64,000 nucleotides of DNA from a virus. The notes under the pieces are model-generated. The model did not search any database. It worked only from the letters and a program-made list of their open reading frames with translations, and had not been told where the DNA came from. Numbering within the stretch: the stretch's first letter is position 1; each line of letters starts with the position of its first letter. Location of the stretch: IMG/VR virus record IMGVR_UViG_3300023176_001394, positions 1-64,000 of that record; one strand, 5' to 3'. Shown here one piece after another: positions 1 through 64,000 of this stretch. A program made the position numbers and the translations under genes.

Positions 1-3000
1 GATACTTAGTAATTGGTTCCCCTGATGCGTCTAATGTAACAACATTGTTTAAAGATAATTTTGTTGAGTCTTCTAATTACTCAGATAGAGACATTGTAAG
101 GTACCAAGACAGTTTATGGCAAGCTACTACAGACATTTTAGGTGCAGTTGACAATATTGTATTTGGAAGTTTTGAATCTATTGCACGTATTAGAACAGAA
201 CTAAACCTTACTGCTTCAGACAGCGAAAATACACCTACGTTAATGACAGGTAACTATCCATTTACTGGCACAGAAGTTGATCATATAATTGTAAGAGCTC
301 CGTTAGATATGTATCAAGGTTCAGGTATCGGAGATACATTAAAACTAAAATGGAATACTTTAAGTTATGCATATCAGGATCAGATACAAGATGAATTAGA
401 AGCAGTAGAGCCGTTCCAGGGAGATATTCCTGGATTAGATAGCTCTTTTATTTCAGGCGATCATACTATTCAAGAAAAAATAGATGTGATACTATTTGTA
501 CCAGAAGCAAACGTTATTCCTTTAATAGGTCAAGTTGTAGAAGTGGCTGGCGGATTTGGTACTGTAAGTTACACATTTAATCCTTCTACTGAACAAGATG
601 CTACTGCAAATACTACAATTTATTTGAAAGATGTTAATGGTAGTTTTGGAACAGCTGGATCTTTAACTACTACTATTGGTGAATTTGTTGGTGAATATGA
701 AACTGTAGCACCTATTGATGAAGTAATTGGGTATGATGAATATTGGGGAGGATATTGGAAAATTAATCTTCCTGCAAATGTAAATGTAGATCAAATTAAT
801 TCAGATACTGGTAGAGGTTTAGTTTATTTTGATATTGTACCAAACGGAGAAGCTGATCCAAATAGATTCTATTATAACATTTTAGACTATAGAGCTGACG
901 AAGTTTTAGCAAATAATCCTTTTTATTCAGACGACGACATTTATACTAGAATTGCTAATCTTTCATATTACGGAGCACCAGGACCGTTAAATGTAACAGA
1001 TGATTTTGCAAGTAATATATTTGTTGTAAAAGCGCCAGATGAATTAACTAATAATTTGAATGTAGTTGCTCCTGGTGACGACGATAACGATACTATTGAT
1101 TTATTTTACAATTCTCTTCCGCAATTTGAAGACGGAGTATGGCAACCATTAACAAATTATGTTTCTGGTACAGTTTTAAAATATGCAACTAGTGCATATG
1201 ATACAATATACTGGAGAGTTAAAACTGCTCACACAAGTCCAGAAGAGTTTTTAGACAATAATGACCAATTTAATAGCTTGTTTTATGAACCGTTAGACGG
1301 ATTAATATTTAAAGACCCTAGCGATATCGGTCTTGCTATAGAAACATTGAATAAAACACATAAAGTCTATGACATTTATGACGGATTTATTGATGTAGAA
1401 CTTACAATACCAAATCCCTTAGATCAAAATTTATTTAAAGAGCCAAAGGTAGGTCTTACTATTAGAGATACTGTAAATGGCGGCACAGCTGAAATAGCAT
1501 TTTATCAGAAATTTAACGGTCAGGATACTAGATTATATTTGAAAAACGTATCTGGTACTTGGGCGGCAGGACAAAAATATGGAGATAATAGATCGGTTGA
1601 ATATCTAAGCTCTACAGACCCAGCCGACGCAGGAACAGAATATGATCTTCCTCCAAAAAATGACGGGTCACCAGGCTCAGCAGAATTCGGACAAATTAGA
1701 ACGAGAAGTTTTTCATTACCTCAAGCTGGTATAGGAAAGTTAATTGCAATCGATGCAGGATTCCCTTTACCTGTAACAGAACAACAAGTATTAGTAAATG
1801 TTACTGGGCAAAATGTATCAGACGGTGCTCAAGGTCCGGAATATTGGTTTAGCAGAGAAGGCGATGTATTTGGTATACCTAGAACAGCTAATGCTCCTGC
1901 AGAAAATAATAATGATTGGACTGAGGTATTTAATTTACCAGTAGTTGCAGGCGGAACAAGTAGCGGACTTGAAAAAGAAGGAATGTATACTGTCTTTGAA
2001 AGACGAGGTACAGGCCTATACAACAAATTAGGTGCATTTGCAATACCAGATAGAAGTAATTATAATAAACTTGGTCACCAACTTAAAATGTCTAAATCGG
2101 GCGACTTGTATAAGTTGTTTGTTAAAAGTTTAGGAAGTTATCCGCAAAATGATAAACCTAACAATTTAGTCTATGATGATAGCAAAGGTAGGATTTACAT
2201 TATTAATAATGGTGTAAATGATGATTATTCTTTTGGTTGGGAATTTAGTAGAGATAAGCAATACAGAGGACAGTATCAAAACACCAGAACATATTTTGAA
2301 AATGATATTGTATATTATGATGGTAATTTGTATGAATCTGTTACTAATATGGCTCCCGGATTATTTGATATTTCAAATTGGACTTTATTAGAAACAAACA
2401 AAGATTACCTTGGTTATATACCTAATGATACAGGACTTTTAATCGGAGATGACATCAGCACAGTGCTTGATCAAGATCTATTAGCAGAATTTGCAGAAAG
2501 TTTTGATGTAAGCGAGAATGGTGAAGTTTTAGTTGTTTCAGTAAAGTATGAAGATAGTAAAGATAATAGTTTAGTTGTTTATAGAAACGACGGCGGATCT
2601 TTTGTAAGATATCAAAAAATACCGGCTCCGAGTAAAACTACCGAATACGGATCTACTATTTCTATTAGTGCTGATGGCAGAATCATAGCAGTTGGTGCGC
2701 CATTCAACGACGATAAAGGTGTTGATTTTGGAAAAGTTTACATATACAAACAAGTAAACGGAATATTTGAATTATCTCAAGAACTCTATAGTCCAGCAGA
2801 AGACAAAGCAGAATTATTTGGTTATAAAGTTGATTTTGATGGGAACAATCTTGTTGTTGGTTGTAGAAATGGCGACTCTTTTGTACAAGATACATTTGAT
2901 AGTAATACAACAACTTTTGACAATGACTTAACTAAAATTAGGTCTTACGATAATAATTCTGGAGTAATTAGGGTATATGAAAGAATTGACGATTCTTTAA

Positions 3001-6000
3001 TTTACGGACAGATGATAGATTTTGATGATAGCTCTACAATATTATTTGGTTCTAATATTAAAGTTTCAAACAATCACATTTATGCAGGTATGCCATTAGT
3101 TGAATATTCTGCAAACACGGCAGGTACAGTTGTTGATTTTTATAAACAGAAAGATATTTGGTCAGTATTAAGACAAAGTAAACCTACTGTCGATGTAAAC
3201 AAAATAAAACGTGTTATGTTATATAATACTTTGGACAACGAAATAATACAATATTTAGATTATGTCGATGTATTACAAGGTAAAATTCCAGGACCTGCAG
3301 AACAAGAACTATCTTATAAAACGTATTATGATCCAGCAACTTATACAGTTGGAACAGGTGTAAATGTAGATACTACAAATAGTTGGGGCGAGATCCAAGT
3401 AGGTAAATTATGGTGGGATTTAACAACTGCTAAATTTATTAATCCTTATCAGTCTGATGTAATCTTTAGTGCAAACAATTGGAACAAAAAGTATTCAAAT
3501 ACTAATTCCATTAATGTTTACGAATGGGTAAAATCAACAGTACTACCTGAAGAATGGGATAAGCAAGCAGGAACTGAACGCGGAGCATCTAAAGGTATAA
3601 GCGGAAAAAGCAAATACGGAAATAATGCTTATGTTACTAAGCAAGTTTATGATAAAGCAAGTAAAACATTTACAACATATTATTATTTCTGGGTAGGACA
3701 AAAGACAACAGTACCTAATATAGAGGATAGAACTTTAAGTGCTAATAGTATTGCACAACTAATAGAAGATCCTGCTGGACAAGGATATAGATTTGTTAGC
3801 TTTATTAGTCCTACACAGTTTGCTCTTTTTAATTGTGAATCGTTAATTAGAGGCAACGAAGTTGCTATAAGTGTACAATATTGGACAATAGAAGATCAAG
3901 ATATTAATATACATAATCAGTATCAAGTTATATCTGATGGATTAGAAACAAGCAAACCTAACAGAGATATTGAACAAAAATGGTTTGACAGTTTAATAGG
4001 TTGGGATCTTGCAGATAGGCCTGTACCTGCTCCGGAATTAAGTATAAAAGAGCGTTATGGTATTTTAAATAGACCTAGACAAACTTGGTTTGTCAATAGA
4101 GTAGAAGCTCTAAAAGAAGTAGTAAACAGAATAAACAGTGTTCTTTTAGATAACTTAATAGTCGATGATAAAAATCTTAACAGGCTAACTGAGAAAGAAG
4201 CAGAGCCTAGTGTTGCAAGTAGACTCTTTGACACAACAGTAGACACCGTAACTGAATTACAGTTTGTAGGTGTGTCTAAAGCTAACCAAGCATCGCTAAC
4301 TCCTGTTGTAGAAAATGGCGAAATTGTAAGAGTAGAAATAAATCAACCAGGTAGAGGTTATTTACAAGCACCAACAGTAGAAGTATTTGGCACAGGACAA
4401 AATGCTGTTATAGAAACCGTTATAGATAGTAACGGAAAAATAACAGACACAAATATTATTAATGCTGGAGAAAATTACAATAGTTCAAATACATCTATTT
4501 CAGTAAGAAGATTTACAGTCTTAGTCAAATCAGATTCAACTGTAAACGGTAGATGGGCATTGTATGAAAGAGATACTACTACTGATGAATGGATTAGAGT
4601 AGCAAGTCAAAGTTATGATGTTAATCAATACTGGCAATATGTAGATTGGTACGAAGATGGTTATAGTCAATTTACAGAAATAAATCAATCTATAGACTTT
4701 GCTTACGAACTACAAGGCTTAGACAATGAAATAGGTGATATTGTAAAAATTCAATCTGTAGGCACAGGCGGATGGTTACTTCTAGAAAAAATTGATAACC
4801 AAACCGGTGTCGACTACACTATAAATTATCAAACAGTTGGCAGACAAAATGGTACAATCCAGTTGTCAGATACTTTATATGATGTGTCAAAAAATTTAGT
4901 AGGCTATGATACAACTACATTTGATACATTAACATTTGACGGTCAGCCAAGCGTAGAATTAAGAATTGTTCTAGAAGCAATTAGAGATGATATTTTTGTT
5001 GATGATTTAGCACTTGAATATAATAAATTGTTTTTCTCAAGTTTACGTTATGTTTTTGCAGAGCAAAATTATGTAGATTGGGCATTTAAAACATCATTTA
5101 TAAAAGCACAGCATAACGTAGGAGAATTAGATCAAAAAATTAATTTCCAAAACGATAATTTGCCTAGTTACGAAAAATATATTAAAGAAGTAAAACCATA
5201 TAAGACTAAAATTAGAGAATATTTAAGTAGTTACGAAAAAATAGATAATTCTCAGTCAATGACTACAGATTTTGACTTGCCTCCTTTATATATAGAAGGT
5301 ACTGACAATATTATTACAAGAACTGTAAAAGTAATTGATGATAATTTAGTTTCACAAGAAGGACCAATTACAACATATCCTGATAAGCATTGGGCGGATA
5401 ATGCAGGTTATAGTATTAAAGAAATAGCAGTTGCTGATCCTGGGTCTGGTTATGTTACTACACCTGTTGTAACTGTCACCGGCGGCGGCGGCACCGGAGC
5501 AATAGCAAAAGCCTCGCTTGGTAGAGGAGGCACGATTACTTCTATACAGATAGTTACAGAAGGATCAGGTTATCTTAGCATGCCAACAGTATCTATAGAC
5601 GGAACTATAGCAGACGGAGGTCGTAGTGCAAAGGCTGTAGCAATTCTAGGCGGAAGTCCAGTAAGGTCGATGAATACTGTAGTAAAATTTGACAGGGTAT
5701 CAGGAGAGTTTGAATTTATTAACCTATCTACAACAGAAAATTTTGTAGCAACAGGTAGTAAAGTATTCTTCAATTTACTATGGCCAATGGATTTACGTAC
5801 AACTAAAGTTACAGTATCTATTGATAACACAGAAGTGTTAGCAGGAAATTATGCATACAAAAATATTTTAGATACTTCTAAAGGTTATGATAGATATTAT
5901 GGTCAAATTGAATTTATAGATCCTCCAGCTGACGAGGCGCAAATAAAAATAGAATATCATAAAGATATTTCTTTGTTAAATGCTCAGGATAGAATTAACA

Positions 6001-9000
6001 TAGCATATGAGCCTACAGTTGATCAGTTTGGTAAAACATTAGGTCAATTAATGACAGGTGTTGACTATGGAGGTGTAGAAGTTAAATCATTTGACTTTGG
6101 AGGAATAAGCGGATGGGATTCTGCGCCCTGGATGAGTAGAGGCTGGGATCTTTATGACACTACTTTTGAAGATGAAATAATTTATAGAAAATTAGTAGAA
6201 ATTACATTCCCTGAAGATATTAACCTAAGAAGTGCAAGAATTACTCAAGATAATACTAATGCACAAGGTAGTGCTTCTGTTACAGGTTCTGCAAATGTTC
6301 TTAATGTTTCGGCTCAGTTCGATCAAGAATTTGATACCCAAAGCGAAATAAGATACGATGACAGTACATTATTAAGTACACAAATTGTAAATTCAACTGA
6401 TACAAACATAAACATAGATACAGGTATAAACGCAAATGCTATACCTAGTAGCATTGTTAACTATTTAGAATTAGCAAAGCCTTTAGAAGACGGAGTAACA
6501 TATAACATATATTTCAAAGCTACAGGCTCTGATATTGCAGTTAGACTTGATGATCCTGATTATGAAGGAGCTCCTTTATTAAATAAACCTGATGTTGTTA
6601 TGGCGTCAATAGTAGGCGACGGAGTTACTACAAGAATTAACTTAGATAATATCAATATAACATTTGGACAAAGCGATGTATTCTACGTAAGAAAAATAAC
6701 TTCAGATGGTGCATTTAAACCTGATAATGATTCTTATGATGCTTTAATACAAGGCGGCGATCTTTCATATCAAAGTGCTACTGGCTTGAATTCTGCAGAT
6801 ATTAACATAGACGGAGACGGTTTTGTTACTGTAACAACATCACAAGGCCCTGAGGAAGTTGTTCCAGGGCAAGTTGTTGATACTTTAGATATTACCGTAT
6901 TTGAAAAATCAACAGGAGGAGCAAGTCAAATAGTTTCTAGAAACTATAGGGGAGACGGCCAGACTGTTAGATTTAACATAGGCGATTCGCCAGTTACAAG
7001 AGATAATCTTTTTGTAAAAATTGATAATATAATTCAAGAAAAGAATACTTATTATATTGATTTTAACACAAAAGATATTGTGTTTAATACTGCACCCGCA
7101 GATAATGCTACTATATTTGTTGCTTCTATAGGTTTGTCATCTATATCTATTATCGATATAGACGATTTTGTAGGCGATGGAGAAACTGTAGAGTTTTTAA
7201 CAAATAGTAGGTTTGAAGAAAATTCTGAAGCATTTGTTACTATCAATGGAAAGGTTGTTAATGTACAACTGTTTAAAAGTGATGATACATATGAACTTCC
7301 AGGAAACTATGTGATTAAATTTGCAGAAGCACCTTTTGATACAGCAGTTATTAAATTGCTTATAGCTTCTAAAGGCTTAATTAATGTTGAATATAGTCAG
7401 GTAACCATAGACACTATTGTTGCCGACGGAAGTACACTGCAATACGATTTAGGTAAAGCACCATTTACGCAAAATCCGTCCAGAGCATTTATGCTAGTTA
7501 AAGTAAATGATAGATTTTTAAATCCAGGATATACAGAACAGTTTGAAGTTACATCAAACAGAAACTATACCTTTGATTTAACACAAGTTCCGGTAGGTGC
7601 TGTTAATGCATACGAGATTGAATTATATCTTAATGGTAGACAATTAGAATACTTACAAGAATGGACTTATCAAGGCGCTGGAGCATTTGACGATACAAAA
7701 CCTGAAGATGAACAAGCAGGTAGCACAATAACACTAGAAAGAGGTGTAGGCGATCCTGGAGATAAACTACAGGCTTATATAATTACTGATGCTGAGTTTA
7801 AATTAGGTTATTATGAAAGTGATAACGATTTTATAAAAACTCCCGGAACAATTCATTTTAATGAACCGTTCAACGAAGACGATATAATAACTGTATATCA
7901 ATTTAGTAATCATGACAGTCAGGGCATAGAAACACAAAAATTTGTAGTTTCAGAAAAAACTAAATTAACAGAAGGCACTACTGCTTACTATGAATATAGA
8001 AGACTAAGTAGAGGTATTATAGAACTTACAACACCAGCAGAAGATGCTCAATATGTATGGGTTTCTGTAAACGGAAATCTATTAACACCAAGTATAGATT
8101 ATAGTGTAACATTAGATAATAGATACATTAAGTTACAGCAAATACCTCAAGAAAATGATGTAATTGTTGTACAACATTTTGCTAATGCTAAAATTACAGA
8201 AAGATTTGGATGGCGTCAATTTAAAGACATGCTTAACAGAACTCATTATAAGAGATTAGAAACGTCATATGAATTGGCTGAAGATTTAGCATGGACAGAT
8301 AAAACTATAAAACTTAAAGATGCTACAAATATTCCGGTACCTGTGTTTAATTCGGAATATCCGGGTGTGATATTTATTGAAGGAGAGCGTATAGAATATT
8401 TCCAAGTCGACGGAAATGAATTATTGCAAATACGTAGAGGTACATTAGGTACAGGTGTCAAGGATCTATACCTAGCTGGAACAAAAATTATTGAACAAGG
8501 TGCAGATACTAATCTACCATACAAAGACGAGACAGAAGTTGTGACAGTAGAAGCCGGCGGCTATGACATAGCAAGCACCATTTACGAAGATTCACCGGGT
8601 GTAACCGTAGAAAGATTTTATTTTACAAGCAACAACAATAGCGCATTTCCATTAGGAGGCGATCCAATACCTAGTATAGGATATCCTGGGCAAAGCTGTG
8701 TTGTGTATGGTACAGGTTTTGAAACTAATGTAAAAGCTATTGTAGGAGAAACCGAGTGCGAAACTACATACGTAAATGACACAGAATTGTATTTTAAAAC
8801 TCCGGCATTACCTGTAGGAGCATATGATTTAGTAATTGTAAATCCTGCAACTAATGTTCCTATTGATAGAGCGCAGACTAGTGTAGTTGTTCCTAAAGCA
8901 ATACCTTATTTGCAAATATTATTACCGTTTGCACCTACACCTAATCCAGCATCAGAAGATCAATGGAGCGAATTAGAACAAACAGGTTGGTATAAAGAAC

Positions 9001-9500
9001 TTGTGTCTATACCAGTAAGTCAAGGTATTCCGGGACGAGGTTATATAATTGATTCTAAAGGAACTACTGATTTTACACAAATTGGAGCACCTAATAATTT
9101 ATCTGGAACAGAATTTATCATACCAAGAGATGTAGATACAACACTTTTAACAGGTACAGGTAGATTACTTGATTTTGCAAGCATACCATATGAATATTGG
9201 GAAGCACAAGATATAGAAGTATTTGCAGGAGGTCGTAGACTTCGTAAAACACCTATTGCTGTTTATGATTATACAGCGCAGGATTCGCCAGAAGGTGATA
9301 AAAATGTAGAAGCAGAATTTGCTGTAAATAAAGCGATTGGTGCATATGTAAGACTTACATATCCACCTGAAAACGGAACAAATGTGACTATAGTAAGAAA
9401 AATAGGTACTGTATGGTCAAACCCAGGACAGAGGTTAGTTGATGCAAATAGTGACGTAGCTAATTTCTTACTATCAAGCACAACTGACGTACCACGATAA
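1..9500 (+). CDS. Giant modular virion structural protein, 5' end outside window
   Basis: The reading frame is open from base 3, so the true start lies upstream and more than 3150 residues are visible. The content is beta-rich, acidic and modular, as in large tail or baseplate-associated proteins of marine T4-like phages. Visible modules: an FG-GAP/beta-propeller-like stretch near bases 2500-3150 (words such as YGSTISISADGRIIAVGAP and LFGYKVDFDGNNLVVG); three glycine-rich repeats of the type GxGYxxxPTVxVxG near 4350, 5440 and 5560; at least four repeats with a xGDGxTxxFxL core near 6610, 6950, 7170 and 7420; and an IPT/TIG-like Ig fold near 8670-8860 (PGQSCVVYGTGF). It ends just before a late promoter box and is followed by fibre genes. 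A structural role is inferred from composition and context; receptor or glycan binding by the propeller and Ig modules is possible but unproven. Confidence 0.8.
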   Translation, partial: YLVIGSPDASNVTTLFKDNFVESSNYSDRDIVRYQDSLWQATTDILGAVDNIVFGSFESIARIRTELNLTASDSENTPTLMTGNYPFTGTEVDHIIVRAPLDMYQGSGIGDTLKLKWNTLSYAYQDQIQDELEAVEPFQGDIPGLDSSFISGDHTIQEKIDVILFVPEANVIPLIGQVVEVAGGFGTVSYTFNPSTEQDATANTTIYLKDVNGSFGTAGSLTTTIGEFVGEYETVAPIDEVIGYDEYWGGYWKINLPANVNVDQINSDTGRGLVYFDIVPNGEADPNRFYYNILDYRADEVLANNPFYSDDDIYTRIANLSYYGAPGPLNVTDDFASNIFVVKAPDELTNNLNVVAPGDDDNDTIDLFYNSLPQFEDGVWQPLTNYVSGTVLKYATSAYDTIYWRVKTAHTSPEEFLDNNDQFNSLFYEPLDGLIFKDPSDIGLAIETLNKTHKVYDIYDGFIDVELTIPNPLDQNLFKEPKVGLTIRDTVNGGTAEIAFYQKFNGQDTRLYLKNVSGTWAAGQKYGDNRSVEYLSSTDPADAGTEYDLPPKNDGSPGSAEFGQIRTRSFSLPQAGIGKLIAIDAGFPLPVTEQQVLVNVTGQNVSDGAQGPEYWFSREGDVFGIPRTANAPAENNNDWTEVFNLPVVAGGTSSGLEKEGMYTVFERRGTGLYNKLGAFAIPDRSNYNKLGHQLKMSKSGDLYKLFVKSLGSYPQNDKPNNLVYDDSKGRIYIINNGVNDDYSFGWEFSRDKQYRGQYQNTRTYFENDIVYYDGNLYESVTNMAPGLFDISNWTLLETNKDYLGYIPNDTGLLIGDDISTVLDQDLLAEFAESFDVSENGEVLVVSVKYEDSKDNSLVVYRNDGGSFVRYQKIPAPSKTTEYGSTISISADGRIIAVGAPFNDDKGVDFGKVYIYKQVNGIFELSQELYSPAEDKAELFGYKVDFDGNNLVVGCRNGDSFVQDTFDSNTTTFDNDLTKIRSYDNNSGVIRVYERIDDSLIYGQMIDFDDSSTILFGSNIKVSNNHIYAGMPLVEYSANTAGTVVDFYKQKDIWSVLRQSKPTVDVNKIKRVMLYNTLDNEIIQYLDYVDVLQGKIPGPAEQELSYKTYYDPATYTVGTGVNVDTTNSWGEIQVGKLWWDLTTAKFINPYQSDVIFSANNWNKKYSNTNSINVYEWVKSTVLPEEWDKQAGTERGASKGISGKSKYGNNAYVTKQVYDKASKTFTTYYYFWVGQKTTVPNIEDRTLSANSIAQLIEDPAGQGYRFVSFISPTQFALFNCESLIRGNEVAISVQYWTIEDQDINIHNQYQVISDGLETSKPNRDIEQKWFDSLIGWDLADRPVPAPELSIKERYGILNRPRQTWFVNRVEALKEVVNRINSVLLDNLIVDDKNLNRLTEKEAEPSVASRLFDTTVDTVTELQFVGVSKANQASLTPVVENGEIVRVEINQPGRGYLQAPTVEVFGTGQNAVIETVIDSNGKITDTNIINAGENYNSSNTSISVRRFTVLVKSDSTVNGRWALYERDTTTDEWIRVASQSYDVNQYWQYVDWYEDGYSQFTEINQSIDFAYELQGLDNEIGDIVKIQSVGTGGWLLLEKIDNQTGVDYTINYQTVGRQNGTIQLSDTLYDVSKNLVGYDTTTFDTLTFDGQPSVELRIVLEAIRDDIFVDDLALEYNKLFFSSLRYVFAEQNYVDWAFKTSFIKAQHNVGELDQKINFQNDNLPSYEKYIKEVKPYKTKIREYLSSYEKIDNSQSMTTDFDLPPLYIEGTDNIITRTVKVIDDNLVSQEGPITTYPDKHWADNAGYSIKEIAVADPGSGYVTTPVVTVTGGGGTGAIAKASLGRGGTITSIQIVTEGSGYLSMPTVSIDGTIADGGRSAKAVAILGGSPVRSMNTVVKFDRVSGEFEFINLSTTENFVATGSKVFFNLLWPMDLRTTKVTVSIDNTEVLAGNYAYKNILDTSKGYDRYYGQIEFIDPPADEAQIKIEYHKDISLLNAQDRINIAYEPTVDQFGKTLGQLMTGVDYGGVEVKSFDFGGISGWDSAPWMSRGWDLYDTTFEDEIIYRKLVEITFPEDINLRSARITQDNTNAQGSASVTGSANVLNVSAQFDQEFDTQSEIRYDDSTLLSTQIVNSTDTNINIDTGINANAIPSSIVNYLELAKPLEDGVTYNIYFKATGSDIAVRLDDPDYEGAPLLNKPDVVMASIVGDGVTTRINLDNINITFGQSDVFYVRKITSDGAFKPDNDSYDALIQGGDLSYQSATGLNSADINIDGDGFVTVTTSQGPEEVVPGQVVDTLDITVFEKSTGGASQIVSRNYRGDGQTVRFNIGDSPVTRDNLFVKIDNIIQEKNTYYIDFNTKDIVFNTAPADNATIFVASIGLSSISIIDIDDFVGDGETVEFLTNSRFEENSEAFVTINGKVVNVQLFKSDDTYELPGNYVIKFAEAPFDTAVIKLLIASKGLINVEYSQVTIDTIVADGSTLQYDLGKAPFTQNPSRAFMLVKVNDRFLNPGYTEQFEVTSNRNYTFDLTQVPVGAVNAYEIELYLNGRQLEYLQEWTYQGAGAFDDTKPEDEQAGSTITLERGVGDPGDKLQAYIITDAEFKLGYYESDNDFIKTPGTIHFNEPFNEDDIITVYQFSNHDSQGIETQKFVVSEKTKLTEGTTAYYEYRRLSRGIIELTTPAEDAQYVWVSVNGNLLTPSIDYSVTLDNRYIKLQQIPQENDVIVVQHFANAKITERFGWRQFKDMLNRTHYKRLETSYELAEDLAWTDKTIKLKDATNIPVPVFNSEYPGVIFIEGERIEYFQVDGNELLQIRRGTLGTGVKDLYLAGTKIIEQGADTNLPYKDETEVVTVEAGGYDIASTIYEDSPGVTVERFYFTSNNNSAFPLGGDPIPSIGYPGQSCVVYGTGFETNVKAIVGETECETTYVNDTELYFKTPALPVGAYDLVIVNPATNVPIDRAQTSVVVPKAIPYLQILLPFAPTPNPASEDQWSELEQTGWYKELVSIPVSQGIPGRGYIIDSKGTTDFTQIGAPNNLSGTEFIIPRDVDTTLLTGTGRLLDFASIPYEYWEAQDIEVFAGGRRLRKTPIAVYDYTAQDSPEGDKNVEAEFAVNKAIGAYVRLTYPPENGTNVTIVRKIGTVWSNPGQRLVDANSDVANFLLSSTTDVPR

Positions 9501-9503
9501 ATA
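9496..9503 (+). promoter_or_regulatory. T4-type late promoter box GATAAATA
   Basis: GATAAATA matches the NATAAATA late box of T4-like phages. It overlaps the stop codon of the giant structural gene and lies 17 bases before the ATG at 9521, which has an AGGA ribosome site. It would give the fibre block its own late transcript. Confidence 0.7.
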
Positions 9504-9520
9504 CTGTATAGGAAAATAAA

Positions 9521-10135
9521 ATGGCAGACAATTTTAAAGATCAAAGCGGTGTATTGCTACAAGGACATATTAAAATTCATGACCCTAAATCGGGCGAAGT
9601 TTTAATAGATAAACGTAATGCCATACACTATGAGAATATGAGTATATCTCTTGCAGAGTCTATACGAAACAAGGGCGACGGTTGGATATACGAAATGAGT
9701 TTTGGTAATGGAGGCACTTCAGTAGATCCTACTGGAATAATTACATACCTCACACCAAATAGCACAGGAACTAATGCAAGTTTGTACAATCAAACTTATT
9801 CAAAAGTTATTGATGACAGAAGCGTAAACAATATTGATCCTATAAGGAATAAAATTGAAACACGTCATGTCAGCGGTACAAACTATACAGATATTTTAGT
9901 GACATGTTTATTAGACTATAGCGAACCAAGCGGACAAGATGCATTTGATACTGCCACAGATGAAAATAGTTCGTATATTTTTGATGAGCTAGGTTTAAGA
10001 AGCTATTCTGCAGATGGTACAGGTAGATTGCTAACACATGTAATTTTCCATCCAGTACAGAAGTCACTTAACAGATTAATACAAATTGATTATACAGTTC
10101 GTGTACAATCATTAAGCGGTTTTAACGAGGGGTAA
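9521..10135 (+). CDS. Putative virion structural protein (204 aa)
   Basis: A 204-residue protein without a signal peptide or membrane segment. It resembles small structural proteins found beside fibre genes in marine T4-like phages. The C-terminal part (HVIFHPVQKSLNRLIQIDY then a TVRV strand) is the kind of beta segment I associate with that family. It starts at ATG with AGGA 7 bases upstream, follows a late promoter box, and ends 4 bases before the next fibre gene, so it is probably co-transcribed with it. Precise role is unknown; a baseplate or fibre-attachment component is a reasonable guess from position only. Confidence 0.65.
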   Translation: MADNFKDQSGVLLQGHIKIHDPKSGEVLIDKRNAIHYENMSISLAESIRNKGDGWIYEMSFGNGGTSVDPTGIITYLTPNSTGTNASLYNQTYSKVIDDRSVNNIDPIRNKIETRHVSGTNYTDILVTCLLDYSEPSGQDAFDTATDENSSYIFDELGLRSYSADGTGRLLTHVIFHPVQKSLNRLIQIDYTVRVQSLSGFNEG

Positions 10136-10139
10136 TTAA

Positions 10140-12203
10140 ATGGCTTATCAAATACCCTATACAGATCAAACTAAAGGTGTTTTAATTGTTGAAGATAACA
10201 CTATTAACAATGAAACAACTATAAAGTTACCAGGAAGAAATACTAGTAGTTACGGTGTAACTATTGCAGAAAATTTCCTACATTTGTTAGAGAATTTTGC
10301 AAGTGCAACTGAGCCAGCAAGACCTTCAGAAGGACAGTTATGGTATAACAGTACAGTAGGATCTGAACAACTAAAAATTTATGATGGCACAAGTTGGGTA
10401 CCAGCAGGCGGATTGAATAAATCACCATCTGAACCTGATGTTGCATTGTCGCAAACTGGTGATCTTTGGGTAGATACTGATAACCAACAGCTTTATTTGA
10501 ATTCAGGTTCTGGCTGGGTATTAGTAGGACCTAATTTTAGTGATGGTTTAGTTACAGGTGCAACGCCTACTAATCTTGTTGGCACTGATAATGTAACATA
10601 TACAGTTATACAAGTTGAAGTTGCGGCACAACCTGTTGCAATTATAACTAAAGACGGATTCACACCTAAAACAGTTATTCCAGGATTTACTACTCTTAAA
10701 CCTGGTATAAATTTATCAACTAGAGATATATCAGGTACAGGAACTCCAAAATTCATTGGTACTTCTGAAAAAGCAGAATCTTTGATTGTTAACAACAATA
10801 CAGTTTTAGCTGGTAACTTCTTAAGAGGCGACACAACTAGTACAACACTATTTCCTTTGAATGTACAAAACAATACAGGATTAACAGTCGGTACAGATGC
10901 CGCCCTAAACTTTGCAGTTGAAGGACAGGCAGGTATAATACAACACCAAATTGAAGGATCTAATATTGACGTTCGTGTTAGAAATCAAGGATCTACAAAA
11001 ACAGTATTGCGTGTTGATAGTGCATTAAGATTAGGTATAAACAACGAAGCTCCTGACGAAGCACTAGATGTTGTAGGAAATATACAGACAGATTCAGGCG
11101 TATTCATTAACGGAACAACAGAAAGTCAAACTATTAGCACAGGTAGTTTTATTACCAAAGGCGGCGCTGGAATAGCAAAAAATGTTAATGTTGGAGGAGA
11201 TTTAAAAGTAAGTAATCTTACTACGTTAGGTAATACTATACCTGATGGTAACAACACAAGGAATTTAGGTTCAGCAACTTCTAAATGGCAAAATGTTTAT
11301 GCTACAACTTTCGTAGGAAACGTAACAGGTAATGTTAACGGTACAGTATCTGGTACAGCAGGTACAGCAAATAAACTAACATCTGCAAGTACATTTAGAC
11401 TTATTGGTGATATTACAGCAGATGATGTTACATTTGATGGACAAACTGGCGGATCGTTAAAGATATTTGATACAAAACTACGAAATGATTTTATTGGTGA
11501 TCAGGATGAAACATCTGTAACAGAAAGAACAGATGAAATTTTGATCAATAAAAGTACAGGATTGTTTAAAATACAACGTGACGACTTTTTAGCTGCCGTA
11601 CCTAGCTTCTTTGCAGGAATGATTTTACCATATGCAGGCGTTACACCTCCTAACAGTGCATGGTTATTGTGTGACGGAGGAGAACACAGAATTTCTGACT
11701 ATAACAACCCTGGTGAATTGTATGATGTAATTAAATTTTTATATGGAGCAAGAACACTAGAGTCTGTAACAAGTCCTGGAAACACACTAGCAGAAGCAGG
11801 ATTATTTAGAGTACCAGATTTACGAGGCAGATTACCCCTAGGTGCAGACAACATGGGCGGCACAAGTGCTAACAATGTACAAGCAGATTATGCAGATGGT
11901 TTAGGACAAGTTGGCGGAGCAGAAGATAAGTTGCTTATTACTGGAAACTTACCTGATCACAAACACGATTTAAAAGGTGATGGTTCAGAAGGTGCTCAGT
12001 ATTACGCAATTAGAGATATTAGCGGCACACCGAGTGATTCAGATGCAACACCATATGATTCACCAACAGGATCAGGATCAGGACAGGCACTTCCAAACAG
12101 CGGAGGAATTCAAAGTTATCCAGAAGATCAAATTCCGTTTAATGTTATGCCTCCTACAATGACGATCAACTACATCATTTACACAGGGAGGGCGTTAACC
12201 TAA
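10140..12203 (+). CDS. Tail fibre protein with phage tail collar domain
   Basis: A 687-residue fibre. The N-terminal ~130 residues carry the module shared by four proteins here: GRNTSSYG, a LLENFA helix, then GQLWYNS, YDGTSWVPAGG and GWVLVGP. The middle is a repeat-rich shaft (LGSATSKWQNVYATTFVGN, VTGNVNGTVSGTAGTANKL) typical of long fibres. Near residues 490-570 is a tail collar domain: a GMILPYAG start, a WLLCDGG motif and FRVPDLRGRLPLGAD, which match the short-tail-fibre/collar family (PF07484). The C-terminus is Gly/Ser/Pro-rich, as in receptor-binding tips. It has a GAGGGG ribosome site. Its stop overlaps the next start as TAATG, so the next fibre is translationally coupled. Confidence 0.88.
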   Translation: MAYQIPYTDQTKGVLIVEDNTINNETTIKLPGRNTSSYGVTIAENFLHLLENFASATEPARPSEGQLWYNSTVGSEQLKIYDGTSWVPAGGLNKSPSEPDVALSQTGDLWVDTDNQQLYLNSGSGWVLVGPNFSDGLVTGATPTNLVGTDNVTYTVIQVEVAAQPVAIITKDGFTPKTVIPGFTTLKPGINLSTRDISGTGTPKFIGTSEKAESLIVNNNTVLAGNFLRGDTTSTTLFPLNVQNNTGLTVGTDAALNFAVEGQAGIIQHQIEGSNIDVRVRNQGSTKTVLRVDSALRLGINNEAPDEALDVVGNIQTDSGVFINGTTESQTISTGSFITKGGAGIAKNVNVGGDLKVSNLTTLGNTIPDGNNTRNLGSATSKWQNVYATTFVGNVTGNVNGTVSGTAGTANKLTSASTFRLIGDITADDVTFDGQTGGSLKIFDTKLRNDFIGDQDETSVTERTDEILINKSTGLFKIQRDDFLAAVPSFFAGMILPYAGVTPPNSAWLLCDGGEHRISDYNNPGELYDVIKFLYGARTLESVTSPGNTLAEAGLFRVPDLRGRLPLGADNMGGTSANNVQADYADGLGQVGGAEDKLLITGNLPDHKHDLKGDGSEGAQYYAIRDISGTPSDSDATPYDSPTGSGSGQALPNSGGIQSYPEDQIPFNVMPPTMTINYIIYTGRALT

Positions 12204-14059
12204 TGAGTTACAAATTAAATAAAACTGATGGCGAATTACTAGTAGAACTAGCAGACGGACAGATAGATACTACTACAACTGATGTAACTCTTATTGGTAG
12301 AAATTTTAAAGGGTTCGGTGAAGCAGTAAACGAAAACTTTATTAAAATTCTAGAAAATTTTGCATCAACCGGTGCGCCTAGCAATCCATTAGTAGGACAG
12401 CTTTGGTATGATACAAGTTCGCAAAGACTTAGACTATATGATGGTACTAGTTTTAGAACTTCGGGAGGACCGATTGTATCTGCTACTAGACCAGACATGG
12501 TTGCAGGCGATATATGGATAGACAACGCAAATAACAAAATGTATTTCTTTGACGGAACTGATCTTGTTCTAGTAGGACCAGATTATGATTCAGGCCAAGG
12601 GCAAACAGGATTTGAAGTTGTTTCTGTCATTGATATTTCTGCCAGAGAGCGTGTTGTTCTTAAAATTTGGATAGGCGGAACATTATTTGGTGTTATAACC
12701 AAAGAAGAATTTAGATTAAGCGGTACAAACAAAATGCCTGGATACCCCGATGATCCTGACGATGTTGTTTTTCCTGCAAGACAGTTATTTTTAAAAGGAT
12801 TTAATTTAGTAGACTCTACGTTCTTTTATCAAGGAACTGCGGCAAAATCACGTTCACTTGTTGATGTTCAGGGTAATGCATTTACTAGTGCAGACTTTTT
12901 ACCAACTACAGAAAATGGTGAAACAACCGGTAGTATTATTATTAGAAATCCAGCAGGTTTAGGTATTGCACTTGAGGAAGAAGAATATGCAACTCTTAAA
13001 GTTATAGGAACTACAACTTCTTTAGAAACGCAACAAAAAGAAACTGCTATAACAATTAGAACTAGAACATCAAACAGATTCGAAAATGCATTTTATGCAG
13101 ATGGTGCAACTAGTAGGGTAGGTATCTATAGAGATGATCCCGAGTATACTTTAGATGTTGACGGAACATTTAGATCAACTGGCGATGCAATAATTGATGG
13201 AAATTTAACTGTAAACGGTAACACAACGTATATTAACATTGATAATTTACAAATTGCAGACATCAACATAGAACTAGGAGTAGTAGAAGGCGGTACACCG
13301 GGCACTGATGCTCAAATCGACGGTGCCGGCGTTATTATGAAATCTACTGATGGTGATAAATCAATTACTTTTGATAATGCTACTCAAAGTTTTGATCTAA
13401 CAGAAACTATAAACATACCGCTAGGAAAAGATTATAGGATTGAGGATCAATTAGTTTTAAGTAGAACTACACTGGGGTCTACAGTTACTACTGCTAATGG
13501 ATTAACTAGTATAGGCACACTTGTAGAGCTTGACGTAGACAACGTTAATATTGATGGAAGCACAATTACAGTAAGCACACCGTTAAACATAAATGCTTCA
13601 GGCGATATTTCTGTAACAAATAGTAAAATTACAAATCTAGCAAATCCTACAAATGCACAAGACGCTACAACAAAAACATATGTTGACACTCAATTAAGAA
13701 GTCAAAATTTTGCACTATCAATTGATATTACTGGATTGACTGTACCGTCAGTAGCTAATCCTTATACAGATGTAAGAGATATTTTAGAAGACATTGCAAC
13801 GGCAGCTAATTTCGAAGATGGCGTCGAAGCAAGAATACATTGTACTTCTTATTCTAATGTTAACGTTACTGGTATTGACGTTCAAGGGGCAATGAACAAG
13901 AGTTACATTAGTGTCATGGCAGATGACAGTTCTGCTGTATCAGTAGTTGAAGATGTTAACTTTGATCCTGTTGCAGGATCTGCATCTTTTGTGCCTGACA
14001 GAAGTAATATGTTATTTAGAACAAGCGGAGGTACATGGGTTTGGGTAAGCACTACGTAG
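12203..14059 (+). CDS. Tail fibre protein, shared N-terminal module
   Basis: A 618-residue fibre paralogue. The N-terminus repeats the family pattern (GRNFKGFGEAVNENFIKIL, GQLWYDTSSQRLRLYDGTSF, then WIDNANNKMYFFDGTDLVLV). The central part is beta-rich with a DGNLTVNGNTTYINIDNLQI shaft-like repeat, and near residue 490 there is an NPTNAQDATTKTYVDTQL segment. That ATKxYVD signature recurs in many phage fibres, often before the C-terminal tip. The last ~110 residues are unlike those of its neighbours, consistent with a variable tip. The start overlaps the previous stop (TAATG). A structural role is well supported; receptor specificity cannot be read. Confidence 0.82.
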   Translation: MSYKLNKTDGELLVELADGQIDTTTTDVTLIGRNFKGFGEAVNENFIKILENFASTGAPSNPLVGQLWYDTSSQRLRLYDGTSFRTSGGPIVSATRPDMVAGDIWIDNANNKMYFFDGTDLVLVGPDYDSGQGQTGFEVVSVIDISARERVVLKIWIGGTLFGVITKEEFRLSGTNKMPGYPDDPDDVVFPARQLFLKGFNLVDSTFFYQGTAAKSRSLVDVQGNAFTSADFLPTTENGETTGSIIIRNPAGLGIALEEEEYATLKVIGTTTSLETQQKETAITIRTRTSNRFENAFYADGATSRVGIYRDDPEYTLDVDGTFRSTGDAIIDGNLTVNGNTTYINIDNLQIADINIELGVVEGGTPGTDAQIDGAGVIMKSTDGDKSITFDNATQSFDLTETINIPLGKDYRIEDQLVLSRTTLGSTVTTANGLTSIGTLVELDVDNVNIDGSTITVSTPLNINASGDISVTNSKITNLANPTNAQDATTKTYVDTQLRSQNFALSIDITGLTVPSVANPYTDVRDILEDIATAANFEDGVEARIHCTSYSNVNVTGIDVQGAMNKSYISVMADDSSAVSVVEDVNFDPVAGSASFVPDRSNMLFRTSGGTWVWVSTT

Positions 14060-14063
14060 ATCC

Positions 14064-14071
14064 GATAAATA
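14064..14071 (+). promoter_or_regulatory. T4-type late promoter box GATAAATA
   Basis: GATAAATA lies 21 bases before the ATG of the fibre gene at 14093, in a 33-base intergenic gap. Its position and sequence match the other late boxes in the structural block. Confidence 0.7.
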
Positions 14072-14092
14072 CCAATATAGATAGGGTTAGGC

Positions 14093-15904
14093 ATGTCGTA
14101 TTCAATTAATAGATTTGATAGAACACTTCTAGCAGTTATAGAAGATGGTACAATAGATAGAACTACTGAACTACAGTTCATTGGTAAAAACTTTGCCGGT
14201 TATGGCGAAATACAAAACGAAAATTTCTTATACTTACTAGAAAATTTTGCAGGAGGCAATCCTCCTAGCAAACCTTTAAGCGGTCAGCTTTGGTACGATA
14301 GCGGTTCTAAAAAAATTAAAGTTTACGATAATAGTATATGGAGAACATTGGGTGTTACCCAAGTATCTGACACTGCACCAACTAATTTGCAAGAAGGTTA
14401 TGCATGGTGGGATTCGGATAAAAAGCAATGGTATGCTTATAACGGTACAGCGTTAGAGCTAATAGGACCAGAAAAGGCAGGACCAAACACTACACGTATG
14501 GTAAGTGCTTTAGTATTAGATACAATAGGCACAGAACATGCAATTATAAAAGCAGTAGTTGACGATGTAGTAATGTTTGTTATAAGCGATGATGAATTCA
14601 CGTTAAATGCTTCTAATCCTATTACTGGTTACACAATTATTAGAAAAGGTATAACACTTGCTGATTCACAATCTGCAGATGGAATAACTGATCCTGCTGA
14701 AACTTGGTTTTGGGGAACAGCAACAAATGCTGAATTGTTAGACGGATTAAATAACACACAATTTTTAAGAAGTGATCAAAACACTGCTCTAACCGGAGAA
14801 TTTACATTATCTACTTCTGGCACTGGAATAAATTGGGTAGCAGGTGACATATACATTAAAGGTTATGATGCTGAACAAAAATTAGTTTTACAAAACAGAA
14901 GTACAGATAATACAATATTTTTAGCAGGTAACACAGAAACTTTAAAAATTAATCCAAGTGCTAATACATTAGGATTAACTTATCTTGGAAATACTATTTG
15001 GCACAGCGGTAATCACGGATCTGGATCTGGATTAGATGCAGATACTTTAGATGGTTACAATCATACTGATTTTCTTAAAGTAAGTGCAAAGGCAGTAGAT
15101 TCAGAACTATTAGATGGTATAGATTCTACACAGTTCTTAAGAAGCGACGAAGATGATGTCCTTAATGGAAAATTAACAGTAAATGAATTGTATATTAATG
15201 CAGGCGAAGGTTTTGAATTTAAGAACGGCGGTGCAAGAACATCACTGAGCGGAACTGTAAACAATGACAGTAGAATCATAAACCTTAGAGATGGCAATCC
15301 TGCAACTGACGGAGCATTGTTTATTACAGCTGATAGTGTTAGTCCGGGTGATGCTCTTACAGAATTATTGTATATCGACACAGCTAAGTTTGAATGGAAG
15401 GGCAATGAAATATGGCATGCCGGTAATGACGGCCCTGGTTCAGGTTTAAACGCAGATACACTGGATGGATTACAAGCAGTAGATTTTTTAGAAGTAGACG
15501 GTAAAGCAGTAGCGGCAGACTTTGCAGACGAAGCCGCGTTAGCTAGAGATTCAAATACAGTCGGCGGCGTTGCACAAACTCAGTTTTATAGAAAAACTGG
15601 TGGCGCAGTTAGCGGCTACATTACTTTACATGCTGATCCTACAAGTGACATGCATGCCGCTACAAAACAATATGTAGACGATTTAGTTGCACAAAGTGAT
15701 CCGCTTTGGGCAGGCGCTACAACATTCAGTAATGTAAAAGCAACTTATGCAAACTATCCTAATGGTACTAGAGTTTCATTTTGGGAAGAAAGAAACTACA
15801 CAAGACCTGCAAACTCTAATGGTGGTAGTGTAAGTATAAGTGATAGATATAGACGTACAGTCAAAAAGACTGGTGCAAATACTTGGACTAACATCGGAGG
15901 TTAA
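14093..15904 (+). CDS. Tail fibre protein with repeated DADTLDG motifs
   Basis: A 603-residue fibre paralogue with the shared N-terminal module (GKNFAGYGEIQNENFLYLL, GQLWYDSGSKKIKVYD, then WWDSDKKQWYAYNGTALELI). The middle and C-terminal parts carry repeats of the form IWHxGNxGxGSGLxADTLDG and LLDGxxxTQFLRSD, well known from phage fibre shafts. A SDMHAATKQYVDDL segment near residue 525 precedes a short C-terminal tip rich in Arg and aromatic residues. It is preceded by a late promoter box. It is followed 2 bases after its stop by an unknown gene and a 2OG oxygenase. Fibre role is confident; which receptor is unknown. Confidence 0.85.
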   Translation: MSYSINRFDRTLLAVIEDGTIDRTTELQFIGKNFAGYGEIQNENFLYLLENFAGGNPPSKPLSGQLWYDSGSKKIKVYDNSIWRTLGVTQVSDTAPTNLQEGYAWWDSDKKQWYAYNGTALELIGPEKAGPNTTRMVSALVLDTIGTEHAIIKAVVDDVVMFVISDDEFTLNASNPITGYTIIRKGITLADSQSADGITDPAETWFWGTATNAELLDGLNNTQFLRSDQNTALTGEFTLSTSGTGINWVAGDIYIKGYDAEQKLVLQNRSTDNTIFLAGNTETLKINPSANTLGLTYLGNTIWHSGNHGSGSGLDADTLDGYNHTDFLKVSAKAVDSELLDGIDSTQFLRSDEDDVLNGKLTVNELYINAGEGFEFKNGGARTSLSGTVNNDSRIINLRDGNPATDGALFITADSVSPGDALTELLYIDTAKFEWKGNEIWHAGNDGPGSGLNADTLDGLQAVDFLEVDGKAVAADFADEAALARDSNTVGGVAQTQFYRKTGGAVSGYITLHADPTSDMHAATKQYVDDLVAQSDPLWAGATTFSNVKATYANYPNGTRVSFWEERNYTRPANSNGGSVSISDRYRRTVKKTGANTWTNIGG

Positions 15905-15906
15905 TT

Positions 15907-16425
15907 ATGACAGAAATAACAAGAATTACAGCGTTAGCCCAATTTAATAAGTTAAACAATATGTTTACAATGGTGTTAGGAACTGTCCCAGACATGTCCT
16001 TGTTAAATCATGACTATTACCTTTACAAAGAAATAGAAATTGATATTGACAACGAAACAGTTGTAGGAACATACGATAATTTTTCTATAGTAAATATACA
16101 CGAGCAACCTTTAGAAATAAACGAAGATATGCTCAATGAACTTGCTAGGAATAAAATTGTAAAAGAATATCCAATAGAAAAGCAATTAACAATAATTGGC
16201 AATACAATAGAGCGTTTAGCCGATGCGGCAGGCGTTGATTCAACTGATATAAAAATTATGAATGATTATATCAACGAAATAAAAAGAGCCAATGCAATAC
16301 GCAAACAATTCTATGCTAACAGTACAGAATACAATTATAAGAGTACTGAAGAATTAGATGAAATGATTGCTACAAAATATGAAGGTAGTATACAGGCTTA
16401 TGAAGGACAATTTAGTGATTTATGA
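15907..16425 (+). CDS. Unknown protein between fibre genes (172 aa)
   Basis: A 172-residue acidic protein, strand-rich at first and helical in the second half (from about residue 70). No known domain is recognised. It begins 2 bases after the preceding fibre gene and overlaps the 2OG oxygenase gene by 26 bases, so it is part of the fibre transcription unit. Size, charge and position would suit a fibre chaperone or assembly factor, but this is inference from context only. No catalytic motif is evident. Confidence 0.6.
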   Translation: MTEITRITALAQFNKLNNMFTMVLGTVPDMSLLNHDYYLYKEIEIDIDNETVVGTYDNFSIVNIHEQPLEINEDMLNELARNKIVKEYPIEKQLTIIGNTIERLADAAGVDSTDIKIMNDYINEIKRANAIRKQFYANSTEYNYKSTEELDEMIATKYEGSIQAYEGQFSDL

Positions 16426-16879
16426 GGTTTTTGATAAAGACACAGTAGAATCTGTCTATAAACTCATTGAATCTATCGAAGAGCCTAGGTGGATTAGAAG
16501 AACTAAATTACAGCCGGGTAGAGCTATTAATAATTCTACATGTGCTTACGATTATTGTAACCATATGCAAATGAAAAAAGAAATGAAGGAACAATTAAAA
16601 GAAATTGCTCCTGTATACGAAGATTTTAAGTTAGCTGATTTAGCAGTTAACAGATATAAAATAGGAGATTATATAGGCCAGCACAAAGACAAACACGATT
16701 TTAGAAGAAACTTAGTTATAAGTTTACAAGAAAGCGGAGATGGTCTATATATTGACGAGGAAGATAAATTTGTAGAAGACAAAATAGGACAAGGAGTGCT
16801 TATTGAAGGGATAGGACCTATACATTCTGTTCCTCCTGCTAAAAAATTAAGATACTCTTTAGTTTATTTGTACGAGTGA
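16400..16879 (+). CDS. 2OG-Fe(II) oxygenase, prolyl-4-hydroxylase-like
   Basis: About 159 residues. The double-stranded beta-helix signature is clear: a YKIGDYIGQHKDKHDF segment provides His95-x-Asp97, His142 lies in GPIHSV, and Arg151 in LRYSLVYLY is placed to bind 2-oxoglutarate. This is the HxD...H...R set of Fe(II)/2OG dioxygenases of the prolyl hydroxylase type. I chose the ATG at 16400 because the frame extended to 16367 would overlap the upstream gene by 59 bases; a GAAGG sequence lies about 14 bases upstream. Lying between fibre genes in the late block, it could hydroxylate a virion protein; that is inference. Confidence 0.78.
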   Translation: MKDNLVIYEVFDKDTVESVYKLIESIEEPRWIRRTKLQPGRAINNSTCAYDYCNHMQMKKEMKEQLKEIAPVYEDFKLADLAVNRYKIGDYIGQHKDKHDFRRNLVISLQESGDGLYIDEEDKFVEDKIGQGVLIEGIGPIHSVPPAKKLRYSLVYLYE

Positions 16880-16886
16880 GAAAAAT

Positions 16887-17345
16887 ATGCATGAAACACT
16901 AGAACAATTAGATAATGCTACTGTAGATTCTTTAATTAATATTAAAGCTGATGTTGCATTTTCTTCTAACAATGTAAGAATAGGCACTAACGGCTTAGAC
17001 AAGTTAAGTGTATACAGTACATCAAAATGGCATGACTGGTCATTAGAACAAAGGAATAATTTTAAAACTTTGTTAAATGATCATATGTCTACTGCAATAG
17101 TTGGTTGGTTTTTAGAATTTCCAGGAAATACAGGATTTTTAGATGAAATGGACTATTGGGTAGATAAGCCAGACTCGGGAACTGTTGTAGCATATTCTTT
17201 AGTAAACAACAATTCAATTACAGTTGCAGGACAAACAGTAACTTTGCAAAAAGGCGAAGGTATAAAATTTAGTCTAAAACAAATACACAAAGTTGACATA
17301 GCAAGTAGTACAAGAAGCTGGGCTTGTTTGATGCAATTACAATAA
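16887..17345 (+). CDS. Unknown protein, possibly cupin-like (152 aa)
   Basis: A 152-residue protein starting 7 bases after the 2OG oxygenase. The N-terminal half is helical; the C-terminal half is strand-rich with TVVAYSLVNNNSITV and a GEGIKFSLKQIHKV segment, reminiscent of a small cupin or jelly-roll fold. A full metal-binding histidine set is not visible, so an enzymatic role is not supported. It is the last gene before a late box and a new fibre gene. A structural or fibre-modifying partner of the neighbouring oxygenase is possible but unproven. Confidence 0.55.
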   Translation: MHETLEQLDNATVDSLINIKADVAFSSNNVRIGTNGLDKLSVYSTSKWHDWSLEQRNNFKTLLNDHMSTAIVGWFLEFPGNTGFLDEMDYWVDKPDSGTVVAYSLVNNNSITVAGQTVTLQKGEGIKFSLKQIHKVDIASSTRSWACLMQLQ

Positions 17346-17357
17346 ATTGAAAATAGG

Positions 17358-17365
17358 AATAAATA
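17358..17365 (+). promoter_or_regulatory. T4-type late promoter box AATAAATA
   Basis: AATAAATA, preceded by G, fits NATAAATA and lies 25 bases upstream of the fibre ATG at 17391, just after the stop of the preceding gene. Confidence 0.6.
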
Positions 17366-17390
17366 CAGTAGTTAATAGGAATCGAACAAC

Positions 17391-18905
17391 ATGGCTTACC
17401 AAATAGATAGATATAATAAAACATTACTCACTGTAGTTGAAGACGGTACTATCGATCAAACTACCGATTTGAATTTTGTCGGTAAAAACTACGCAGGGTA
17501 TGGTGAAATACACAATGAAAACTTTTTATTCCTACTAGAAAACTTTGCAGGAGCAAATCCTCCTCCTAGAGCAATAAGTGGACAAATTTGGTTCGATTCT
17601 TCCCTAGCTAAATTAAAGTTTTTTGATGGTTCAAAATGGCGAACAACAGGTGGCGCAGAAACTACAGGTACTGCTCCTGCTGGTCTAACAGAAGGCGATT
17701 TTTGGTGGGATACAACTAACGAACAGCTATATGCTTATAATGGAACAGATTGGGTTTTAATTGGACCTCAGGATGCTGGCGAAGGCGTTACACAGATGCA
17801 ATCACGTTCAATACGTGACAACTTAGGAGTTTCGCACAGTATTATTACTTCTGTAGTTAATGATACAGTAGTACATATTATATCTAATGATGCATTTACT
17901 ATTGATAATACAGATGCTGAAAATGTAATTCCAGGTTTTGACATTGTAAAAAGAGGTATTACTTTAGTTAATACTCAAGCATCGACTGGCGGAACAACAA
18001 CCTCAGAACATATCTTTTGGGGTACATCATCAAATGCGTTAAAATTAAATGGCATAGATGCAAGTCAATATGTAACATCTATTGTAGGACAGGCTACTAT
18101 CTTTGAAAATGTAGTTCAGTTTAAAGACGATGGTTTTACTGTAGGTGATTCTAACGACTTACAAGTTTTTGTACCTACAGGAACTGACAACAAAATAGCA
18201 ATAGCAAACACAATTGGTAATTCAATATTTTTATCAGCTAAGCCAGCCGCAGGAACACTTAAAAATACTGTAAGAATTACACCAGATGCACTTCTTCCAG
18301 GTGTTACAAACATAGAAGAAACAGACGAAAACGCATATGTAAGCGAAACAGTTGCTATTGGTAGTGCAAACTTCCCATTTAATGAAATATTTGCAAATAA
18401 TTTTACTGGACTTGCAGAAAAATCTACAGCATTAGTTGTAAATGGTAATAATAGACAAGGCGATATAGAAGCAAATGCGAATACTATTGCTGTAAGAGAT
18501 AATTCGGGTGACTTAAAAGCAAACCTATTTATTGGTACAGCACTAACTGCTCGTTATGCTGACTTAGCAGAAAAATATTTAACAGATCAAGAATACCCCG
18601 TAGGCACAGCAATGTGTGTTGGCGGCAAACAAGAAGCTACAGCGGCTGGTACTAGTTGTATGTGCATAGGAGTTATTTCAGATAAGCCTGCTTATTTGAT
18701 GAATGCAGAAGCCGAAGGTCAAATTTTAGGACTAAAAGGTCGTGTTCCGGTGCGTGTTAGTGGACCAGTATCTAAAGGACAACCAGTATATGCCTGGCAA
18801 GACGGTGTATGCACAACTATTGCGTCAACAGGATTAGTTGGTATTGCTCTAGAATCTAGTAATGAGGAATCAGAAAAATTAATAGAGTGCGTTTTAAAGG
18901 TATAA
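17391..18905 (+). CDS. Tail fibre protein with distinct C-terminal domain
   Basis: A 504-residue fibre paralogue. The shared N-terminal module is present (GKNYAGYGEIHNENFLFLL, GQIWFDSSLAKLKFFDGSKW, then WWDTTNEQLYAYNGTDWVLI). The C-terminal ~125 residues form a separate domain beginning YADLAEKYLTDQEYPVGT and containing GLKGRVPVRVSGPVSKGQPV and STGLVGIAL. I recall this kind of domain at the ends of marine phage fibres; it resembles self-processing or trimer-capping tips, but no catalytic residues can be assigned. A late box and an AGGA site precede it. It is the fourth member of the N-terminal family in this block. Confidence 0.83.
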   Translation: MAYQIDRYNKTLLTVVEDGTIDQTTDLNFVGKNYAGYGEIHNENFLFLLENFAGANPPPRAISGQIWFDSSLAKLKFFDGSKWRTTGGAETTGTAPAGLTEGDFWWDTTNEQLYAYNGTDWVLIGPQDAGEGVTQMQSRSIRDNLGVSHSIITSVVNDTVVHIISNDAFTIDNTDAENVIPGFDIVKRGITLVNTQASTGGTTTSEHIFWGTSSNALKLNGIDASQYVTSIVGQATIFENVVQFKDDGFTVGDSNDLQVFVPTGTDNKIAIANTIGNSIFLSAKPAAGTLKNTVRITPDALLPGVTNIEETDENAYVSETVAIGSANFPFNEIFANNFTGLAEKSTALVVNGNNRQGDIEANANTIAVRDNSGDLKANLFIGTALTARYADLAEKYLTDQEYPVGTAMCVGGKQEATAAGTSCMCIGVISDKPAYLMNAEAEGQILGLKGRVPVRVSGPVSKGQPVYAWQDGVCTTIASTGLVGIALESSNEESEKLIECVLKV

Positions 18906-18908
18906 ATA
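18901..18908 (+). promoter_or_regulatory. T4-type late promoter box TATAAATA
   Basis: TATAAATA is the exact T4 late consensus. It overlaps the stop codon region of the preceding fibre gene and lies 28 bases before the ATG at 18937, which has AAGGA upstream. Confidence 0.75.
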
Positions 18909-18936
18909 ACTACGTACTTAATAAGGAACATAAGAT

Positions 18937-20040
18937 ATGGCAGTATTACCGCAGGCAATCATAACAGCGTCAGATTACAATACACTACAAAACCGTATTG
19001 AACAAATTTTAGGTACAGGTAGTGCAATCGAAAACACTGGTTATGGACAAACAGTCACTAGCGGACAAGTCGCAGGACCTGGTCCTAGTAGCGACGGAGA
19101 TATTGTTGATCACGAAAGAATGCAAGAGCTATGGGACGACATGGACCGTGCTTACAAGCATCAAAACGGCTCAAATTTAGGACTAACACAATTAGCTACC
19201 GGAGATTTGATAGGAGCCGATGTTTCTACATCCGATCTGCCAGCATTTAGTGATGAAGATGCAGACAATGACGGAAATATTGATTACTCATTAAGTAACA
19301 TAGATAATACTCAGGGTTTTAATGATTACTTAACAATTATGACTGCCTTAGAAGCAGGCAAGGATACAGTCGCAGTTGCAGAAACAGTGTCAGATGGTGC
19401 TATTGTTCCCGGAGGTGATGCAAGAACAACTAGTTTTAATGGTACTATTGATTCAGAATTTACTGTGACTTTTTCTAGTGATGATGCACTACGTCATTTT
19501 TTTAATGCCGGTGGACAGATATTAATTGAAGGAACAGTTGAAAACGTAAGCGATACTACAGCAACAAATAATAATGCTGTACTAAGAAATCAAGGTTGGC
19601 AGTCAATGATTGAAAATCCCGGTACAATAGCATTTGGTTATAACTATACAACAATTGATGGCCAAAGCACTGGAGTTACTTATCCAGATGGCGCAATAGG
19701 CCAAAGGCAATTAACAACAACTTTCCAGACTATTTTTAGAAGAGATGCAAGTGCAAGCACCTATGGTGATAGTTATTGGACAATAGAAGCTAGAATAGAA
19801 TCATCACTTACAAGACGTTTAAGATTTAAACTAACACTAGTAGATGACGGTCCAGAAAGTAACCTTGATGCTGGTGCAAAAGGAAGTATCGAACCTGGTG
19901 TAACTGAGCCAGTGACAGCAAATATTTTGTTTGATTATGGTGCAAGACGTCCTAGATCATTAGATTTTGAAACAGACGGCACTACAAGACGCTTTACTTT
20001 GCCGTATCCTACATTCGCAAATCCAAATACTTTCGAATAA
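18937..20040 (+). CDS. Putative virion structural protein (367 aa)
   Basis: A 367-residue beta-rich protein without transport or catalytic motifs. It begins with a helical stretch (ASDYNTLQNRIEQILG), a YGQ segment and an acidic region. It continues with FNGTIDSEFTVTF and FFNAGGQILIEG strands, ending in a C-terminal half rich in Thr, Ser and Arg. Its length, codon use and late box match the fibre genes, and it closes the structural block. I recall proteins of this pattern among marine T4-like virion proteins, but no precise virion position can be given. Confidence 0.68.
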   Translation: MAVLPQAIITASDYNTLQNRIEQILGTGSAIENTGYGQTVTSGQVAGPGPSSDGDIVDHERMQELWDDMDRAYKHQNGSNLGLTQLATGDLIGADVSTSDLPAFSDEDADNDGNIDYSLSNIDNTQGFNDYLTIMTALEAGKDTVAVAETVSDGAIVPGGDARTTSFNGTIDSEFTVTFSSDDALRHFFNAGGQILIEGTVENVSDTTATNNNAVLRNQGWQSMIENPGTIAFGYNYTTIDGQSTGVTYPDGAIGQRQLTTTFQTIFRRDASASTYGDSYWTIEARIESSLTRRLRFKLTLVDDGPESNLDAGAKGSIEPGVTEPVTANILFDYGARRPRSLDFETDGTTRRFTLPYPTFANPNTFE

Positions 20041-20044
20041 TTAC

Positions 20045-20073
20045 TTGACATAGTACTGATATTCGTGTATAAT
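20045..20073 (+). promoter_or_regulatory. Consensus sigma70-type promoter of the accessory operon
   Basis: TTGACA at 20045-20050 and TATAAT at 20068-20073 are separated by 17 bases, both perfect consensus. The gene at 20096 has AGGAG at 20085-20089. The genes from 20096 to 36504 overlap or nearly touch, so this is the likely promoter of the whole plus-strand operon. No late box is present, suggesting early transcription by unmodified host RNA polymerase. Confidence 0.85.
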
Positions 20074-20095
20074 ATACACAATACAGGAGTATCTT

Positions 20096-20443
20096 ATGGA
20101 TGAAAAGTTAAAAAATGCTTTAGATTTTTCAAATTATATGGTAACGCTTAATAATCAAAGGCGTATATTGTTAGAACAATTTAAAGAAAACACAAAATAC
20201 TATTATGGGGGCGGGCAATTTACAATTGAAACGTCATTAATGAGTCATTTGTCTGCATTATCTAATGTAACTAATAATGCAATCTTACTAGATGATAACA
20301 GTATTCCAATTCTAGTCGAAGATGTTACAGGTTTTCTTGCAGAAATTGCAAAAAAATATGACGAGAATCTACGTATATATTATCAAGAATATCAAAACAT
20401 AAAAAATAGCAGAAGTGTAGAGAAACTAGTAGACGATGAGTAA
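20096..20443 (+). CDS. Unknown protein, first gene of accessory operon
   Basis: A 115-residue, mostly helical protein with charged ends and a central YYYGGGQFTIETSL segment. No known family is recognised. It has an excellent AGGAG ribosome site 6 bases before its ATG and follows a consensus promoter, so it should be strongly expressed. It overlaps the next gene, a glycosyltransferase-like protein, by 8 bases. Function is unknown; position as operon leader suggests a structural or regulatory partner of the downstream enzymes. Confidence 0.65.
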   Translation: MDEKLKNALDFSNYMVTLNNQRRILLEQFKENTKYYYGGGQFTIETSLMSHLSALSNVTNNAILLDDNSIPILVEDVTGFLAEIAKKYDENLRIYYQEYQNIKNSRSVEKLVDDE

Positions 20444-21266
20444 AGGTATCTTAGTGTTTGCCAGAAATAGCAATACATTAAATTATATTTCACAAGCAAA
20501 AGACCTTGCTAAACGTGCAAAACAGCATTTAGATTTACCAGTATCTTTGGTAACAGACAAAGAAAGTTGTGAAGATGCAGATTTATCTGCATTTGATAAA
20601 GTTATTATCTTAGAAAATACTGTAGATAACAATTTTAAAACACACTATGACGGTTCAGGTACTTCAGTAAAGTCTTTATGGAAGAATAATTCTCGTAGCC
20701 TTGCATATGAGCTTACTCCTTACGACGAAACTTTAATGTTAGACACTGACGTTGTAATTTGCAACAATAATTTTTTACAATGTTTTAATCAATCCAATAA
20801 TTTTTTAATATACAAACAATGTCATAATCTAGTAGACATGACAACAGGTATCGAGTTCGAAAGAATATCAGATATAAGTATAGATTTTTACTGGGCTACA
20901 TGTGTGTTTTTTAGAAAAGTTTATTCTAACAAAATTTTCTTTGATTTATTAAAACATATACAAGAAAATTATCAACATTATAGAATTACATATTTTATCG
21001 AATCATTAAAATTCCGTAATGACTATGCATTTAGTATTGCTATTCATATTATGAATGGATTTCAAGCAGGCGATTTTGCAAAAGAAATGCCCGGAACTTT
21101 ATATTATATCACAGACAAAAGCATTTTGTATAAAGTGCAAGAAAATAACTTAAAGTTTTTATTAGAAAAGCCAACCTATAAAAATCAATATACTCCATTA
21201 TCGATAAAAAACGCTAATGTGCATGTAATGAATAAATTTAGTCTACAGAGGTGTATAGATGAGTAA
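20436..21266 (+). CDS. Glycosyltransferase-like protein, GT-A fold (GT8-like)
   Basis: A 276-residue cytosolic protein. The N-terminus (KGILVFARNSNTLNYI, then LPVSLVTD) and the segment YELTPYDETLMLDTDVVI, with a Asp103-x-Asp105 motif, fit a GT-A nucleotide-sugar transferase of the glycogenin/GT8 type, in which DxD binds the metal and UDP-sugar. It overlaps the paralogous next gene by 8 bases. Sugar donor and acceptor cannot be read. Acceptors could be a fibre, host glycan or a modified peptide from the downstream enzymes. Confidence 0.65.
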   Translation: MSKGILVFARNSNTLNYISQAKDLAKRAKQHLDLPVSLVTDKESCEDADLSAFDKVIILENTVDNNFKTHYDGSGTSVKSLWKNNSRSLAYELTPYDETLMLDTDVVICNNNFLQCFNQSNNFLIYKQCHNLVDMTTGIEFERISDISIDFYWATCVFFRKVYSNKIFFDLLKHIQENYQHYRITYFIESLKFRNDYAFSIAIHIMNGFQAGDFAKEMPGTLYYITDKSILYKVQENNLKFLLEKPTYKNQYTPLSIKNANVHVMNKFSLQRCIDE

Positions 21267-22068
21267 TAAAGGATTTGTATTGTATGCCGAAGGTGAGCAA
21301 TATATACAACAAGCATATCTGTGTGCATTAAGTATAAAAAAATTTAATCAACATATTCCAGTAAGCCTAATTACTAATACTGATGTAGCAAATTACAAGT
21401 ATATTTTTGATAAAATAATTCCTGTACCTACATACAATGGCGATAATAGTAGATTTAAAACCTATGCTAGACAGTTTATCTATGAACTGTCTCCTTACGA
21501 AGAAACAATTTCAATGGATAGTGATGTATTAGTATTGCATAATTTAGATTATTTCTGGCAAGCAATGAATACTGATGTTTATTATTGTGATACTGTCTTT
21601 ACATATAGGGGCGAGAAAATAAAAGATACGTTTTACAGGAAAGCATTTATTAGTAATAATTTACCTAACGTTTATAACGCATTTTTCTACTTTAAAAAAA
21701 GCAAATATTCAAAACAGTTTTATACTACGCAAAAACATATAGCTGATAATTGGCAAGAATACTACAGGATATTCTGCCCTAAGAACATGCCTAAAGAACC
21801 TAGCATGGATATCATTACAGCAATTACCCATATTGTATTAGATATTAGACAAAAAAATAACATTATGCCTAATTTAGTACATATGAAACCTGCAATACAA
21901 AATTGGGAAAAGTATAGTGATAATTGGTCAACAAGAGTAAGCGTTTTTGTAGATGATGATGCAAATTTAAAAATAGGAAATCATGCTCAACACACTGTTT
22001 TTCATTATACAGATAATAGTTTTGTTAATGAGGATATAATTAGGAAGTTCGAAGATGTACAAGGGTAA
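21259..22068 (+). CDS. Glycosyltransferase-like protein, paralogue of upstream gene
   Basis: A 269-residue protein with the same plan as its upstream neighbour: GFVLYAEGEQYIQQAYLCAL, then IPVSLITN, then YELSPYEETISMDSDVLVL with Asp87-x-Asp89. The pairing of PYxET with a DxD motif shows the two genes are related by duplication. No membrane anchor is visible. It overlaps the next gene by 14 bases. A nucleotide-sugar transferase of the GT-A type is likely; substrate is unknown. An alternative is a catalytically relaxed sugar-binding protein. Confidence 0.65.
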   Translation: MSNKGFVLYAEGEQYIQQAYLCALSIKKFNQHIPVSLITNTDVANYKYIFDKIIPVPTYNGDNSRFKTYARQFIYELSPYEETISMDSDVLVLHNLDYFWQAMNTDVYYCDTVFTYRGEKIKDTFYRKAFISNNLPNVYNAFFYFKKSKYSKQFYTTQKHIADNWQEYYRIFCPKNMPKEPSMDIITAITHIVLDIRQKNNIMPNLVHMKPAIQNWEKYSDNWSTRVSVFVDDDANLKIGNHAQHTVFHYTDNSFVNEDIIRKFEDVQG

Positions 22069-22624
22069 TATTGCACTAGGGTTCGATAAAAAAACTGGTA
22101 AAATCAAGCAAATCGGCGCACCTCCTATTGATGCTCCTTCGCAAATACAAGTTCCATATGAAATAGCCGGACCTATCCTTGAAGGTAAAGTATCAAAAAA
22201 CAATTTTAGGGTAATTTATAATCCTGAAACGAAAAAATTTGAGTTAAAAGAAACAGATTCTATTAATAAAACTACATTTGATATTAATGATTTCCATCAT
22301 AGCATTCCTTATTCGTATAGTAACAAAGATTGCACTATAGAAAAGGATAATACAACTAAAGTTTGGCGAATTATTCTTTCAGATGAATTGTGTACTAACA
22401 TGAAAGGCATGTTTGTAGGTGAAACATTAAATTTTAGTGTTACTAAACATGGTGATCTAAACATATTGTATAGATTACTACGTGTAGACATAGAAGAACT
22501 ATGTGAAACTGGTGTAATTGAGATTCCGTTCACAACTGACGACGAGTGCAATCTTACAAAGTTAAGTATCTATACGCCTAAGCGTTTTAAAGACTACGGA
22601 TTTAGAGTAAAAAATGAAACTTAG
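22055..22624 (+). CDS. Unknown protein (189 aa) in glycosyltransferase cluster
   Basis: A 189-residue strand-rich protein. The N-terminal 45 residues are low in secondary structure with a GFDKKTGKIKQIGAPPID segment, which looks like a short linker or assembly tail. The body alternates charged and aromatic residues. No catalytic motif is recognised. It overlaps both neighbours (14 and 11 bases) and therefore belongs to the operon. A small structural or decoration protein is possible, given the resemblance in style to virion proteins. Confidence 0.55.
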   Translation: MYKGNIALGFDKKTGKIKQIGAPPIDAPSQIQVPYEIAGPILEGKVSKNNFRVIYNPETKKFELKETDSINKTTFDINDFHHSIPYSYSNKDCTIEKDNTTKVWRIILSDELCTNMKGMFVGETLNFSVTKHGDLNILYRLLRVDIEELCETGVIEIPFTTDDECNLTKLSIYTPKRFKDYGFRVKNET

Positions 22625-24221
22625 AGTACCAGACTATGATGTAATATACTTGTCGTATGACGAGCCAAACGCAGAAAAGAATTATGCAGATTTATGCAAA
22701 AAAATTCCTTGGGCAAAACGTGTTCATGGTGTTGAAGGTAGTGATGCGGCGCATAAAGCATGTGCAAATATTAGTGAAACTGATAGATTAATTATTGTAG
22801 ACGGCGACAATATAGTAAATCAAGATTTTATTAATCAAGAATTTGTATTAGGCAATGATTTTAATCCTTACAAAACCGTTATAAGTTTTACTGCAAAAAA
22901 TAACATCAACGGATTAGTTTATGGCAACGGCGGAATAAAGTGTTGGCCTAAAAGTATAATACTAAACATGAAAACACATGAAAACGCCGCCCCTGATAAC
23001 CTACAAGCACAGGTAGACTTTTGTTGGGATATAAATTATTATCATTTGCCTGGAACATATAGTACTATTATGAATAATGCTACACCTCAACAAGCCTGGA
23101 GAGCAGGATTCCGCGAAGGTGTTAAAATGGCACTAAATGAAGGACAAAAAGTTTCTAAAGAAAGACTAAAAGGTTTACATTGGAAAAACTTGCACAGACT
23201 TTATGTATGGTTAATGGTAGGTGCAGACGTAGAAAACGGTAAATGGGCAATATATGGTGCAAGAGAAGGTTTGTACAAAACTATGTGTACAGATTGGAAC
23301 TTTGTAAATGTGCGTGATTTTAAATGGCTGAATGAATATTGGAATAATAAGGACTTTTCATTCGTAGATAGTCCAATAGAAGATCTTGGATTTCAATTAA
23401 AAGAAGAATTAGATTTGCCTATAGCTGTTGAACCATTAGATGAAGATCAAAGCAAGTTCTTTAAAACTGTTTACATTAATCAAGAGCGATCTAGCTACAA
23501 AAATATATCTAATAGTTCAAGTATTTCTAATGAAGAATACGATATTGTGTTTATCAGTTACAATGAAGTTAACGCAGACAAAAACTATGAAAATTTAATT
23601 AAAAGATTTCCTCGTGCAAAACGTGTTCATGGGATAAAAGGAATCCATCAAGCACATATTGAAGCGGCAAAACAGTGTAGTACAGATATGATATGGATTG
23701 TAGATGGAGACGCAGTTATAAATGATGATTTTAATTTTGATTATGTGGTGCCAGCTAAGGAAAAAGATCACGTTCATGTTTGGCGATGTGAAAACAAAGT
23801 AAAAGGTTTAGAATATGGCTACGGCGGAGTAAAATTATTTCCAAGGATAGCAACAATAGAAATGGATACATCTAAACCGGATATGACTACAAGTATAAGT
23901 AGACATTTTAAAGCGGTAAAAGAAGTTTCTAATAGTACCGAGTTTAATACAGACCCGTTTAGTGCTTGGAAAAGTGGCTTTAGAGAATGTTGCAAATTAT
24001 CAAGCAAAGTTATAGATAGACAAAAGGATGTCGAAACGGAATTACGTCTAAATATATGGTGTAGTGATAAAGGCAAGGACGAGCCATTTGGTAATTATGT
24101 AACTGACGGTGCAAGAGCCGGCAGAAAATACGGTGAAAGTAACAGAGGTGATATTGAAGCTCTCAAAAAAATTAACAACTTTGATTGGTTGAAGGAACAA
24201 TTTAATGCTAGAAATTCATGA
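22614..24221 (+). CDS. Duplicated-domain glycosyltransferase-like protein
   Basis: A 535-residue protein made of two homologous halves. Half one starts YDVIYLSYDEPNAEKNYADL, followed by AKRVHGVEG and IVDGDN near residues 62-66. Half two, from about residue 308, starts YDIVFISYNEVNADKNYENL, followed by AKRVHGIKG and IVDGDA near 361. The VDGDN/VDGDA motifs resemble the DxD site of GT-A enzymes, and both halves share later segments (GYGGVKLFPR in half two against GNGGIKCWPK in half one). It could transfer two sugars or alternate activities. It overlaps the next gene by 17 bases. Confidence 0.68.
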   Translation: MKLRVPDYDVIYLSYDEPNAEKNYADLCKKIPWAKRVHGVEGSDAAHKACANISETDRLIIVDGDNIVNQDFINQEFVLGNDFNPYKTVISFTAKNNINGLVYGNGGIKCWPKSIILNMKTHENAAPDNLQAQVDFCWDINYYHLPGTYSTIMNNATPQQAWRAGFREGVKMALNEGQKVSKERLKGLHWKNLHRLYVWLMVGADVENGKWAIYGAREGLYKTMCTDWNFVNVRDFKWLNEYWNNKDFSFVDSPIEDLGFQLKEELDLPIAVEPLDEDQSKFFKTVYINQERSSYKNISNSSSISNEEYDIVFISYNEVNADKNYENLIKRFPRAKRVHGIKGIHQAHIEAAKQCSTDMIWIVDGDAVINDDFNFDYVVPAKEKDHVHVWRCENKVKGLEYGYGGVKLFPRIATIEMDTSKPDMTTSISRHFKAVKEVSNSTEFNTDPFSAWKSGFRECCKLSSKVIDRQKDVETELRLNIWCSDKGKDEPFGNYVTDGARAGRKYGESNRGDIEALKKINNFDWLKEQFNARNS

Positions 24222-25248
24222 ACTGCTAGATAGATATGAGTTGCTGTATCCAAACGACACAAATATATCAAATCTAAGGCGTGCCTATATAGATAAAGAC
24301 CTTAATAGTATATTTCGTGTCACTAATGCAAATGAAGAACTACGTAAAGCAGTTGTAGAAAAAAATCTACACAGTTTGTTTCGTGTTATTGGAGATGTTA
24401 CAGTAAAAGGCGAAGCTGATGATTTACGTAAAGCAATATTAGAAAATAATTTACACAGTATTTTTAGACTTGTTGATAATGTAGAATTAAGAAAGGCTGT
24501 AATAGGCGAAAATCTTTACAGCATATTTAGATTTATATACGACGAAGATGTTCGTAAACTTGTACTTGAAGATAACATTTGGAAACTGTTTGATATATTT
24601 GACAGATTTGTTCAAACTGACTTTACTCAAGCCTTTAAAAGAATTTTAGCAGATAGTATAGAGATAGATAATGATTGTTTTAGTAGAGGACAACTTAAAA
24701 GTAAAATATGGTTAGTAGACGAACTTCAAAAAATTAATAGATCACTAGGCACAGTATTTTTATGTGCTGGTTGGTACGGTACACTAGCAACTATGTTGTT
24801 TGAAAGTAATTTACATATATCAAAAATTAGAAGTTTTGACATAGATCCTAGTTGTGCCGACATAGCAGAAGTCTTTAATAAAAGTTGGTTAGTACAAGAT
24901 TGGAAATTTAAAGCAACAACAAAAAATATATTTGATATAGATTATAAAAATTATAACTATCAAACAATAAACAAAGAAGGACAACTATCTAATATGTCTG
25001 ATAGTCCTACTACAGTTATTAACACAAGTTGTGAACATATACCTAATTTTAGTGATTGGTATGAAAAATTACAAAGTGGCACCTTAGTTGTATTGCAGAC
25101 AAATAATTACTTTGATATCGAAGAACATATTAATTGTAAATCTAGTCTTAAAGAGTTTTCGGATGAAACACCGATGAAGCAAGTTTTGTTTGAAGGTGTG
25201 TTAGACTTAGAAAAATATAAGAGGTTTATGAAAATTGGAATTAGATAA
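24205..25248 (+). CDS. Short-repeat protein fused to methyltransferase-like domain
   Basis: A 347-residue protein. The first ~135 residues hold five repeats with an LRKAVxxxNLHSIFRV core (LRRAYIDKDLNSIFRV, LRKAVVEKNLHSLFRV, LRKAILENNLHSIFRL, LRKAVIGENLYSIFRF, VRKLVLEDNIWKLFDI), probably a helical solenoid. The C-terminal ~175 residues resemble a class I SAM-dependent methyltransferase: TVFLCAGWYGTLATML as the first strand and glycine loop, and IRSFDIDPSCADIAEVF with the acidic residue after strand two. The solenoid may position a substrate for methylation. Operon position between glycosyltransferases and radical SAM enzymes supports a modification role; the substrate is unknown. Confidence 0.65.
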   Translation: MLEIHELLDRYELLYPNDTNISNLRRAYIDKDLNSIFRVTNANEELRKAVVEKNLHSLFRVIGDVTVKGEADDLRKAILENNLHSIFRLVDNVELRKAVIGENLYSIFRFIYDEDVRKLVLEDNIWKLFDIFDRFVQTDFTQAFKRILADSIEIDNDCFSRGQLKSKIWLVDELQKINRSLGTVFLCAGWYGTLATMLFESNLHISKIRSFDIDPSCADIAEVFNKSWLVQDWKFKATTKNIFDIDYKNYNYQTINKEGQLSNMSDSPTTVINTSCEHIPNFSDWYEKLQSGTLVVLQTNNYFDIEEHINCKSSLKEFSDETPMKQVLFEGVLDLEKYKRFMKIGIR

Positions 25249-25459
25249 ATTTACAGTCAGAGAACTTCAATTAGAAAGTGCAAGGGCATTAAGCACCATG
25301 CAAGCAACAAGTAATAATATTACACAATTTAACAAAGAAGCACATCATAATAGTCATAACTGGTACAAAGCAGTAATTCTCTGGTATGTTGCTCAATATG
25401 GTGATTTGCCTAGTAAAGTTGGCCCAGGAAAAGATGTAAAGTTAGTACACGATGTATAG
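25235..25459 (+). CDS. Small unknown protein ahead of radical SAM genes (74 aa)
   Basis: A 74-residue protein overlapping both neighbours (14 bases upstream, 8 downstream). The start would be TTG at 25235 with AGAGG upstream; an ATG at 25298 with AGGG upstream would give a 53-residue form. It is rich in Asn, His and Gln in the middle (SNNITQFNKEAHHNSHNWYK), then WYVAQYGDLPSKVGPGKD, and has no cysteine. No family is recognised. Its position immediately before the first radical SAM gene makes it a candidate partner or substrate, but a leader/core cleavage site cannot be identified. Confidence 0.5.
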   Translation: MELDKFTVRELQLESARALSTMQATSNNITQFNKEAHHNSHNWYKAVILWYVAQYGDLPSKVGPGKDVKLVHDV

Positions 25460-26537
25460 ATACGAAAACATTAAAGAAGTACATTTAGAAATTACACAAC
25501 GTTGTCAAGCGGCCTGCCCTATGTGTGATAGAAATTGTAATGGCGGCACAGATAATCCTCACATAACAAATGCAGAGTTAAGTCTTGAAGATTGTAAACG
25601 TATTTTTAAACCAGACTTTATTAAACAACTTAACACAATGTATATGTGTGGCAACTTAGGCGATCCTATTGTTGCTAAAGATACACTAGAAGTTTTCAAA
25701 TATTTTAGAGAACATAACCCTAAAATGTGGTTGAGTATGAATACAAATGCAGGAGCAAAAGATGAAGCATGGTGGACTGAACTTGCCCAAGTTTTTGGTA
25801 GAATGGGTGCTGTTATTTTTAGCGTGGATGGCCTTAGGGATACTAATCACCTATACAGGCAGAATGTTGTTTGGGATAATGTAGAACGAAGTGCTAAGGC
25901 ATTTATTGCCGCCGGCGGTAGAGCTCGCTGGGATTTTATAGTTTTTGAACATAACGAACATCAAGTTGATCGTGCAGAAGAAATAGCGAACAGTATGGGT
26001 TTTGAAAAATTTGTAAGAAAAAAGACAGGCAGATTTTACAGCACTTCGCAACTTTCTGGAAAAGAAACGCACCAAGCAGTGAACAGAAAGGGAGAACAAA
26101 CACAAAATTTAGCAAAACCTAAAGATACAAAAAATATTAATTTAGCTTTGCTTAAAGAAGAAGAAATAACTAACACATACGGCAGTATGCAAAAATACTA
26201 TGATACCTGTTCTGTAAAATGTAAAGTTGCTGAACAAGGTAGTATATTTGTAACAGCCGAAGGCTTGTTAATGCCTTGTTGTTGGACTGCCGGACGTATG
26301 TATAAATGGTGGCATCCTGATCCAAGGGTAGAACAGATTTGGGATCATATTGACTCAGCAGGCGGAAAGGAAGGTATAGATATTATAAACAATGATCTTG
26401 AACAAGTAATGCAAGGAACTTTACTGAAAGGAATACAAGACAGTTGGTCTATACAAGGAATACAAAATGGAAAGTTAGGTGTCTGTGCAATGAAGTGCGG
26501 AACTGAGTTTGATCCATATGCGGAACAATTTAAATGA
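25452..26537 (+). CDS. Radical SAM protein with C-terminal SPASM-like cysteines
   Basis: 361 residues. The radical SAM [4Fe-4S] motif is Cys18-x3-Cys22-x2-Cys25 (QRCQAACPMC). A MCGNLGDP segment replaces the usual GGEP strand and SMNTNAG follows. Near residues 255-280 and at the end are further cysteines (SVKCKVAEQGSIF, LLMPCCWTAG, GVCAMKCGTE), the pattern of SPASM/twitch domains that bind auxiliary clusters. Such enzymes usually modify peptides or proteins. It overlaps the small gene upstream by 8 bases and the next radical SAM gene by 4 (ATGA). The two neighbouring radical SAM proteins look like paralogues. Substrate unknown. Confidence 0.82.
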   Translation: MYRYENIKEVHLEITQRCQAACPMCDRNCNGGTDNPHITNAELSLEDCKRIFKPDFIKQLNTMYMCGNLGDPIVAKDTLEVFKYFREHNPKMWLSMNTNAGAKDEAWWTELAQVFGRMGAVIFSVDGLRDTNHLYRQNVVWDNVERSAKAFIAAGGRARWDFIVFEHNEHQVDRAEEIANSMGFEKFVRKKTGRFYSTSQLSGKETHQAVNRKGEQTQNLAKPKDTKNINLALLKEEEITNTYGSMQKYYDTCSVKCKVAEQGSIFVTAEGLLMPCCWTAGRMYKWWHPDPRVEQIWDHIDSAGGKEGIDIINNDLEQVMQGTLLKGIQDSWSIQGIQNGKLGVCAMKCGTEFDPYAEQFK

Positions 26538-27598
26538 TAAACAAAATTGAATTAGAAATTACAAGTAACTGCAATGCGGCGTGTCCAGGATGTGCTAGAA
26601 CACTTAATAGTGATAGGTTAAAAATTAATAGTTTTAACTTTCATGATATTGTAAGATTGTTTCCTACTGAAGCAGACATACGTGGCAAAGAATTTAAATT
26701 TTGCGGAGTTTTAGGTGATCCGGCTCTTAATGTAGAATGCGTCAAGATGGTGGATTATCTAGTGACCAACGGAGCGTATTGCGAACTTAGTACAAACGGT
26801 GGCTATCAAACTGCACAATGGTGGAAAAGTTTAGGTGCAATAGCAAATGATTATCCTGGCAGATTGCATATACATTTTTGTGTAGACGGACATAAAGAAA
26901 CTAATCATATTTACAGAGTTAACACTAAATTTGATGTTATTGAAAGAAACATGCAAGCATTTTCGTCTGTTGCACCAAAAGAAAATGCGTCTTGGATATA
27001 CATTGTTTTTGATCATAATGAACACGAATTAGAAATTGCAAAACAGCATGCCAAAGAATTAGGTTTTAAATTTGCTACTAGAACAGGTATGCGTAATAGT
27101 TATGACGATTGGGTAGCTACATTAAAAAGAAAACAAAATAAAAAAATTGTAGAAGAAAAGAAAACTATTACAACAACCGGCGAAAAAGAACACAGCAAAG
27201 TAAAAACAGTAAAAGAATTAGACAAGTTTATTGAAGAATATCAAAACACTAAAGTAGATGAATCTAAGATAAAAGAAATTACTGATAGTATTGTTTGTAA
27301 GTACATTCACGAAGGAGAAATATTTATTGCCAGCGATTTAACTATGTGGCCTTGTTGTTTTCTCTGGGATAGTGCTTTTAAAAATAAAGAAGGTATATTA
27401 GACAAACTTTCTAACTTCGATCCTAACTGGAATAGTTTGAAAGTTCATTCTATACAAGAAGTTATGAAGCATCCGTGGTATCAAAAATTACTAAAAGCAA
27501 GTTGGCATCCATATCACGGTATGCATTTGCCTAGATGCATAAAAACTTGTGCAAAAAACAAAGCATATCATAACGAAATAAACTACGTAGTTAATTAG
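26534..27598 (+). CDS. Radical SAM protein, paralogue of the upstream enzyme
   Basis: 354 residues. The cluster motif is Cys13-x3-Cys17-x2-Cys20 (SNCNAACPGC). FCGVLGDPALN and LSTNGG parallel the MCGNLGDP and SMNTNAG segments of its neighbour, supporting duplication. Late cysteines (SIVCKYIHEGEIF, MWPCCFLW, RCIKTCAKN) point to a SPASM-like auxiliary cluster domain. A lysine/glutamate-rich insert near residues 195-250 is unusual and may be a flexible binding arm. The start overlaps the preceding stop (ATGA). It is likely a peptide- or protein-modifying enzyme; the reaction is not deducible. Confidence 0.82.
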   Translation: MINKIELEITSNCNAACPGCARTLNSDRLKINSFNFHDIVRLFPTEADIRGKEFKFCGVLGDPALNVECVKMVDYLVTNGAYCELSTNGGYQTAQWWKSLGAIANDYPGRLHIHFCVDGHKETNHIYRVNTKFDVIERNMQAFSSVAPKENASWIYIVFDHNEHELEIAKQHAKELGFKFATRTGMRNSYDDWVATLKRKQNKKIVEEKKTITTTGEKEHSKVKTVKELDKFIEEYQNTKVDESKIKEITDSIVCKYIHEGEIFIASDLTMWPCCFLWDSAFKNKEGILDKLSNFDPNWNSLKVHSIQEVMKHPWYQKLLKASWHPYHGMHLPRCIKTCAKNKAYHNEINYVVN

Positions 27599-27610
27599 GT
27601 AAGTATAAGT

Positions 27611-29011
27611 ATGACTAAAAAAGTATCCGACACTTGGTGTATTTTACCTTGGGTTCATCTATCAACTAGACCAGACGGAAGTATGCGTGTTTGTTGCACT
27701 GCTAATGCAAGCAGTGTAGGACCTACTAATGATAAAAAACATGGCGGACAAGTAGGAATATTAAAAACTGATGACGGCAAACCTAATAATCTTAATGTAA
27801 GCGATTTTGAAACAGCCTGGAATAGTACTTACATGAAAAATGTAAGACTACAAATGCTCAATGGAGAAATGCCTCCCAGTTGCATGAAATGTTACAAAGA
27901 AGAAGCGGCAGGACATAATAGTAAGCGTATGTGGGAGACCGCTTATTGGAGCGAGCGTGTTGATGTAGATAACCTAATTGCAAGCACAGCTGAAGATGGC
28001 AGCGTTCCTCCGCAACTTGCATATATTGATTTGCGTTTTGGTACCAAGTGCCAACTTGCGTGTGTAATGTGTAGCCCGCATGATAGTTCAGGTTGGATCA
28101 AAGATTGGAAAGCAATATTTCCTGCTGTTGAAAATGCTAGTCTAAAAGAAACCATGCAATGGAAAGACAAAGGAAGCTATAACGGTAGTAGTTACAATTG
28201 GCACAAACAAAATCCTACGTTTTGGAAACAGTTTTATGAACAAATGCCTAACATGCAACAAATATATTTTGCAGGCGGCGAAAGTCTTATTATTGAAGAA
28301 CACTACGAAATACTTGAAGAAGCAATACGTCAGGGTATTGCAAAAGATCTAGAACTGCGTTATAATAGTAATGGAGTCGAATGGCGTGAAGATTTGTTTG
28401 ATCTATGGAAAGAATTTAAATTAGTACGTTTCCATTATAGTGTAGACAGCATACACGAAATGAATAGTTATATTCGTTACCCTAGTAAATGGGAACGTAC
28501 AGAAGAAGTGTTTCATATACTTGATAAAGAAACTCCTGATAATACAGAAGTCACAGTTGCGTGTGCTGTACAAGCACTAAACATTTATTACATACCAGAT
28601 TTTATTAAATGGAAATTGCAACAAGGATTTAGAAAAATTAATATGTGGCCATTTGGAGCAGGAGGAATTAACTATCATTTTGTTTATCATCCTCCTCATT
28701 TAAATGTTAAAGTATTACCTAAATGGTTTAAAGAAGAATGCCGTCGCAAGTACGAAGAGTTTTATCCTTGGTGGGAAGAAAATTGGGAATTAGGAATTCC
28801 TAGTTGGCATAAAGGAAAAGTTACAAAAGAAAAATTTATGGACGCTGGTTATGGTATAAAAAGATTAGAAGGCATGCTAAAATTTATGGAAAGCGAAGAT
28901 TGGAGTGTACGTTTACCAGAGATGCAAGAATTTTTGAAACGATGTGACACTCAAAGAAGCAATAGTTTTGCTGAAACTTTTCCTGAAATGAAGGATATCT
29001 TTAATGGCTGA
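27611..29011 (+). CDS. Radical SAM protein with N-terminal twitch cysteines
   Basis: 466 residues, first of five proteins here with an auxiliary cysteine region before the radical SAM domain. Cys10 (WCILPWVHLSTRPDGS), Cys28-Cys29 and Cys91-x2-Cys94 (SCMKCYKEEAAG) form that region. The radical SAM motif is Cys147-x3-Cys151-x2-Cys154 (FGTKCQLACVMC). A FAGGESLI strand corresponds to GGEP. I recall NCBI naming such proteins twitch domain-containing radical SAM proteins. The start at 27611 has a short 12-base gap after the previous gene. It overlaps the next gene by 8 bases. Substrate unknown; SPASM/twitch enzymes commonly act on peptides. Confidence 0.83.
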   Translation: MTKKVSDTWCILPWVHLSTRPDGSMRVCCTANASSVGPTNDKKHGGQVGILKTDDGKPNNLNVSDFETAWNSTYMKNVRLQMLNGEMPPSCMKCYKEEAAGHNSKRMWETAYWSERVDVDNLIASTAEDGSVPPQLAYIDLRFGTKCQLACVMCSPHDSSGWIKDWKAIFPAVENASLKETMQWKDKGSYNGSSYNWHKQNPTFWKQFYEQMPNMQQIYFAGGESLIIEEHYEILEEAIRQGIAKDLELRYNSNGVEWREDLFDLWKEFKLVRFHYSVDSIHEMNSYIRYPSKWERTEEVFHILDKETPDNTEVTVACAVQALNIYYIPDFIKWKLQQGFRKINMWPFGAGGINYHFVYHPPHLNVKVLPKWFKEECRRKYEEFYPWWEENWELGIPSWHKGKVTKEKFMDAGYGIKRLEGMLKFMESEDWSVRLPEMQEFLKRCDTQRSNSFAETFPEMKDIFNG

Positions 29012-30353
29012 AAAAATTATTTGTCCCTATACATTAGGAGGAATAAATTACAAAAATGGTTTTGTAACTAGTTGTCCTCAGCAATCTGACAGGTTATGTG
29101 ATATTACAAATACTACTTTAAAGCCTTCTGATGTAATTAATAGTGAAGGGTTTCGTAAGCATCGTAAGGAAATGATGTCTGGTACTTGGAGTCCAGGGTG
29201 TCATTTGTGTAAAGATGCCGAAGCAATTGGTAGCCATAGTATGCGGCAAGACTTTGATTATATGCTTGATGAAGTGGTTGATTTAGATCTTTATAATGAA
29301 CAAACTGGTGAAATAGATTTTGCATCTGTAAAACATATAGAACTTAGGTTCAGTAATAGTTGTAATATGTCTTGCCTACATTGTTCAGACGTCTATTCGT
29401 CAGGATGGATGAGCAAATTAAAAAGATATACTTCAGATGAAGAAGATAGAAAACATAAACTTATACAACTAACTAGAGAATTTCATAAAACAGATCAAGA
29501 TGTAGATCTATCTATATCTATTGATATTTCACAAATGGAAGAAATTATTAATGATCTGCAAAATAATTTTCCTAATATAATGAAGGTAGATTTTTCCGGA
29601 GGTGAAGTTTTATATCAAAAGCAATTTTTTCCTTGTTTAAAATTATTAGCGGCTCATCCTAATGCGGCCAATATAAAAATTTCCTTCCATTCAAATTTTA
29701 ATGCTAGATTTGATCCTGTATTACTTAGTAAATTACTTAAACCATTTAATAGGACAATTATACATGTTAGTGTTGATGCAGGAAAAAATATTTATGGATA
29801 TTTTAGAACAGGCAACTGGCAAACATTAAAAAGAAATATCGACATATTTAGACGTATAGATAAAGAAACAGAACTTAATATTGTTTGTACTACAAGTGCA
29901 TACCAGATAATGGATATTAAAAATGTTTTCGAATCGTTTATGGAATTAGATGTAAACTTTATAGATAGTTCTATTGTGTATACACCTAAATATATGAATC
30001 CGGCGTTAATGAATTTAAAATTTAAACATTATGTAATAGAAGACTTTGCAGAAACAAGAGAAGCAATTCTTAATGAAAGGCAAAAACGTTTAGATAATTT
30101 AGACAACTATAAGAATAGAGCATCTTATAGACCTAATACACAAGGAGCAAGTTTTTCTGATATAGAAACTGCATTAAAAGGTTTAGACTTTTTAGAACAT
30201 TATGTGTTAAACAATAATGTTTCTGAAAGTGAATGGGAAGCATTTATGGTATACATTAGAAAAACTGATGAAATTTGGAAACAAAATTTTAACGATCATA
30301 TGGTTAATTATAAATTTACCGGCAATAATATTATAAGGAATCTCAATGTTTGA
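29004..30353 (+). CDS. Radical SAM protein with N-terminal twitch cysteines
   Basis: 449 residues. Auxiliary cysteines: Cys7 (ICPYTLGG), Cys24 (TSCPQQ), Cys66-x2-Cys69 (GCHLCKDAEAIGSHSMR). Radical SAM motif: Cys120-x3-Cys124-x2-Cys127 (SNSCNMSCLHC), followed by SDVYSSGWM. A DFSGGEVLY strand is the GGE equivalent. The CxxC...GHSMR signature is shared with the other twitch proteins of this island. It overlaps its neighbours by 8 bases on each side, implying coupled translation with the PP-loop protein downstream. The target is unknown. Confidence 0.82.
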   Translation: MAEKIICPYTLGGINYKNGFVTSCPQQSDRLCDITNTTLKPSDVINSEGFRKHRKEMMSGTWSPGCHLCKDAEAIGSHSMRQDFDYMLDEVVDLDLYNEQTGEIDFASVKHIELRFSNSCNMSCLHCSDVYSSGWMSKLKRYTSDEEDRKHKLIQLTREFHKTDQDVDLSISIDISQMEEIINDLQNNFPNIMKVDFSGGEVLYQKQFFPCLKLLAAHPNAANIKISFHSNFNARFDPVLLSKLLKPFNRTIIHVSVDAGKNIYGYFRTGNWQTLKRNIDIFRRIDKETELNIVCTTSAYQIMDIKNVFESFMELDVNFIDSSIVYTPKYMNPALMNLKFKHYVIEDFAETREAILNERQKRLDNLDNYKNRASYRPNTQGASFSDIETALKGLDFLEHYVLNNNVSESEWEAFMVYIRKTDEIWKQNFNDHMVNYKFTGNNIIRNLNV

Positions 30354-31170
30354 AATTAATAACAAATTATATGAAACAATTACACAAGATAAAATAGTAG
30401 AAACTTTTAGTAATTTAAAAATTGTTTTTGATCCTTCATGGAAAAAAGTTGGTGTTAATTTAAGTGGAGGTGCCGATAGTGCGTTGTTAACTTTCTTTAT
30501 TTGTTCTATTATTGAAAAACATAAATTAGATTGTACTGTGACTGCAATAACATATCAACGGTGTTGGGAAACAAGACCTTGGCAAGGTTATGTAAGCATA
30601 CAAGTATACAATTGGTTAAAAAGCAGATTTCCTAAAATTATAACTGACAGAATTACAAATTATATTCCGCCTGAATTAGAACACGGTGCTATAGGACCTA
30701 TTGTAAATGGCAGAAGCGGAGATCAGATTATTGTAGGAAGTTTTAATAGATTCGCTGCCTGGCAAAATAATTTAAATGCAGTTTATAATGCTACTAGCAA
30801 AAATCCAGATGCAAACCGTGCTGATAGAATGACAAATAGAGATAAAGACGCAGAGGACGGAGTACTTGAAGATGTATGGAGATACGGTAAAAAAGAAGAT
30901 GCATATCTTGCCCATCCTTTTCGATTTGTTAAAAAAGATTGGATAGTAGCACAATATTTTATCTACGGTATAGACGAGTTGTACTACATTACTCGTAGTT
31001 GTGAAGGCGATATAGAGCAACACGAAATTATAAAAAGAGCATGTGGCCATTTCAAAGATTATAAAGATGGAATGGACATTCCTTTGTGCAAACAGTGTTG
31101 GTGGTGTGAAGAAAGGCAATGGGCCGAAGATAGACTGCAAGAAACTATTAGGGAAATTGATCGTGGCTAA
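30346..31170 (+). CDS. PP-loop ATPase, QueC/ExsB-like
   Basis: 274 residues. The PP-loop that binds ATP pyrophosphate is SGGADS at residues 40-45. A C-terminal cysteine cluster (Cys248, Cys251, Cys254 in LCKQCWWCEER) sits where QueC binds zinc. QueC adenylates 7-carboxy-7-deazaguanine and converts it to the nitrile preQ0; related PP-loop enzymes activate other carboxylates or nucleobases. The central part (GRSGDQIIVGSFNRFAAWQ) differs from ordinary QueC, so the substrate is probably different. It lies between two twitch radical SAM genes with 8-base overlaps, suggesting a shared pathway. Confidence 0.7.
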   Translation: MFEINNKLYETITQDKIVETFSNLKIVFDPSWKKVGVNLSGGADSALLTFFICSIIEKHKLDCTVTAITYQRCWETRPWQGYVSIQVYNWLKSRFPKIITDRITNYIPPELEHGAIGPIVNGRSGDQIIVGSFNRFAAWQNNLNAVYNATSKNPDANRADRMTNRDKDAEDGVLEDVWRYGKKEDAYLAHPFRFVKKDWIVAQYFIYGIDELYYITRSCEGDIEQHEIIKRACGHFKDYKDGMDIPLCKQCWWCEERQWAEDRLQETIREIDRG

Positions 31171-32482
31171 TACATTTTGTCCTATACCTTGGATATTTCA
31201 AGCCGCTAGAGCAAACGGAGATCTACGTGTTTGCTGTCAAGCCAACGTAACAAAAAATAGAGGTGTAATACGCAAAGCAGACGGCACAGCATACAATGCA
31301 GGATCCGACGACTTAGACGAAGCTCGTAATGCAGATCTAATGAAAGAAATGCGTTTGAATATGCTTCAAGGTAAATGGAACAAAGAATGCGGTCGTTGTT
31401 TAGCTGAAGAAACTTCAGGCTTAAACAGTAGACGGCAATATGAACAAGAGCAATGGAATTACACATTAGAAGATGCAATAAAAGATACAGAAGATGATGG
31501 TACTATAGATGTAACGTCTACTCCTGTAAAATATTATGATCTTAGATTTGGCAATTTTTGTAATTTAAAATGTCGTATGTGTGGACCTACTGATTCAAAT
31601 GCTTGGTATGATGATTGGATAAAACTTACTGGTTCTAATTTTTTTAAAGAAACAAGTGGCGATATTGAAATAAAACAAATAAACGGTAAACTTTGTGCTA
31701 GTGAATATGATTGGCCTAATCACGAACCTTTTTGGGAATATTTAGAAAAACATATTAACAATATTAGACACATATATTTTGCAGGCGGAGAGCCTATGTT
31801 GATTGATCGACACTATGATTTTTTGCAACGTTGTATTGATCAAGATTCTGCAAAAGACATTATTATTGAATATAATACTAATATGAGTACACTACCTCCT
31901 AGAGTTGCAAAACTATGGGAAAATTTTAAACAGGTTAGAGTAGGAGCAAGTATAGACGGATACGGCAAAGTTATAGAATATCAGAGACATCCTGCTAAAT
32001 GGGACAAGTTGTATAAAAACTTACTTACACTAGATAACATGCCCAGCAATATAATTGGTTGGTTAGCATTTACAGTTACAGCATATAATGTTAATCATAT
32101 GATTGACTTTATGAAATGGAAACTTACAGAGAGCAACTTTAATAAAATTAATAGCACAACCAGGCGTCCGATAGTCACACATCATGTTGCTCATCATCCT
32201 CAACACTTAAATATTAGAGTGTTGCCAGATGAAGCAAAAGAAAAATTAACCAAAAGATTTGAAGAATTTGTGCAATGGACCAAGGATAAAAATTTTAATG
32301 AGCATGTAGTTAAGCAGGCACAAGACATTGCAAACGGTGTGTGTACGTATATGAATAGTGACAGTTACTACAACACCCATTGGGAAGAATTCCAACGCTA
32401 CACGAAGCGTTTAGACGCTATACGCGGCGAAAATTTAACAGAAGTAGAACCTGCATTCAAGGAATATTTAAATGAGTTTTGA
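31163..32482 (+). CDS. Radical SAM protein with N-terminal twitch cysteines
   Basis: 439 residues from a GTG start at 31163; a longer frame from 31043 would overlap the PP-loop gene by 128 bases. The GTG has AGGGA upstream and overlaps the previous stop by 8 bases, like other junctions here. Auxiliary cysteines are Cys6 (FCPIPWIFQAARANGD), Cys24-Cys25 and Cys76-x2-Cys79 (ECGRCLAEETSG). The radical SAM motif is Cys133-x3-Cys137-x2-Cys140 (FCNLKCRMC). FAGGEPML is a canonical GGEP strand. It is closely similar in layout to the protein encoded at 27611. A peptide- or protein-modifying function is inferred from the twitch region. Confidence 0.82.
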   Translation: MANTFCPIPWIFQAARANGDLRVCCQANVTKNRGVIRKADGTAYNAGSDDLDEARNADLMKEMRLNMLQGKWNKECGRCLAEETSGLNSRRQYEQEQWNYTLEDAIKDTEDDGTIDVTSTPVKYYDLRFGNFCNLKCRMCGPTDSNAWYDDWIKLTGSNFFKETSGDIEIKQINGKLCASEYDWPNHEPFWEYLEKHINNIRHIYFAGGEPMLIDRHYDFLQRCIDQDSAKDIIIEYNTNMSTLPPRVAKLWENFKQVRVGASIDGYGKVIEYQRHPAKWDKLYKNLLTLDNMPSNIIGWLAFTVTAYNVNHMIDFMKWKLTESNFNKINSTTRRPIVTHHVAHHPQHLNIRVLPDEAKEKLTKRFEEFVQWTKDKNFNEHVVKQAQDIANGVCTYMNSDSYYNTHWEEFQRYTKRLDAIRGENLTEVEPAFKEYLNEF

Positions 32483-33659
32483 TACAATAGACTTACTAAC
32501 AGGCAAAGTTTTTCAAGTTACATGGGATACAGGCAGACGTTGTAATTATGACTGTAGTTACTGTCCAGCACATAGGCATGATAATTTTAGTAAACACGCT
32601 AGTTTAGAAGAACTTAAAAATAATACCGATTTCTTGTTTGAATATATAGACACTTATATGCAACATAGACTTTTTAAAGAGGCAAATATAGGATTTACCG
32701 GCGGAGAACCTACAGTTAATCCCAATTTTATTCCGTTTGCTCAATATTTGAAAAGTCAGTATGACGAAAAATATGCAGACAAATGGCAGTGCGGGTTTGC
32801 CCTCACTACTAATGGCGCAATGAGTAAAAAAATGGCAGATGCAGTTATGCAAAATTTTGGCCATGCTACAGTGAGCTATCATGCAGAAAGTGACAACAAA
32901 CTAAAACAACAGGTCAGAGATAGAATACTACAATTTCATACTGAAGGTCCTGCAAATAATTTTACTGTCAGTGTTAATGTAATGTTCCATGCGGCATACT
33001 TTGACGAGTGCAAAGATTTGTGTGAGTTTTTAGACGAACATGAAGTAAAATATGTACCTCGTATAATTGGAGAAGAGCCAGATAGCAGAAGTAACTTTGC
33101 TCATACATACACTGAAGAGCAGTTAGACTATATGAAAAATTATTGGGAATATAGAAATGCTAGATTAAACAAAAAACAAAAAGATCAAGAAGAAACAGCA
33201 GTGTTAAGTGCCGCTGGCGAAAAAACTACAGAAAAGAAAAAACTAGGAATGACAATAGGAAGACCTTGTTGCGGTAGTAGGACAATGTGTCTTAGTAACA
33301 ATGGTGAAAGTCGCAAAAGCACATTTGTAGATCTTAGAGAATTTAAAGGTTGGAGTTGTAGTGTTAATTGGTTTTTCCTACATTTAGAACAGCAAACTGA
33401 TAGTGTGTTCCATCATCAAACTTGTCAAGCACGATTTGACGGAACAAGAGGTGCAATAGGAAAAATAAGTGAAGGCAAAAAAATTATTGCTGAATTAAAA
33501 GAAAAATTAAAAAGTGGTACTATGCCGACAATTACGTGTCCTAAACATACCTGCGGTTGCGGGTTGTGTGCGCCTAAAAGTAAATATAAAGAAAATTATA
33601 TAGACGTTGCTAAAGGACATTTTAGGACCGAAGTACTTGCACCGTTAGTAAAGGAATAA
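32472..33659 (+). CDS. Radical SAM protein with C-terminal cysteine cluster
   Basis: 395 residues. The motif Cys24-x3-Cys28-x2-Cys31 (RRCNYDCSYCPAHRHD) begins the radical SAM domain and FTGGEPTVNPNF is the GGEP strand. After a Lys/Glu-rich insert, the C-terminus carries many cysteines (GRPCCGSRTMC, GWSCSVNWFFLH, TCQARFDG, ITCPKHTCGCGLCAPK), enough for one or two auxiliary clusters. A similar arrangement, without the insert, is seen in the radical SAM protein at 36539, so the pair form a subfamily. It overlaps the previous gene by 11 bases. Chemistry unknown. Confidence 0.82.
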   Translation: MSFDTIDLLTGKVFQVTWDTGRRCNYDCSYCPAHRHDNFSKHASLEELKNNTDFLFEYIDTYMQHRLFKEANIGFTGGEPTVNPNFIPFAQYLKSQYDEKYADKWQCGFALTTNGAMSKKMADAVMQNFGHATVSYHAESDNKLKQQVRDRILQFHTEGPANNFTVSVNVMFHAAYFDECKDLCEFLDEHEVKYVPRIIGEEPDSRSNFAHTYTEEQLDYMKNYWEYRNARLNKKQKDQEETAVLSAAGEKTTEKKKLGMTIGRPCCGSRTMCLSNNGESRKSTFVDLREFKGWSCSVNWFFLHLEQQTDSVFHHQTCQARFDGTRGAIGKISEGKKIIAELKEKLKSGTMPTITCPKHTCGCGLCAPKSKYKENYIDVAKGHFRTEVLAPLVKE

Positions 33660-33661
33660 CC

Positions 33662-34204
33662 ATGATAGAACATATAAATTTTAATTATAACTTGGATAAA
33701 TTTTTAAGTGCTGATTATTCTCAGCATTATGGCAGTTGTATAAGTTATCAAAAACGTGAACAAGAAGATCTTCACGAAAAATATGGCAAAGGTTTTCCAG
33801 AAAGCTATCACGAAGATAATACTAGAATACAACAACTATGGTGGGACGACGGCGATGTTGATTACAAATTAATAGGAGAACAACTTGGCATAGAAGTAGT
33901 TACTCTTAGCACAATTTTACAACCTCCTGGAAATGTAATTACATTGCATAGAGATACTTTTTTCCAAATAAACAAAAAGTATCCTAACGATACAAGAAAA
34001 AAAGTACGTGCAAATATATACTTAGAGGATTGGAAGCCTGGACATTTTATTAATTATGAAGATCATAATAAGGAATGGCAGACAAGCACTCATTGGAAGG
34101 CAGGAGATGGTTTTATTTGGGATAGCGATCATTTGCATTTAAGTGCTAATGCAGGACTTTCACCTAAGTATACTATGCAAGTATCGGGATTTTTGAATGA
34201 CTAA
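33662..34204 (+). CDS. 2OG-Fe(II) oxygenase-like protein
   Basis: 180 residues. His96-x-Asp98 (VITLHRDTFF) and a distal His157 or His159 in FIWDSDHLHLSANAG give the expected HxD...H pattern of a double-stranded beta-helix oxygenase. The VRANIYLEDWKPGHFI stretch is typical of the strand between them. The usual Arg for the 2OG carboxylate may be Lys169 (SPKYTMQVSG); that is uncertain. It begins 2 bases after one radical SAM gene and overlaps the next by 8. Likely a hydroxylase in the same pathway, substrate unknown. Confidence 0.7.
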   Translation: MIEHINFNYNLDKFLSADYSQHYGSCISYQKREQEDLHEKYGKGFPESYHEDNTRIQQLWWDDGDVDYKLIGEQLGIEVVTLSTILQPPGNVITLHRDTFFQINKKYPNDTRKKVRANIYLEDWKPGHFINYEDHNKEWQTSTHWKAGDGFIWDSDHLHLSANAGLSPKYTMQVSGFLND

Positions 34205-35297
34205 ACGCAAACATAGTTGCGATCTTCCATTCCATCATATTGCAACTAGACCAGATGGTAGAGTATTTCCTTGCTGTTATTTTAGATGGGAAGAAACACC
34301 TGATGATTTGACTGTAAAGCATAAAGATCCTTTTAATCATCCTTTTCTTAAAGAAATTAGGCAAAAAATGCTTAATGATGAATACATAGAAGGTTGTAGC
34401 AGATGCTATGCAGATGAAAAAACTAGCGGCCATAGTATGCGGCTAGATATGAACAAAGTACAAAATTTTGGATTTCCTGAAGAAGGCCGAGGCAAGGTGC
34501 CTAAACTAACAAACATAGATCTAACATTTAGTAATGTTTGTAATAACAAGTGTAGAATGTGCGGCCCTGAACTTAGTACTAGTTGGTATAGTGATGCTAA
34601 GAAATTAGGTATAAAACACAGTGGTATAATTGCAGAAAACACAATTCTTGACGAATATGATCTTAGCGAATTAAGATTTATAAAATTACTAGGTGGCGAA
34701 CCTTTAATGGAAGAGCAAAAACTTATTGATTTACTTAAAAAATGCGATAGACCTAATCTAACATTACTATTAATTACTAATACTACAATCAGGCCGCAAG
34801 GCGAGCTATTAGAACTACTTAAAGAAGTAGGTAAACTAAGTGTAAAATTAAGTGTTGATAGCTATGGTCCATTAAATGATTTTTTGCGTAAAGGCAGTAA
34901 ATGGGACGAAGTAAAATCTAATATACTTTGGTTTAAAGAGCAAGGTGCTAATCCTAGTGTACATAGCGTTGCTAGTATATACAACATTAATAAAGTGCAT
35001 GAACTAATGGACTTTTGTAAATCTTTAGATATAAATCAAAAATATGTAATGGCAGACGGACCTGATTGGATGATGCCAAGACATCTACCTGATCATGTAA
35101 AAAACATTTACATTGAAAAATACAAGTTTAAGGATGAACCTATATACAAACTTATTGTAGACGAACTTAAACAATCTGGTGATTTTAAAAAGTTTTTACA
35201 CATGGATACGAAATTAAATCAACTAAGAAATGAACACTGGTCAACACTGAATAAAGAATTATATCACTTGATAGAGGAAGATATACATGTCAATTGA
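34197..35297 (+). CDS. Radical SAM protein with N-terminal twitch cysteines
   Basis: 366 residues, the most compact twitch member. Auxiliary cysteines: Cys8 (SCDLPFHHIATRPDG), Cys26-Cys27 and Cys67-x2-Cys70 (GCSRCYADEKTSGHSMR). Radical SAM motif: Cys115-x3-Cys119-x2-Cys122 (SNVCNNKCRMCGPE). LLGGEPLM is the GGEP strand and SVDSYG follows. The N-terminal HHIATRPDGRVFPCC is nearly the HLSTRPDGSMRVCC of the protein at 27611, confirming a family of recent paralogues. It overlaps the 2OG oxygenase by 8 bases and the next radical SAM gene by 11. Confidence 0.82.
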   Translation: MTKRKHSCDLPFHHIATRPDGRVFPCCYFRWEETPDDLTVKHKDPFNHPFLKEIRQKMLNDEYIEGCSRCYADEKTSGHSMRLDMNKVQNFGFPEEGRGKVPKLTNIDLTFSNVCNNKCRMCGPELSTSWYSDAKKLGIKHSGIIAENTILDEYDLSELRFIKLLGGEPLMEEQKLIDLLKKCDRPNLTLLLITNTTIRPQGELLELLKEVGKLSVKLSVDSYGPLNDFLRKGSKWDEVKSNILWFKEQGANPSVHSVASIYNINKVHELMDFCKSLDINQKYVMADGPDWMMPRHLPDHVKNIYIEKYKFKDEPIYKLIVDELKQSGDFKKFLHMDTKLNQLRNEHWSTLNKELYHLIEEDIHVN

Positions 35298-36504
35298 TAA
35301 GTCTACTTTTTGCGTTCATCCATTTTCTCAAGTTGCGCCTAAAACTTTTGAAGCCGACGGTTCATTGAGAACTTTTTGGCCTTGTTGTATGATGGGTAAC
35401 GATGTACATCAAGATAGTAATGTGCTACAAATTGAAGGAGATGTAAGCCAGTTAACGCCATTAGAAATGTTTAACCATCCTAGAATGGAAAAACTAAGAC
35501 AAAATTTAAAAAATGGTATAAGAGATAGTGCATGTAAAGTATGTTGGGAGATGGAAGATAGAGGTGTAAAGAGTTTCCGTCAAGACGCCCAAGTAGATGA
35601 CGACGAAGCACAAAAACTTGCTGACAATCCTAAACTAGAAATTATTGATACACATGTAAATAATTCGTGTAACCTTAGATGTAGAATGTGCGATCCGTCT
35701 GCATCTAGTCAACTAAAAAAAGATACAAATTTTTTTAAAAAAGAAGGACTTATTCCGTCTATAGACAAGGCAGTAGATGGTAGATGGGCAGTGTCTCCGC
35801 ATAGTTGGAAAATGGACAATGTAAAGCAATGGCATTGGATTCATAATAACACTGACAAATTTAGCATCCTAAAACTTGCAGGCGGTGAGCCTTTTTACAA
35901 TCCTCATGTAATTAAATTTTTACAAAAAGCAATTGATGAAGGTAACAGTAAAAATATACAATTAGAATTTCATACAAACGGGACACTGTTTGACGACGAA
36001 ATTTGTTCTATGCTGAAAGAGTTTAAAACTAATTTAAATTTTAGCATAGACGGACATGGAAAAGTATACGAATATATAAGACATCCTATGTCATGGAAGC
36101 AACTTGATAGCAGTTTACGCAAATATATAGACGCTTGTAAGCCTAGACATATACATATAAGTTTTATTCCTATGCTATACAATATTTACAATATTCCTGA
36201 TTTTATAGAATGGTGTCATAGTTTACCTTGTGAAGCTATTGTACATTGGGCTGAAGTTTATCCTTTTGATAGAGGTGTTGCATTAAAGCATTTGCCTGTA
36301 GATATTTTAGAAGATGCTCTTACAGATATACTTAAATTGAATCAAGACACAGAAAAGTTAGTTAACTTAATAGATGATGCCGTATTACGTAATAAATGCG
36401 ATAAGGCTAAAGCGTTATTAGAAGTAGGATTGTTTGATAAATCAAGGCAACAAAATTACAAAGATTATTTACATAGCAACATAGTAGATTGGTTGCAAAG
36501 TTAG
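35287..36504 (+). CDS. Radical SAM protein with N-terminal twitch cysteines
   Basis: 405 residues. Auxiliary cysteines: Cys9 (FCVHPFSQVAPKTF), Cys33-Cys34 (WPCCMMGN) and Cys83-x2-Cys86 (ACKVCWEMEDRGVKSFRQD). Radical SAM motif: Cys128-x3-Cys132-x2-Cys135 (NSCNLRCRMCDPSAS). LAGGEPFYNPH is the GGEP strand; SIDGHGKVYEYIRHP matches the SIDGYGKVIEYQRHP segment of the protein at 31163. It is the last gene of the promoter-20045 operon: a 34-base gap with a new promoter follows. Function inferred only as radical chemistry on a peptide or protein. Confidence 0.82.
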   Translation: MSIDKSTFCVHPFSQVAPKTFEADGSLRTFWPCCMMGNDVHQDSNVLQIEGDVSQLTPLEMFNHPRMEKLRQNLKNGIRDSACKVCWEMEDRGVKSFRQDAQVDDDEAQKLADNPKLEIIDTHVNNSCNLRCRMCDPSASSQLKKDTNFFKKEGLIPSIDKAVDGRWAVSPHSWKMDNVKQWHWIHNNTDKFSILKLAGGEPFYNPHVIKFLQKAIDEGNSKNIQLEFHTNGTLFDDEICSMLKEFKTNLNFSIDGHGKVYEYIRHPMSWKQLDSSLRKYIDACKPRHIHISFIPMLYNIYNIPDFIEWCHSLPCEAIVHWAEVYPFDRGVALKHLPVDILEDALTDILKLNQDTEKLVNLIDDAVLRNKCDKAKALLEVGLFDKSRQQNYKDYLHSNIVDWLQS

Positions 36505-36533
36505 TTGACATATTTAATTAAAGGTAGTATACT
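36505..36533 (+). promoter_or_regulatory. Sigma70-type promoter giving a near-leaderless transcript
   Basis: TTGACA at 36505-36510 and TATACT at 36528-36533 are 17 bases apart. The expected start site, 6-7 bases past the -10 box, falls at about 36539-36540, which is the ATG of the next gene (36539-36541). No ribosome site fits between. The -35 box overlaps the stop codon region of the preceding gene. Confidence 0.72.
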
Positions 36534-36538
36534 AAATT

Positions 36539-37657
36539 ATGACTGAAGATTTAAAATGGAGTAATTATGATTTCACTAAGATCCCATTTAACGATATTGT
36601 CGGTGTTGGTCAACGTACTTTGCTTTATCGTGATATATTTACAGTATCATGGCTACTTGGTAGATTCTGCAATTACAGATGCTCCTACTGCTGGCCTTAC
36701 GCAAGAAGCGACCGTAAAGACCATCGTCCTACCGAGCTCTGCTTGCTTACAGTGGATGAAATTAAACGTCAAGCCAGACTCAACGGCTTCAATTCTTTTC
36801 ACTTCTCCTTGTCAGGAGGAGAACCTACTTTCCATCCTGGATACCTCGATATACTAAAGCATTTAGCAGATGATGTAGAAAACACAAATTACACAAGTAT
36901 ACACATGACATCAAACTGTTCGCGCTCTATGAAATGGTTTGAAGATTATGTAGAACGTGCAAAGCCATTTCATAGAGCCTCTATTACAGCTAGTTTACAC
37001 ACAGAACATGTAAATACAACTGAAAGGATGGAAGAGTTTGCAAATAAACTCATCCTATGTCAAGAACATGATGTACAAGTTACGATCAATATGGTCATGG
37101 TTCCAGAAAACTTTGAACGAGACTGGGACAACGCCTTATATTTCCATGCCAGAGGTATTAATGTCACTCTCAAGCCTCAGTCCGATCCAACCGCCTCAAG
37201 AGTGGTTGACGGATACACAGAAGACCAACTCAAAAAGCTCTACAACGGAATGCCCCAAAGAGCATACACCGAAATAAAGCGTAAGTGGGAAGGTAGACCT
37301 AAGCCAAATTTTGCTATGCCTAATTACAGCATAGGAGAAAACAACGATTCAAGTGTTCCTTGGCATATGCAAGTAGAATTAAGAGACAAAGATGGCAAGA
37401 AGTATTATATGGATCAAGCTGAAAGATTTAATGCATTCAACTTTAACAAGTTTAAAGGATGGCATTGTGCCGCAGGATATCAAGGAATTATTATACGAGA
37501 GCCTGACGGAAGCGTCAAACGTTCATATTCTTGTCATGATGTACCGCTCGGGAATATAGAAACAGGTTTTAAACTATTTGATAAGCCTAAGCCTTGTATT
37601 ACTGAAAGTTGTGTGTCAAGTGCTGATAGTAAAATACCTAAGCGTAAATTAGCTTAG
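36539..37657 (+). CDS. Radical SAM protein with own promoter and mosaic composition
   Basis: 372 residues. Radical SAM motif: Cys44-x3-Cys48-x2-Cys51 (RFCNYRCSYCWPYARS); FSLSGGEPTFHPGY is the GGEP strand. The C-terminus has GWHCAAGYQGII, RSYSCHDVPLGN and PCITESCVSS, resembling the cysteine-rich tail of the protein at 32472. The DNA at about 36660-36840 and 37090-37320 is 42-50 per cent G+C by hand count, against about 30 per cent between them, suggesting recombination. It is driven by its own promoter with almost no leader. Its last 9 bases overlap the convergent fibre gene on the minus strand. Confidence 0.82.
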   Translation: MTEDLKWSNYDFTKIPFNDIVGVGQRTLLYRDIFTVSWLLGRFCNYRCSYCWPYARSDRKDHRPTELCLLTVDEIKRQARLNGFNSFHFSLSGGEPTFHPGYLDILKHLADDVENTNYTSIHMTSNCSRSMKWFEDYVERAKPFHRASITASLHTEHVNTTERMEEFANKLILCQEHDVQVTINMVMVPENFERDWDNALYFHARGINVTLKPQSDPTASRVVDGYTEDQLKKLYNGMPQRAYTEIKRKWEGRPKPNFAMPNYSIGENNDSSVPWHMQVELRDKDGKKYYMDQAERFNAFNFNKFKGWHCAAGYQGIIIREPDGSVKRSYSCHDVPLGNIETGFKLFDKPKPCITESCVSSADSKIPKRKLA

Positions 37658-38791
37658 TGCTTGCCAAGCTGTTCCGTCATATCCTTGGAATGTAGTTCCT
37701 GTAACACAAATCATACCAGTTGCTGGTGTTGTAATAGCGGTATCCCTTGCAGTTGCATCTGCATAAACAGGTACTTGCGGTGCTTGTAAAAATTCTACAC
37801 TTTCGTTATTAATTGACCCTATTGCGTCTGTATGTGTACCATCTTCTTCAACTTCTAAAATAGCAGGAGAATTTCCTGATGTATTTCTAACAGCAATTTG
37901 CCATTTAGTAGTATAATTAGAACCATCATATCCTACTAAAGCAGACCAACCGCCGCCGTTAAGGTAAGATGATCCGTCATAAGGTGCAAGAGCCCAGTCA
38001 ATAATTTTATCACCGTCTTGTAAAGCAGTTGGAGCAAATAAACTACCTCTAGTTCTAGTAAATGCAATGTTATGTGCATCTGCACTATCGTGATACTGTC
38101 CGTAAGTAATCCATGCTGTTACTGCACTAGGATCTGCTTGTGTATAAGTGACTTGGTCAGTAGTACCTACTACTAATCTATCACCTAATATACTACCGCC
38201 ATTCTCCATAGTTACGGTGTTTACTGTAATATTTTTAGTGTTTATGTCATAAATTACAGTACCAGTTGTATCTTCTATGTTTCCTCTAACTGAACCAAAG
38301 AATTTTTGTTCAATACCGTCTACAAGTAGACTACTATCATCTGCAAAAACACTTCCAGTAACTTCGCCGTCGAATTTTCCTTCAAACGTATTAGCTATGA
38401 TTGTGTCAGCATATATATTACGCCATGTACTTAGTTCTGCACCTAAGTCATGTGTGCTAGTAGTTCCAGGAATTAAAGAACTGCCAATTTGACCTCCGAC
38501 AATAACATTGTCATCAGCCGCATCACCTAAATTAATGTTACCAGTTGCAGTGATTGTACCGTCTATGTTAATGTTACCTGTGCCAGTAATGTCGTTATTG
38601 TTAAGATCTAAGTTTGCTCCTAATTGCGGGGTTTCTTCATTAACAAGTGTTCCTGAAATTTGGATACCGCCTTGTGTAGTTCCATCACCGATATAGAACT
38701 CTTTTTGATCTGTTGTAAATATAGGTTCGCCTACTTTAGGCGTAATTGTCTGCCTTTCGGCATCAGTTCCTCTTCTAATTTGTAAAGCCAT
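37649..38791 (-). CDS. Fibre-like protein with Mtd-type N-terminal domain
   Basis: 380 residues. The N-terminus ALQIRRGTDAERQTITPKV, then EPIFTTDQKEFYIGDGTTQG, matches the domain found at the N-terminus of the major tropism determinant and many other phage fibres. Middle repeats (NGNIN-type words such as TGTGNINIDGTITATGNINL, and HDLGAELSTWRNIYADTIIA) resemble fibre shafts. The C-terminal end GTTFQGYDGTAWQAL is a common fibre tail. It is read from a late promoter box at 38822-38829. This places a receptor-binding candidate inside the enzyme island, opposite in strand to the main fibre block. Its end overlaps the radical SAM gene at 36539-37657 by 9 bases. Confidence 0.78.
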   Translation of the reverse strand: MALQIRRGTDAERQTITPKVGEPIFTTDQKEFYIGDGTTQGGIQISGTLVNEETPQLGANLDLNNNDITGTGNINIDGTITATGNINLGDAADDNVIVGGQIGSSLIPGTTSTHDLGAELSTWRNIYADTIIANTFEGKFDGEVTGSVFADDSSLLVDGIEQKFFGSVRGNIEDTTGTVIYDINTKNITVNTVTMENGGSILGDRLVVGTTDQVTYTQADPSAVTAWITYGQYHDSADAHNIAFTRTRGSLFAPTALQDGDKIIDWALAPYDGSSYLNGGGWSALVGYDGSNYTTKWQIAVRNTSGNSPAILEVEEDGTHTDAIGSINNESVEFLQAPQVPVYADATARDTAITTPATGMICVTGTTFQGYDGTAWQALS

Positions 38792-38821
38792 CTAATAACT
38801 CCTGGTAACAATGCTTTATTA

Positions 38822-38829
38822 TATTTATC
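38822..38829 (-). promoter_or_regulatory. T4-type late promoter box GATAAATA
   Basis: Read on the minus strand, GATAAATA lies about 31 bases upstream of the ATG at 38791 in a 63-base gap. It would start late transcription of the Mtd-type fibre gene. Confidence 0.65.
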
Positions 38830-38854
38830 TCTATTCAAACTTTATGCATTAGTC

Positions 38855-39415
38855 TTATGTTTGCAATAGCCTCTTTGTAACCTGTTTCTCTAGCATTTTA
38901 AGCTGATTTTTATCCCATATATCGTTATATTGCTTTGTATATTCGTATATAGGAGTAATGTTTAGTACTTCTGGAATAAAACTCTTTGTTACGAGATTAC
39001 CTACATAAAGACTTTCAGTGTAGTCTACTTCTTTTAGTAATTTTACAACAAAATAGGTAGGACCGTTAAACATTAGTTGCTCAAATTCTATTGTAGATCC
39101 TGCTGTTATTTTAATATCAAACGGTTGTACTATCAGATCTTTTCCTGTCCAAACATAAAGAGGATTTTTTATAGGCTGTTCAAATGTAATTTTAGTATCT
39201 TTGTTATTAATCCTAGCAGGGTAGTCTACTAAACATTTTTTTAAAATTAAACTTCCGGATGTAACAGAAATTTTGATTTTATAACTATCGTGTAGCGAAG
39301 TTTCTGTATCAAATTTATATATTAGGTCAGAATTATATGATTGCGATAAAACGTTATTAATATAAACGTTATACGATGCGTTATCATTTGAGCCATACAT
39401 TTTTAATGTACGCAT
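38855..39415 (-). CDS. Unknown beta-rich protein (186 aa)
   Basis: 186 residues beginning MRTLKMYGSNDNASYNVYIN, strand-rich in style, with a Lys/Gln-rich helical C-terminus. No enzyme motif is visible. It starts 3 bases after the acyltransferase-like gene. The pattern (short strands, YVWTGKDLIVQPFDI, ITAGSTIEFEQL) suits a small virion or fibre-associated protein and it precedes the Mtd-type fibre. Function unknown. Confidence 0.55.
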   Translation of the reverse strand: MRTLKMYGSNDNASYNVYINNVLSQSYNSDLIYKFDTETSLHDSYKIKISVTSGSLILKKCLVDYPARINNKDTKITFEQPIKNPLYVWTGKDLIVQPFDIKITAGSTIEFEQLMFNGPTYFVVKLLKEVDYTESLYVGNLVTKSFIPEVLNITPIYEYTKQYNDIWDKNQLKMLEKQVTKRLLQT

Positions 39416-39418
39416 ATT

Positions 39419-39979
39419 TTATTTCCATCTTTCATATTTTGCTAGATTTTTTAAGAATGCATCAGCGTCTATTTGCCATACAGTTTGATCAGTGCTTCTA
39501 TAATGAATATCTTTAATTTTCTTTGCTATTCCAATTTTAGCTAGGGTGGGAAAATATATACTATGAACCAATCGTTGACTTGCTACTTTACTTTGATTAC
39601 TTGTTACATATAAATTTTTCTTGCCGGCCCATTCAATGCATTTAGGCAGTAAAAATTGGTCTGTTAGATTTTGGTGTTCTGCTACTAATTTTTTTGCAGT
39701 AATAAGTCCGTGTTTAGGTCTTGCTTCGCCAAACGTGCATACTCTAGTTAGTATTCTGTAGCTTCCTGGACCCATAACATCGTCAAAACTGTGTGCGGCT
39801 ACGCTACCTATAGCTCTATCATTTTCGTAAAGTATCCATGCATTCCATTCTTTTTCGTTTTTAAAGCAATCTATCATTGCTTTTTTGCTAGAATTATTTT
39901 CAAAACCCCTACGCTTTGCTTCTGCATAAAAGTCATCTAAATCTAAATCATCTGAAAATTCTACAATTTTATAACTCAT
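39419..39979 (-). CDS. GNAT-like acyltransferase
   Basis: 186 residues. The segment WNAWILYENDRAIGSVAAHSF is the beta-strand pair typical of GNAT N-acetyltransferases, and GSYRILTRVCTFGEARPKHG occupies the place of the acyl-CoA-binding strand, though a perfect Q/RxxGxG/A motif is not present. Later, LYVTSNQSKVASQRLVHSIY fits the second half of the fold. It overlaps the upstream radical SAM gene by 4 bases (ATGA). It may acylate a product of the island; the acceptor is unknown. Confidence in the fold is moderate. Confidence 0.55.
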   Translation of the reverse strand: MSYKIVEFSDDLDLDDFYAEAKRRGFENNSSKKAMIDCFKNEKEWNAWILYENDRAIGSVAAHSFDDVMGPGSYRILTRVCTFGEARPKHGLITAKKLVAEHQNLTDQFLLPKCIEWAGKKNLYVTSNQSKVASQRLVHSIYFPTLAKIGIAKKIKDIHYRSTDQTVWQIDADAFLKNLAKYERWK

Positions 39980-41400
39980 AATGATAACAATTTCCTAGTA
40001 TATTGACTTACTCTATCTTTAATTGTGTTACTATAAAGTTGTTTATCTAATTCTTGATATCCTAAATGATACAGTTCGTCAATAGTATGTATACCTAAAC
40101 TTGCTATAGCAAATTTATTCCAGGCAGAAATCTTTAATGATTTAACAACTTGATCTGTATATGTATTAGACATTTTTAGTGCTTCATCAAAATTCATGTA
40201 TTCTGTTTGCCATTTAATATTGCCGTCAATGTATTCTAAAGTATATCCGTACAATTTATAATTTATATCAATATCACTTCTATATACGTTATTAGGATTT
40301 ATAAACAATGGCATTATCCAAAAGTTAATATCGTTGTCTAAACACCAATTACCGGTATCTATACAACTTTCTTTACTTTCATAAGGCAAGCCAAAAATAA
40401 AAGTACACATAAAACTAATCTTATTTTTCCATCTATCTTTAAGATAAAGTAAAAAATCTTTAGTCTTGTCTTCACTCATTCCTTTACCTATAAATTTAGC
40501 TGTTTCAGGATTAAAACTTTCTACCCCAAAGTGGCACGATTTCAATCCCATCTCTTCTAATAATTTAAGTTGAGTGTCTCTGTATCTATACAATAAATCA
40601 ACTCTTAAATAACATACAAACGATATTTTAAAAGGCAAACTTGTTATCATCTTATGAAGCATTTCTAGTTTGTCATTGCTATCATTAAATGTATCATCGC
40701 TTATCAAATAGTTTGTTACGCCCCATTTTTCGTAATTGTTAATAAGTTCCTTTTTAATATGCTCTACATCTCTAATATGATCTAGTTTCTTTTTTCCATT
40801 TAAAGGATAGGCGCAAAATTTACATCTAAAAATACAGCCTCTACTTATTTCTAAAGGAAGTGTTTCGTTTTCAAAAATTAAATCATCATCGCAAAATAGA
40901 TGATTAATCTGCTGTGCATCAAAATCTTTGAGATACAGATCTCCTGATATTATTTTACTAGTATTTTCGTTTTGAATAAGTTTTAAAAAGCCTATTTCGC
41001 CATAGCCTGTGATTATATGATCAACAAAACTGTATTCCTCTAATGTCTTAGCTTTAGCTCCTCCGGCTACAATTTTTACATGTGGGTACAATTTTTTATA
41101 TTCTGTAAGAACAAAAATAAAATCGTCGCGTAAGGTTTTTCCGTATTTTTTCTTTTCTGCGGCTACATGAACTTGGTCGCTTAAAAAGGTAGTGCTTATG
41201 CCTAAAAATTTTGTTTCGTTGCTTGTAAAATGTTTTAATAATTCTAAAATAGTTTCTTTTGGAATAAGATGTATGTAATCAATTACTTGGGTTGTATATC
41301 CATGAGATTTTATAAAATTAGACATCTGGTATGCACCGATACTTCGTTCAAACCAAGGTGTCATTACACCTGTTAAAAAAATAACTTCTGCAGATTTCAT
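39976..41400 (-). CDS. Radical SAM protein with B12-binding-like N-terminal domain
   Basis: 474 residues. The first ~150 residues have the alternating strand/helix layout of a cobalamin-binding Rossmann domain (HVKIVAGGAKAKTLEEY, IITGYGE), but no DxHxxG motif for cobalamin axial ligation is present. The radical SAM motif is Cys189-x3-Cys193-x2-Cys196 (LEISRGCIFRCKFC), followed by AYPLNGKKKLDHIRD. FGVESFNPETAK is typical of BchE-like enzymes. It shares the island subfamily with proteins at 41397 and 46048. It overlaps its neighbours by 4 bases (ATGA) on both sides. Methyl transfer or ring chemistry is possible. Confidence 0.8.
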   Translation of the reverse strand: MKSAEVIFLTGVMTPWFERSIGAYQMSNFIKSHGYTTQVIDYIHLIPKETILELLKHFTSNETKFLGISTTFLSDQVHVAAEKKKYGKTLRDDFIFVLTEYKKLYPHVKIVAGGAKAKTLEEYSFVDHIITGYGEIGFLKLIQNENTSKIISGDLYLKDFDAQQINHLFCDDDLIFENETLPLEISRGCIFRCKFCAYPLNGKKKLDHIRDVEHIKKELINNYEKWGVTNYLISDDTFNDSNDKLEMLHKMITSLPFKISFVCYLRVDLLYRYRDTQLKLLEEMGLKSCHFGVESFNPETAKFIGKGMSEDKTKDFLLYLKDRWKNKISFMCTFIFGLPYESKESCIDTGNWCLDNDINFWIMPLFINPNNVYRSDIDINYKLYGYTLEYIDGNIKWQTEYMNFDEALKMSNTYTDQVVKSLKISAWNKFAIASLGIHTIDELYHLGYQELDKQLYSNTIKDRVSQYTRKLLSL

Positions 41401-42842
41401 TGGCTACGTAACCTTTTCTTATAATCAGAAATTAGTTCTATTATTCTTTGCATCATTAATGGTCTATATTTTGCGCCTTCAGACATTTTCATATGCATTG
41501 CTTCGTCAATAGTTTTGATTCCTAGTGTAGCAAGAGAAAATAAGACCCAAGTATGTATCTCACTAATACTTAATGCTTTGTATTGATAATCTTGTGCAAG
41601 TTTGGCTGCTTCTAAAAAATTAGTAAATTTGTTTTGCCATATGTTTTTCCCCGACTCTATCATTTCATATCCGTATTTTTCGTAGTTTTTGTCAAACTCA
41701 CTTTTATATCTTGCAGTAGGTCTTAAAAATAACGGAGCCCAAATTGTATTAATTTTATTTTCGTATGTCCAATTGAAACTATCGTTAACACTATCTAAAC
41801 TTTCTTCAGGTAGGCCTATTATCATCGAACAAACAAAATTTATTTTATCTTTAAAATGATCATGTTTTAGTTCTAACAACCAATCTTTGACTTTGTCAGA
41901 CGCCATACCTTTACCAACAAGTTTTGCTGTTTGAGGATTTAAACTTTCTATGCCGAAAAATGCACTTCTAAGTCCTAGGTCTTTTAATAGATCAACTTGT
42001 TCTCTATGGGCATAAAGTAAATCTTGTCTAATATATGAAGTAAACTGAGGCTGGAAAGTTAGTTGGTCAAATGCTTCTTTAAGTATTTCTAGTTTATATG
42101 TACTATCATTAAATGTATCATCTGTAAAAAAGTAATTGGTTACTCCGTATCTATCATAATTATTTTGCAACTCTTGTGCAATTAAATTTGCACCTCGTAT
42201 ATAATCTAGTTTCTTTTTGCCTGTTAAAGGATAGTTACAAAATTTACACTTAAAGATACAACCTCTTCCTATTTCTATAGGCAGTGTCTCTCCAGGCAAT
42301 ATAAAATCATTGTCTTCCCAATGATGTGTAAGTTTTTCAATGTCTACTGGAAATTGATCGCCTTCTATAACAGATTTATTATTTTCTGTTTTCCATATTC
42401 TTGTATTTTTTACATATTCTTTTAAAGATGTTTCGCTGTATGCATGGAAAACTGCATCAAAAAAAGGATACTGAGGATGCAAATAACTGTTTGCTCCGCC
42501 GAGAATAAATTTAATTTTAGGAAATTCTTTTTTTAGTTTTTCTAAAGTAAATGTAATATTTTTTGGTAACCCGAATTTAAAATTCTCCCAATAGGCATCT
42601 TTGTCGGGCAGTTCGGTTTGGTAAAAAGTCGAACTTACGCCTATGTATTGTGTATTGTCACCTATAAAATCTTTAACAGTTTGATACAGTTCTTCAATTT
42701 CAAACCAATCTGTAAAATCTATTACTTGCGTAGATAGTCCTAGATCGTGTCTAAAAACATGTGCAACGTTATAAACGCCTAGTGAACGTTGTAACTGTGA
42801 TCTAGACGTGACACTAGAAAGTAAAATAACATCATATTTCAT
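41397..42842 (-). CDS. Radical SAM protein with B12-binding-like N-terminal domain
   Basis: 481 residues, a close paralogue of the next gene. The N-terminal Rossmann-like part (KIKFILGGANSYLHP, VFHAYSE) lacks a DxHxxG motif. The radical SAM motif is Cys195-x3-Cys199-x2-Cys202 (LPIEIGRGCIFKCKFC), followed by NYPLTGKKKLDYIRG, and FGIESLNPQTAK. The C-terminal ~130 residues are helical. It overlaps by 4 bases (ATGA) with the 2OG-type gene upstream and the paralogue downstream. Substrate unknown. Confidence 0.8.
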   Translation of the reverse strand: MKYDVILLSSVTSRSQLQRSLGVYNVAHVFRHDLGLSTQVIDFTDWFEIEELYQTVKDFIGDNTQYIGVSSTFYQTELPDKDAYWENFKFGLPKNITFTLEKLKKEFPKIKFILGGANSYLHPQYPFFDAVFHAYSETSLKEYVKNTRIWKTENNKSVIEGDQFPVDIEKLTHHWEDNDFILPGETLPIEIGRGCIFKCKFCNYPLTGKKKLDYIRGANLIAQELQNNYDRYGVTNYFFTDDTFNDSTYKLEILKEAFDQLTFQPQFTSYIRQDLLYAHREQVDLLKDLGLRSAFFGIESLNPQTAKLVGKGMASDKVKDWLLELKHDHFKDKINFVCSMIIGLPEESLDSVNDSFNWTYENKINTIWAPLFLRPTARYKSEFDKNYEKYGYEMIESGKNIWQNKFTNFLEAAKLAQDYQYKALSISEIHTWVLFSLATLGIKTIDEAMHMKMSEGAKYRPLMMQRIIELISDYKKRLRSQ

Positions 42843-43417
42843 GCTTTACAAATTACTAAATGTATTCTATCTTCCCAGCCTCCATTGTATATAAAATGAT
42901 CTCTAGTAGTATCAACTTTATAAAAATGACCATCTGCTGGTAAATGATAGCATTTAGCGGCTACTCCTTCGGTGCCGTGATACTCGCCAAATAGCGCACC
43001 TGGATTAGTTTCTATAACTAAATGGTATCTTGGTTCTAAATCTTTATGTATGCTCAATCCTCTTTTAGATTTTGCTTTCATAAAACGTATTCGACCAAAA
43101 CTAGTACCTTCTTTTTCTGCAAGTATATTAATTGCTTGTTTTGTGTATTCTCCCAAATAAGGATTATAGTTGCAAAAGTCTTTTTCTTCTGCTAAAAATT
43201 TTTTTGTTTCAGGGTCATATAAAGACCCCATAGCGTCATTCCATATGTCTTCAGCTCCATTACGATGTGTAATACCAATTTGATCACCTGGTGCACCAGT
43301 ATCAAACCTAGGTTCAGGCCATGGATTTATCTTTAGAAGTTCGTCTAACTCATTTCTAACTTTATCTAAATTAACTGTGCAATCTGTCTTTGTTATAAAA
43401 TCCATTAATTTTTCCAA
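42839..43417 (-). CDS. Aspartyl/asparaginyl beta-hydroxylase-like oxygenase
   Basis: 192 residues. His124-x-Asp126 (GLSIHKDLEPRYHLVIET), His174 (TTRDHFIYNGG) and Arg184 (WEDRIHLVI) reproduce the HxD...H...R arrangement of beta-hydroxylase-type 2OG oxygenases, including the Arg-Tyr-His strand after the HxD. The N-terminal ~100 residues are helical and may bind the substrate. It overlaps the radical SAM genes on both sides (13 and 4 bases), so it is co-expressed with them. A protein or peptide hydroxylase acting with the radical SAM enzymes is the reasonable inference. Confidence 0.74.
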   Translation of the reverse strand: MEKLMDFITKTDCTVNLDKVRNELDELLKINPWPEPRFDTGAPGDQIGITHRNGAEDIWNDAMGSLYDPETKKFLAEEKDFCNYNPYLGEYTKQAINILAEKEGTSFGRIRFMKAKSKRGLSIHKDLEPRYHLVIETNPGALFGEYHGTEGVAAKCYHLPADGHFYKVDTTRDHFIYNGGWEDRIHLVICKA

Positions 43418-44484
43418 CTATCTTTCCAGTAATCAAATTTTGAGTCTATCATTGATCTGTACTGATATCTTTCCGGTACAGTATCTAACATAGGCATATT
43501 CATATTTTTAAATGCATCTCTAGTAATTACTTGATGCACAAAATTTGTAATCGGTCCATCATAAAACTGACACCAAGGACCTGTTGCTAATTCTTCCATG
43601 TCTATATTAGTTACATCAGGCCATTGTATTAGTCTTAAAAGTTTGTCATTCCATTGTAGCATAACATGGTAAGGGTTGTCGTCTGATTTATAACTAGAAA
43701 CTTCGTTGTTTGTAAGTTCTTTTATTTTTTTGACAAGATTACTAAGAAAACTTCTTTGTTTATCATTGCTTCTACCTATAAAACTTCCGCATCTTATTCT
43801 AAAATGATTAATTTTAGGATGATCAATTTTCTTTATTTCATCTAATATAAATTCTAAATGGTCTAAGTTTTCTATAGTGTATCCTACATATCCTATATCA
43901 AAATCATGTTCTATAAGTACATCTAAAGCCCTTAGTTGTTTCGCATGTACTGCTTCTCCTTGATAACTAGGATGATTTAGACCGAAGCACATTGTTTTTA
44001 ACCCTGCATCATAACATCCTTTTGTAAATTTAGGGTCAGCAAATCTTATTCCATTGCTTAGAACTTCCTGGCGCATAAAATTTAATTTGTTTATTTCTTG
44101 ACACAGTTCTATGAAATCTGGTCTAAGTGTTGCTTCTGCTCCGGCAAGCATCGGTGCAGATTCTCTTGGAAATTTATCTAATTGCGCTATTACATCAGCA
44201 ATTGGCCTATCTTGTATTTTGTTATCAGGCAAATGATAGCAATGAGGGCAGTTCAATTGACATCTATCACTAGCTTCAAAAAGTATTTGATTAAAAGATT
44301 CTATGTCTCTATGATGTTCTAAAGAATAGTAAAAATCAGTATCTATTTCTACTAAACTATGTTGTACACCATGTTCAGGACATTCTTTCTCCATTTTTAT
44401 TTGGGAGCCGTCTTGATATACTTTTCCAGGTATATGTTTAAAGCATTTATTGCATAAACTTATTGTATCATGAATATGTTGCAT
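43405..44484 (-). CDS. Radical SAM protein with N-terminal zinc-ribbon-like cysteines
   Basis: 359 residues. The N-terminus has Cys11-x2-Cys14 (LCNKCFKHIPGKVYQDG) and Cys35 with His38 (KECPEHG), the pattern seen in COG1964-type radical SAM proteins such as pterin and lipid-modifying enzymes. The radical SAM motif is Cys75-x3-Cys79-x2-Cys82 (DRCQLNCPHCYHLPD). The GGEP strand is altered to AGAEATLRPDF. It overlaps the PP-loop protein gene upstream by 17 bases. The pairing suggests one pathway. The substrate class (pterin, lipid or other) cannot be chosen from sequence. Confidence 0.78.
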   Translation of the reverse strand: MQHIHDTISLCNKCFKHIPGKVYQDGSQIKMEKECPEHGVQHSLVEIDTDFYYSLEHHRDIESFNQILFEASDRCQLNCPHCYHLPDNKIQDRPIADVIAQLDKFPRESAPMLAGAEATLRPDFIELCQEINKLNFMRQEVLSNGIRFADPKFTKGCYDAGLKTMCFGLNHPSYQGEAVHAKQLRALDVLIEHDFDIGYVGYTIENLDHLEFILDEIKKIDHPKINHFRIRCGSFIGRSNDKQRSFLSNLVKKIKELTNNEVSSYKSDDNPYHVMLQWNDKLLRLIQWPDVTNIDMEELATGPWCQFYDGPITNFVHQVITRDAFKNMNMPMLDTVPERYQYRSMIDSKFDYWKDSWKN

Positions 44485-45328
44485 TTCGTAACTCTTCTAA
44501 TTTTTTTCTACGATGTACAATAGCATCTTTATCGTAAGGAGTATTATCTGTTACTCCGGGTTTGTTCAAGATCCTAAATGCATCATATCTTTGTTGACAA
44601 TTAAAACACTCGCCGCAGTGTTTTCCGTTTTTTGTTATACTGTCTAATATACAGGAACTAGTTTCATAGGCTTTGTCTAAAAATCCTAATTGATCATAAA
44701 AATCTATTACTTCACATTTATTTAATTCTTTAAATGGACTTAAAATGAAATCACTTTCACCTCTTAGTAAAGGATATACATCTGCCGGTATATCTATATC
44801 TAAAAGATACTTGTCGTACTCTCTAGTATCTAAGTGAAATTCTTCTATAGTATGTTTAAAACGTTTTGGGTCTGCAAATGCCATTTCAACAACTTTATCT
44901 ACAGTAAGTCCGTCTTGTTTAAAAGGTTCAACTTCAAAGAATAATTTAGTAAACCCCCAAAGGGTAAAATCAACATTATATTTTTCTCTAACTTTTTGTA
45001 TATTTGCTTCTACAGATGCTTTACGATCTGTAACATGAAAATCGTAATCAAACTCTAGATATTCAGGTTGTATGTTTAAAAGTTTTGCTGATCTTGACAA
45101 ATTAGTAGCTATATATTTGTTGAGGTCTTCGTTATTATTAGAAAAAATGTTATCACTATAAAAACAAATTACATTTTCCTTGCCGTATTTTTCGAATGCA
45201 ATCAAACTTACTAACGTGCTTTCTAATCCGCCAGATAAGAATACACCTACTTTATTTTTTGCATTAGGAAAGTGCGCATCTATAACAAAATTAAAATTTG
45301 TTGGTTTTAAAACATAACTTTTATTCAT
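44468..45328 (-). CDS. PP-loop ATPase, QueC-like, with C-terminal zinc site
   Basis: 286 residues. The PP-loop is SGGLES at residues 32-37. The C-terminus has Cys226, Cys238, Cys241 and Cys244 (SSCILDSITKNGKHCGECFN), the same four-cysteine spacing style as the zinc site of QueC, which makes preQ0. With FolE and QueE in the window it could complete the 7-deazaguanine route, but it sits beside a COG1964-like radical SAM gene rather than with folE/queE, and QueD is not in this window. A different carboxylate substrate is equally possible. It overlaps the methyltransferase gene by 4 bases (ATGA). Confidence 0.68.
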   Translation of the reverse strand: MNKSYVLKPTNFNFVIDAHFPNAKNKVGVFLSGGLESTLVSLIAFEKYGKENVICFYSDNIFSNNNEDLNKYIATNLSRSAKLLNIQPEYLEFDYDFHVTDRKASVEANIQKVREKYNVDFTLWGFTKLFFEVEPFKQDGLTVDKVVEMAFADPKRFKHTIEEFHLDTREYDKYLLDIDIPADVYPLLRGESDFILSPFKELNKCEVIDFYDQLGFLDKAYETSSCILDSITKNGKHCGECFNCQQRYDAFRILNKPGVTDNTPYDKDAIVHRRKKLEELRNATYS

Positions 45329-45987
45329 TTTACTTTTGCTGATATCATCATTAAATTGCCGCTATCTGCACCTTCGAATGTTAAGACTTCGTGTTCCATT
45401 TCTAAATTTGTAAGTTGTTCTCTTACTTCTTGTTCAGTAAATGCGGCATATAGAGATCTTCGTAAACTGTCAATGTATTCTTCGTTGTCTTGACCCCATT
45501 CGGCAACTATGTTCTCTAGTTCTTCTTCGGTATTAGGACGCAAGAGATCCATTACCATAATAATTCCTCCGGCTTCGGGAATTTTGCTTGCACTATTCCA
45601 GAATACAGTAGGATCTTCAAAATGATGAAGTACACCGTGACTTATAACTGTGTTACAGTTTTCTACATGTCCTACATCTTCTATCATAATATTTTTTAAT
45701 GTTACATAATCTTCTATACCGTTGCTCTTAATTGTTTGTCTAGCAGTTTCTATCATTCCTTTTGAACCATCTACAGACAAAAAGTGTAAATCATCTATTA
45801 CGTCAAGTAGAGTTACTTCAAGATTAGCAACTCCGCAACCTAAATTTACTATTATTCCTTCTTTGTTTTTTCTGAATTTAAACCATTCTGAGAAACTTGT
45901 ATTAACTAAATTTCTGTTAATCATAGCCCAGCTGTCTATTTCGTTTTTATTTTCTATCAGTGCAGGTTCTGGGATTCGGGTTATCAT
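45325..45987 (-). CDS. SAM-dependent class I methyltransferase
   Basis: 220 residues from the ATG at 45987 (AGGAG upstream); a longer frame reaching 46125 would run across the divergent gene's start and is rejected. IIVNLGCGVANLEVTLLDV is the glycine-rich SAM-binding loop, LHFLSVDGSKGMIETARQTI gives the acidic residue after strand two, and NTVISHGVLHHFEDP is the motif near the catalytic cleft of many small-molecule methyltransferases. It heads the minus-strand operon and is divergent from the radical SAM gene at 46048. Substrate unknown. Confidence 0.77.
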   Translation of the reverse strand: MITRIPEPALIENKNEIDSWAMINRNLVNTSFSEWFKFRKNKEGIIVNLGCGVANLEVTLLDVIDDLHFLSVDGSKGMIETARQTIKSNGIEDYVTLKNIMIEDVGHVENCNTVISHGVLHHFEDPTVFWNSASKIPEAGGIIMVMDLLRPNTEEELENIVAEWGQDNEEYIDSLRRSLYAAFTEQEVREQLTNLEMEHEVLTFEGADSGNLMMISAKVK

Positions 45988-46013
45988 ATATACTCCTATG
46001 CTTATACTTATCA

Positions 46014-46025
46014 GGTAAATATTTA
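46014..46025. promoter_or_regulatory. Possible divergent late promoter pair (weak)
   Basis: The 60-base divergent gap contains a palindromic TAAATATTTA. On the plus strand it reads GGTAAATA, on the minus strand CTTAAATA, each with one mismatch in the fixed positions of NATAAATA. Distances to the two starts (46048 and 45987) are suitable. The assignment is tentative. Confidence 0.3.
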
Positions 46026-46047
46026 AGGACAAATCAAACTGACAAAC

Positions 46048-47577
46048 ATGCACGGAATCATACTTACTGGTTTTGCTGGACAGGCATCTTTTAAGGCAAG
46101 CTATAAAAGAACCGGTGGAGCCCATAGAATAGCTACATATCTCAGAGAGTTAGGATGGGATATAGAAGTCTTGGATTTTATTATGGGTTGGAATTATGAA
46201 CAACTTGTTGAATTCTCACGGTCAAGAATTACAGATAAAACTGTATGGTTAGGGTTTGGCGGTACTTTTCCAATATGGTCAGGAACTTTACAACGTTTTT
46301 TCAACTGGTTTAGAAAAACTTATCCTAATGTAAAAATTATTGCAGGAGGACAAATTTCTAACATTCATAAGATAGAAGCAGACTGGTATGTTACAGGATT
46401 TGGCGAAAAGGCTATGGATGCTCTATTAAAACATATTGTTAGTAATACATCTTTGAAATATAAATTAGATAAAAATGGTAGGAAAGTTGTTGACGGGAAC
46501 CATGACTATCCGAGCTTTCCTATGAAAGATTTACACATTAGTTATCAGGATAGAGATTTTATTTTACCTAATGAAACTCTAGTAACAGAGTTAGGTCGCG
46601 GTTGTATATTTAAATGCTCTTTTTGTAATTTTCCGGTACTAGGAGTTAAAGAAGATCATTCAAGAGGTGCAGAAAATTTAAGAAAAGAACTACAAGAAAA
46701 CTACGATAAATGGGGAGTCACAAAATATGTAATTGCAGACGAGACTGTAAATGATTACTCTGAGAAGTTAGAAAAGTTTGCGAATGTTATAAAAAAATTG
46801 AACTTTAAGCCTAGAATGTACGGGTACGCTAGAGCTGACTTACTTGTATCTAGGAAAAAAGACTGGGATACTATGATAGAAATGGGATTCACCGGTCATC
46901 ACTATGGAATCGAATCAACAAATCCTGCAACATTAAAAGCTGTAGGTAAAGGCATGCATCCTGATAAACTGTTGCCTGGATTGTTAGAAGCTAGAAAATA
47001 CTTTAAAGATAATTCAAATTATAAAGGGCAAGTAAGTTTAATTGCAGGATTACCTCATGAAACTCCTGACACTTTTAAAAAAGGAGTAGAGTGGTTTAAT
47101 AAAAATTGGAGAACAGAAAATGTTATGATGTTTCCTTTTTATATTCCTAAAAAAACTAGTGCCGATACGTTATCTAGTATGAGCGTTGATCATTCTAAGT
47201 ACGGATATACAGAAACTGAAGAAGACTTATACGTTAAAATTAAAGAATTATATAGAGCGATACCTGCACAATATGGAATGGGAGATGGATTAAACGAAAC
47301 AACCGGTTTAAGTTGGAAAAATGAACATTGGAATATATTCGATGTTAGTAAATCTGTTGTAGACTTTTACACGGATAAAAATTATAGATTAACCTATGGT
47401 CCTTTACTTTGGCATATAGGAGAATATGAATTAACTTTTAACAAAGACTTAGACTACTTTAATGATAAAACATTAGCAGATTTAAACATAGGTAATCAAA
47501 TTCAACTAGTACAGGCTAGTAATAAATTAATAGCATCCTATATAGAAAAAAAATTAAATTATGGAAATAGCAGATGA
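46048..47577 (+). CDS. Radical SAM protein with B12-binding-like N-terminal domain
   Basis: 509 residues. N-terminal ~150 residues resemble a cobalamin-binding fold (NVKIIAGGQISNIHKIEADW, VTGFGE) without a DxHxxG motif. The radical SAM motif is Cys186-x3-Cys190-x2-Cys193 (ELGRGCIFKCSFCNF). YGIESTNPATLKAVGKGMHP parallels the FGVESFNPETAK of the minus-strand paralogues, so this is the third member of that subfamily, on the opposite strand. No strong ribosome site is seen at this ATG. It overlaps the SDR-like gene by 4 bases (ATGA). Likely part of the same chemical system. Confidence 0.8.
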   Translation: MHGIILTGFAGQASFKASYKRTGGAHRIATYLRELGWDIEVLDFIMGWNYEQLVEFSRSRITDKTVWLGFGGTFPIWSGTLQRFFNWFRKTYPNVKIIAGGQISNIHKIEADWYVTGFGEKAMDALLKHIVSNTSLKYKLDKNGRKVVDGNHDYPSFPMKDLHISYQDRDFILPNETLVTELGRGCIFKCSFCNFPVLGVKEDHSRGAENLRKELQENYDKWGVTKYVIADETVNDYSEKLEKFANVIKKLNFKPRMYGYARADLLVSRKKDWDTMIEMGFTGHHYGIESTNPATLKAVGKGMHPDKLLPGLLEARKYFKDNSNYKGQVSLIAGLPHETPDTFKKGVEWFNKNWRTENVMMFPFYIPKKTSADTLSSMSVDHSKYGYTETEEDLYVKIKELYRAIPAQYGMGDGLNETTGLSWKNEHWNIFDVSKSVVDFYTDKNYRLTYGPLLWHIGEYELTFNKDLDYFNDKTLADLNIGNQIQLVQASNKLIASYIEKKLNYGNSR

Positions 47578-48149
47578 AAATTTTAATAACGGGCCATAGT
47601 AAAGGAATAGGTAAAGCGATTTATGATTTACTTAAATTACAAGGACATGATGTTATAGGTTTAAGCAGATCTAATAATTTTGATATTAATGATATTTGCT
47701 TAACTGATCATTTGCACGGGGTAGACGTGTTTATAAACAACGCATATGTAAGCAGACATCAATCTAGATTGCTCAAAGAAGCTATACAGTATTGGAATAA
47801 TGATAGCTCTAAGTTAATAATTAATATTAATAGCAAACTTTCTTTAGTACCTATTGATACAAAGACTTTAGATCAATGGACAAAAGATTATATAAATGAG
47901 AAAAAATATCAGTCTGAGATTGTGAACAAATTATTTGTTGCCGGCGGCGTAAAAATATGTAATTTAATTATAGGTTTAGCTAAAACAGATATGTCAAAAG
48001 ATGTTTTTGATTCTCCTATAGCGTTAGACCCTAAATATATTGCACAAACCGTAAATAGTGTAATCAAACTTTCCCCTAATATAAATATACAAAGTATAGT
48101 CGTAGATGCACCGGGGTTAAACTGGCAAAATATTAAAAGGTTAATGTAA
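47574..48149 (+). CDS. Short-chain dehydrogenase/reductase-like protein, short
   Basis: 191 residues. The N-terminus MKILITGHSKGIGKAIYDLL carries the TGxxxGIG nucleotide-binding motif (residues 6-13). FINNAYV replaces the NNAG motif. A Ser-Tyr-Lys triad is only partly recognisable (INSKLSLVP, then YINEKKYQ). At 191 residues it is shorter than the usual ~250, so it may be a minimal or specialised NAD(P)-dependent enzyme. Start overlaps the previous stop (ATGA) and its own stop overlaps the next start by one base (TAATG). Substrate unknown. Confidence 0.62.
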   Translation: MKILITGHSKGIGKAIYDLLKLQGHDVIGLSRSNNFDINDICLTDHLHGVDVFINNAYVSRHQSRLLKEAIQYWNNDSSKLIININSKLSLVPIDTKTLDQWTKDYINEKKYQSEIVNKLFVAGGVKICNLIIGLAKTDMSKDVFDSPIALDPKYIAQTVNSVIKLSPNINIQSIVVDAPGLNWQNIKRLM

Positions 48150-48649
48150 TGTGGAATACAGTAGAAGAATTTGCAGAATGGTATAAAGATGAAGGATTTC
48201 CTTTTAGACCTCCCCAAAATAATTCAATTTACAGAACAAATAATGCAAGTGCTGTTGTGCTATGGAGACAAGGACGCTTTCAAGCCGAGCTTTATATAGC
48301 AGATGCTGATCAGATTACTCCTGAACATTCGCATCCTGGTGTAGAAAGTGTTATTATGTATTTGAGTGGCGATGGCAACACTACTATTAACGGCAAAGAA
48401 GTTGCTGATCCTAAACCCTTTTGGGATCTTACAAATGAAGATGGTACAAGTGTGTTGTTTACACAAACCTTAAGAGTAGATCCTAACGATACACATGGAC
48501 TAACAACAGGACCGAGAGGATTTGCATTTTTAAGTTTAGAAATGTGGCCAGAAGATATCGATACTACCAGTGTCACAGTACACTGGGAAGGAGAAACAAC
48601 CGGAGATATTCACGATAAACAACGACAAAAGGTTTTAAACAATGAATGA
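48149..48649 (+). CDS. Cupin-type protein
   Basis: 166 residues. TPEHSHPGVESVIMYLSGDG contains a His-x-His metal ligand pair and GNTTINGKEV continues the cupin first motif; the second motif appears as VDPNDTHGLTTGPRGFAFLS. A small cytosolic cupin is likely; such proteins can be isomerases, dioxygenases or binding proteins. It is the first of two paralogous cupins with the same order (QGRFQAELYIAD here, HGRWQVELYLIH next door). Start overlaps the previous stop (TAATG). Confidence 0.68.
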   Translation: MWNTVEEFAEWYKDEGFPFRPPQNNSIYRTNNASAVVLWRQGRFQAELYIADADQITPEHSHPGVESVIMYLSGDGNTTINGKEVADPKPFWDLTNEDGTSVLFTQTLRVDPNDTHGLTTGPRGFAFLSLEMWPEDIDTTSVTVHWEGETTGDIHDKQRQKVLNNE

Positions 48650-49208
48650 TAAAGTAGTAGACACACCCGAATATAGTATGAGATTTACACCTAGTGTACA
48701 TCCTCATGCAGACATTCAAATTCCTGAAACATGGAATGATGTAAAAGAGTTCGGAGATTGGTGGATGGCCAAAGGTATGCCTATGCTTTTTCCTAAGGAC
48801 CCAGAAGTCTTTTTATCAGATGATGCTACTGCTATTAGTTTATTCAGACACGGTAGATGGCAAGTTGAATTATATCTAATACATCCTAACCCTAAAGTTC
48901 CTGAACATGAACATCCTGGAGTACAGGTTATTAAAATGGATATGGTACATGCACCTGTTCCTTTAATGAGTAACATTTTAAATAGAGGCGAGTCACACGG
49001 CGCCGGAACAAGATTAGATGCAGAAACTATAGGATTTCCTTTAATTGCTTTTCAGTACTGGGAAGATAGAGAACCTTGTACTATTGCCGCTATGTGGAAA
49101 GGCCCAACAGTAGGACCATTACAAGAAGCATTAATCAGACGTTTTCATCCTGATGCATATGTTATAGAAGGGTATGCTGATATAACCAGGTTAAAAAATG
49201 AAGCATGA
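48642..49208 (+). CDS. Cupin-type protein, paralogue of upstream gene
   Basis: 188 residues. VPEHEHPGVQVIKMDMVHAP is the His-x-His-bearing first motif and ILNRGESHGAGTRLDAETIG takes the place of the second. Similarity to the preceding cupin extends over the whole length, including the N-terminal FGDWWMAKGMPMLFPKD and the FAEWYKDEGFPFRPPQN of its neighbour, so the two arose by duplication. It overlaps its neighbours by 8 and 11 bases. Role unknown. Confidence 0.66.
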   Translation: MNDKVVDTPEYSMRFTPSVHPHADIQIPETWNDVKEFGDWWMAKGMPMLFPKDPEVFLSDDATAISLFRHGRWQVELYLIHPNPKVPEHEHPGVQVIKMDMVHAPVPLMSNILNRGESHGAGTRLDAETIGFPLIAFQYWEDREPCTIAAMWKGPTVGPLQEALIRRFHPDAYVIEGYADITRLKNEA

Positions 49209-49818
49209 TATATTTCCGCTTTCTGTATGGAAAACAACGTATAATGATGTTTTAGACATCAAAACAAATGTCTTTCCTAAAATAGAACAAGAATTTGATC
49301 TAACAAAAGATAATAACAATCCTACAATGGTCAATGGTACATTGTGTACATACAATCAGTATGACAAAATACATCAAATGTCTGAAGCAAAGGAATTAGT
49401 TAGATTTGCTGAAAATGAAGCAAAACTGTATTGGAAAGAGTTAAATTATACTGACCTTTTAGAACCAAAAATGATACAGTGTTGGGCAAACCGTCAACCT
49501 AAAGGCGGTAGTATACGCAGTCATTTACACGGAACTATGCCTATTACTGCGGTGCTTTATGTAAATGCTAAACAGGGAATGGGTAATATTGTATTAGAAA
49601 ATCCTTTAGAAAACCTGTTAGTAAGTCAGCCTATGGATTACAAAGCTCAAGCATTTATGCATTATGAAATAGAAGTAAGCACTGGAGATTTCATCATGTT
49701 TCCTGGCTGGATGCGTCACTATGTTCAGGAGAATACTCTTGAAGAAGAACGTCTTGTTATAGGTATGAATTTTGGATCTAAAGGAAACTATCTAGCAGGG
49801 CAATGGATATCAGCCTAA
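49198..49818 (+). CDS. 2OG-Fe(II) oxygenase-type phage protein (HxH type)
   Basis: 206 residues. GGSIRSHLHGTMPITAVLYV and, further on, DFIMFPGWMRHYVQENT followed by EERLVIGMNF are the signatures of the phage-associated oxygenase family in which a His-x-His pair (His109/His111), a distal His174 and Arg185 line the beta-helix. A paralogue lies immediately downstream on the opposite strand, and the two 3' ends overlap by 9 bases. Substrate unknown; its place after two cupins suggests a common pathway. Confidence 0.72.
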   Translation: MKHDIFPLSVWKTTYNDVLDIKTNVFPKIEQEFDLTKDNNNPTMVNGTLCTYNQYDKIHQMSEAKELVRFAENEAKLYWKELNYTDLLEPKMIQCWANRQPKGGSIRSHLHGTMPITAVLYVNAKQGMGNIVLENPLENLLVSQPMDYKAQAFMHYEIEVSTGDFIMFPGWMRHYVQENTLEEERLVIGMNFGSKGNYLAGQWISA

Positions 49819-50442
49819 TGGATTTGGTTTAAAATCCATCCAAGCACCTACATTAAATCCCATAACAATTCTATTTTCTTTACTCATATTACTTCTAACA
49901 TGATGTCTCATCCATCCTGGAAACATTGCTAACTTACCTGTTTTTACTTTAATTGTTTCAGTATATAGATAAGGCTTGTACATAAAATCATATGGCATTT
50001 TTCCTTTAACCATTTCTAAAGGATCTTCAAGGAAAAGATTACCCATATCTTCGTCTGCATCAACATAAAAAACACCGCCAACTGGTACAGGGTTATGATT
50101 ATGAGCTGGTGTAAATCCTCCTGGAGGAACATCGTTAGCCCATAATTGCATAACATATGGTTCTATTCTTTGAGTATAATTACATGCTTTCCAATATTCT
50201 TTTGCATGGAAATTTACAAAATCTGTAATTGGTTTAAGTTCTTCTCTTTCATGTAAGTTTGGTTCAGTTCTAGCAAAAATAGGATTCCCATCTTTATCAA
50301 AATAATCATTGCCTGTAGCAATATTGTTCTTAAATAAAGGCATTAATTTTTCTTTTATTTCGTTTCTAATTAAGTCAAAGTCTTCAAATTCTGCTTCGTA
50401 TATTAAAGTTGGAAATATTTCTTTTACTACTCCTGATTTCAT
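49810..50442 (-). CDS. 2OG-Fe(II) oxygenase-type phage protein, paralogue
   Basis: 210 residues. GGFTPAHNHNPVPVGGVFYV and KLAMFPGWMRHHVRSNMS, then ENRIVMGFNVG, align with the protein on the other strand, including the His-x-His pair, the distal His and the Arg. An IFPTLIYEAEF start is common in this family. Start overlaps the methyltransferase stop (TAATG). The presence of two paralogues in convergent orientation suggests either different substrates or a recent duplication with inversion. Confidence 0.72.
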   Translation of the reverse strand: MKSGVVKEIFPTLIYEAEFEDFDLIRNEIKEKLMPLFKNNIATGNDYFDKDGNPIFARTEPNLHEREELKPITDFVNFHAKEYWKACNYTQRIEPYVMQLWANDVPPGGFTPAHNHNPVPVGGVFYVDADEDMGNLFLEDPLEMVKGKMPYDFMYKPYLYTETIKVKTGKLAMFPGWMRHHVRSNMSKENRIVMGFNVGAWMDFKPNPLG

Positions 50443-51221
50443 TACTTACACCTTTTCCATATTGCACTATATCCGCTAACCATACGTTCGCCATCTTCAG
50501 TTTTCATGTTATCTACATGCTTAGGTATATTATTAAATTCTATTGTTGATACAGGATCGGATTTCATTGCTTCTGATATCTCGCCCATGACATCCTCATT
50601 CGGAATTAGTCTAACATCGACTGCGAATGTCCCGCCAATTTTTAGATGATCTAAAGTTTTTTGCCAGTATGTTTCTTTAGGATAATGCCAACACCAAGAC
50701 AGATAGCTAGTTACAGCATCTACTTCATCCGGCCATTCCTCTTCGGGACCTTGCATTTTAAATCTGCTAGGGTCTATATCAGAAGTATTAATGCAGTCAA
50801 CAACCGGAGCCCAACTATTATATTCAGGATAATCTTTTTGGTAAAAAATTCCAGGCTTAAACTCAAAACCTTCTTTGTCAACAAGTGTAAAGGTTGATTG
50901 AGGCAAGTATTTTGCTAACAGTAAGTCTTGTACAGCAATACCGCTACCTACATCTACAATTTTTGCATCGTCTTGTAAATTGTATAGTCCTTGACTGTCG
51001 CGCCTGTCCCAAAACATTTGATACCATTTAGGAAAATATTCATAAAATAATTGTAGTGTTGATTCTTGTCCTCTAATATACAATCCTGCTTGAATATTAC
51101 TCCAGCGAGCCAATTCATTAACATCAGACCAAGATAAATTAACAGGACCTTTACTTGTTTTTATTTCTAAATTATAACGTAGCCAATTTTTTGTATAAAG
51201 ATCCATGTCTTCAAGCGGCAT
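50442..51221 (-). CDS. SAM-dependent methyltransferase-like protein
   Basis: 259 residues. KIVDVGSGIAVQDLLLAKYL is the SAM-binding glycine loop and FTLVDKEGFEF places the acidic residue after strand two. DAVTSYLSWCWHYP holds the usual position of the catalytic/motif IV strand. The N-terminal ~90 residues are helical (SWSDVNELARWSNIQ). Start at 51221 has AAGGAG upstream and a late box further upstream, so it is probably expressed late with the oxygenase gene that follows. Substrate unknown. Confidence 0.7.
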   Translation of the reverse strand: MPLEDMDLYTKNWLRYNLEIKTSKGPVNLSWSDVNELARWSNIQAGLYIRGQESTLQLFYEYFPKWYQMFWDRRDSQGLYNLQDDAKIVDVGSGIAVQDLLLAKYLPQSTFTLVDKEGFEFKPGIFYQKDYPEYNSWAPVVDCINTSDIDPSRFKMQGPEEEWPDEVDAVTSYLSWCWHYPKETYWQKTLDHLKIGGTFAVDVRLIPNEDVMGEISEAMKSDPVSTIEFNNIPKHVDNMKTEDGERMVSGYSAIWKRCK

Positions 51222-51242
51222 AATGTTCTCCTTAGTATAAAA

Positions 51243-51250
51243 TATTTATG
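51243..51250 (-). promoter_or_regulatory. T4-type late promoter box CATAAATA (minus strand)
   Basis: On the minus strand CATAAATA precedes the methyltransferase start at 51221 by about 21 bases. It forms a divergent pair with the plus-strand box at 51281-51288 in the 92-base gap. Confidence 0.6.
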
Positions 51251-51280
51251 AGAGCTTACATAGTTGTATTGTAAAACTGA

Positions 51281-51288
51281 GATAAATA
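51281..51288 (+). promoter_or_regulatory. T4-type late promoter box GATAAATA
   Basis: GATAAATA lies 25 bases upstream of the ATG at 51314, which has AGGA. Late transcription of the two small genes that follow is inferred. Confidence 0.68.
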
Positions 51289-51313
51289 TACATATAAAAA
51301 GATAGGAATACTT

Positions 51314-52027
51314 ATGTCAGACTTTGTAAGATCAGCTAGAAAATCAGAACTTAACATAAAGTCCTTAGACTGGACTGATGGTAAGATAAATGAATACTAT
51401 GGAGGTTTTGCTACAGATCTAGCAACTAAAGTTGCTTTTGAAAGAGTAAGCACAGGTTATATAGCCGCTACGCCTGGTAGAATTAATTTAGTGCAAATTA
51501 CAACAGGCGATAGATATGTATATCAAACAACAAACGGTCCTACATGGGAAGCATATACAAAACTATACAATACTTTTTCTTCTGATAATGTAAAACTAGA
51601 AAATCCTTTATACAGAGATACAAGCACTAGCAAAGAGTATTTAGAAATAAGAACTCCTAACAGAGAAATAGGACTTTCAATATCTGCTAAGATGTCAAAA
51701 GAGTCAACATTGGGTAAAGATGTATATGAAACTTATCTATTAGGATGGATAGATGCTGTTGCAGAAATATTACCTATTGTAAAGCCAATAGCTCAAGAAT
51801 ACAATATAGGACTACCAAAGGCATTATTTTATCCAGGAAACTACCTAAAAGATTCAAGTAGTAGTTATTTTACTAATTTAGAAACAGATTGGAATGTTTC
51901 ATTAACAAGTTTTTATGCAGACACAATGTCAGCGTTCCTGGAAAAATTAAAAAGTAATGTTAGTCATACGTTGCCAATAGGTAACATAGAAACTCTAGAA
52001 CAACGTGCGAGGTCAACATGGACTTAG
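51314..52027 (+). CDS. Unknown late protein (237 aa)
   Basis: 237 residues behind a late promoter. The N-terminus SDFVRSARKSELNIKSLDWTD is followed by strand-rich and then helical segments. The last 40 residues are helical (SVSHTLPIG-like spacing with NIETLEQRARSTW). No enzyme motif is recognised. Late expression and its two-gene unit suggest a virion or assembly protein, but it lies apart from the main structural block. It overlaps the next small gene by 10 bases. Confidence 0.55.
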   Translation: MSDFVRSARKSELNIKSLDWTDGKINEYYGGFATDLATKVAFERVSTGYIAATPGRINLVQITTGDRYVYQTTNGPTWEAYTKLYNTFSSDNVKLENPLYRDTSTSKEYLEIRTPNREIGLSISAKMSKESTLGKDVYETYLLGWIDAVAEILPIVKPIAQEYNIGLPKALFYPGNYLKDSSSSYFTNLETDWNVSLTSFYADTMSAFLEKLKSNVSHTLPIGNIETLEQRARSTWT

Positions 52028-52200
52028 ATCAATACTTTGGCTCTATAAAAGTTTATAGAGATGGTACAGTCATTTTTGAAAAATCAGATCTACCTATTCA
52101 AAATGTAGGTGATATGCTAGAACATTTCTTTTACGCTAATGCTACAAAAATAGAAGTAACATTACCGGACGGGTCTACAAGAGATCTAAGATTTAGATAA
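52018..52200 (+). CDS. Small unknown protein (60 aa)
   Basis: A 60-residue acidic protein (GSIKVYRDGTVIFEKSDLPI, then NVGDMLEHFFYANATKIEV). It starts inside the previous gene and its last 15 bases overlap the convergent oxygenase gene. The small strand-rich pattern could be a ubiquitin-like or accessory subunit of the upstream protein, but nothing identifies it. Confidence 0.5.
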   Translation: MDLDQYFGSIKVYRDGTVIFEKSDLPIQNVGDMLEHFFYANATKIEVTLPDGSTRDLRFR

Positions 52201-52905
52201 GTCTTTTATAATTTTATAAGCACTAGGTAGCACACTTAAAAAGAACTGTAATCCAGGTTCGTCATTACAGTATGCATCGTGTACTATAGAAGTATCAATT
52301 AAATAAATTCTGCCTGGTTCTATATCTTCGTGTTCAACAAGTTCGTTGCCATGTGCAAATCTTAATTTAATAGTATTACTGGTTGTACCCCATAGGCGTA
52401 ACCATGGACTAGGTAATAGTGTATCGATGTGAGGTTTAAATTCTGCACCTTTATCCCATAATAAAATATTAGATCTACACCAGTGTCCTTTGAACACTCT
52501 TAATGGATCCATAGATGACATCCATAAGACTTCTGTAGGTCGCAGACAATCTGTTTCTAAGAGCGGAGAGTTAGGATTATTAACATTCCATTCATATAAA
52601 GATCCATTTATAGGATCATTATCTTGTAAATGGCCATATTGATTGACAAGCGCAAGTCCTTGTCTAGGTAATTCGGTATGCTGTTTCCCCCATTGTTGAA
52701 AATATCTTTGATATTCAACTACTTGAGATAAGAATAGATCTACATCTATTTTTATATCTAACGGAACTAACGGTTTGGTATGTAAACTTTTATAGTCAGT
52801 TTCAGATACAAATTCGCTTATACTTGCATACTTTTCTTTTTGTATATCATTAGAAAAGAACGCTGTTTTAGTATCTTCTATTATTTTATTTGTATCAACT
52901 AGCAT
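52186..52905 (-). CDS. Aspartyl/asparaginyl beta-hydroxylase-like oxygenase
   Basis: 239 residues from the ATG at 52905; a TTG further up at 52944 would overlap the neighbour more and lacks support. His159-x-Asp161 (EFKPHIDTLLPSPWLRLWGT) and His209 (IYLIDTSIVHDAYC) form the HxD...H triad. The Arg in WLRLW is at the typical position of the strand after HxD. The N-terminal ~110 residues are mostly helical. It overlaps the next oxygenase-like gene upstream by 11 bases. A 2OG-dependent hydroxylase is likely; substrate unknown. Confidence 0.7.
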   Translation of the reverse strand: MLVDTNKIIEDTKTAFFSNDIQKEKYASISEFVSETDYKSLHTKPLVPLDIKIDVDLFLSQVVEYQRYFQQWGKQHTELPRQGLALVNQYGHLQDNDPINGSLYEWNVNNPNSPLLETDCLRPTEVLWMSSMDPLRVFKGHWCRSNILLWDKGAEFKPHIDTLLPSPWLRLWGTTSNTIKLRFAHGNELVEHEDIEPGRIYLIDTSIVHDAYCNDEPGLQFFLSVLPSAYKIIKDLSKS

Positions 52906-53353
52906 AGCGTATTCTCTTTGACAAGTCGTTAAATGATTCGTCAAAAATGCTTATTTTTAACATAATTCGTTCTGTGTTATTATTTTTTACACAATGAGGT
53001 TTAGTAGTATCTAATAAAATCTGTGTGTATAGATATTCCGCACCTTGTATTGTAATAGGCGCAGGGTTATCTGTTAAAATAAAGTTCAAACTACAAGTTG
53101 TATTGTTGTCTACATGCTCGGGTATTTCAGCAAAAGGTTTAAGCCAATAAAATCTAGGCCTTCCTTCTACTTCAAAGTCTTGCATGATTTGATTAATGTA
53201 ATCACTTGTATAATGACCTATAGACCAATCGTCTAATTTTAAGTCGGGGTATCTTCCGTCAGTGTATGGTTGAGATTGTTGTTTTGCTTCTTTTGCTTGT
53301 TCTAGCAAAAGTTTTTTATTTAAATCGTAATTTAAATGTACAACTGGCTCCAT
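52895..53353 (-). CDS. Small 2OG oxygenase-like protein (HxD...H...R)
   Basis: 152 residues. AEIPEHVDNNTTCSLNFIL provides His80-x-Asp82, PHCVKNNNTERIMLKISI gives His120 and Arg129, the layout of beta-hydroxylase-like 2OG enzymes. It starts directly after the upstream gene's stop (TAG then ATG) and overlaps the second oxygenase gene by 11 bases. Two oxygenases in tandem imply successive or alternative hydroxylations. No binding partner is evident. Confidence 0.68.
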   Translation of the reverse strand: MEPVVHLNYDLNKKLLLEQAKEAKQQSQPYTDGRYPDLKLDDWSIGHYTSDYINQIMQDFEVEGRPRFYWLKPFAEIPEHVDNNTTCSLNFILTDNPAPITIQGAEYLYTQILLDTTKPHCVKNNNTERIMLKISIFDESFNDLSKRIRYAS

Positions 53354-53659
53354 CTACTTTCTTTTCTTTAAGAACATTTTTGTTCTTTTTTGAACATCAT
53401 TTTTAACACGCACAGTATCTAGCCTGAAGTCTACATTGACTATTGCATCCTGATATTCTTCCATCAAATCTTCCAATGCAACGGATACGTCAACACCTTT
53501 AGGATTTTTCTTAGTGTCGATTTCCCAAACTCTACCGTCAACAAATGTAATGATAACGGTGTCAATGTATTCGACTGGTACAACATCAATTTGTATGTCT
53601 TTTAAAACTTCTGGCCAATGTGCTACTACTTCTTTCGGTAATTTTTTACTCTTAGGCAC
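53354..53659 (-). CDS. Conserved marine-phage protein of unknown function
   Basis: 101 residues from a GTG at 53659 that overlaps the upstream stop by 8 bases; an ATG at 53761 would overlap by 110 bases and is less likely. The protein PKSKKLPKEVVAHWPEVLKD, then VVPVEYIDTVIITFVDGRVW and FRLDTVRVKNDVQKRTK, is the kind of sequence I recall as conserved in marine T4-like phages. A basic N- and C-terminus suggest nucleic-acid contact; not demonstrated. Confidence 0.6.
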   Translation of the reverse strand: MPKSKKLPKEVVAHWPEVLKDIQIDVVPVEYIDTVIITFVDGRVWEIDTKKNPKGVDVSVALEDLMEEYQDAIVNVDFRLDTVRVKNDVQKRTKMFLKKRK

Positions 53660-54302
53660 TTTCTTCAGCTTTGGTCTTGGCTGCTTTCTTCTTAGTAGGG
53701 GCCAGCTCTTCGGCCTGCTCTCTAAGACGTTTTGCTTCTTTAAACAAACGGTCTGCATCACTTCTATACTTAGCGGCTAACTCATCATCAGAAATTACTT
53801 CATTATTGGCTTCTTGTGCCGCTTGAACTACTTCTGCTGGTGCATCTAAGTTATATTCTTCAACTATTAAATCGTTTGTTGCAGTTGCTTCTTTATTAGT
53901 TTTAGGTGTACTACCGTCCGGCTTAAGAGCCAGGTCTTCAACAGAAATACCTTTTTGCTTTGCAATAATAGAATTTAATTCATCTAATGCGATTGTAGTT
54001 TTTGAATCAGGAACCATTTCAACGTCTTTGGTTGCTACTTTAACCATTTTTCCTGTTGTATGAAATCCTGCTAACATATTTCTACCGTCTGGTAACTGAG
54101 TACGGGCCATTGCTTCTGCAAACTCATAAGAAGTTTGACCTGCATCTGACTCTACTGCTTTAATTAATGCATCATGCTCGTCTGCCATTAAGTTCTCAGT
54201 AGTGACAACAATAGCATTTTCTGGTTCACCAGGAACAACTCTATATGCTACAATTACCTTTCTTTGATTCTTTTTCATTCTTCCTACATGTTTTAACGCC
54301 AT
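53652..54302 (-). CDS. Conserved marine-phage protein of unknown function (216 aa)
   Basis: 216 residues. The N-terminus (ALKHVGRMKKNQRKVIVAYR, VVPGEPENAIVVTTENLMAD) followed by DAGQTSYEFAEAMARTQLPD and MLAGFHTTGKMVKV is a pattern I associate with marine T4-like phages. The C-terminal third is helical and charged, ending KKKAAKTKAEESA. It has a good AGGAG site and follows the 80-residue gene by 2 bases. No biochemical role is assigned. Confidence 0.65.
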   Translation of the reverse strand: MALKHVGRMKKNQRKVIVAYRVVPGEPENAIVVTTENLMADEHDALIKAVESDAGQTSYEFAEAMARTQLPDGRNMLAGFHTTGKMVKVATKDVEMVPDSKTTIALDELNSIIAKQKGISVEDLALKPDGSTPKTNKEATATNDLIVEEYNLDAPAEVVQAAQEANNEVISDDELAAKYRSDADRLFKEAKRLREQAEELAPTKKKAAKTKAEESA

Positions 54303-54304
54303 GA

Positions 54305-54547
54305 TTACTCTCCTTTAGCCTCTTCGGGCTTTTGTTGTTGCGCGGCAATAGCATTTAAAAATGCTTCTAACTTAGAATAAGTTGTGCCGATTAATGTCAT
54401 TTCATTAGGTTTGAATGCACCTCTTTGACTTGCAACGTCGATGATTTGTTTTAGTGCATTCAAATCTTGTACAGTTAATTCTGCCGGTTGTGTTTGAGGT
54501 TTTTGTGCCTCAGCAGTACCTTCTGCTTGTTTGTTTTCGTCGCTCAT
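54305..54547 (-). CDS. Small conserved phage protein (80 aa)
   Basis: 80 residues, with a low-complexity N-terminus (SDENKQAEGTAEAQKPQTQP) and a helical body (LTVQDLNALKQIIDVASQRG, AFKPNEMTLIGTTYSKLEAF). I recall similar proteins in marine T4-like phages. AGGAG lies 7 bases upstream of the ATG. A weak late-type box (AGTAAATA) precedes it. Function unknown. Confidence 0.65.
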   Translation of the reverse strand: MSDENKQAEGTAEAQKPQTQPAELTVQDLNALKQIIDVASQRGAFKPNEMTLIGTTYSKLEAFLNAIAAQQQKPEEAKGE

Positions 54548-54576
54548 ATATGTCTCCTTTAAAGTGCGTACTTTAC

Positions 54577-54584
54577 TATTTACT
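54577..54584 (-). promoter_or_regulatory. Possible late promoter box, one mismatch (AGTAAATA)
   Basis: On the minus strand AGTAAATA differs from NATAAATA at one position and overlaps the end of the upstream gene, about 30 bases before the ATG at 54547. Tentative. Confidence 0.3.
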
Positions 54585-54873
54585 TGTATTTTAAATGAGG
54601 GCAGGCTAAAGTGAAAAAGGATAATTCTTTAGGATTTTCAAAAGCAATTTTAATATTCTTAGCGAATTGGTTTTCGCTATTAAGATTTGTAATTTTGCCT
54701 ACATAATATCTACCCTTAAGGTTCTTTTCTATCCATTTAATAATAGTGCCTTCTAGATTGTATGTATTCATATCAATATGAACACTTTCGAAATACGGCG
54801 GCGCCAAATTCACTCTTCGAATGCCGTAAAAATTTAATGGATTTGGTTGTGCAATTTTAGGCTGCCGCGTCAT
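54580..54873 (-). CDS. Small conserved-type phage protein (97 aa)
   Basis: 97 residues from an internal ATG at 54873; a start at 54915 would overlap the VWA protein gene by 59 bases instead of 17. The sequence contains GIRRVNLAPPYFESVHIDMN, KWIEKNLKGRYYVGK and NPKELSFFTLACPHLKYK, which resemble proteins seen near VWA-type genes in marine phages. No catalytic residue is recognisable. Start choice is moderately uncertain. Confidence 0.55.
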   Translation of the reverse strand: MTRQPKIAQPNPLNFYGIRRVNLAPPYFESVHIDMNTYNLEGTIIKWIEKNLKGRYYVGKITNLNSENQFAKNIKIAFENPKELSFFTLACPHLKYK

Positions 54874-56185
54874 AGTGTGTTGTTGTTCCGAATGGTGCTT
54901 GTAAATTTTTATCATGATGACTGTGAATTAAAAATACTGTATCACAGTAGTCTTCTTCGCCCCAGCTATCCCAAGCATAACCGTCTGTGAACATAATAAA
55001 CTTTTTAGGCTGAATGTCGTTCTCACGCATATAACGCCAATTAGCCATAAAATCAGTGCCACCGCCGCCGGCTACTTCGTATTCTGTAATCTCTCTACCG
55101 TCATCAGCAGTGAAATCATCTTCATTGTACACTTCTGTGTCAAAACACCATATTTTAATTTTATAGTCTTTGAATTGATCCATGATGCCTTTAACTTCGC
55201 CTAAGAAGTCAGCGGCTTGTACATTACCTATTGAACCGCTCATATCAATACCTAGGGCAATATCAATACTCTCGTCAAACATTTGCCCTGGTAGAATTGC
55301 ATTAGTGTGCCATGCTTTACGTGATGGACGGCTGAATGTAAAGTCTGCTTTAATAGTACTCTGAATAGTTTGACGGATAATTTCTCGCCAATTCATTTTA
55401 GGTTCTGTAATTTGTTTAATAATACGTTGCACACCTGCAGGAACATTACCAGCGCCAGCAGTTTGTGCCGCACTCAACATACTTTCTTTTATTTCGTCTT
55501 TGATTTTCTTAAGTTCTTCTTTAGAGTATTTTGCAGGCTTTTTACTTACTTTATTACCTTTAGAGTCTTCACCTTGTTCGCCTTCTTGAGATTCGCCAGT
55601 TCCTTCTGCGTCTAAATGTTCGTCTAGCATTTCGCCTTCGTTGTCTAGCTCAGAAAGAAGTTGTTCTAGTTCTTTACCACGCTCTTTTGCTTCTTCGAAC
55701 AGTTTATCGTAAATTTCTTCTGAAGTAAATTCTTCATATTGAAAATCTTGAAAACAATCAACTATACTAGGTTTTTCGCCAATACGATCACGTACAAGTG
55801 TATTGTTAACTTTGTAATCGGCGGCAATATTAAAAAGTACTGGATGACGATCACCTCTACGTTCTAAGTGATCAAATACCATATGTAGAATTTCGTGTGC
55901 AATAACAAATTCAATTTCTTTGTTATTCATTGCATTAAAGAATTGTGTATTATAGTATAAATTACGACCATCTACTGCGGCAGTAGGCAACCAATCATCG
56001 GCCGCTAAAATTTGTAGACGTGTTGCCATATTACCAAAAAAGGGATGTCTAAGAAGTAATCCTACTCGTGCAACTACAATGCGGTCATATACTTCAACAC
56101 GCATTTCTTCTAATTGTTCGGGTGTAATGTTTGGATCAGGTGCCCAATTTTTTAGTTTACTTGCGGTATCTTTTGCAGTTGCCAT
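54857..56185 (-). CDS. Metallopeptidase-like/VWA-domain protein
   Basis: 442 residues. A zinc-binding HExxH motif is at residues 97-101 (VIAHEILHMVFDH). After a charged, Gln/Glu-rich linker (about 170-240) comes a VWA-like domain whose metal-ion-dependent adhesion site begins DMSGS at 314-318 (LGIDMSGSIGNVQAADFLGE). This DUF2201-type architecture is known beside MoxR-type ATPases. The neighbour upstream is such an ATPase, so the pair probably act together as a phage chaperone or remodelling complex. A sigma70-type promoter precedes it and GAGGGA is the ribosome site. Confidence 0.78.
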   Translation of the reverse strand: MATAKDTASKLKNWAPDPNITPEQLEEMRVEVYDRIVVARVGLLLRHPFFGNMATRLQILAADDWLPTAAVDGRNLYYNTQFFNAMNNKEIEFVIAHEILHMVFDHLERRGDRHPVLFNIAADYKVNNTLVRDRIGEKPSIVDCFQDFQYEEFTSEEIYDKLFEEAKERGKELEQLLSELDNEGEMLDEHLDAEGTGESQEGEQGEDSKGNKVSKKPAKYSKEELKKIKDEIKESMLSAAQTAGAGNVPAGVQRIIKQITEPKMNWREIIRQTIQSTIKADFTFSRPSRKAWHTNAILPGQMFDESIDIALGIDMSGSIGNVQAADFLGEVKGIMDQFKDYKIKIWCFDTEVYNEDDFTADDGREITEYEVAGGGGTDFMANWRYMRENDIQPKKFIMFTDGYAWDSWGEEDYCDTVFLIHSHHDKNLQAPFGTTTHYDAAA

Positions 56186-56217
56186 TGCTTCCCTCTATTT
56201 TTTAAGTTTACATCTAT

Positions 56218-56246
56218 ATTATAACTATATTTACATAGTTTGTCAA
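56218..56246 (-). promoter_or_regulatory. Consensus sigma70-type promoter for the VWA gene
   Basis: On the minus strand TTGACA (56241-56246) and TATAAT (56218-56223) are 17 bases apart, both perfect. An inverted repeat AACTAT/ATAGTT lies in the spacer (56223-56228 and 56235-56240), a possible operator. Confidence 0.8.
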
Positions 56247-56254
56247 GAGAAAAT

Positions 56255-56275
56255 GGACGTTTTGAAGGGACGTCC
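56255..56275 (-). terminator. Possible terminator hairpin after the MoxR-type gene
   Basis: A 6-base inverted repeat GGACGT/ACGTCC with a 9-base loop follows the stop of the upstream AAA+ gene by about 14 bases on the minus strand and is followed by ATTTTCTC. The stem is short, so activity is uncertain. Confidence 0.3.
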
Positions 56276-56288
56276 GAACCCTCGCATT

Positions 56289-57374
56289 TTATGCGTTTTG
56301 AGCGGCTTTGATGTAATGTCCAAAGCGTTCATGGAATTCATCAAAGCACTCAATTTCATCAGGATCAATTGGAAGTGAATATTGTGTAATAGCAAGTTTA
56401 ATACCCATTACAACAAGTTCAGTTTCGAAATTGTCCATTGCAAAGCGTAAGAAATTATTCACTTTATCGTCAAATTTCTTATCACCTTTTTCTTCGGCAT
56501 CCTTTAGTTCGTAACAAAGTGAGACTGTTAAGGAATACATAGCACTGATTTCTTTAGTCTTCAGCTCTTTTACTTTACCATCTAGGATGTCTGTTGGGTT
56601 AGGCATATTTGCCGCACTTTTACGGTGTGCCATAAATTTTACTGCAAGACCTTCGCCAACTGCACCACTTACCAAATCAGTAGTAGTGTTTTCGTCTAAG
56701 TCATCTTCTAGTAGTTCTGATACAAACGACCATGAACGAGGTGTTGCAAAAGAACGTGAAGGTGATTTAGGATCGAAATCGTATAAATCTTTTTTACTAA
56801 ATGTGATATAACCAACAACATCTTTGTGTTGATCATTATCAACTGCCCACTGGAACCAGTCATCAAATGATACTGCAAGTTCTAAGTGAATAAAACGGTT
56901 ACTTAACGGAGCAGGCATTCTGTAAGTAACACCTTTATCTGCTTCGCGGTTACCTGCCGCAACAATAACTACATTGTCTGGTAGTTTGTATTGTCCTACA
57001 CGACGATTAAGAATAAGTTGATAAGCCGCCGCTTGTACTGCCGGAGCCGCAGAATTCATTTCGTCAAAGAATAAAACAATATTGTCGTATTGTTTAGCAA
57101 ACTCTTCGTCTGGAAGTTCTGCAGGAGGTGCCCATGCCATTACATTATCATTTGCCGCATAATACGGAATACCTTTAATGTCTGTAGGATCCCATAGCGA
57201 AAGACGAACGTCGATCAAATGTGAATTTGGCAGACTATCTGTAACCTGAGCTACAATATCAGACTTACCAATACCTGGAGGTCCCCAAAGAAAGATTGGG
57301 CGTTTCTTTGTTAGCGCATGTTTGATTGATGCCTTTGCGCTATTAGGCGTTACAGTGCGTGTTACAGTTTCCAT
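56289..57374 (-). CDS. MoxR-type AAA+ ATPase
   Basis: 361 residues. Walker A is GPPGIGKS at 31-38; Walker B is LFFDE at 101-105, followed by MNSAAPAVQAAAYQLILNRR. Sensor-1 Asn142 is in VVIVAAGNRE and an Arg in APLSNRFIHLEL (about 160) can act as arginine finger or sensor. These features fit MoxR/RavA-type chaperone ATPases, which work with VWA proteins. The following gene encodes one. Phages carry this pair with unknown target. Its own promoter is at 57423-57450; GAGGG is the ribosome site. Confidence 0.85.
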   Translation of the reverse strand: METVTRTVTPNSAKASIKHALTKKRPIFLWGPPGIGKSDIVAQVTDSLPNSHLIDVRLSLWDPTDIKGIPYYAANDNVMAWAPPAELPDEEFAKQYDNIVLFFDEMNSAAPAVQAAAYQLILNRRVGQYKLPDNVVIVAAGNREADKGVTYRMPAPLSNRFIHLELAVSFDDWFQWAVDNDQHKDVVGYITFSKKDLYDFDPKSPSRSFATPRSWSFVSELLEDDLDENTTTDLVSGAVGEGLAVKFMAHRKSAANMPNPTDILDGKVKELKTKEISAMYSLTVSLCYELKDAEEKGDKKFDDKVNNFLRFAMDNFETELVVMGIKLAITQYSLPIDPDEIECFDEFHERFGHYIKAAQNA

Positions 57375-57411
57375 AGTGTATTCCCTCTTGTGAATCAGTG
57401 CTTAATTTCTA

Positions 57412-57425
57412 ACTATATATATAGT
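57412..57425. repeat. 14-base palindrome at the -10 region
   Basis: ACTATATATATAGT is its own reverse complement and overlaps the -10 box of the promoter at 57423-57450. The ends ACTAT/ATAGT recur in the spacer of the promoter at 56218-56246. It could be an operator; a simple AT-rich coincidence is not excluded. Confidence 0.45.
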
Positions 57426-57450
57426 ATACACTCTACACGCTAAATGTCAA
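57423..57450 (-). promoter_or_regulatory. Sigma70-type promoter for the MoxR-type gene
   Basis: On the minus strand TTGACA (57445-57450) and TATACT (57423-57428) are 16 bases apart with GTG directly before the -10 box. The leader to the ATG at 57374 is about 42 bases. Confidence 0.75.
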
Positions 57451-57469
57451 GTACTTTTTTACCGAAAAT

Positions 57470-57856
57470 TTAACTTTTTTCTTGGCGTTTCATTGCCTTT
57501 GTTAACCCGTATTTGCGAATATCTCCCGAGAAAAGATGTAGTTCAATTGCCTTCTTTTCATCTGTTACAGTAATACTTCTTCTCCCCATATAATAAGGAC
57601 ATGTTATAAATTTATCAAGGAAAATAATTGTTTGAGTTGTAAGTTCAAAATCTTTGGGATAAGGTACATCATAGGTTGTTAAATTTATTTCTTCAGTTAT
57701 GAATCGCAAGCCTTCGTCTGTTAACCGCAATCCACCAGAATCTTTAGTCCTAGTGTTTTGCCACCATTGGGGAAGATATTCTTTTAAACTTGCTTCTGAT
57801 ATTGCTTTGTTGGCTTGTTTTAAAAAAACCTTTGTATAAACTTCTTTCCAGTTCAT
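57470..57856 (-). CDS. Conserved marine-phage protein (128 aa)
   Basis: 128 residues. LKEYLPQWWQNTRTKDSGGL, LRLTDEGLRFITEEIN and ELTTQTIIFLDKFITCPYYM, with HLFSGDIRKYGLTKAM near the end, is a signature I recall in marine T4-like phage genomes. No catalytic site is evident. Start ATG overlaps the upstream stop by one base (TAATG). The gene ends about 20 bases before the promoter of the MoxR-type gene. Confidence 0.65.
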   Translation of the reverse strand: MNWKEVYTKVFLKQANKAISEASLKEYLPQWWQNTRTKDSGGLRLTDEGLRFITEEINLTTYDVPYPKDFELTTQTIIFLDKFITCPYYMGRRSITVTDEKKAIELHLFSGDIRKYGLTKAMKRQEKS

Positions 57857-58146
57857 TAGTCAAGTGAAACCTTCTCTCCCTGGGTAAGTTTTACAACCGA
57901 GAAGTCTTGACAATTAAATAAGTCATTAAGTTTTTTTGCTAAATTGACAGCATGCCCCGGATTGCTAAAACTAACCTTTTTATACTTAGGCCCCGGATAG
58001 TTAGTTAGCATATTTGCTGACTTTAGATTAAAAGGAGCATCATTATAAAACACAGCCCAAATGGCTTCTGCTTTTAATATTTGCTCACTTTTATAAGTCT
58101 TTTTATCGACGTGTTCGATTATCACGTCTGGTTTTGGTCTGCTCAT
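57856..58146 (-). CDS. Conserved marine-phage protein (96 aa) with hairpin leader
   Basis: 96 residues. AIWAVFYNDAPFNLKSANML, NYPGPKYKKVSFSNPGHAVN and a LAKKLNDLF helix occur in related marine phages, as far as I recall. The protein role is unknown. Its leader is remarkable: a late box lies at 58177-58184 and a 10-base perfect inverted repeat at 58145-58177 brackets the ribosome site AAGGA. Read-through RNA can fold it, whereas late RNA starting near 58171 cannot. The stop overlaps the next start (TAATG). Confidence 0.68.
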   Translation of the reverse strand: MSRPKPDVIIEHVDKKTYKSEQILKAEAIWAVFYNDAPFNLKSANMLTNYPGPKYKKVSFSNPGHAVNLAKKLNDLFNCQDFSVVKLTQGEKVSLD

Positions 58147-58177
58147 ATGCGTATCGTCCTTAATTATATACGCATAT
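58145..58177 (-). repeat. 10-bp inverted repeat around the ribosome-binding site
   Basis: ATATGCGTAT (58145-58154) and ATACGCATAT (58168-58177) pair perfectly with a 13-base loop (58155-58167) that contains AAGGA on the minus strand. The start codon at 58146-58144 is partly in the stem. The distal arm overlaps the late promoter box, so only transcripts from upstream contain both arms. Confidence 0.78.
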
Positions 58178-58184
58178 ATTTATC
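58177..58184 (-). promoter_or_regulatory. T4-type late promoter box GATAAATA
   Basis: GATAAATA on the minus strand is about 30 bases upstream of the ATG at 58146. The expected start site is near 58171, inside the distal arm of the adjacent hairpin. Confidence 0.68.
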
Positions 58185-58208
58185 TCTTTTTGAAGTTATC
58201 TACGTAGT

Positions 58209-58454
58209 TTACTTCCAGCCAGAACCGCCATCTAAACGCACTTCTAGCACTTCGTCTTCGGTTTTACTTTTAGAAATAAGTAATTCTTCAAGATTACCAT
58301 TCAATCTTGTCATTACTTCTCCTAATGTAAAAGCAAGACGTTTTGCCGTATCTAAAGGAAGTTTAACTTCCTTTGCATTACTAGCATCGGCACTTTTAAC
58401 TTGTTGAATGAATTGTTGTACAGGAATTGTATTTAACGGCTCACTTGCTGACAC
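58209..58454 (-). CDS. Small conserved phage protein (81 aa)
   Basis: 81 residues from a GTG start at 58454 with GGAG upstream; the start overlaps the upstream gene by 14 bases. LPLDTAKRLAFTLGEVMTRL and LEELLISKSK form helices; the C-terminus is LEVRLDGGSGWK. I recall related small proteins in marine T4-like phages. No function known. Confidence 0.6.
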   Translation of the reverse strand: MSASEPLNTIPVQQFIQQVKSADASNAKEVKLPLDTAKRLAFTLGEVMTRLNGNLEELLISKSKTEDEVLEVRLDGGSGWK

Positions 58455-58908
58455 GACTTAACTCCGTTCTCATTTCAATATCTGTTTTGAAAGGACCTCT
58501 GTATTCGTAACGTTCTAGTGTAAGTAGTTTTGGACAAAAACTTTTCACCCAACCTTTTTCAAATCGTATTGTATAATATCCTGCCGCATACAGACTCTTT
58601 GACTTTGTACTCTTTGTAAACAATGGTAATTTTCGTCTAACATCATACATTGGGTTGTACGGCATAGAACTTGTTGGGAATCCATGTACTTCTTTTACAA
58701 AAGTCTCTTTAATATCTAACTTCTGCCAAGATAAGTCATTTCCTAATTTCTTCTTTAATTGTTTTTCTGAATTAAACATTCTTGTACCTGAAGAATCACT
58801 AAGCATATAAGAATCGTCGGCAATGCTTATTGTGCCCATATTTTCGCCATTTTGTTGTAAAATCCAAAATTTATCTTTAAGTATTTCTTTTGCGTTAAAT
58901 TTACTCAT
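58441..58908 (-). CDS. Conserved marine-phage protein (155 aa)
   Basis: 155 residues. KFWILQQNGENMGTISIADD, VHGFPTSSMPYNPMYDVRRK, LPLFTKSTKSKSLYAAGYYT and FEKGWVKSFCPKLLTLERY form a recognisable marine T4-like phage signature. AGGAG lies within the 3' end of the RNase H gene, whose stop is 2 bases before the ATG. Function unknown; association with the nuclease gene suggests a DNA-related role. Confidence 0.66.
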   Translation of the reverse strand: MSKFNAKEILKDKFWILQQNGENMGTISIADDSYMLSDSSGTRMFNSEKQLKKKLGNDLSWQKLDIKETFVKEVHGFPTSSMPYNPMYDVRRKLPLFTKSTKSKSLYAAGYYTIRFEKGWVKSFCPKLLTLERYEYRGPFKTDIEMRTELSRVSK

Positions 58909-58909
58909 G

Positions 58910-59899
58910 TTATGCTCCTAAAGGATATTTTGCTTGTAACGGTTCAGAATAACTAGCGGCCTGATCAGCAATTCGTTGCATGTCCCACTTTGCACAGAAC
59001 TTCATTAATCTCATACCAACTTGTGTGATTTGTTTAGGTTCAACCTCTTTGACCGTACTATTAATTATCTCTCGTATATCTGCAGGCTGTGCAGATAAGT
59101 CACATAATGTAACATTACGATTGTAATCATCTAGTACACGATGTTCATCTCCATTATGATCTACCCAACGCTGTAACATCATGTTATTCCAGTTGTAACC
59201 TTTTGTATCTTTGTCTGCAAAGGCTTCAATAAGGCCAACTTTATTCTTTGTACCTTTCTTGCGTACACCCGGATATGCACTAAAAACGTTATCGCTAGTG
59301 TCGCCACGCATACATTTTTCAAACAACATAAATGCAGGATCGGGTGCAGGCTTAGGCTCTCCTGTTTTCTTATCAATCACAGGCTTGCCTTTGTCGTCAA
59401 AGTAACCTTCGTGTGTAATAGTTGTATTGCTAACACCGTTGTACTGTTTTACATTAGGTGCAATTAGTTGTGCAAAGTCACCGTCAGTTGAAATAATAAC
59501 ATGATTATCGTTAGGATGATTTTGTATCCAGCCTGCAATCAAATCATCTGCTTCTAGTTGCGGATGACGCATCATTGTACAGTTAGTCTTTGTGCCTATA
59601 AAGTCTTTAAACTCGTCAAAGATCTCCCAAAACAACTGATCTTCTTCTTGTTGTGCAGGGGTCATTGCATCACGTGTTTCTTGACGGTTACGCTTGTAAG
59701 GCTCGTAGTAATCTTTACGCCAGCTACGTCCTTCCAAACAGAACACAACATGATCTGCATCAAAGTCATTCCAAGCCTTTTTAACACTATTAAGTGTAAT
59801 GTGTAGTGCCATACCAACTTTAGTATCTAAGTCACCACGTACAACGTGTCGTGCTCTAAAGAAAGTATTTGCAGTATCAACTAGTACATAAGTTGCCAT
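58910..59899 (-). CDS. rnh: T4-type RNase H / 5'-3' exonuclease (FEN-like)
   Basis: 329 residues. The FEN-type acidic sites are clear: Asp8 in YVLVDTANTFF, EADD at 116-119, STDGD at 137-141 and the RGDTSDN motif at 198-204, followed by GVRKKGTKNK, which fits the helix-hairpin-helix region. T4 RNase H removes RNA primers and 5' flaps during lagging-strand synthesis. AGGA lies 6 bases before the ATG. The gene overlaps the DNA glycosylase gene by 23 bases. Confidence 0.85.
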   Translation of the reverse strand: MATYVLVDTANTFFRARHVVRGDLDTKVGMALHITLNSVKKAWNDFDADHVVFCLEGRSWRKDYYEPYKRNRQETRDAMTPAQQEEDQLFWEIFDEFKDFIGTKTNCTMMRHPQLEADDLIAGWIQNHPNDNHVIISTDGDFAQLIAPNVKQYNGVSNTTITHEGYFDDKGKPVIDKKTGEPKPAPDPAFMLFEKCMRGDTSDNVFSAYPGVRKKGTKNKVGLIEAFADKDTKGYNWNNMMLQRWVDHNGDEHRVLDDYNRNVTLCDLSAQPADIREIINSTVKEVEPKQITQVGMRLMKFCAKWDMQRIADQAASYSEPLQAKYPLGA

Positions 59900-60287
59900 T
59901 TAGTTCCTCGTCTATATAACGTTTCAATTCATGGTCTCCAACATCTTCAGGTATCTCATTCTTGTAAAACAATCGATAACTGTCACTGCCGTATTTTCCA
60001 ATTCCATATAACATAGTAGCATCATTTCCGTCCCATGTCAAGTAGTCTTCGCTCATTTTACGTAAACGCTTTTCACGTACATTAACCATTCCTAATGGCT
60101 GTATAACACGTTTTATTGCTTCTGGAGTTGTATTAAGTAGTTGTATAGGTGTAGGACAGAGTACAAAAAGAGCTGGAAGAACACGCTTAACTTGCTTTCG
60201 ATTAGTTTGATTTAAGCAGATAACACCAACCATATGTTGCCAAACTGTAGACACTTGCTGTTGCACCATTAAATCGTCACGCATCAT
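59877..60287 (-). CDS. MBD4-like HhH-GPD DNA glycosylase
   Basis: 136 residues. LNQTNRKQVKRVLPALF, then TPEAIKRVIQPLGMVN, REKRLRKMSEDYLTW and GIGKYGSDSYRLF match the catalytic domain of the MBD4/TDG-like helix-hairpin-helix family in which the Asp of GxDSYRIF (Asp102 here) is the catalytic residue. MBD4 removes T or U opposite G. No [4Fe-4S] cysteines are visible, also as in MBD4. Start overlaps the upstream stop (ATGA); it overlaps the RNase H gene, indicating DNA repair or modified-base handling. Confidence 0.75.
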   Translation of the reverse strand: MMRDDLMVQQQVSTVWQHMVGVICLNQTNRKQVKRVLPALFVLCPTPIQLLNTTPEAIKRVIQPLGMVNVREKRLRKMSEDYLTWDGNDATMLYGIGKYGSDSYRLFYKNEIPEDVGDHELKRYIDEELNGNLCTS

Positions 60288-60679
60288 GATACTGAACTTC
60301 TTCCCTTATCCATAGGTACTACATTAATGTATCCCATTTCTCTATCAACACTTTGTCCGTCTTCTTCAAGCATTTGTATTACAATAGTTCTGAACCAGGC
60401 ATCAACAATTTGTTCATTAGTTTCGCCTTTATAGCCTGCGTCTAATAGTTGCTCTATAAACTCGTTATTCCAATCAAGTTCAAAGAATCCGTTTTTTATA
60501 TTATCTTTGTTAACTTGTGTATCTAATACAGCAACCCAAGGTTCTCCTGCTTTAGTAGCCGCTTGTTTTTCTGCTTCAAGAGCTTCTCGACGAATTTCTT
60601 CTTGTGTCTTTTCTTTTACAGGCTCATCAATCTTAGATTTAATACCTGCATCTCTTACTAGTTTACTCCACCATCCCAT
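60284..60679 (-). CDS. Conserved marine-phage protein (131 aa)
   Basis: 131 residues. WWSKLVRDAGIKSKIDEPVK, then a Lys/Glu helix, AGEPWVAVLDTQVNKDNIKN, FFELDWNNEFIEQLLDAGY and GYINVVPMDKGR look like a marine T4-like phage core protein. AGGAG is 10 bases upstream. Its ATG overlaps the upstream stop (TAATG). No enzymatic motif. Confidence 0.66.
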   Translation of the reverse strand: MGWWSKLVRDAGIKSKIDEPVKEKTQEEIRREALEAEKQAATKAGEPWVAVLDTQVNKDNIKNGFFELDWNNEFIEQLLDAGYKGETNEQIVDAWFRTIVIQMLEEDGQSVDREMGYINVVPMDKGRSSVS

Positions 60680-60795
60680 TACATGTGTCTCCTTACTCTT
60701 TGTACAAAAGCATCATCAACATTGACTTTTGCTTTTGACTGTTGTTCTTTTTCAAATTCGTCTGGGTCAAATGCATTCTCAAGTCCCCCACGCAT
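60679..60795 (-). CDS. Very small protein overlapping queE end (38 aa)
   Basis: About 38 residues (MRGGLENAFDPDEFEKEQQS, then KAKVNVDDAFVQRVRRHM). It starts 17 bases inside the end of queE and its stop overlaps the next start. The C-terminal DDAFVQRVRRHM is a pattern I recall from small marine-phage proteins. The start is uncertain since no good ribosome site stands at a proper distance. The longer frame upstream runs antiphase inside queE and is not coding. Confidence 0.5.
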   Translation of the reverse strand: MRGGLENAFDPDEFEKEQQSKAKVNVDDAFVQRVRRHM

Positions 60796-61738
60796 TTCCG
60801 AAGAGCGAGATATGTAATCTTGGGGTAAATCGCCATCCTTTTTCCATACAAACTTCGGCGACTTCTTTAACGTTGAGATTGTATTCTTCACTGCGTCCGC
60901 CCAACGGCATACAATATACTGGACATTGAACCCCGGCGTCTCTGTAAGCCTCCACAGCTCTTTCAGCTTCTTCAATATCATTACGATTAGCGACAACAAA
61001 CTTGAGATAAATGTCACTACCGTCAACAAGGCTATACTCACGAGCGACAGCAGGCAGTATAGCAGTATCCCAAGGTTCTCCGCTAACACTAAGTTTTGGG
61101 GAACAAGACCACGTGATTGCAAATCTGTCTTGGTCTGTGAGATAGTTGAAGAAATCATCGTGTAGATGTTGTGTAGTGTTTGTTTCAAATGTAACATTTT
61201 TTAATCCTTGCATCTTTGGATGCTCAAACAATTCGATGTATAATCTTTGCCATGCTAACAAAGGTTCGCCACCGGTCATAATTAAATGGATGTCTTGTCC
61301 ATTGTCCTGTGTCCACTTACCGTTTGGAGTAAGAGACAATAAGTGTTCAACTACTTCATCTACTGTTGCCAGTTTGTTAAAGTCTTTGAACTCAGGATAG
61401 ATACTAGCATACGTATCACATCCTGTGTGTATAATAGGCAAGTCATTAAACTCTTTAGTAGTTTTATGTACACCTGCATCAATTAGGGCTTTAACCTCTG
61501 CATTGTGTTTTATGCCGTCTTTATGTTGTTGCCAACGATCTCTTTTTTCATTAGTACCAAAGTTCATGCAACGGAAGTTACAACCAAAAGTACGTAGGAA
61601 CACACTAGGGACGCCAACAAACTTACCTTCACCTTGTACACTATAAAATGCTTCTGAATATCTTAGTTTCATTTCTGGTTTCCTGTTAACAGCTTCGTAA
61701 GATGGATAACCTTTTTCAAATACTGGACTTTCAATCAT
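60779..61738 (-). CDS. queE: 7-carboxy-7-deazaguanine synthase-like radical SAM protein
   Basis: 319 residues from the ATG at 61738, which overlaps the folE stop as TAATG. SEAFYSVQGEGKFVGVPSVF is the signature of QueE, which makes the 7-deazaguanine core of queuosine or of modified phage DNA. The cluster motif is Cys53-x3-Cys57, but the third position is Phe60 (FGCNFRCMNFG); Cys107 in HTGCDTY may supply the third ligand. MTGGEPLLAWQRL is the GGEP strand. FolE provides its precursor pathway; QueD is not in this window. Confidence 0.82.
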   Translation of the reverse strand: MIESPVFEKGYPSYEAVNRKPEMKLRYSEAFYSVQGEGKFVGVPSVFLRTFGCNFRCMNFGTNEKRDRWQQHKDGIKHNAEVKALIDAGVHKTTKEFNDLPIIHTGCDTYASIYPEFKDFNKLATVDEVVEHLLSLTPNGKWTQDNGQDIHLIMTGGEPLLAWQRLYIELFEHPKMQGLKNVTFETNTTQHLHDDFFNYLTDQDRFAITWSCSPKLSVSGEPWDTAILPAVAREYSLVDGSDIYLKFVVANRNDIEEAERAVEAYRDAGVQCPVYCMPLGGRSEEYNLNVKEVAEVCMEKGWRFTPRLHISLFGNAWGT

Positions 61739-62421
61739 TAGCAAGCAAACTCCTGTTGTAGTTTAATGTTGTCAAAGAATTCCTTTTTAGTTCCTGAATC
61801 GTCTTTAAATGCACCTTTTAGTACAGTTGTTTGTGTAAGACTACTATGCGCCATAATGCCTCGATTTTCGCAACAACCATGTGTTGCTTGTACATACACA
61901 CCTAAGTGTTCTGCATTAGTTGCAAGTTGAATCTGTTTAGCAATTTCGTTTGCAAGTTCTTCTTGCAGTGTACCACGTCTAGCACACCACTGTGCAATAC
62001 GTGTATACTTGCTTAAACCAATAAGTTTTTCAGCGGCAATGATACCAATGTATGCAGTACCTACTACTGGCTGATGATGATGCGAACACATACTCTTTAG
62101 TTCTGAACGAACTACAAGCATACCTTCGTATCGTTCTTCTGAATCATTTGGAAATGCCGTTGCACTTGGAATAGGATCATAACGTCCTGCCATAATCTCA
62201 TTAAAGTACATTTTTGCAAGACGTCTTGCTGTACCTTGTGAATTAGGATCATTAAGGCGATCAATTACAAGAGCGTCTAGCACACTTTCAAAGGCTCTAG
62301 TTGCTTCATCGATAAGTAGCTCTTTGTCGCCACGTTGTAGCACATGTGAAATGTTGTCGCCAGCCCAGTAACGGATACCGGCGTCTTCTAGTTTTTGTTT
62401 AATCTGTCTTGCTTTACTCAT
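61738..62421 (-). CDS. folE: GTP cyclohydrolase I
   Basis: 227 residues. SMCSHHHQPVVGTAYIGIIA carries Cys112 and the zinc/active-site histidines, KLIGLSKYTRIAQWCARRGT is the core signature, and THGCCENRGIM brings Cys183 and Cys184. GTP cyclohydrolase I makes 7,8-dihydroneopterin triphosphate, the first intermediate of folate and 7-deazaguanine synthesis. GGAG is 6 bases before the ATG. A strong promoter lies at 62477-62505. It is translationally coupled to queE. Confidence 0.9.
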   Translation of the reverse strand: MSKARQIKQKLEDAGIRYWAGDNISHVLQRGDKELLIDEATRAFESVLDALVIDRLNDPNSQGTARRLAKMYFNEIMAGRYDPIPSATAFPNDSEERYEGMLVVRSELKSMCSHHHQPVVGTAYIGIIAAEKLIGLSKYTRIAQWCARRGTLQEELANEIAKQIQLATNAEHLGVYVQATHGCCENRGIMAHSSLTQTTVLKGAFKDDSGTKKEFFDNIKLQQEFAC

Positions 62422-62453
62422 TTATATCTCCGATGTTAAGGCAGAGGATTGCC

Positions 62454-62485
62454 GTGTATACTGCACAATTATATACAGTATACAC
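62454..62485. repeat. 10-bp inverted repeat over the folE promoter
   Basis: GTGTATACTG (62454-62463) and CAGTATACAC (62476-62485) are perfect inverted arms with a 12-base centre. The distal arm covers the -10 box of the folE promoter; the other arm lies in the early leader. It may be an operator, or a hairpin formed only in read-through RNA. Confidence 0.7.
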
Positions 62486-62505
62486 TTATTTAGGTTTTTT
62501 GTCAA
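62477..62505 (-). promoter_or_regulatory. Sigma70-type promoter of the folE operon
   Basis: On the minus strand TTGACA (62500-62505) and TATACT (62477-62482) are 17 bases apart with GTG before the -10 box. The leader to the folE ATG at 62421 is about 50 bases. Confidence 0.8.
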
Positions 62506-62510
62506 GACTA

Positions 62511-62720
62511 TTATTTAAAATAGCCATCAATTACTTCCAAAATATCATGATATTTTGCAATTTCCATGAACTCTTTGTCAAGTTCTTCCATAATATCGCC
62601 GTGTTCGCCGATACCTACTGGATTGCTTAATAAAACTTCTGCATTCATTCTATGCTTCTCGATATGTCCGATTGCATGATCTCTGGCAGCCTTAAGCAAA
62701 TTAGATCTTAAGTTAGTCAT
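62511..62720 (-). CDS. Small conserved phage protein (69 aa)
   Basis: 69 residues (NLRSNLLKAARDHAIGHIEK, HRMNAEVLLSNPVGIGEHGD, IMEELDKEFMEIAKYHDILE). This helical protein is one I recall as very widespread in marine T4-like phages. AAGGA lies upstream; the start overlaps the TauD-like gene stop (ATGA). No known function. Confidence 0.72.
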   Translation of the reverse strand: MTNLRSNLLKAARDHAIGHIEKHRMNAEVLLSNPVGIGEHGDIMEELDKEFMEIAKYHDILEVIDGYFK

Positions 62721-63802
62721 TGTGTTTCCTTTCTCGGTATTTTGAAATCTTTTAAGCCTAAAACTTTAGCACGGTCGTTTACATTGTCAATATAATCATT
62801 TATAAAAGGTTGTTGTAAATAAGGTTGCCAAGGCTCGTCTTGAAGATTTGTATAGTGATGTTGTATTCGATAACATAGACGTTTATCAACATCGCCTAAT
62901 CGTCTATGCAAAGTAATACTGTTATCAAATAAAAGTAAATCGTTATCATTTTGATAATAATGATCATATATATATTTGTCAACAAACAATTCTTTGTTTA
63001 TTTGATCAAAAATCTTATCACTTTCTTCTTTCGATAAACCTTTTATAGAATATGCAGTATTAATAGGATAATGTAATCCTTTGATTCCGCCAGGACTTTG
63101 AACTACCATAGGTATTTCAATATCATCTTCAGGACACATATTAAAATGCATTACGTTGTCCTGTTCTTCTCTAAGTCCTGGATTTATTTTGCCGGCTGTA
63201 AATCTGTGCAAAATTACCATTTCATCTAGTTCACTTCTAAATGCATCAGAAACAGATTCGTAATAATCAGTAGTAGTAATAAACCCGGTTGCACTTCCTA
63301 CAACATTTTCTGCGCCTAGTAAAGATACGCCTGGTACAAAAGTTAATGTTCCGCTTTCATTACTATGCCAAAGTAGTTCGCCTTCAGCAAACATACCTAA
63401 AGGACGTCCTTTTGAATCTTTTTGTCCTGAAACTCTCATTACAGACGTTTTGTGCTGAACAGTATCTCTCTCAATCATATTAGTCATTTCAATGAGTACG
63501 TTCTTGTCTTTTTCTTCGATTTTTGGATCATTACGCATGATCCTGTTCATGATATTTCTTAAAGAAGTTTCATTGTATTTCTTAAGCATTTGGTAAGACA
63601 TGCCACTAGTATTTTCTCCCCATAATGCCATTAGCTCAGATTGTTTACGCCAATCTATATTAGTATTTCTAATAATAGTAACTAAATTTTTAAGATGCAA
63701 CTTGCCTATTTCAATCCATTCTTCATTAGAAATATTTTGTAAATCTAAATCGTCTATGAATATACCATAATTACCGCATCCAGGAATTTTACTTATTTTC
63801 AT
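62717..63802 (-). CDS. TauD/TfdA-like oxygenase with altered iron-ligand motif
   Basis: 361 residues. WHSNESGTLTFVPGVSLLGA occupies the place of the WHTD-type motif of TauD/TfdA dioxygenases, with His146, Asn148 and Glu149; the usual acidic ligand position holds Asn. A distal His in LLLFDNSITLHRRLGD and a RLCYRIQHHY strand complete the fold. SATGFITTTDYYESVSDAFR resembles marine phage homologues I recall. It overlaps the HIT gene by 14 bases. Activity depends on whether Asn or Glu can hold iron. Confidence 0.7.
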   Translation of the reverse strand: MKISKIPGCGNYGIFIDDLDLQNISNEEWIEIGKLHLKNLVTIIRNTNIDWRKQSELMALWGENTSGMSYQMLKKYNETSLRNIMNRIMRNDPKIEEKDKNVLIEMTNMIERDTVQHKTSVMRVSGQKDSKGRPLGMFAEGELLWHSNESGTLTFVPGVSLLGAENVVGSATGFITTTDYYESVSDAFRSELDEMVILHRFTAGKINPGLREEQDNVMHFNMCPEDDIEIPMVVQSPGGIKGLHYPINTAYSIKGLSKEESDKIFDQINKELFVDKYIYDHYYQNDNDLLLFDNSITLHRRLGDVDKRLCYRIQHHYTNLQDEPWQPYLQQPFINDYIDNVNDRAKVLGLKDFKIPRKETQ

Positions 63803-64000
63803 TTTTATAATTACCCTTTCCTGGTATCACATTTCTTATACCGCCAACTGGGTCAACTGTATCACCATCACGGCGAAAAATTAAATGAACATGAGGATAC
63901 ATGCAAGTTTGTCCTGCACTCTCGCCCATATTTATACCAACATTAAAACCTGTAATAGGATTAGTGTCTGCTTCTACATTCATGCTACCCATTTCCATAG
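63789..64000 (-). CDS. HIT-family protein, N-terminus outside window
   Basis: The C-terminal ~70 residues of a histidine-triad protein: FNVGINMGESAGQTCMYPHV, then HLIFRRDGDTVDPVGGIRNV and IPGKGNY. The family motif HxHxH is here Tyr-Pro-His-Val-His, so the first histidine is Tyr and the second and third are kept. HIT proteins hydrolyse or transfer nucleotide phosphoesters. The gene continues past the window edge. Confidence 0.72.
   Translation of the reverse strand, partial: MEMGSMNVEADTNPITGFNVGINMGESAGQTCMYPHVHLIFRRDGDTVDPVGGIRNVIPGKGNYKNENK

Follow-up and report, generated by a model that had tools for sequence, protein, structure and literature searches.

A hypervariable radical-SAM gene island with a constant three-enzyme core in uncultured T4-like phages and its possible role in saccharide tailoring

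The window, i.e., the whole 64,000-nucleotide stretch of viral DNA analysed here (positions 1 to 64,000 of IMG/VR record IMGVR_UViG_3300023176_001394), carries a dense island of radical-SAM genes directly downstream of fibre-like genes. A PF04055 search of the whole record (66,087 b) gave 13 matches, all within 25.4–47.6 kb, and CxxxCxxC was present in all 13 proteins, so the initial annotation, which described 13 proteins with this motif intact within 22 kb, was borne out, as was its description of overlapping genes on both strands. The curated PF04055 cut-off was passed by 11 of the 13, and profile searching, named in that annotation as a way to refute it, confirmed most of the proteins as radical-SAM enzymes. 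On the plus strand, core enzyme 1 (25452–26537; PF04055 and family analysis) is followed by a protein at 26534–27598, core enzyme 2 (27611–29011; 84–89% identical in 15 other records), enzymes at 29004–30353, 31043–32482 (start possibly 31067), 32472–33659, 34197–35297, and 35287–36504, and core enzyme 3 (36539–37657, from profile searches; 78–86% identical in 15 other records). The N-terminal-twitch model N_Twi_rSAM (NF033640, cut-off 170 bits) was passed by 27611 (419 bits), 29004, 31043, 34197, and 35287, and its cut-off was not reached by the other eight. The 29004–30353 protein fell short of the PF04055 cut-off in hmmscan (26.4 vs 29.5 bits) but passes as N_Twi_rSAM because it scored 209.7 bits, whereas the 26534–27598 protein (PF04055 19.6 bits) was above no cut-off, and its motif and likeness to the other island enzymes hint weakly at a radical-SAM-like protein. 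The best weak scores of 32472 were with MoaA and viperin models. Core enzyme 3 was rejected as a viperin (40.0 bits with NF038283, cut-off 180; 20.9 bits with TIGR04278, cut-off 450). The remaining enzymes lie at 39976–41400 and 41397–42842 on the minus strand and 46048–47577 on the plus strand, which by weak similarity resemble the B12-binding type (B12-binding matches below cut-off or absent), and at 43405–44484 (minus), where a profile match identified an HMPTM zinc ribbon.

The partners proposed for these enzymes fared unevenly. Of two claimed PP-loop ATPases, the QueC-like protein at 44468–45328 (minus) passes PF06508, and that at 30346–31170 (plus) has SGGADS and a conserved C-x2-C-x2-C with no Pfam match. 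The former was rejected as a QueC/preQ0 synthase (TIGR00364 29.4 bits, equivalog cut-off 150.3). Among the claimed 2OG oxygenases, the Asp/Arg hydroxylase-like protein at 42839–43417 (minus) exceeds the Asp_Arg_Hydrox cut-off, and a possible one at 33662–34204 (plus) shows HxD by eye with no such Pfam match; instead of several methyltransferases, the 25452–47577 segment contains one, of class I (45325–46125, minus; Pfam). Also within it are a tail-fibre-like protein with a Pfam Mtd_N domain (37649–38791, minus) and an accessory protein, acetyltransferase-like by eye with no Pfam match (39419–39979, minus). Farther right follow a short-chain dehydrogenase/epimerase-like protein found by profile match (47574–48149, plus), two related small proteins, cupin-like by eye with no Pfam match (48149–48649 and 48642–49208, plus), two Pfam 2OG-FeII_Oxy_5 oxygenases (49198–49818, plus; 49810–50442, minus), a protein methyltransferase-like by eye with no Pfam match (50442–51221, minus), a conserved right flank with a phrog_1314 protein and a phrog_1297 ATPase (54857–57374, minus), and a GTP cyclohydrolase I gene (61738–62421).

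Upstream, on the plus strand, lies an operon that opens with a 115-aa protein with no Pfam match (20096–20443), followed by a probable GT-A glycosyltransferase (20436–21266; glycogenin only at E 0.34), a GT8-like glycosyltransferase (21259–22068; profile match to glycogenin, E 6e-6), a protein with no assigned function (22055–22624), and a GT-A-type glycosyltransferase (22614–24221), chosen as the left border of the island. All three glycosyltransferase families have an invariant DxD. The 22614 family occurs in 16 of 16 records, in eight of which it is divided between two genes; the window copy has two predicted GT-A domains and a best Foldseek match to chondroitin polymerase (E 1.4e-6). The next core protein (24205–25248) combines repeats of about 23 aa, variable in copy number, with a C-terminal part that is methyltransferase-like by eye with no Pfam match, and is fused to 22614 in three records. 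It is followed by a 74-aa mini-protein with a TTG start (25235–25459), a predicted three-helix bundle. GT-A-type glycosyltransferases are core in 16/16 records and the helical protein in 14/16. The unit looks wider than first described, extending from about 20.1 to 51.2 kb, and the core, made up of 22614 to 29011 and 36539 (about 7.5 kb), is compact enough for expression and testing.

Promoter motifs suggest that the fibre genes tend to be late and that the glycosyltransferase/radical-SAM operon and 36539 are of the early type. Late-type motifs precede the tail-fibre-like gene 17391–18905 (AATAAATAC, 17358–17366, plus) and the gene 18937–20040 (TATAAATAA, 18901–18909, plus), whereas a sigma-70-type early promoter stands at the head of the operon (20045–20075, plus) and another before core enzyme 3 (36505–36533, plus). 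Orthologues of 20096 had early-type promoters in 8/9 loci and in 11/13 of a second, partly overlapping set, with the late motif in 0/9 and 0/13; those of 36539 were early in 12/16 and 14/28 and late in 0/16 and 1/28 in two locus sets. In the first set, the late motif preceded fibre-region genes 9521 (11/12), 14093 (8/10), and 17391 (10/14); in the second it preceded 14093 and 17391 in only 2/5 each and 18937 in 4/4. Late-type motifs also precede the Mtd_N gene (38821–38829, minus; late in 4/4 orthologues), 48149 (48080–48088, plus), and the 50442–51221 gene (51242–51250). The cupin-like and 2OG genes of the window carry late motifs, and the right flank had early-type promoters in 13/14 and 11/13 orthologues. 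Just upstream of 27611, the late motif occurred in 6 of 75 loci and an early one in 2 (control 4). Among 69 accessory radical-SAM operons, 15 were early-like (control 2), 9 were late-like (control 1), and most were neither.

The island recurs in a divergent clade of uncultured T4-like phages. All 59 related records searched contained radical-SAM matches (1–24 each), which argues that the cluster is not due to chance. The linkage in relatives on which the annotation had staked itself was found: across 17 compared records, three with an open right end, 227 of 228 genes lay in one slot. Matches extend over up to about 84 kb (G042) in larger records, which were read only in part, so some genes probably lie outside the slot. 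The 219 enzymes of 16 records formed 117 families at 50% identity, of which three (25452, 27611, and 36539) are core and 92 are private to one record; the clade spends about 30–50 kb on a large, changing radical-SAM set around three constant enzymes. The other accessory genes also vary and include PP-loop, oxygenase, methyltransferase, epimerase, aminotransferase, nitroreductase, and halogenase genes; single representatives match an epimerase, GDP-mannose dehydratase, RmlD, FkbM methyltransferase, and an aminotransferase. No glycosyltransferase appeared among the 25 of 39 Pfam families listed for 72 non-radical-SAM representatives (22614, 20436, and 21259 excluded). The density, proposed to be unusual for a phage, does stand out from that of the four cultured phages in which matches were counted (HTVC008M 1, KVP40 5, K566 6, and D481 4 matches) but is the rule in this clade.

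Outside the clade, twitch radical-SAM genes accompany glycosyltransferases in Vibrio phage K566 and in the three over-cut-off bacterial loci opened. In K566, four radical-SAM genes that look twitch-type by eye lie amid two GT8 genes and a GT4-like gene below cut-off, with LpxC (140 bits) and an annotated PagP as neighbours; a late motif and a gene of structural appearance are upstream of its minus-strand GT8/radical-SAM genes. Only 3 of 398 sampled bacterial genomes, from one phylum, passed the NF033640 cut-off, and one of these is a MAG holding phage-core contigs. When such over-cut-off loci were opened, with phage-like contigs in MAGs set apart, all three had glycan-type surroundings: RmlC, RmlD, an ABC-2 permease, an ABC-Wzt_C-SPASM-radical-SAM fusion, TylF, and WbsX (G138); an epimerase and GT2 (G173); and GT8, GT2, GT41, an epimerase, methyltransferases, and a second radical-SAM gene (G805). 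A below-cut-off locus (G365, 87 bits) lay amid ribosomal-protein-type genes, not glycan genes.

From these associations, we propose for the T4-like clade a hypervariable locus that tailors a saccharide, probably the host envelope glycan, and whose core is expressed early; we give this reading, which is one of guilt by association, a probability of roughly 0.42. The radical-SAM enzymes, with glycosyltransferases as neighbours, may help the phage to make or remodel a sugar coat soon after infection begins. The glycosyltransferases would build or extend a saccharide, and the radical-SAM and partner enzymes would perform difficult chemistry on the sugar or nucleotide-sugar (C-methylation, epimerisation, dehydration, and amidation are candidates), with reducing power from the host and the mini-protein as a putative partner or scaffold of the core enzymes. 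The product would be the envelope glycan of the infected host, altered soon after injection, to which competing or late-arriving phages could not adsorb; swapping accessory cassettes next to the fibre genes would allow receptor and fibre to vary in concert. The saccharide reading is supported by the core glycosyltransferases, the K566 and bacterial glycan-type neighbours, the early-type core promoters, and the accessory matches to sugar-type enzymes, and the available part of a study of pelagimyophages argues that glycosyltransferases of a similar region modify the host surface (PMC7029224). It is weakened by the small number of bacterial cases (three), the non-glycan G365, the mixed accessory promoters, the late motif at some 27611 loci and in K566, the less often late fibre genes of the second set, the late cupin-like and 2OG genes of the window, the lack of glycosyltransferases among the accessory families listed, and the spread of matches in larger records. 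It is also weakened in that the island has no recognised export gene; a transmembrane stretch is predicted in 12 of 449 non-radical-SAM island proteins, so export would have to come from the host.

The initial annotation had proposed a multi-step modification or biosynthesis system acting on a fibre, peptide, glycan, or nucleoside; this is the right class of system, and the evidence leans, without settling the matter, toward a glycan over the fibre, a free peptide, or a nucleoside. SPASM/twitch radical-SAM enzymes often act on peptides, and modification of virion proteins, above all diversification of tail fibres by hydroxyl, methyl, cross-link, or glycan groups, would fit the position of the island directly after fibre-like genes, the late-motif Mtd_N gene inside it (a family with a loose link to this gene occurs in 12/16 islands), and the late-type motifs on part of the K566 cassette and on the cupin-like/2OG genes. 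However, early-type promoters precede the core operon and core enzyme 3, and the three over-cut-off bacterial relatives lie in surface-glycan-type clusters, which makes this explanation unlikely. It is less probable still that the phage makes a modified peptide or peptide-scaffold product for which the mini-protein would serve as precursor or carrier. The mini-protein is highly conserved, its stop codon overlaps the start of 25452 in the window, and in the loci found through it, 22614- and 24205-type genes precede it in 83/83 and a 25452-type gene follows in 79/83 (directly in 64); yet it is missing from two of 16 records that retain the three core enzymes (G017 and G018), is predicted to be well folded (pLDDT 86.8), is conserved along its length with a variable C-terminus and no cysteine in the window copy, is accompanied by no recognised protease or exporter, and does not vary, while 92 of the 117 enzyme families are each confined to a single record. 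A system that modifies the DNA or nucleotides of the phage, e.g., to a deazaguanine or other hypermodified base, would account for the early-type promoters, the QueC-like PP-loop protein (KVP40 too has a QueC-like gene beside radical-SAM genes), the GTP cyclohydrolase I gene, and the weak QueE likeness of 36539, but is very improbable given that the QueD family was found in 0/12 and the thymidylate-synthase family in 1/12 large records, which may be incomplete, and that B12-type and twitch enzymes seem unsuited to such a pathway. That the genes sustain Fe-S or cofactor metabolism of the infected host, the interpretation given in the available part of a report on a similar T4-like genome with 12 radical-SAM genes as well as Fe-S-related genes (PMC5332604), is highly improbable, as none of the 13 proteins reached a named cofactor-enzyme cut-off among the best 25 NCBIfam matches listed per protein, and a repertoire this open, with families private to single records, does not resemble a housekeeping pathway.

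Beyond the saccharide reading lies a broader and rather doubtful extension, a radical-chemistry "coat generator" whose constant core (three radical-SAM enzymes, GT-A glycosyltransferases, the repeat/methyltransferase-like protein, and usually the helical mini-protein) would recruit about a hundred exchangeable radical-SAM families to make novel host or virion saccharides. If the saccharide reading is correct, the locus would tie oxygen-sensitive radical chemistry to phage–phage competition for host surfaces and be a source of many new enzymes that modify sugars or proteins, and phages would be a main home of the uncharacterised N-terminal-twitch radical-SAM subfamily, since five members occur in this window alone against 3 of 398 sampled genomes of one bacterial phylum.

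Among known loci, those of K566 and KVP40 resemble the island in having radical-SAM genes, twitch-type by eye, near glycosyltransferase genes, and KVP40 also in its QueC-like gene beside them, but they hold only four and three radical-SAM genes, respectively; tblastn found no match to 36539, 22614, or the mini-protein in either phage, and the KVP40 enzymes are 20–26% identical to those of the island. The ABC-exporter O-antigen-type cluster of G138 likewise has N-terminal-twitch radical-SAM genes (four, including a Wzt fusion) but is a bacterial contig with its own exporter. Radical-SAM-rich marine phages are already in print (PMC5332604, PMC7029224). The marine T4-like genome TARA_ERS488813_N000010 (183 kb, described in 2017) resembles the island's carriers in its many radical-SAM genes, 12 in all, which are read as auxiliary genes alongside Fe-S-related genes, and the available part of that account describes no locus, core, promoter, or glycan link (PMC5332604). 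T4-type proteins of the clade are only about 25–40% identical to those of HTVC008M, and VrlC and the neck gene gp14 of HTVC008M, the borders of the pelagimyophage host recognition cluster, gave no blastp hit in the seven records listed (threshold E 1e-4). As far as the available part of its description goes, that cluster is, like the island, hypervariable, adjacent to tail fibres, and rich in glycosyltransferases in T4-like marine phages, and between MAGV3 and MAGV16 it differs by cassettes of radical-SAM genes; the island differs from it in that radical-SAM genes are its main content and are arranged around a fixed three-enzyme core (PMC7029224).

Thirteen radical-SAM proteins had been proposed in the initial annotation, and profile searches of the uncultured IMG/VR virus record, of which the window covers 64,000 of 66,087 bases, bore this out. 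The radical-SAM profile PF04055 had 13 matches in the whole record, all within 25.4–47.6 kb and 11 of them over the cut-off, which rules out chance motif matches as the source of the 13. An hmmscan was consistent with this count; the protein of gene 29004 (genes are named here by their start coordinates) fell below the PF04055 cut-off yet exceeded that of N_Twi_rSAM (NF033640), the N-terminal-twitch profile, and 26534 was over no profile cut-off. The profile searches indicated mixed enzyme types: five N-terminal-twitch proteins, weak twitch/SPASM-like scores for 25452 and 26534, weak MoaA/viperin/QueE-like scores for 32472 and 36539, three enzymes similar to the B12 type, and one enzyme with an HMPTM zinc ribbon. 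As none of the window's radical-SAM proteins reached a named-equivalog cut-off among the NCBIfam matches listed, the reaction cannot be read from any name. The partner genes first assigned to the island held up in part: between the stated coordinates, the two PP-loop proteins were recovered, but only a single methyltransferase and either one or two oxygenases. Outside the island, the phage also encodes a GTP cyclohydrolase I (61738–62421) and a TauD-family dioxygenase (62717–63802).

The joined relatives encoded distant T4-type portal, prohead protease, capsid, gp46/47, gp55, DNA polymerase, terminase, and sheath proteins, approximately 25–40% identical to those of pelagiphage HTVC008M. IMG/VR scans retrieved 324 relatives with 27611 (80 kept), 457 with the mini-protein at 25235–25459 (80 kept), and one with 39976. 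Counted over whole records, PF04055 matched 2–21 times per record in each of 30 records from the 27611 and 39976 scans and 1–24 times in each of 29 from the mini-protein scan, over the cut-off in 27 of the latter. Among 50,697 phage records, tblastn found no match to 36539, 22614, or the mini-protein; against cultured phages, 27611 matched only Vibrio phage K566 and phage K567 (20%), and 39976 had no match. Sixteen related records were read, one of them (G007) over its first 40 kb only. When radical-SAM genes were located by motif and linked by blastp in these records and the window, 227 of 228 lay in one slot, bounded by the orthologues of 22614 on one side and those of the right-flank genes on the other (for G001, G011, and G015, which had no recognisable right border, the slot was treated as extending to the end of the contig). 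The linkage in relatives that had been set as a test of the island was thus present across the 17 records, and scattered single acquisitions are ruled out. In the larger records, the PF04055 matches spanned up to approximately 84 kb (G042, the widest of those counted), so some of them are probably outside the slot.

The content of this slot was hypervariable. With the window's own population (G001) left out, the 219 radical-SAM genes of 16 records formed 117 families at 50% identity, of which 92 were confined to one record, and at this threshold the families of 27611 and 36539 occurred in all 16 records and that of 25452 in 15. The number of families depended on the threshold (37, 98, 117, 133, and 168 at 30, 40, 50, 60, and 80% identity), and single-record families accounted for 67 of 98 at 40% and 23 of 37 at 30%. 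With few families found everywhere and most families confined to one record, the system consists of a small constant core and an open periphery. A nitroreductase-like family was present in 13 of 16 islands and absent from the window, and single representatives of the accessory genes matched tryptophan halogenase, the SET domain, and SAM decarboxylase.

The core was accompanied by glycosyltransferase genes in the operon at 20096–25248. The 22614 family was found in 16 of 16 records. It is a single gene with two domains in G002, G005, G012, G027, and the window, and is fused with 24205 in G007, G013, and G023; the remaining eight records have it split over two genes that are not always adjacent. 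The window protein was predicted to form two GT-A domains, with chondroitin polymerase as the best Foldseek match (E = 1.4e-6), and GT-A-like nucleotidyltransferases also aligned with the prediction. The profile of 21259 matched glycogenin (E = 6e-6), and 20436 has the invariant DxD and matched glycogenin only at E = 0.34.

The twitch subfamily was rare in the bacterial genomes sampled. Among 398 genomes from one phylum, NF033640 exceeded its cut-off in three (G061, G138, and G173); it did so in one of 78 genomes of the order and class of G138 and in two of 385 of the class of G173 (G173 and G805). G061 is a metagenome-assembled genome (MAG) with phage-core contigs and was set aside. The phage core was found on three MAG contigs (L254, L255, and L256) that carry the labels Gammaproteobacteria, Rickettsiales, and Neisseriaceae and are probably phage contigs binned with bacteria. 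The G138 locus contained RmlC, RmlD, an ABC-2 permease, WbsX, and TylF plus one more methyltransferase. Of its four N-terminal-twitch genes, one encodes an 840-aa ABC_tran–Wzt_C–SPASM–radical-SAM fusion (L277:8579–11101), in which the ATPase and C-terminal domain of the O-antigen exporter Wzt are joined to a twitch radical-SAM enzyme. The G173 locus encoded an epimerase and GT2, and that of G805 encoded GT8, GT2, GT41, methyltransferases, and an epimerase, together with a radical-SAM protein whose B12-binding match stayed below the cut-off. Unlike these three loci, a twitch-like gene of G365 (L279:8486–9655; 87 bits, below the cut-off) lay, judged by eye, among ribosomal-protein-like genes, with neighbours on either side that resembled ribosomal protein S16 and RimM.

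Promoter motifs were sought with a blind 7-mer count over 424 stretches upstream of genes in 17 records. ATAAATA, which we take to be the T4-type late motif, occurred in 98 stretches (36 on the reverse complement), and TTGACAA in 39 (12 on the reverse complement). In a first set, scored with fixed patterns and reverse-complement controls and with G001 left out, the late motif preceded the fibre-region genes 9521, 14093, and 17391 in 11/12, 8/10, and 10/14 cases (late controls 0); the early motif preceded 20096, with which the glycosyltransferase/radical-SAM operon begins, in 8/9 (late 0), 36539 in 12/16 (late 0; late control 2), and the RNase-H-like gene 58910 in 11/11. In a second, de-duplicated set, which partly overlaps the first, 20096 was early in 11/13 (late 0) and 36539 in 14/28 (late 1), and the late motif preceded 14093 and 17391 in only 2/5 each and the fibre-region gene 18937 in 4/4. 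Among 69 radical-SAM-containing operons, 15 were early-like (control 2) and nine late-like (control 1); 27611 had a late motif upstream in six of 75 loci. With 20096 and 36539 of early type and the remaining operons mixed, the island core looks early by these pattern matches, and the promoter classes of the accessory part appear non-uniform.

The constant glycosyltransferase partners, the three over-cut-off bacterial loci of surface-glycan type, and the early-looking core favor a reading, to which we assign a probability of roughly 0.4, in which the radical-SAM/glycosyltransferase core would tailor a saccharide early in infection. The simplest target would be the host envelope glycan, which, once changed, may exclude competing phages. 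Against this reading stand the mixed promoters of the island, the 25 Pfam families listed for 72 other island representatives, none of them a glycosyltransferase family, and the lack of recognised export genes in the island. That the enzymes modify the fibres instead is unlikely, though the best placed of the alternatives; the fibre-like Mtd_N gene (37649–38791) lies inside the island and was preceded by the late motif in 4/4 cases of the first set.

A peptide product is more doubtful still. Gene 24205 (24205–25248) and its orthologues contain repeats of approximately 23 aa of the EDLRKAVTEKNVHSLFRLLGDEH type, with none to nine copies per record by pattern count, which could represent a multi-core precursor or equally a helical solenoid; its C-terminal end is methyltransferase-like by eye, and it had no Pfam or PDB match. 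The mini-protein (74 aa) occupies an unlisted frame that starts with TTG in the window and overlaps the start of 25452 at its end. By tblastn, 14 of the 16 independent records have it; G017 and G018, which kept all three core radical-SAM enzymes, gave no match at a threshold as loose as E = 10. In a redundant set of 83 loci gathered with the mini-protein, 22614- and 24205-type genes lay upstream in all 83 and a 25452-type gene downstream in 79, directly in 64; the remaining four loci stop 1 to 1,429 bases after it. AlphaFold2, run with 18 sequences, predicted a three-helix bundle (pLDDT 86.8, pTM 0.76). Fold searches with the mini-protein gave no clear relative (Foldseek E = 1.0 and Z = 4.5 at best), and its PDB profile matches were set aside because they look like short chance alignments. 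The predicted fold and the absence from G017 and G018 argue against a peptide product and lower the case for an unstructured RiPP precursor, and the mini-protein is taken as a putative partner, scaffold, or folded substrate. DNA modification is very unlikely; the case for a deazaguanine pathway is lowered by QueD, which occurred in none of 12 large, possibly incomplete records. Cofactor metabolism is given the same low weight.

The combination of radical-SAM and glycosyltransferase genes on which the saccharide reading draws has counterparts in cultured Vibrio phages. In K566, four radical-SAM genes that by eye are of the twitch type, one of which falls short of the PF04055 cut-off, lie among two GT8 genes and a below-cut-off GT4-like gene; a run of GT8 and radical-SAM genes on the minus strand is preceded by a late motif. 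LpxC and an annotated PagP are nearby; the former (L170:22444–23250), annotated only as hypothetical, matched the LpxC family of lipid A enzymes with 140 bits. KVP40 has three radical-SAM genes with a gene annotated as matching PF00534 and a QueC-like gene, which the island PP-loop profile did not match. Phage QD01, whose listed host is V. natriegens Vmax, has a match to a K566 radical-SAM enzyme at 25%. In the literature searched, which mostly excludes subscription papers, we found no description of the fixed core, the mini-protein, or the early/late promoter split, nor of a link between twitch radical-SAM enzymes and Wzt or GT8 genes. Two Xanthomonas papers concern other genes (PMC3130047, PMC2883993), and three studies report radical-SAM genes or domains in phages: a T4-like genome of 183 kb in which 12 radical-SAM genes were taken as Fe–S auxiliary genes (Nishimura et al. 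2017, PMC5332604); a hypervariable host recognition cluster of pelagimyophages with glycosyltransferases and radical-SAM cassettes (Zaragoza-Solas et al. 2020, PMC7029224); and Tasman Sea phage samples enriched in radical-SAM domains, with glycosyltransferases and methyltransferases (PMC7150976). Phages rich in radical-SAM genes had therefore been described before.

Follow-up and report, generated by a model that had tools for sequence, protein, structure and literature searches.

A T4-Type Late Promoter within a Start-Codon Hairpin Probably Confines Translation of a Conserved Jumbo-Phage Protein to the Late Phase

Results and Discussion

The window analysed here comprises 64,000 nucleotides of a 66,087-base IMG/VR virus record, which is itself a fragment. 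In gene content it is similar to jumbo phages, with an exonuclease, an AAA ATPase, QueE and GTP cyclohydrolase, and the DNA and protein matches of the record lead to phages of the PA5oct, Atu_ph07, Phosso, SCTP-2 and GAP32 type. The gene under study lies on the minus strand at 58146–57856 and encodes a conserved protein of 96 aa, with homologues in the jumbo phages PA5oct, Atu_ph07, Phosso and SCTP-2 (41–63 % identity in the named phages). Pfam and PHROG searches with the protein gave no match. Its AlphaFold2 model is confident (pLDDT 91.5); a PDB fold search with this model returned no match at E≤0.001, and a viral fold search retrieved only uncharacterised proteins that give no function.

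Upstream of the 96-aa gene runs a series of minus-strand genes that overlap or nearly touch, from GTP cyclohydrolase and QueE to the exonuclease and an 81-aa gene. At the head of this run, 4.3 kb upstream, we found a sigma-70-like promoter (TTGACA-17-TATACT, minus strand, 62505–62477), which is likely the source of read-through RNA into the 96-aa gene. No terminator-like site was found on the minus strand between 54000 and 64000, nor did a terminator search of the 100 nt upstream of the gene find any in 194 homologous loci. A perfect 10-bp inverted repeat, GTGTATACTG/CAGTATACAC, spans the −10 box of the sigma-70-like promoter (62454–62485, minus strand) and may be an operator or a leader hairpin. 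On the downstream side, a 128-aa gene (57856–57470, minus strand) overlaps the 96-aa gene by one base and is likely carried on the same late RNA. Near-perfect sigma-70-like promoters are also present on the minus strand at 57423–57450 (TTGACA-16-TATACT) and 56218–56246 (TTGACA-17-TATAAT). They stand immediately ahead of the AAA ATPase and VWA genes, so that the surroundings of the 96-aa gene look early-type. The T4 genes controlled in this way are late genes whose polycistronic RNA carries early and middle products as well (PMC2988022), a pattern which the setting of the 96-aa gene fits.

The start of the 96-aa gene is preceded by a T4-type late promoter box, GATAAATA (58184–58177; all positions in this paragraph refer to the minus strand), the last base of which is also the first base of the distal, 5′ arm of a hairpin. 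Direct reading, folding and covariation define this arm, AUAUGCGUAU, at 58177–58168. It is followed by a loop of 13 nt in the fold, AUAAUUAAGGACG (58167–58155), within which the Shine-Dalgarno sequence AAGGA can be read at 58161–58157, and by the 3′ arm AUACGCAUAU (58154–58145; reading, folding and alignment), the last two bases of which are the first two of the start codon at 58146–58144. The stem consists of ten Watson-Crick pairs (58177–58168 with 58154–58145) and is closed by a terminal wobble, U58178·G58144, so that in the folded read-through RNA the AUG is paired and lies wholly in the stem base. The 50-nt element has a minimum free energy of −10.5 kcal/mol (z −3.15). An earlier note on this DNA had described a perfect 10-bp hairpin presenting the ribosome site and the start codon region, and this observation is confirmed by direct reading and folding. 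Its concern that silencing could be weaker with the ribosome site in the loop is answered by the paired start codon, and T4 soc, when folded here, likewise has its Shine-Dalgarno sequence in or near the loop. In T4, the 8-bp late box occupies −13 to −6, a distance of roughly one helical turn from the start (PMC2988020). This spacing places the predicted 5′ end of the late transcript near 58171 (±1–2 nt), inside the 5′ arm, and RNA begun there would retain at most about four of the ten pairs.

By T4-type late promoter we mean an 8-bp box resembling TATAAATA that needs no −35 element; in this phage the box is GATAAATA, enriched and near start codons, and the transcript start is predicted. In the full T4 type, a gp55-family sigma encoded by the phage, the gp33 co-activator and activation by the gp45 clamp go with such a box. 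Upstream of genes in the window phage and ten relatives, NATAAATA is the most enriched motif, at about 20-fold. In an unbiased 8-mer count over the upstream regions of 1,158 genes from these 11 genomes, ATAAATAC and GATAAATA rank first. GATAAATA precedes 51 genes where 1.96 would be expected, and the next kind of motif consists of sigma-70 −35 words of the TTGAC type near −52. All five copies of GATAAATA in the window lie 8–60 nt upstream of a start codon. In two large relatives the motif shows a strand bias of 16:2 and 1:18, and the reversed control pattern is rare there. Exact TATAAATA was rejected as the sole box, with three sites in the record against nine for the reversed control; the box used here is NATAAATA. 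Some relatives carry box variants with GC at −13/−12, which have also been described for Aeh1. Elsewhere in the window, two divergent ATAAATA late-type promoters lie about 30 bp apart, at 51249 (minus strand) and 51281 (plus strand), and serve the genes at 50442–51221 and 51314–52027.

A TAAATA box precedes the 96-aa gene in 192 of 194 distinct homologous loci. The other two, L262 and L276, have none within 100 nt and begin with GTG after GAGGAG, the late promoter seemingly having been lost. A late sigma factor of the gp55 family is encoded in 12 of 15 relatives' records, including PA5oct, Atu_ph07, Phosso and SCTP-2; none was found in the 66-kb record of the window, which is a fragment, and we infer that the window phage itself has one. 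ATAAATA late-type promoters together with a gp55-like sigma have been described for CBB, and the motif also for GAP32 (PMC5259590). Motif enrichment, the near-universal box and the sigma factor of the relatives support the late promoter that the earlier note had placed at the hairpin.

Five scans of viral contigs supplied 194 distinct loci of the gene with 144 distinct leaders. Covariation was assessed on 124 leaders sharing the window's layout, with the register chosen blind to the central pair. This central stem pair is G-C in 86, A-U in 27 and G·U in 8 leaders. On the gene tree, 11 co-changes occur among 15 changes in arm 1 and 20 in arm 2 over 246 branches (Fisher 5e-11, with related loci counted as independent as in our other p-values), and slid, mis-registered controls give none or one. 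Two further pairs are compensated, a neighbouring C-G that becomes U-A and another A-U that becomes G-C. A count on 30 rows finds three pairs changed on both sides, with a covariation score of 0.156 versus 0.090 for shuffled rows (0 of 500 as high). When the 5′ arm was swapped for one from another pair class, the computed lock weakened in 111 of the 124 leaders. The combination of one loop with either a G-C or an A-U stem is seen for four loop sequences and speaks against the exchange of entire leaders as the sole process, in favour of point compensation. The gene tree is weakly supported, with stars on 41 of its 188 inner branches, and, the arms being linked, tree error can inflate the co-change counts, leaving the number of independent events uncertain; the strongly supported branches alone, in an earlier and mis-assigned parse of the arms, yielded two to three independent pairs, a number that does not allow a sign test. 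Several independent compensatory events are nevertheless likely from the sequences, given three different pairs, the shared loops and the other layouts described below.

To open the start site in the window costs 15.1 kcal/mol in read-through and 1.9 kcal/mol in late RNA, and the probability that the AUG is paired is 0.87 and 0.06, respectively, by folding that largely ignores salt, temperature and translational coupling. Median opening costs over all homologous loci are 10.8 (read-through) and 4.2 kcal/mol (late), whereas 105 further late-promoter genes from the same genomes have 5.1 and 3.2 kcal/mol (p 7e-25, the related loci not being independent). Among the late-promoter genes of the window, the 96-aa gene ranks first in this contrast. 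All late values assume the T4 start: the opening cost drops sharply for RNA begun at the fifth base past the box or beyond, and a start within the first two or three bases past it would keep most of the hairpin.

Not all lineages use the hairpin of the window. A second group carries GATAAATACTCATAT closely followed by ATATGAGTA, the 5′ arm pairing directly with the start codon. In other loci the 5′ arm lies upstream of the box, as GCUCAU pairing with AUGAGC in L014, L017, L028 and L076, as CUAC-CAUAAUAU pairing with AUAUUAUG-GUAG in L317, and as UACUCAUA pairing with UAUGAGUA in L030; with these arrangements the late RNA folds as almost unstructured. Outside the two main forms, 17 of 36 leaders from viral contigs are individually significant against shuffles, and the contrast in Atu_ph07 amounts to 8.6 kcal/mol (p 0.049). 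These lineages seem, as far as can be judged from their leaders, to lock the same AUG by different pairings, in every case through a 5′ arm that precedes the predicted late start. This suggests that the lock was re-invented with unrelated pairings, the functional logic being kept while the hairpin was replaced several times. No contrast between read-through and late RNA is seen in a subclade with the box CATAAATA (e.g. L047 and L061), in L045, L058 and L323, or in SCTP-2. The sequence CATAAATA stands upstream of the gene in L047, L055, L061, L065, L069 and L074, and some members of this subclade have a further strong hairpin, GTGGTG..CACCAC, some 40 nt ahead of the box.

On the T4 spacing, the late RNA of some lineages would be almost leaderless, for example in L036 (GATAAATACTCATATTATATGAG), L317 and L320, with a leader of about 4–5 nt and no Shine-Dalgarno sequence. 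Several lineages may therefore combine a locked read-through RNA with a near-leaderless late RNA, so that the choice of promoter also changes the mode of initiation and the start codon has been re-locked several times with unrelated pairings; we put this forward tentatively, as somewhat short of an even chance. Two further sites were noted along the way. GATAAATATACTTGTAACTGTTAAGGAATAAGTATG in L086 (G006:C1, about 3052–3090) precedes a 356-aa gene, which is possibly a second gene with its late promoter in a start-site hairpin. In PA5oct (L114), a long palindrome, AAAAACCCTGTATA/TATACAGGGTTTTT, lies about 80–105 nt upstream of the gene at 4001 and upstream of the late promoter; it looks terminator-like by eye, was not called by the scan, and could replace the hairpin there.

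Three other readings of the locus have to be weighed. An AT-rich promoter beside an AT-rich leader might self-complement by accident and have no role, and the stem by itself is indeed unremarkable: the AT-rich window holds three perfect stems of at least 10 bp with loops of 3–20 nt, and its shuffles a mean of 2.1, so that the stem alone proves nothing. Its register with box and start codon, the opening contrast and the conservation go beyond chance. In 200 shuffles of the leader and its upstream sequence, none matched the gap in opening cost that separates read-through from late RNA (p 0.005, z 4.6); stems of at least 8 bp occur in 75 % of the distinct leaders and in 6 % of shuffled ones, the contrast exceeds that of the 105 other late-promoter genes, and the compensatory changes in the arms already contradict an accident, which we consider extremely unlikely.

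The repeat overlaps the promoter, and a dimeric protein could bind the palindrome as a DNA operator and control transcription, the RNA hairpin being a by-product; at T4 I-TevI, operator and hairpin even occur together at one late promoter (PMC2988022). The span between the arms, which varies from 6 to 21 nt among relatives, would be hard for a dimer to accommodate, drift in the arms is compensated, and the unrelated sequences of other lineages share just one result, the pairing of the start codon. An operator as the sole explanation is thus very unlikely. Nor does it seem probable, if by a hair less remote, that transcription always starts further upstream and that the hairpin, present in every message, senses temperature, is switched by a protein or ligand or serves autoregulation. 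Such a role would suit a transcript start that is predicted only and a conserved protein of no assigned function; it sits poorly with a box whose position with respect to the 5′ arm does not vary and which is the phage's enriched promoter motif, with loop and stem sequences that lack the conservation expected of a binding site, with other lineages in which the topology with respect to the late start is all that is retained, and with an Rfam search of the window that gave no match.

We therefore favour, as quite probable on the comparative sequence evidence, a hairpin gated by promoter choice, in which read-through RNA is locked, late RNA is open and the protein is made only late. The 96-aa gene would be a late gene inside a transcription unit of early or middle type. 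Read-through RNA, probably from the promoter at 62505–62477, would contain both arms; the stem would pair the AUG and confine the Shine-Dalgarno sequence to the loop, giving weak 30S binding. In the late phase, a gp55-type sigma would direct the host RNA polymerase to GATAAATA at 58184–58177, and the resulting RNA, starting near 58171 with at most about four of ten pairs left, would be translated. Start site, timing and strength of silencing are inferred.

The mechanism itself is already known from T4 (e, soc, 49, I-TevI). The lysozyme gene e is a late gene on early read-through RNA with a start-site hairpin and a T4-type late promoter within the 5′ arm, the arrangement predicted for the window gene, and our script computes a drop in opening cost from 16.0 to 2.2 kcal/mol for e and from 15.1 to 1.9 for the window. 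Unlike the window gene, e has its Shine-Dalgarno sequence in the stem and two late promoters (PMC3014915); gene, phage family and hairpin sequence differ, and the T4 switch has been tested, whereas that of the window is predicted from sequence. With soc, as folded here, the window shares a start codon in the stem and a Shine-Dalgarno sequence in or near the loop. The soc gene differs in encoding a capsid decoration protein and in having its hairpin near two late-like boxes, and its contrast is small (8.4/6.5), the simple script having taken the nearer box. The late promoters of T4 I-TevI, I-TevII and 49 and of Aeh1 mobE are placed in such a way that the 5′ arm is missing from late RNA (PMC2988022), as predicted for the window, with opening costs of 14.7/5.4 for I-TevI, 15.5/2.7 for I-TevII and 18.5/4.2 for 49; these genes encode homing endonucleases or endonuclease VII, unlike the gene of the window, and I-TevI has an additional protein operator. 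In CBB and GAP32, ATAAATA promoters of the same motif precede structural genes and go with a gp55-like sigma, and hairpin control of translation is not mentioned in the part of that report used here (PMC5259590).

The earlier note had recognised the logic of T4 e, soc and 49 at this locus. Similar computed contrasts support this for e and 49, and soc shares the layout; its reading of the hairpin draws further strength from the covariation of the arms, from the unrelated pairings in other lineages and from a contrast like that of the T4 cases. Its interpretation is thus well supported by comparison.

Conclusion

New here, on comparison of sequences, are the phage group, mostly marine jumbo phages outside the T4 family, the evidence from covariation, the apparent re-invention of the lock and the predicted near-leaderless late messages. 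Jumbo phages with T4-type late promoters would thereby join the T4 family in using a textbook control, with support from covariation instead of from one single sequence, and leaderless late messages could be put to the test in some lineages. The uncharacterised and widespread 96-aa protein is then something that these phages seem to need switched off until late.
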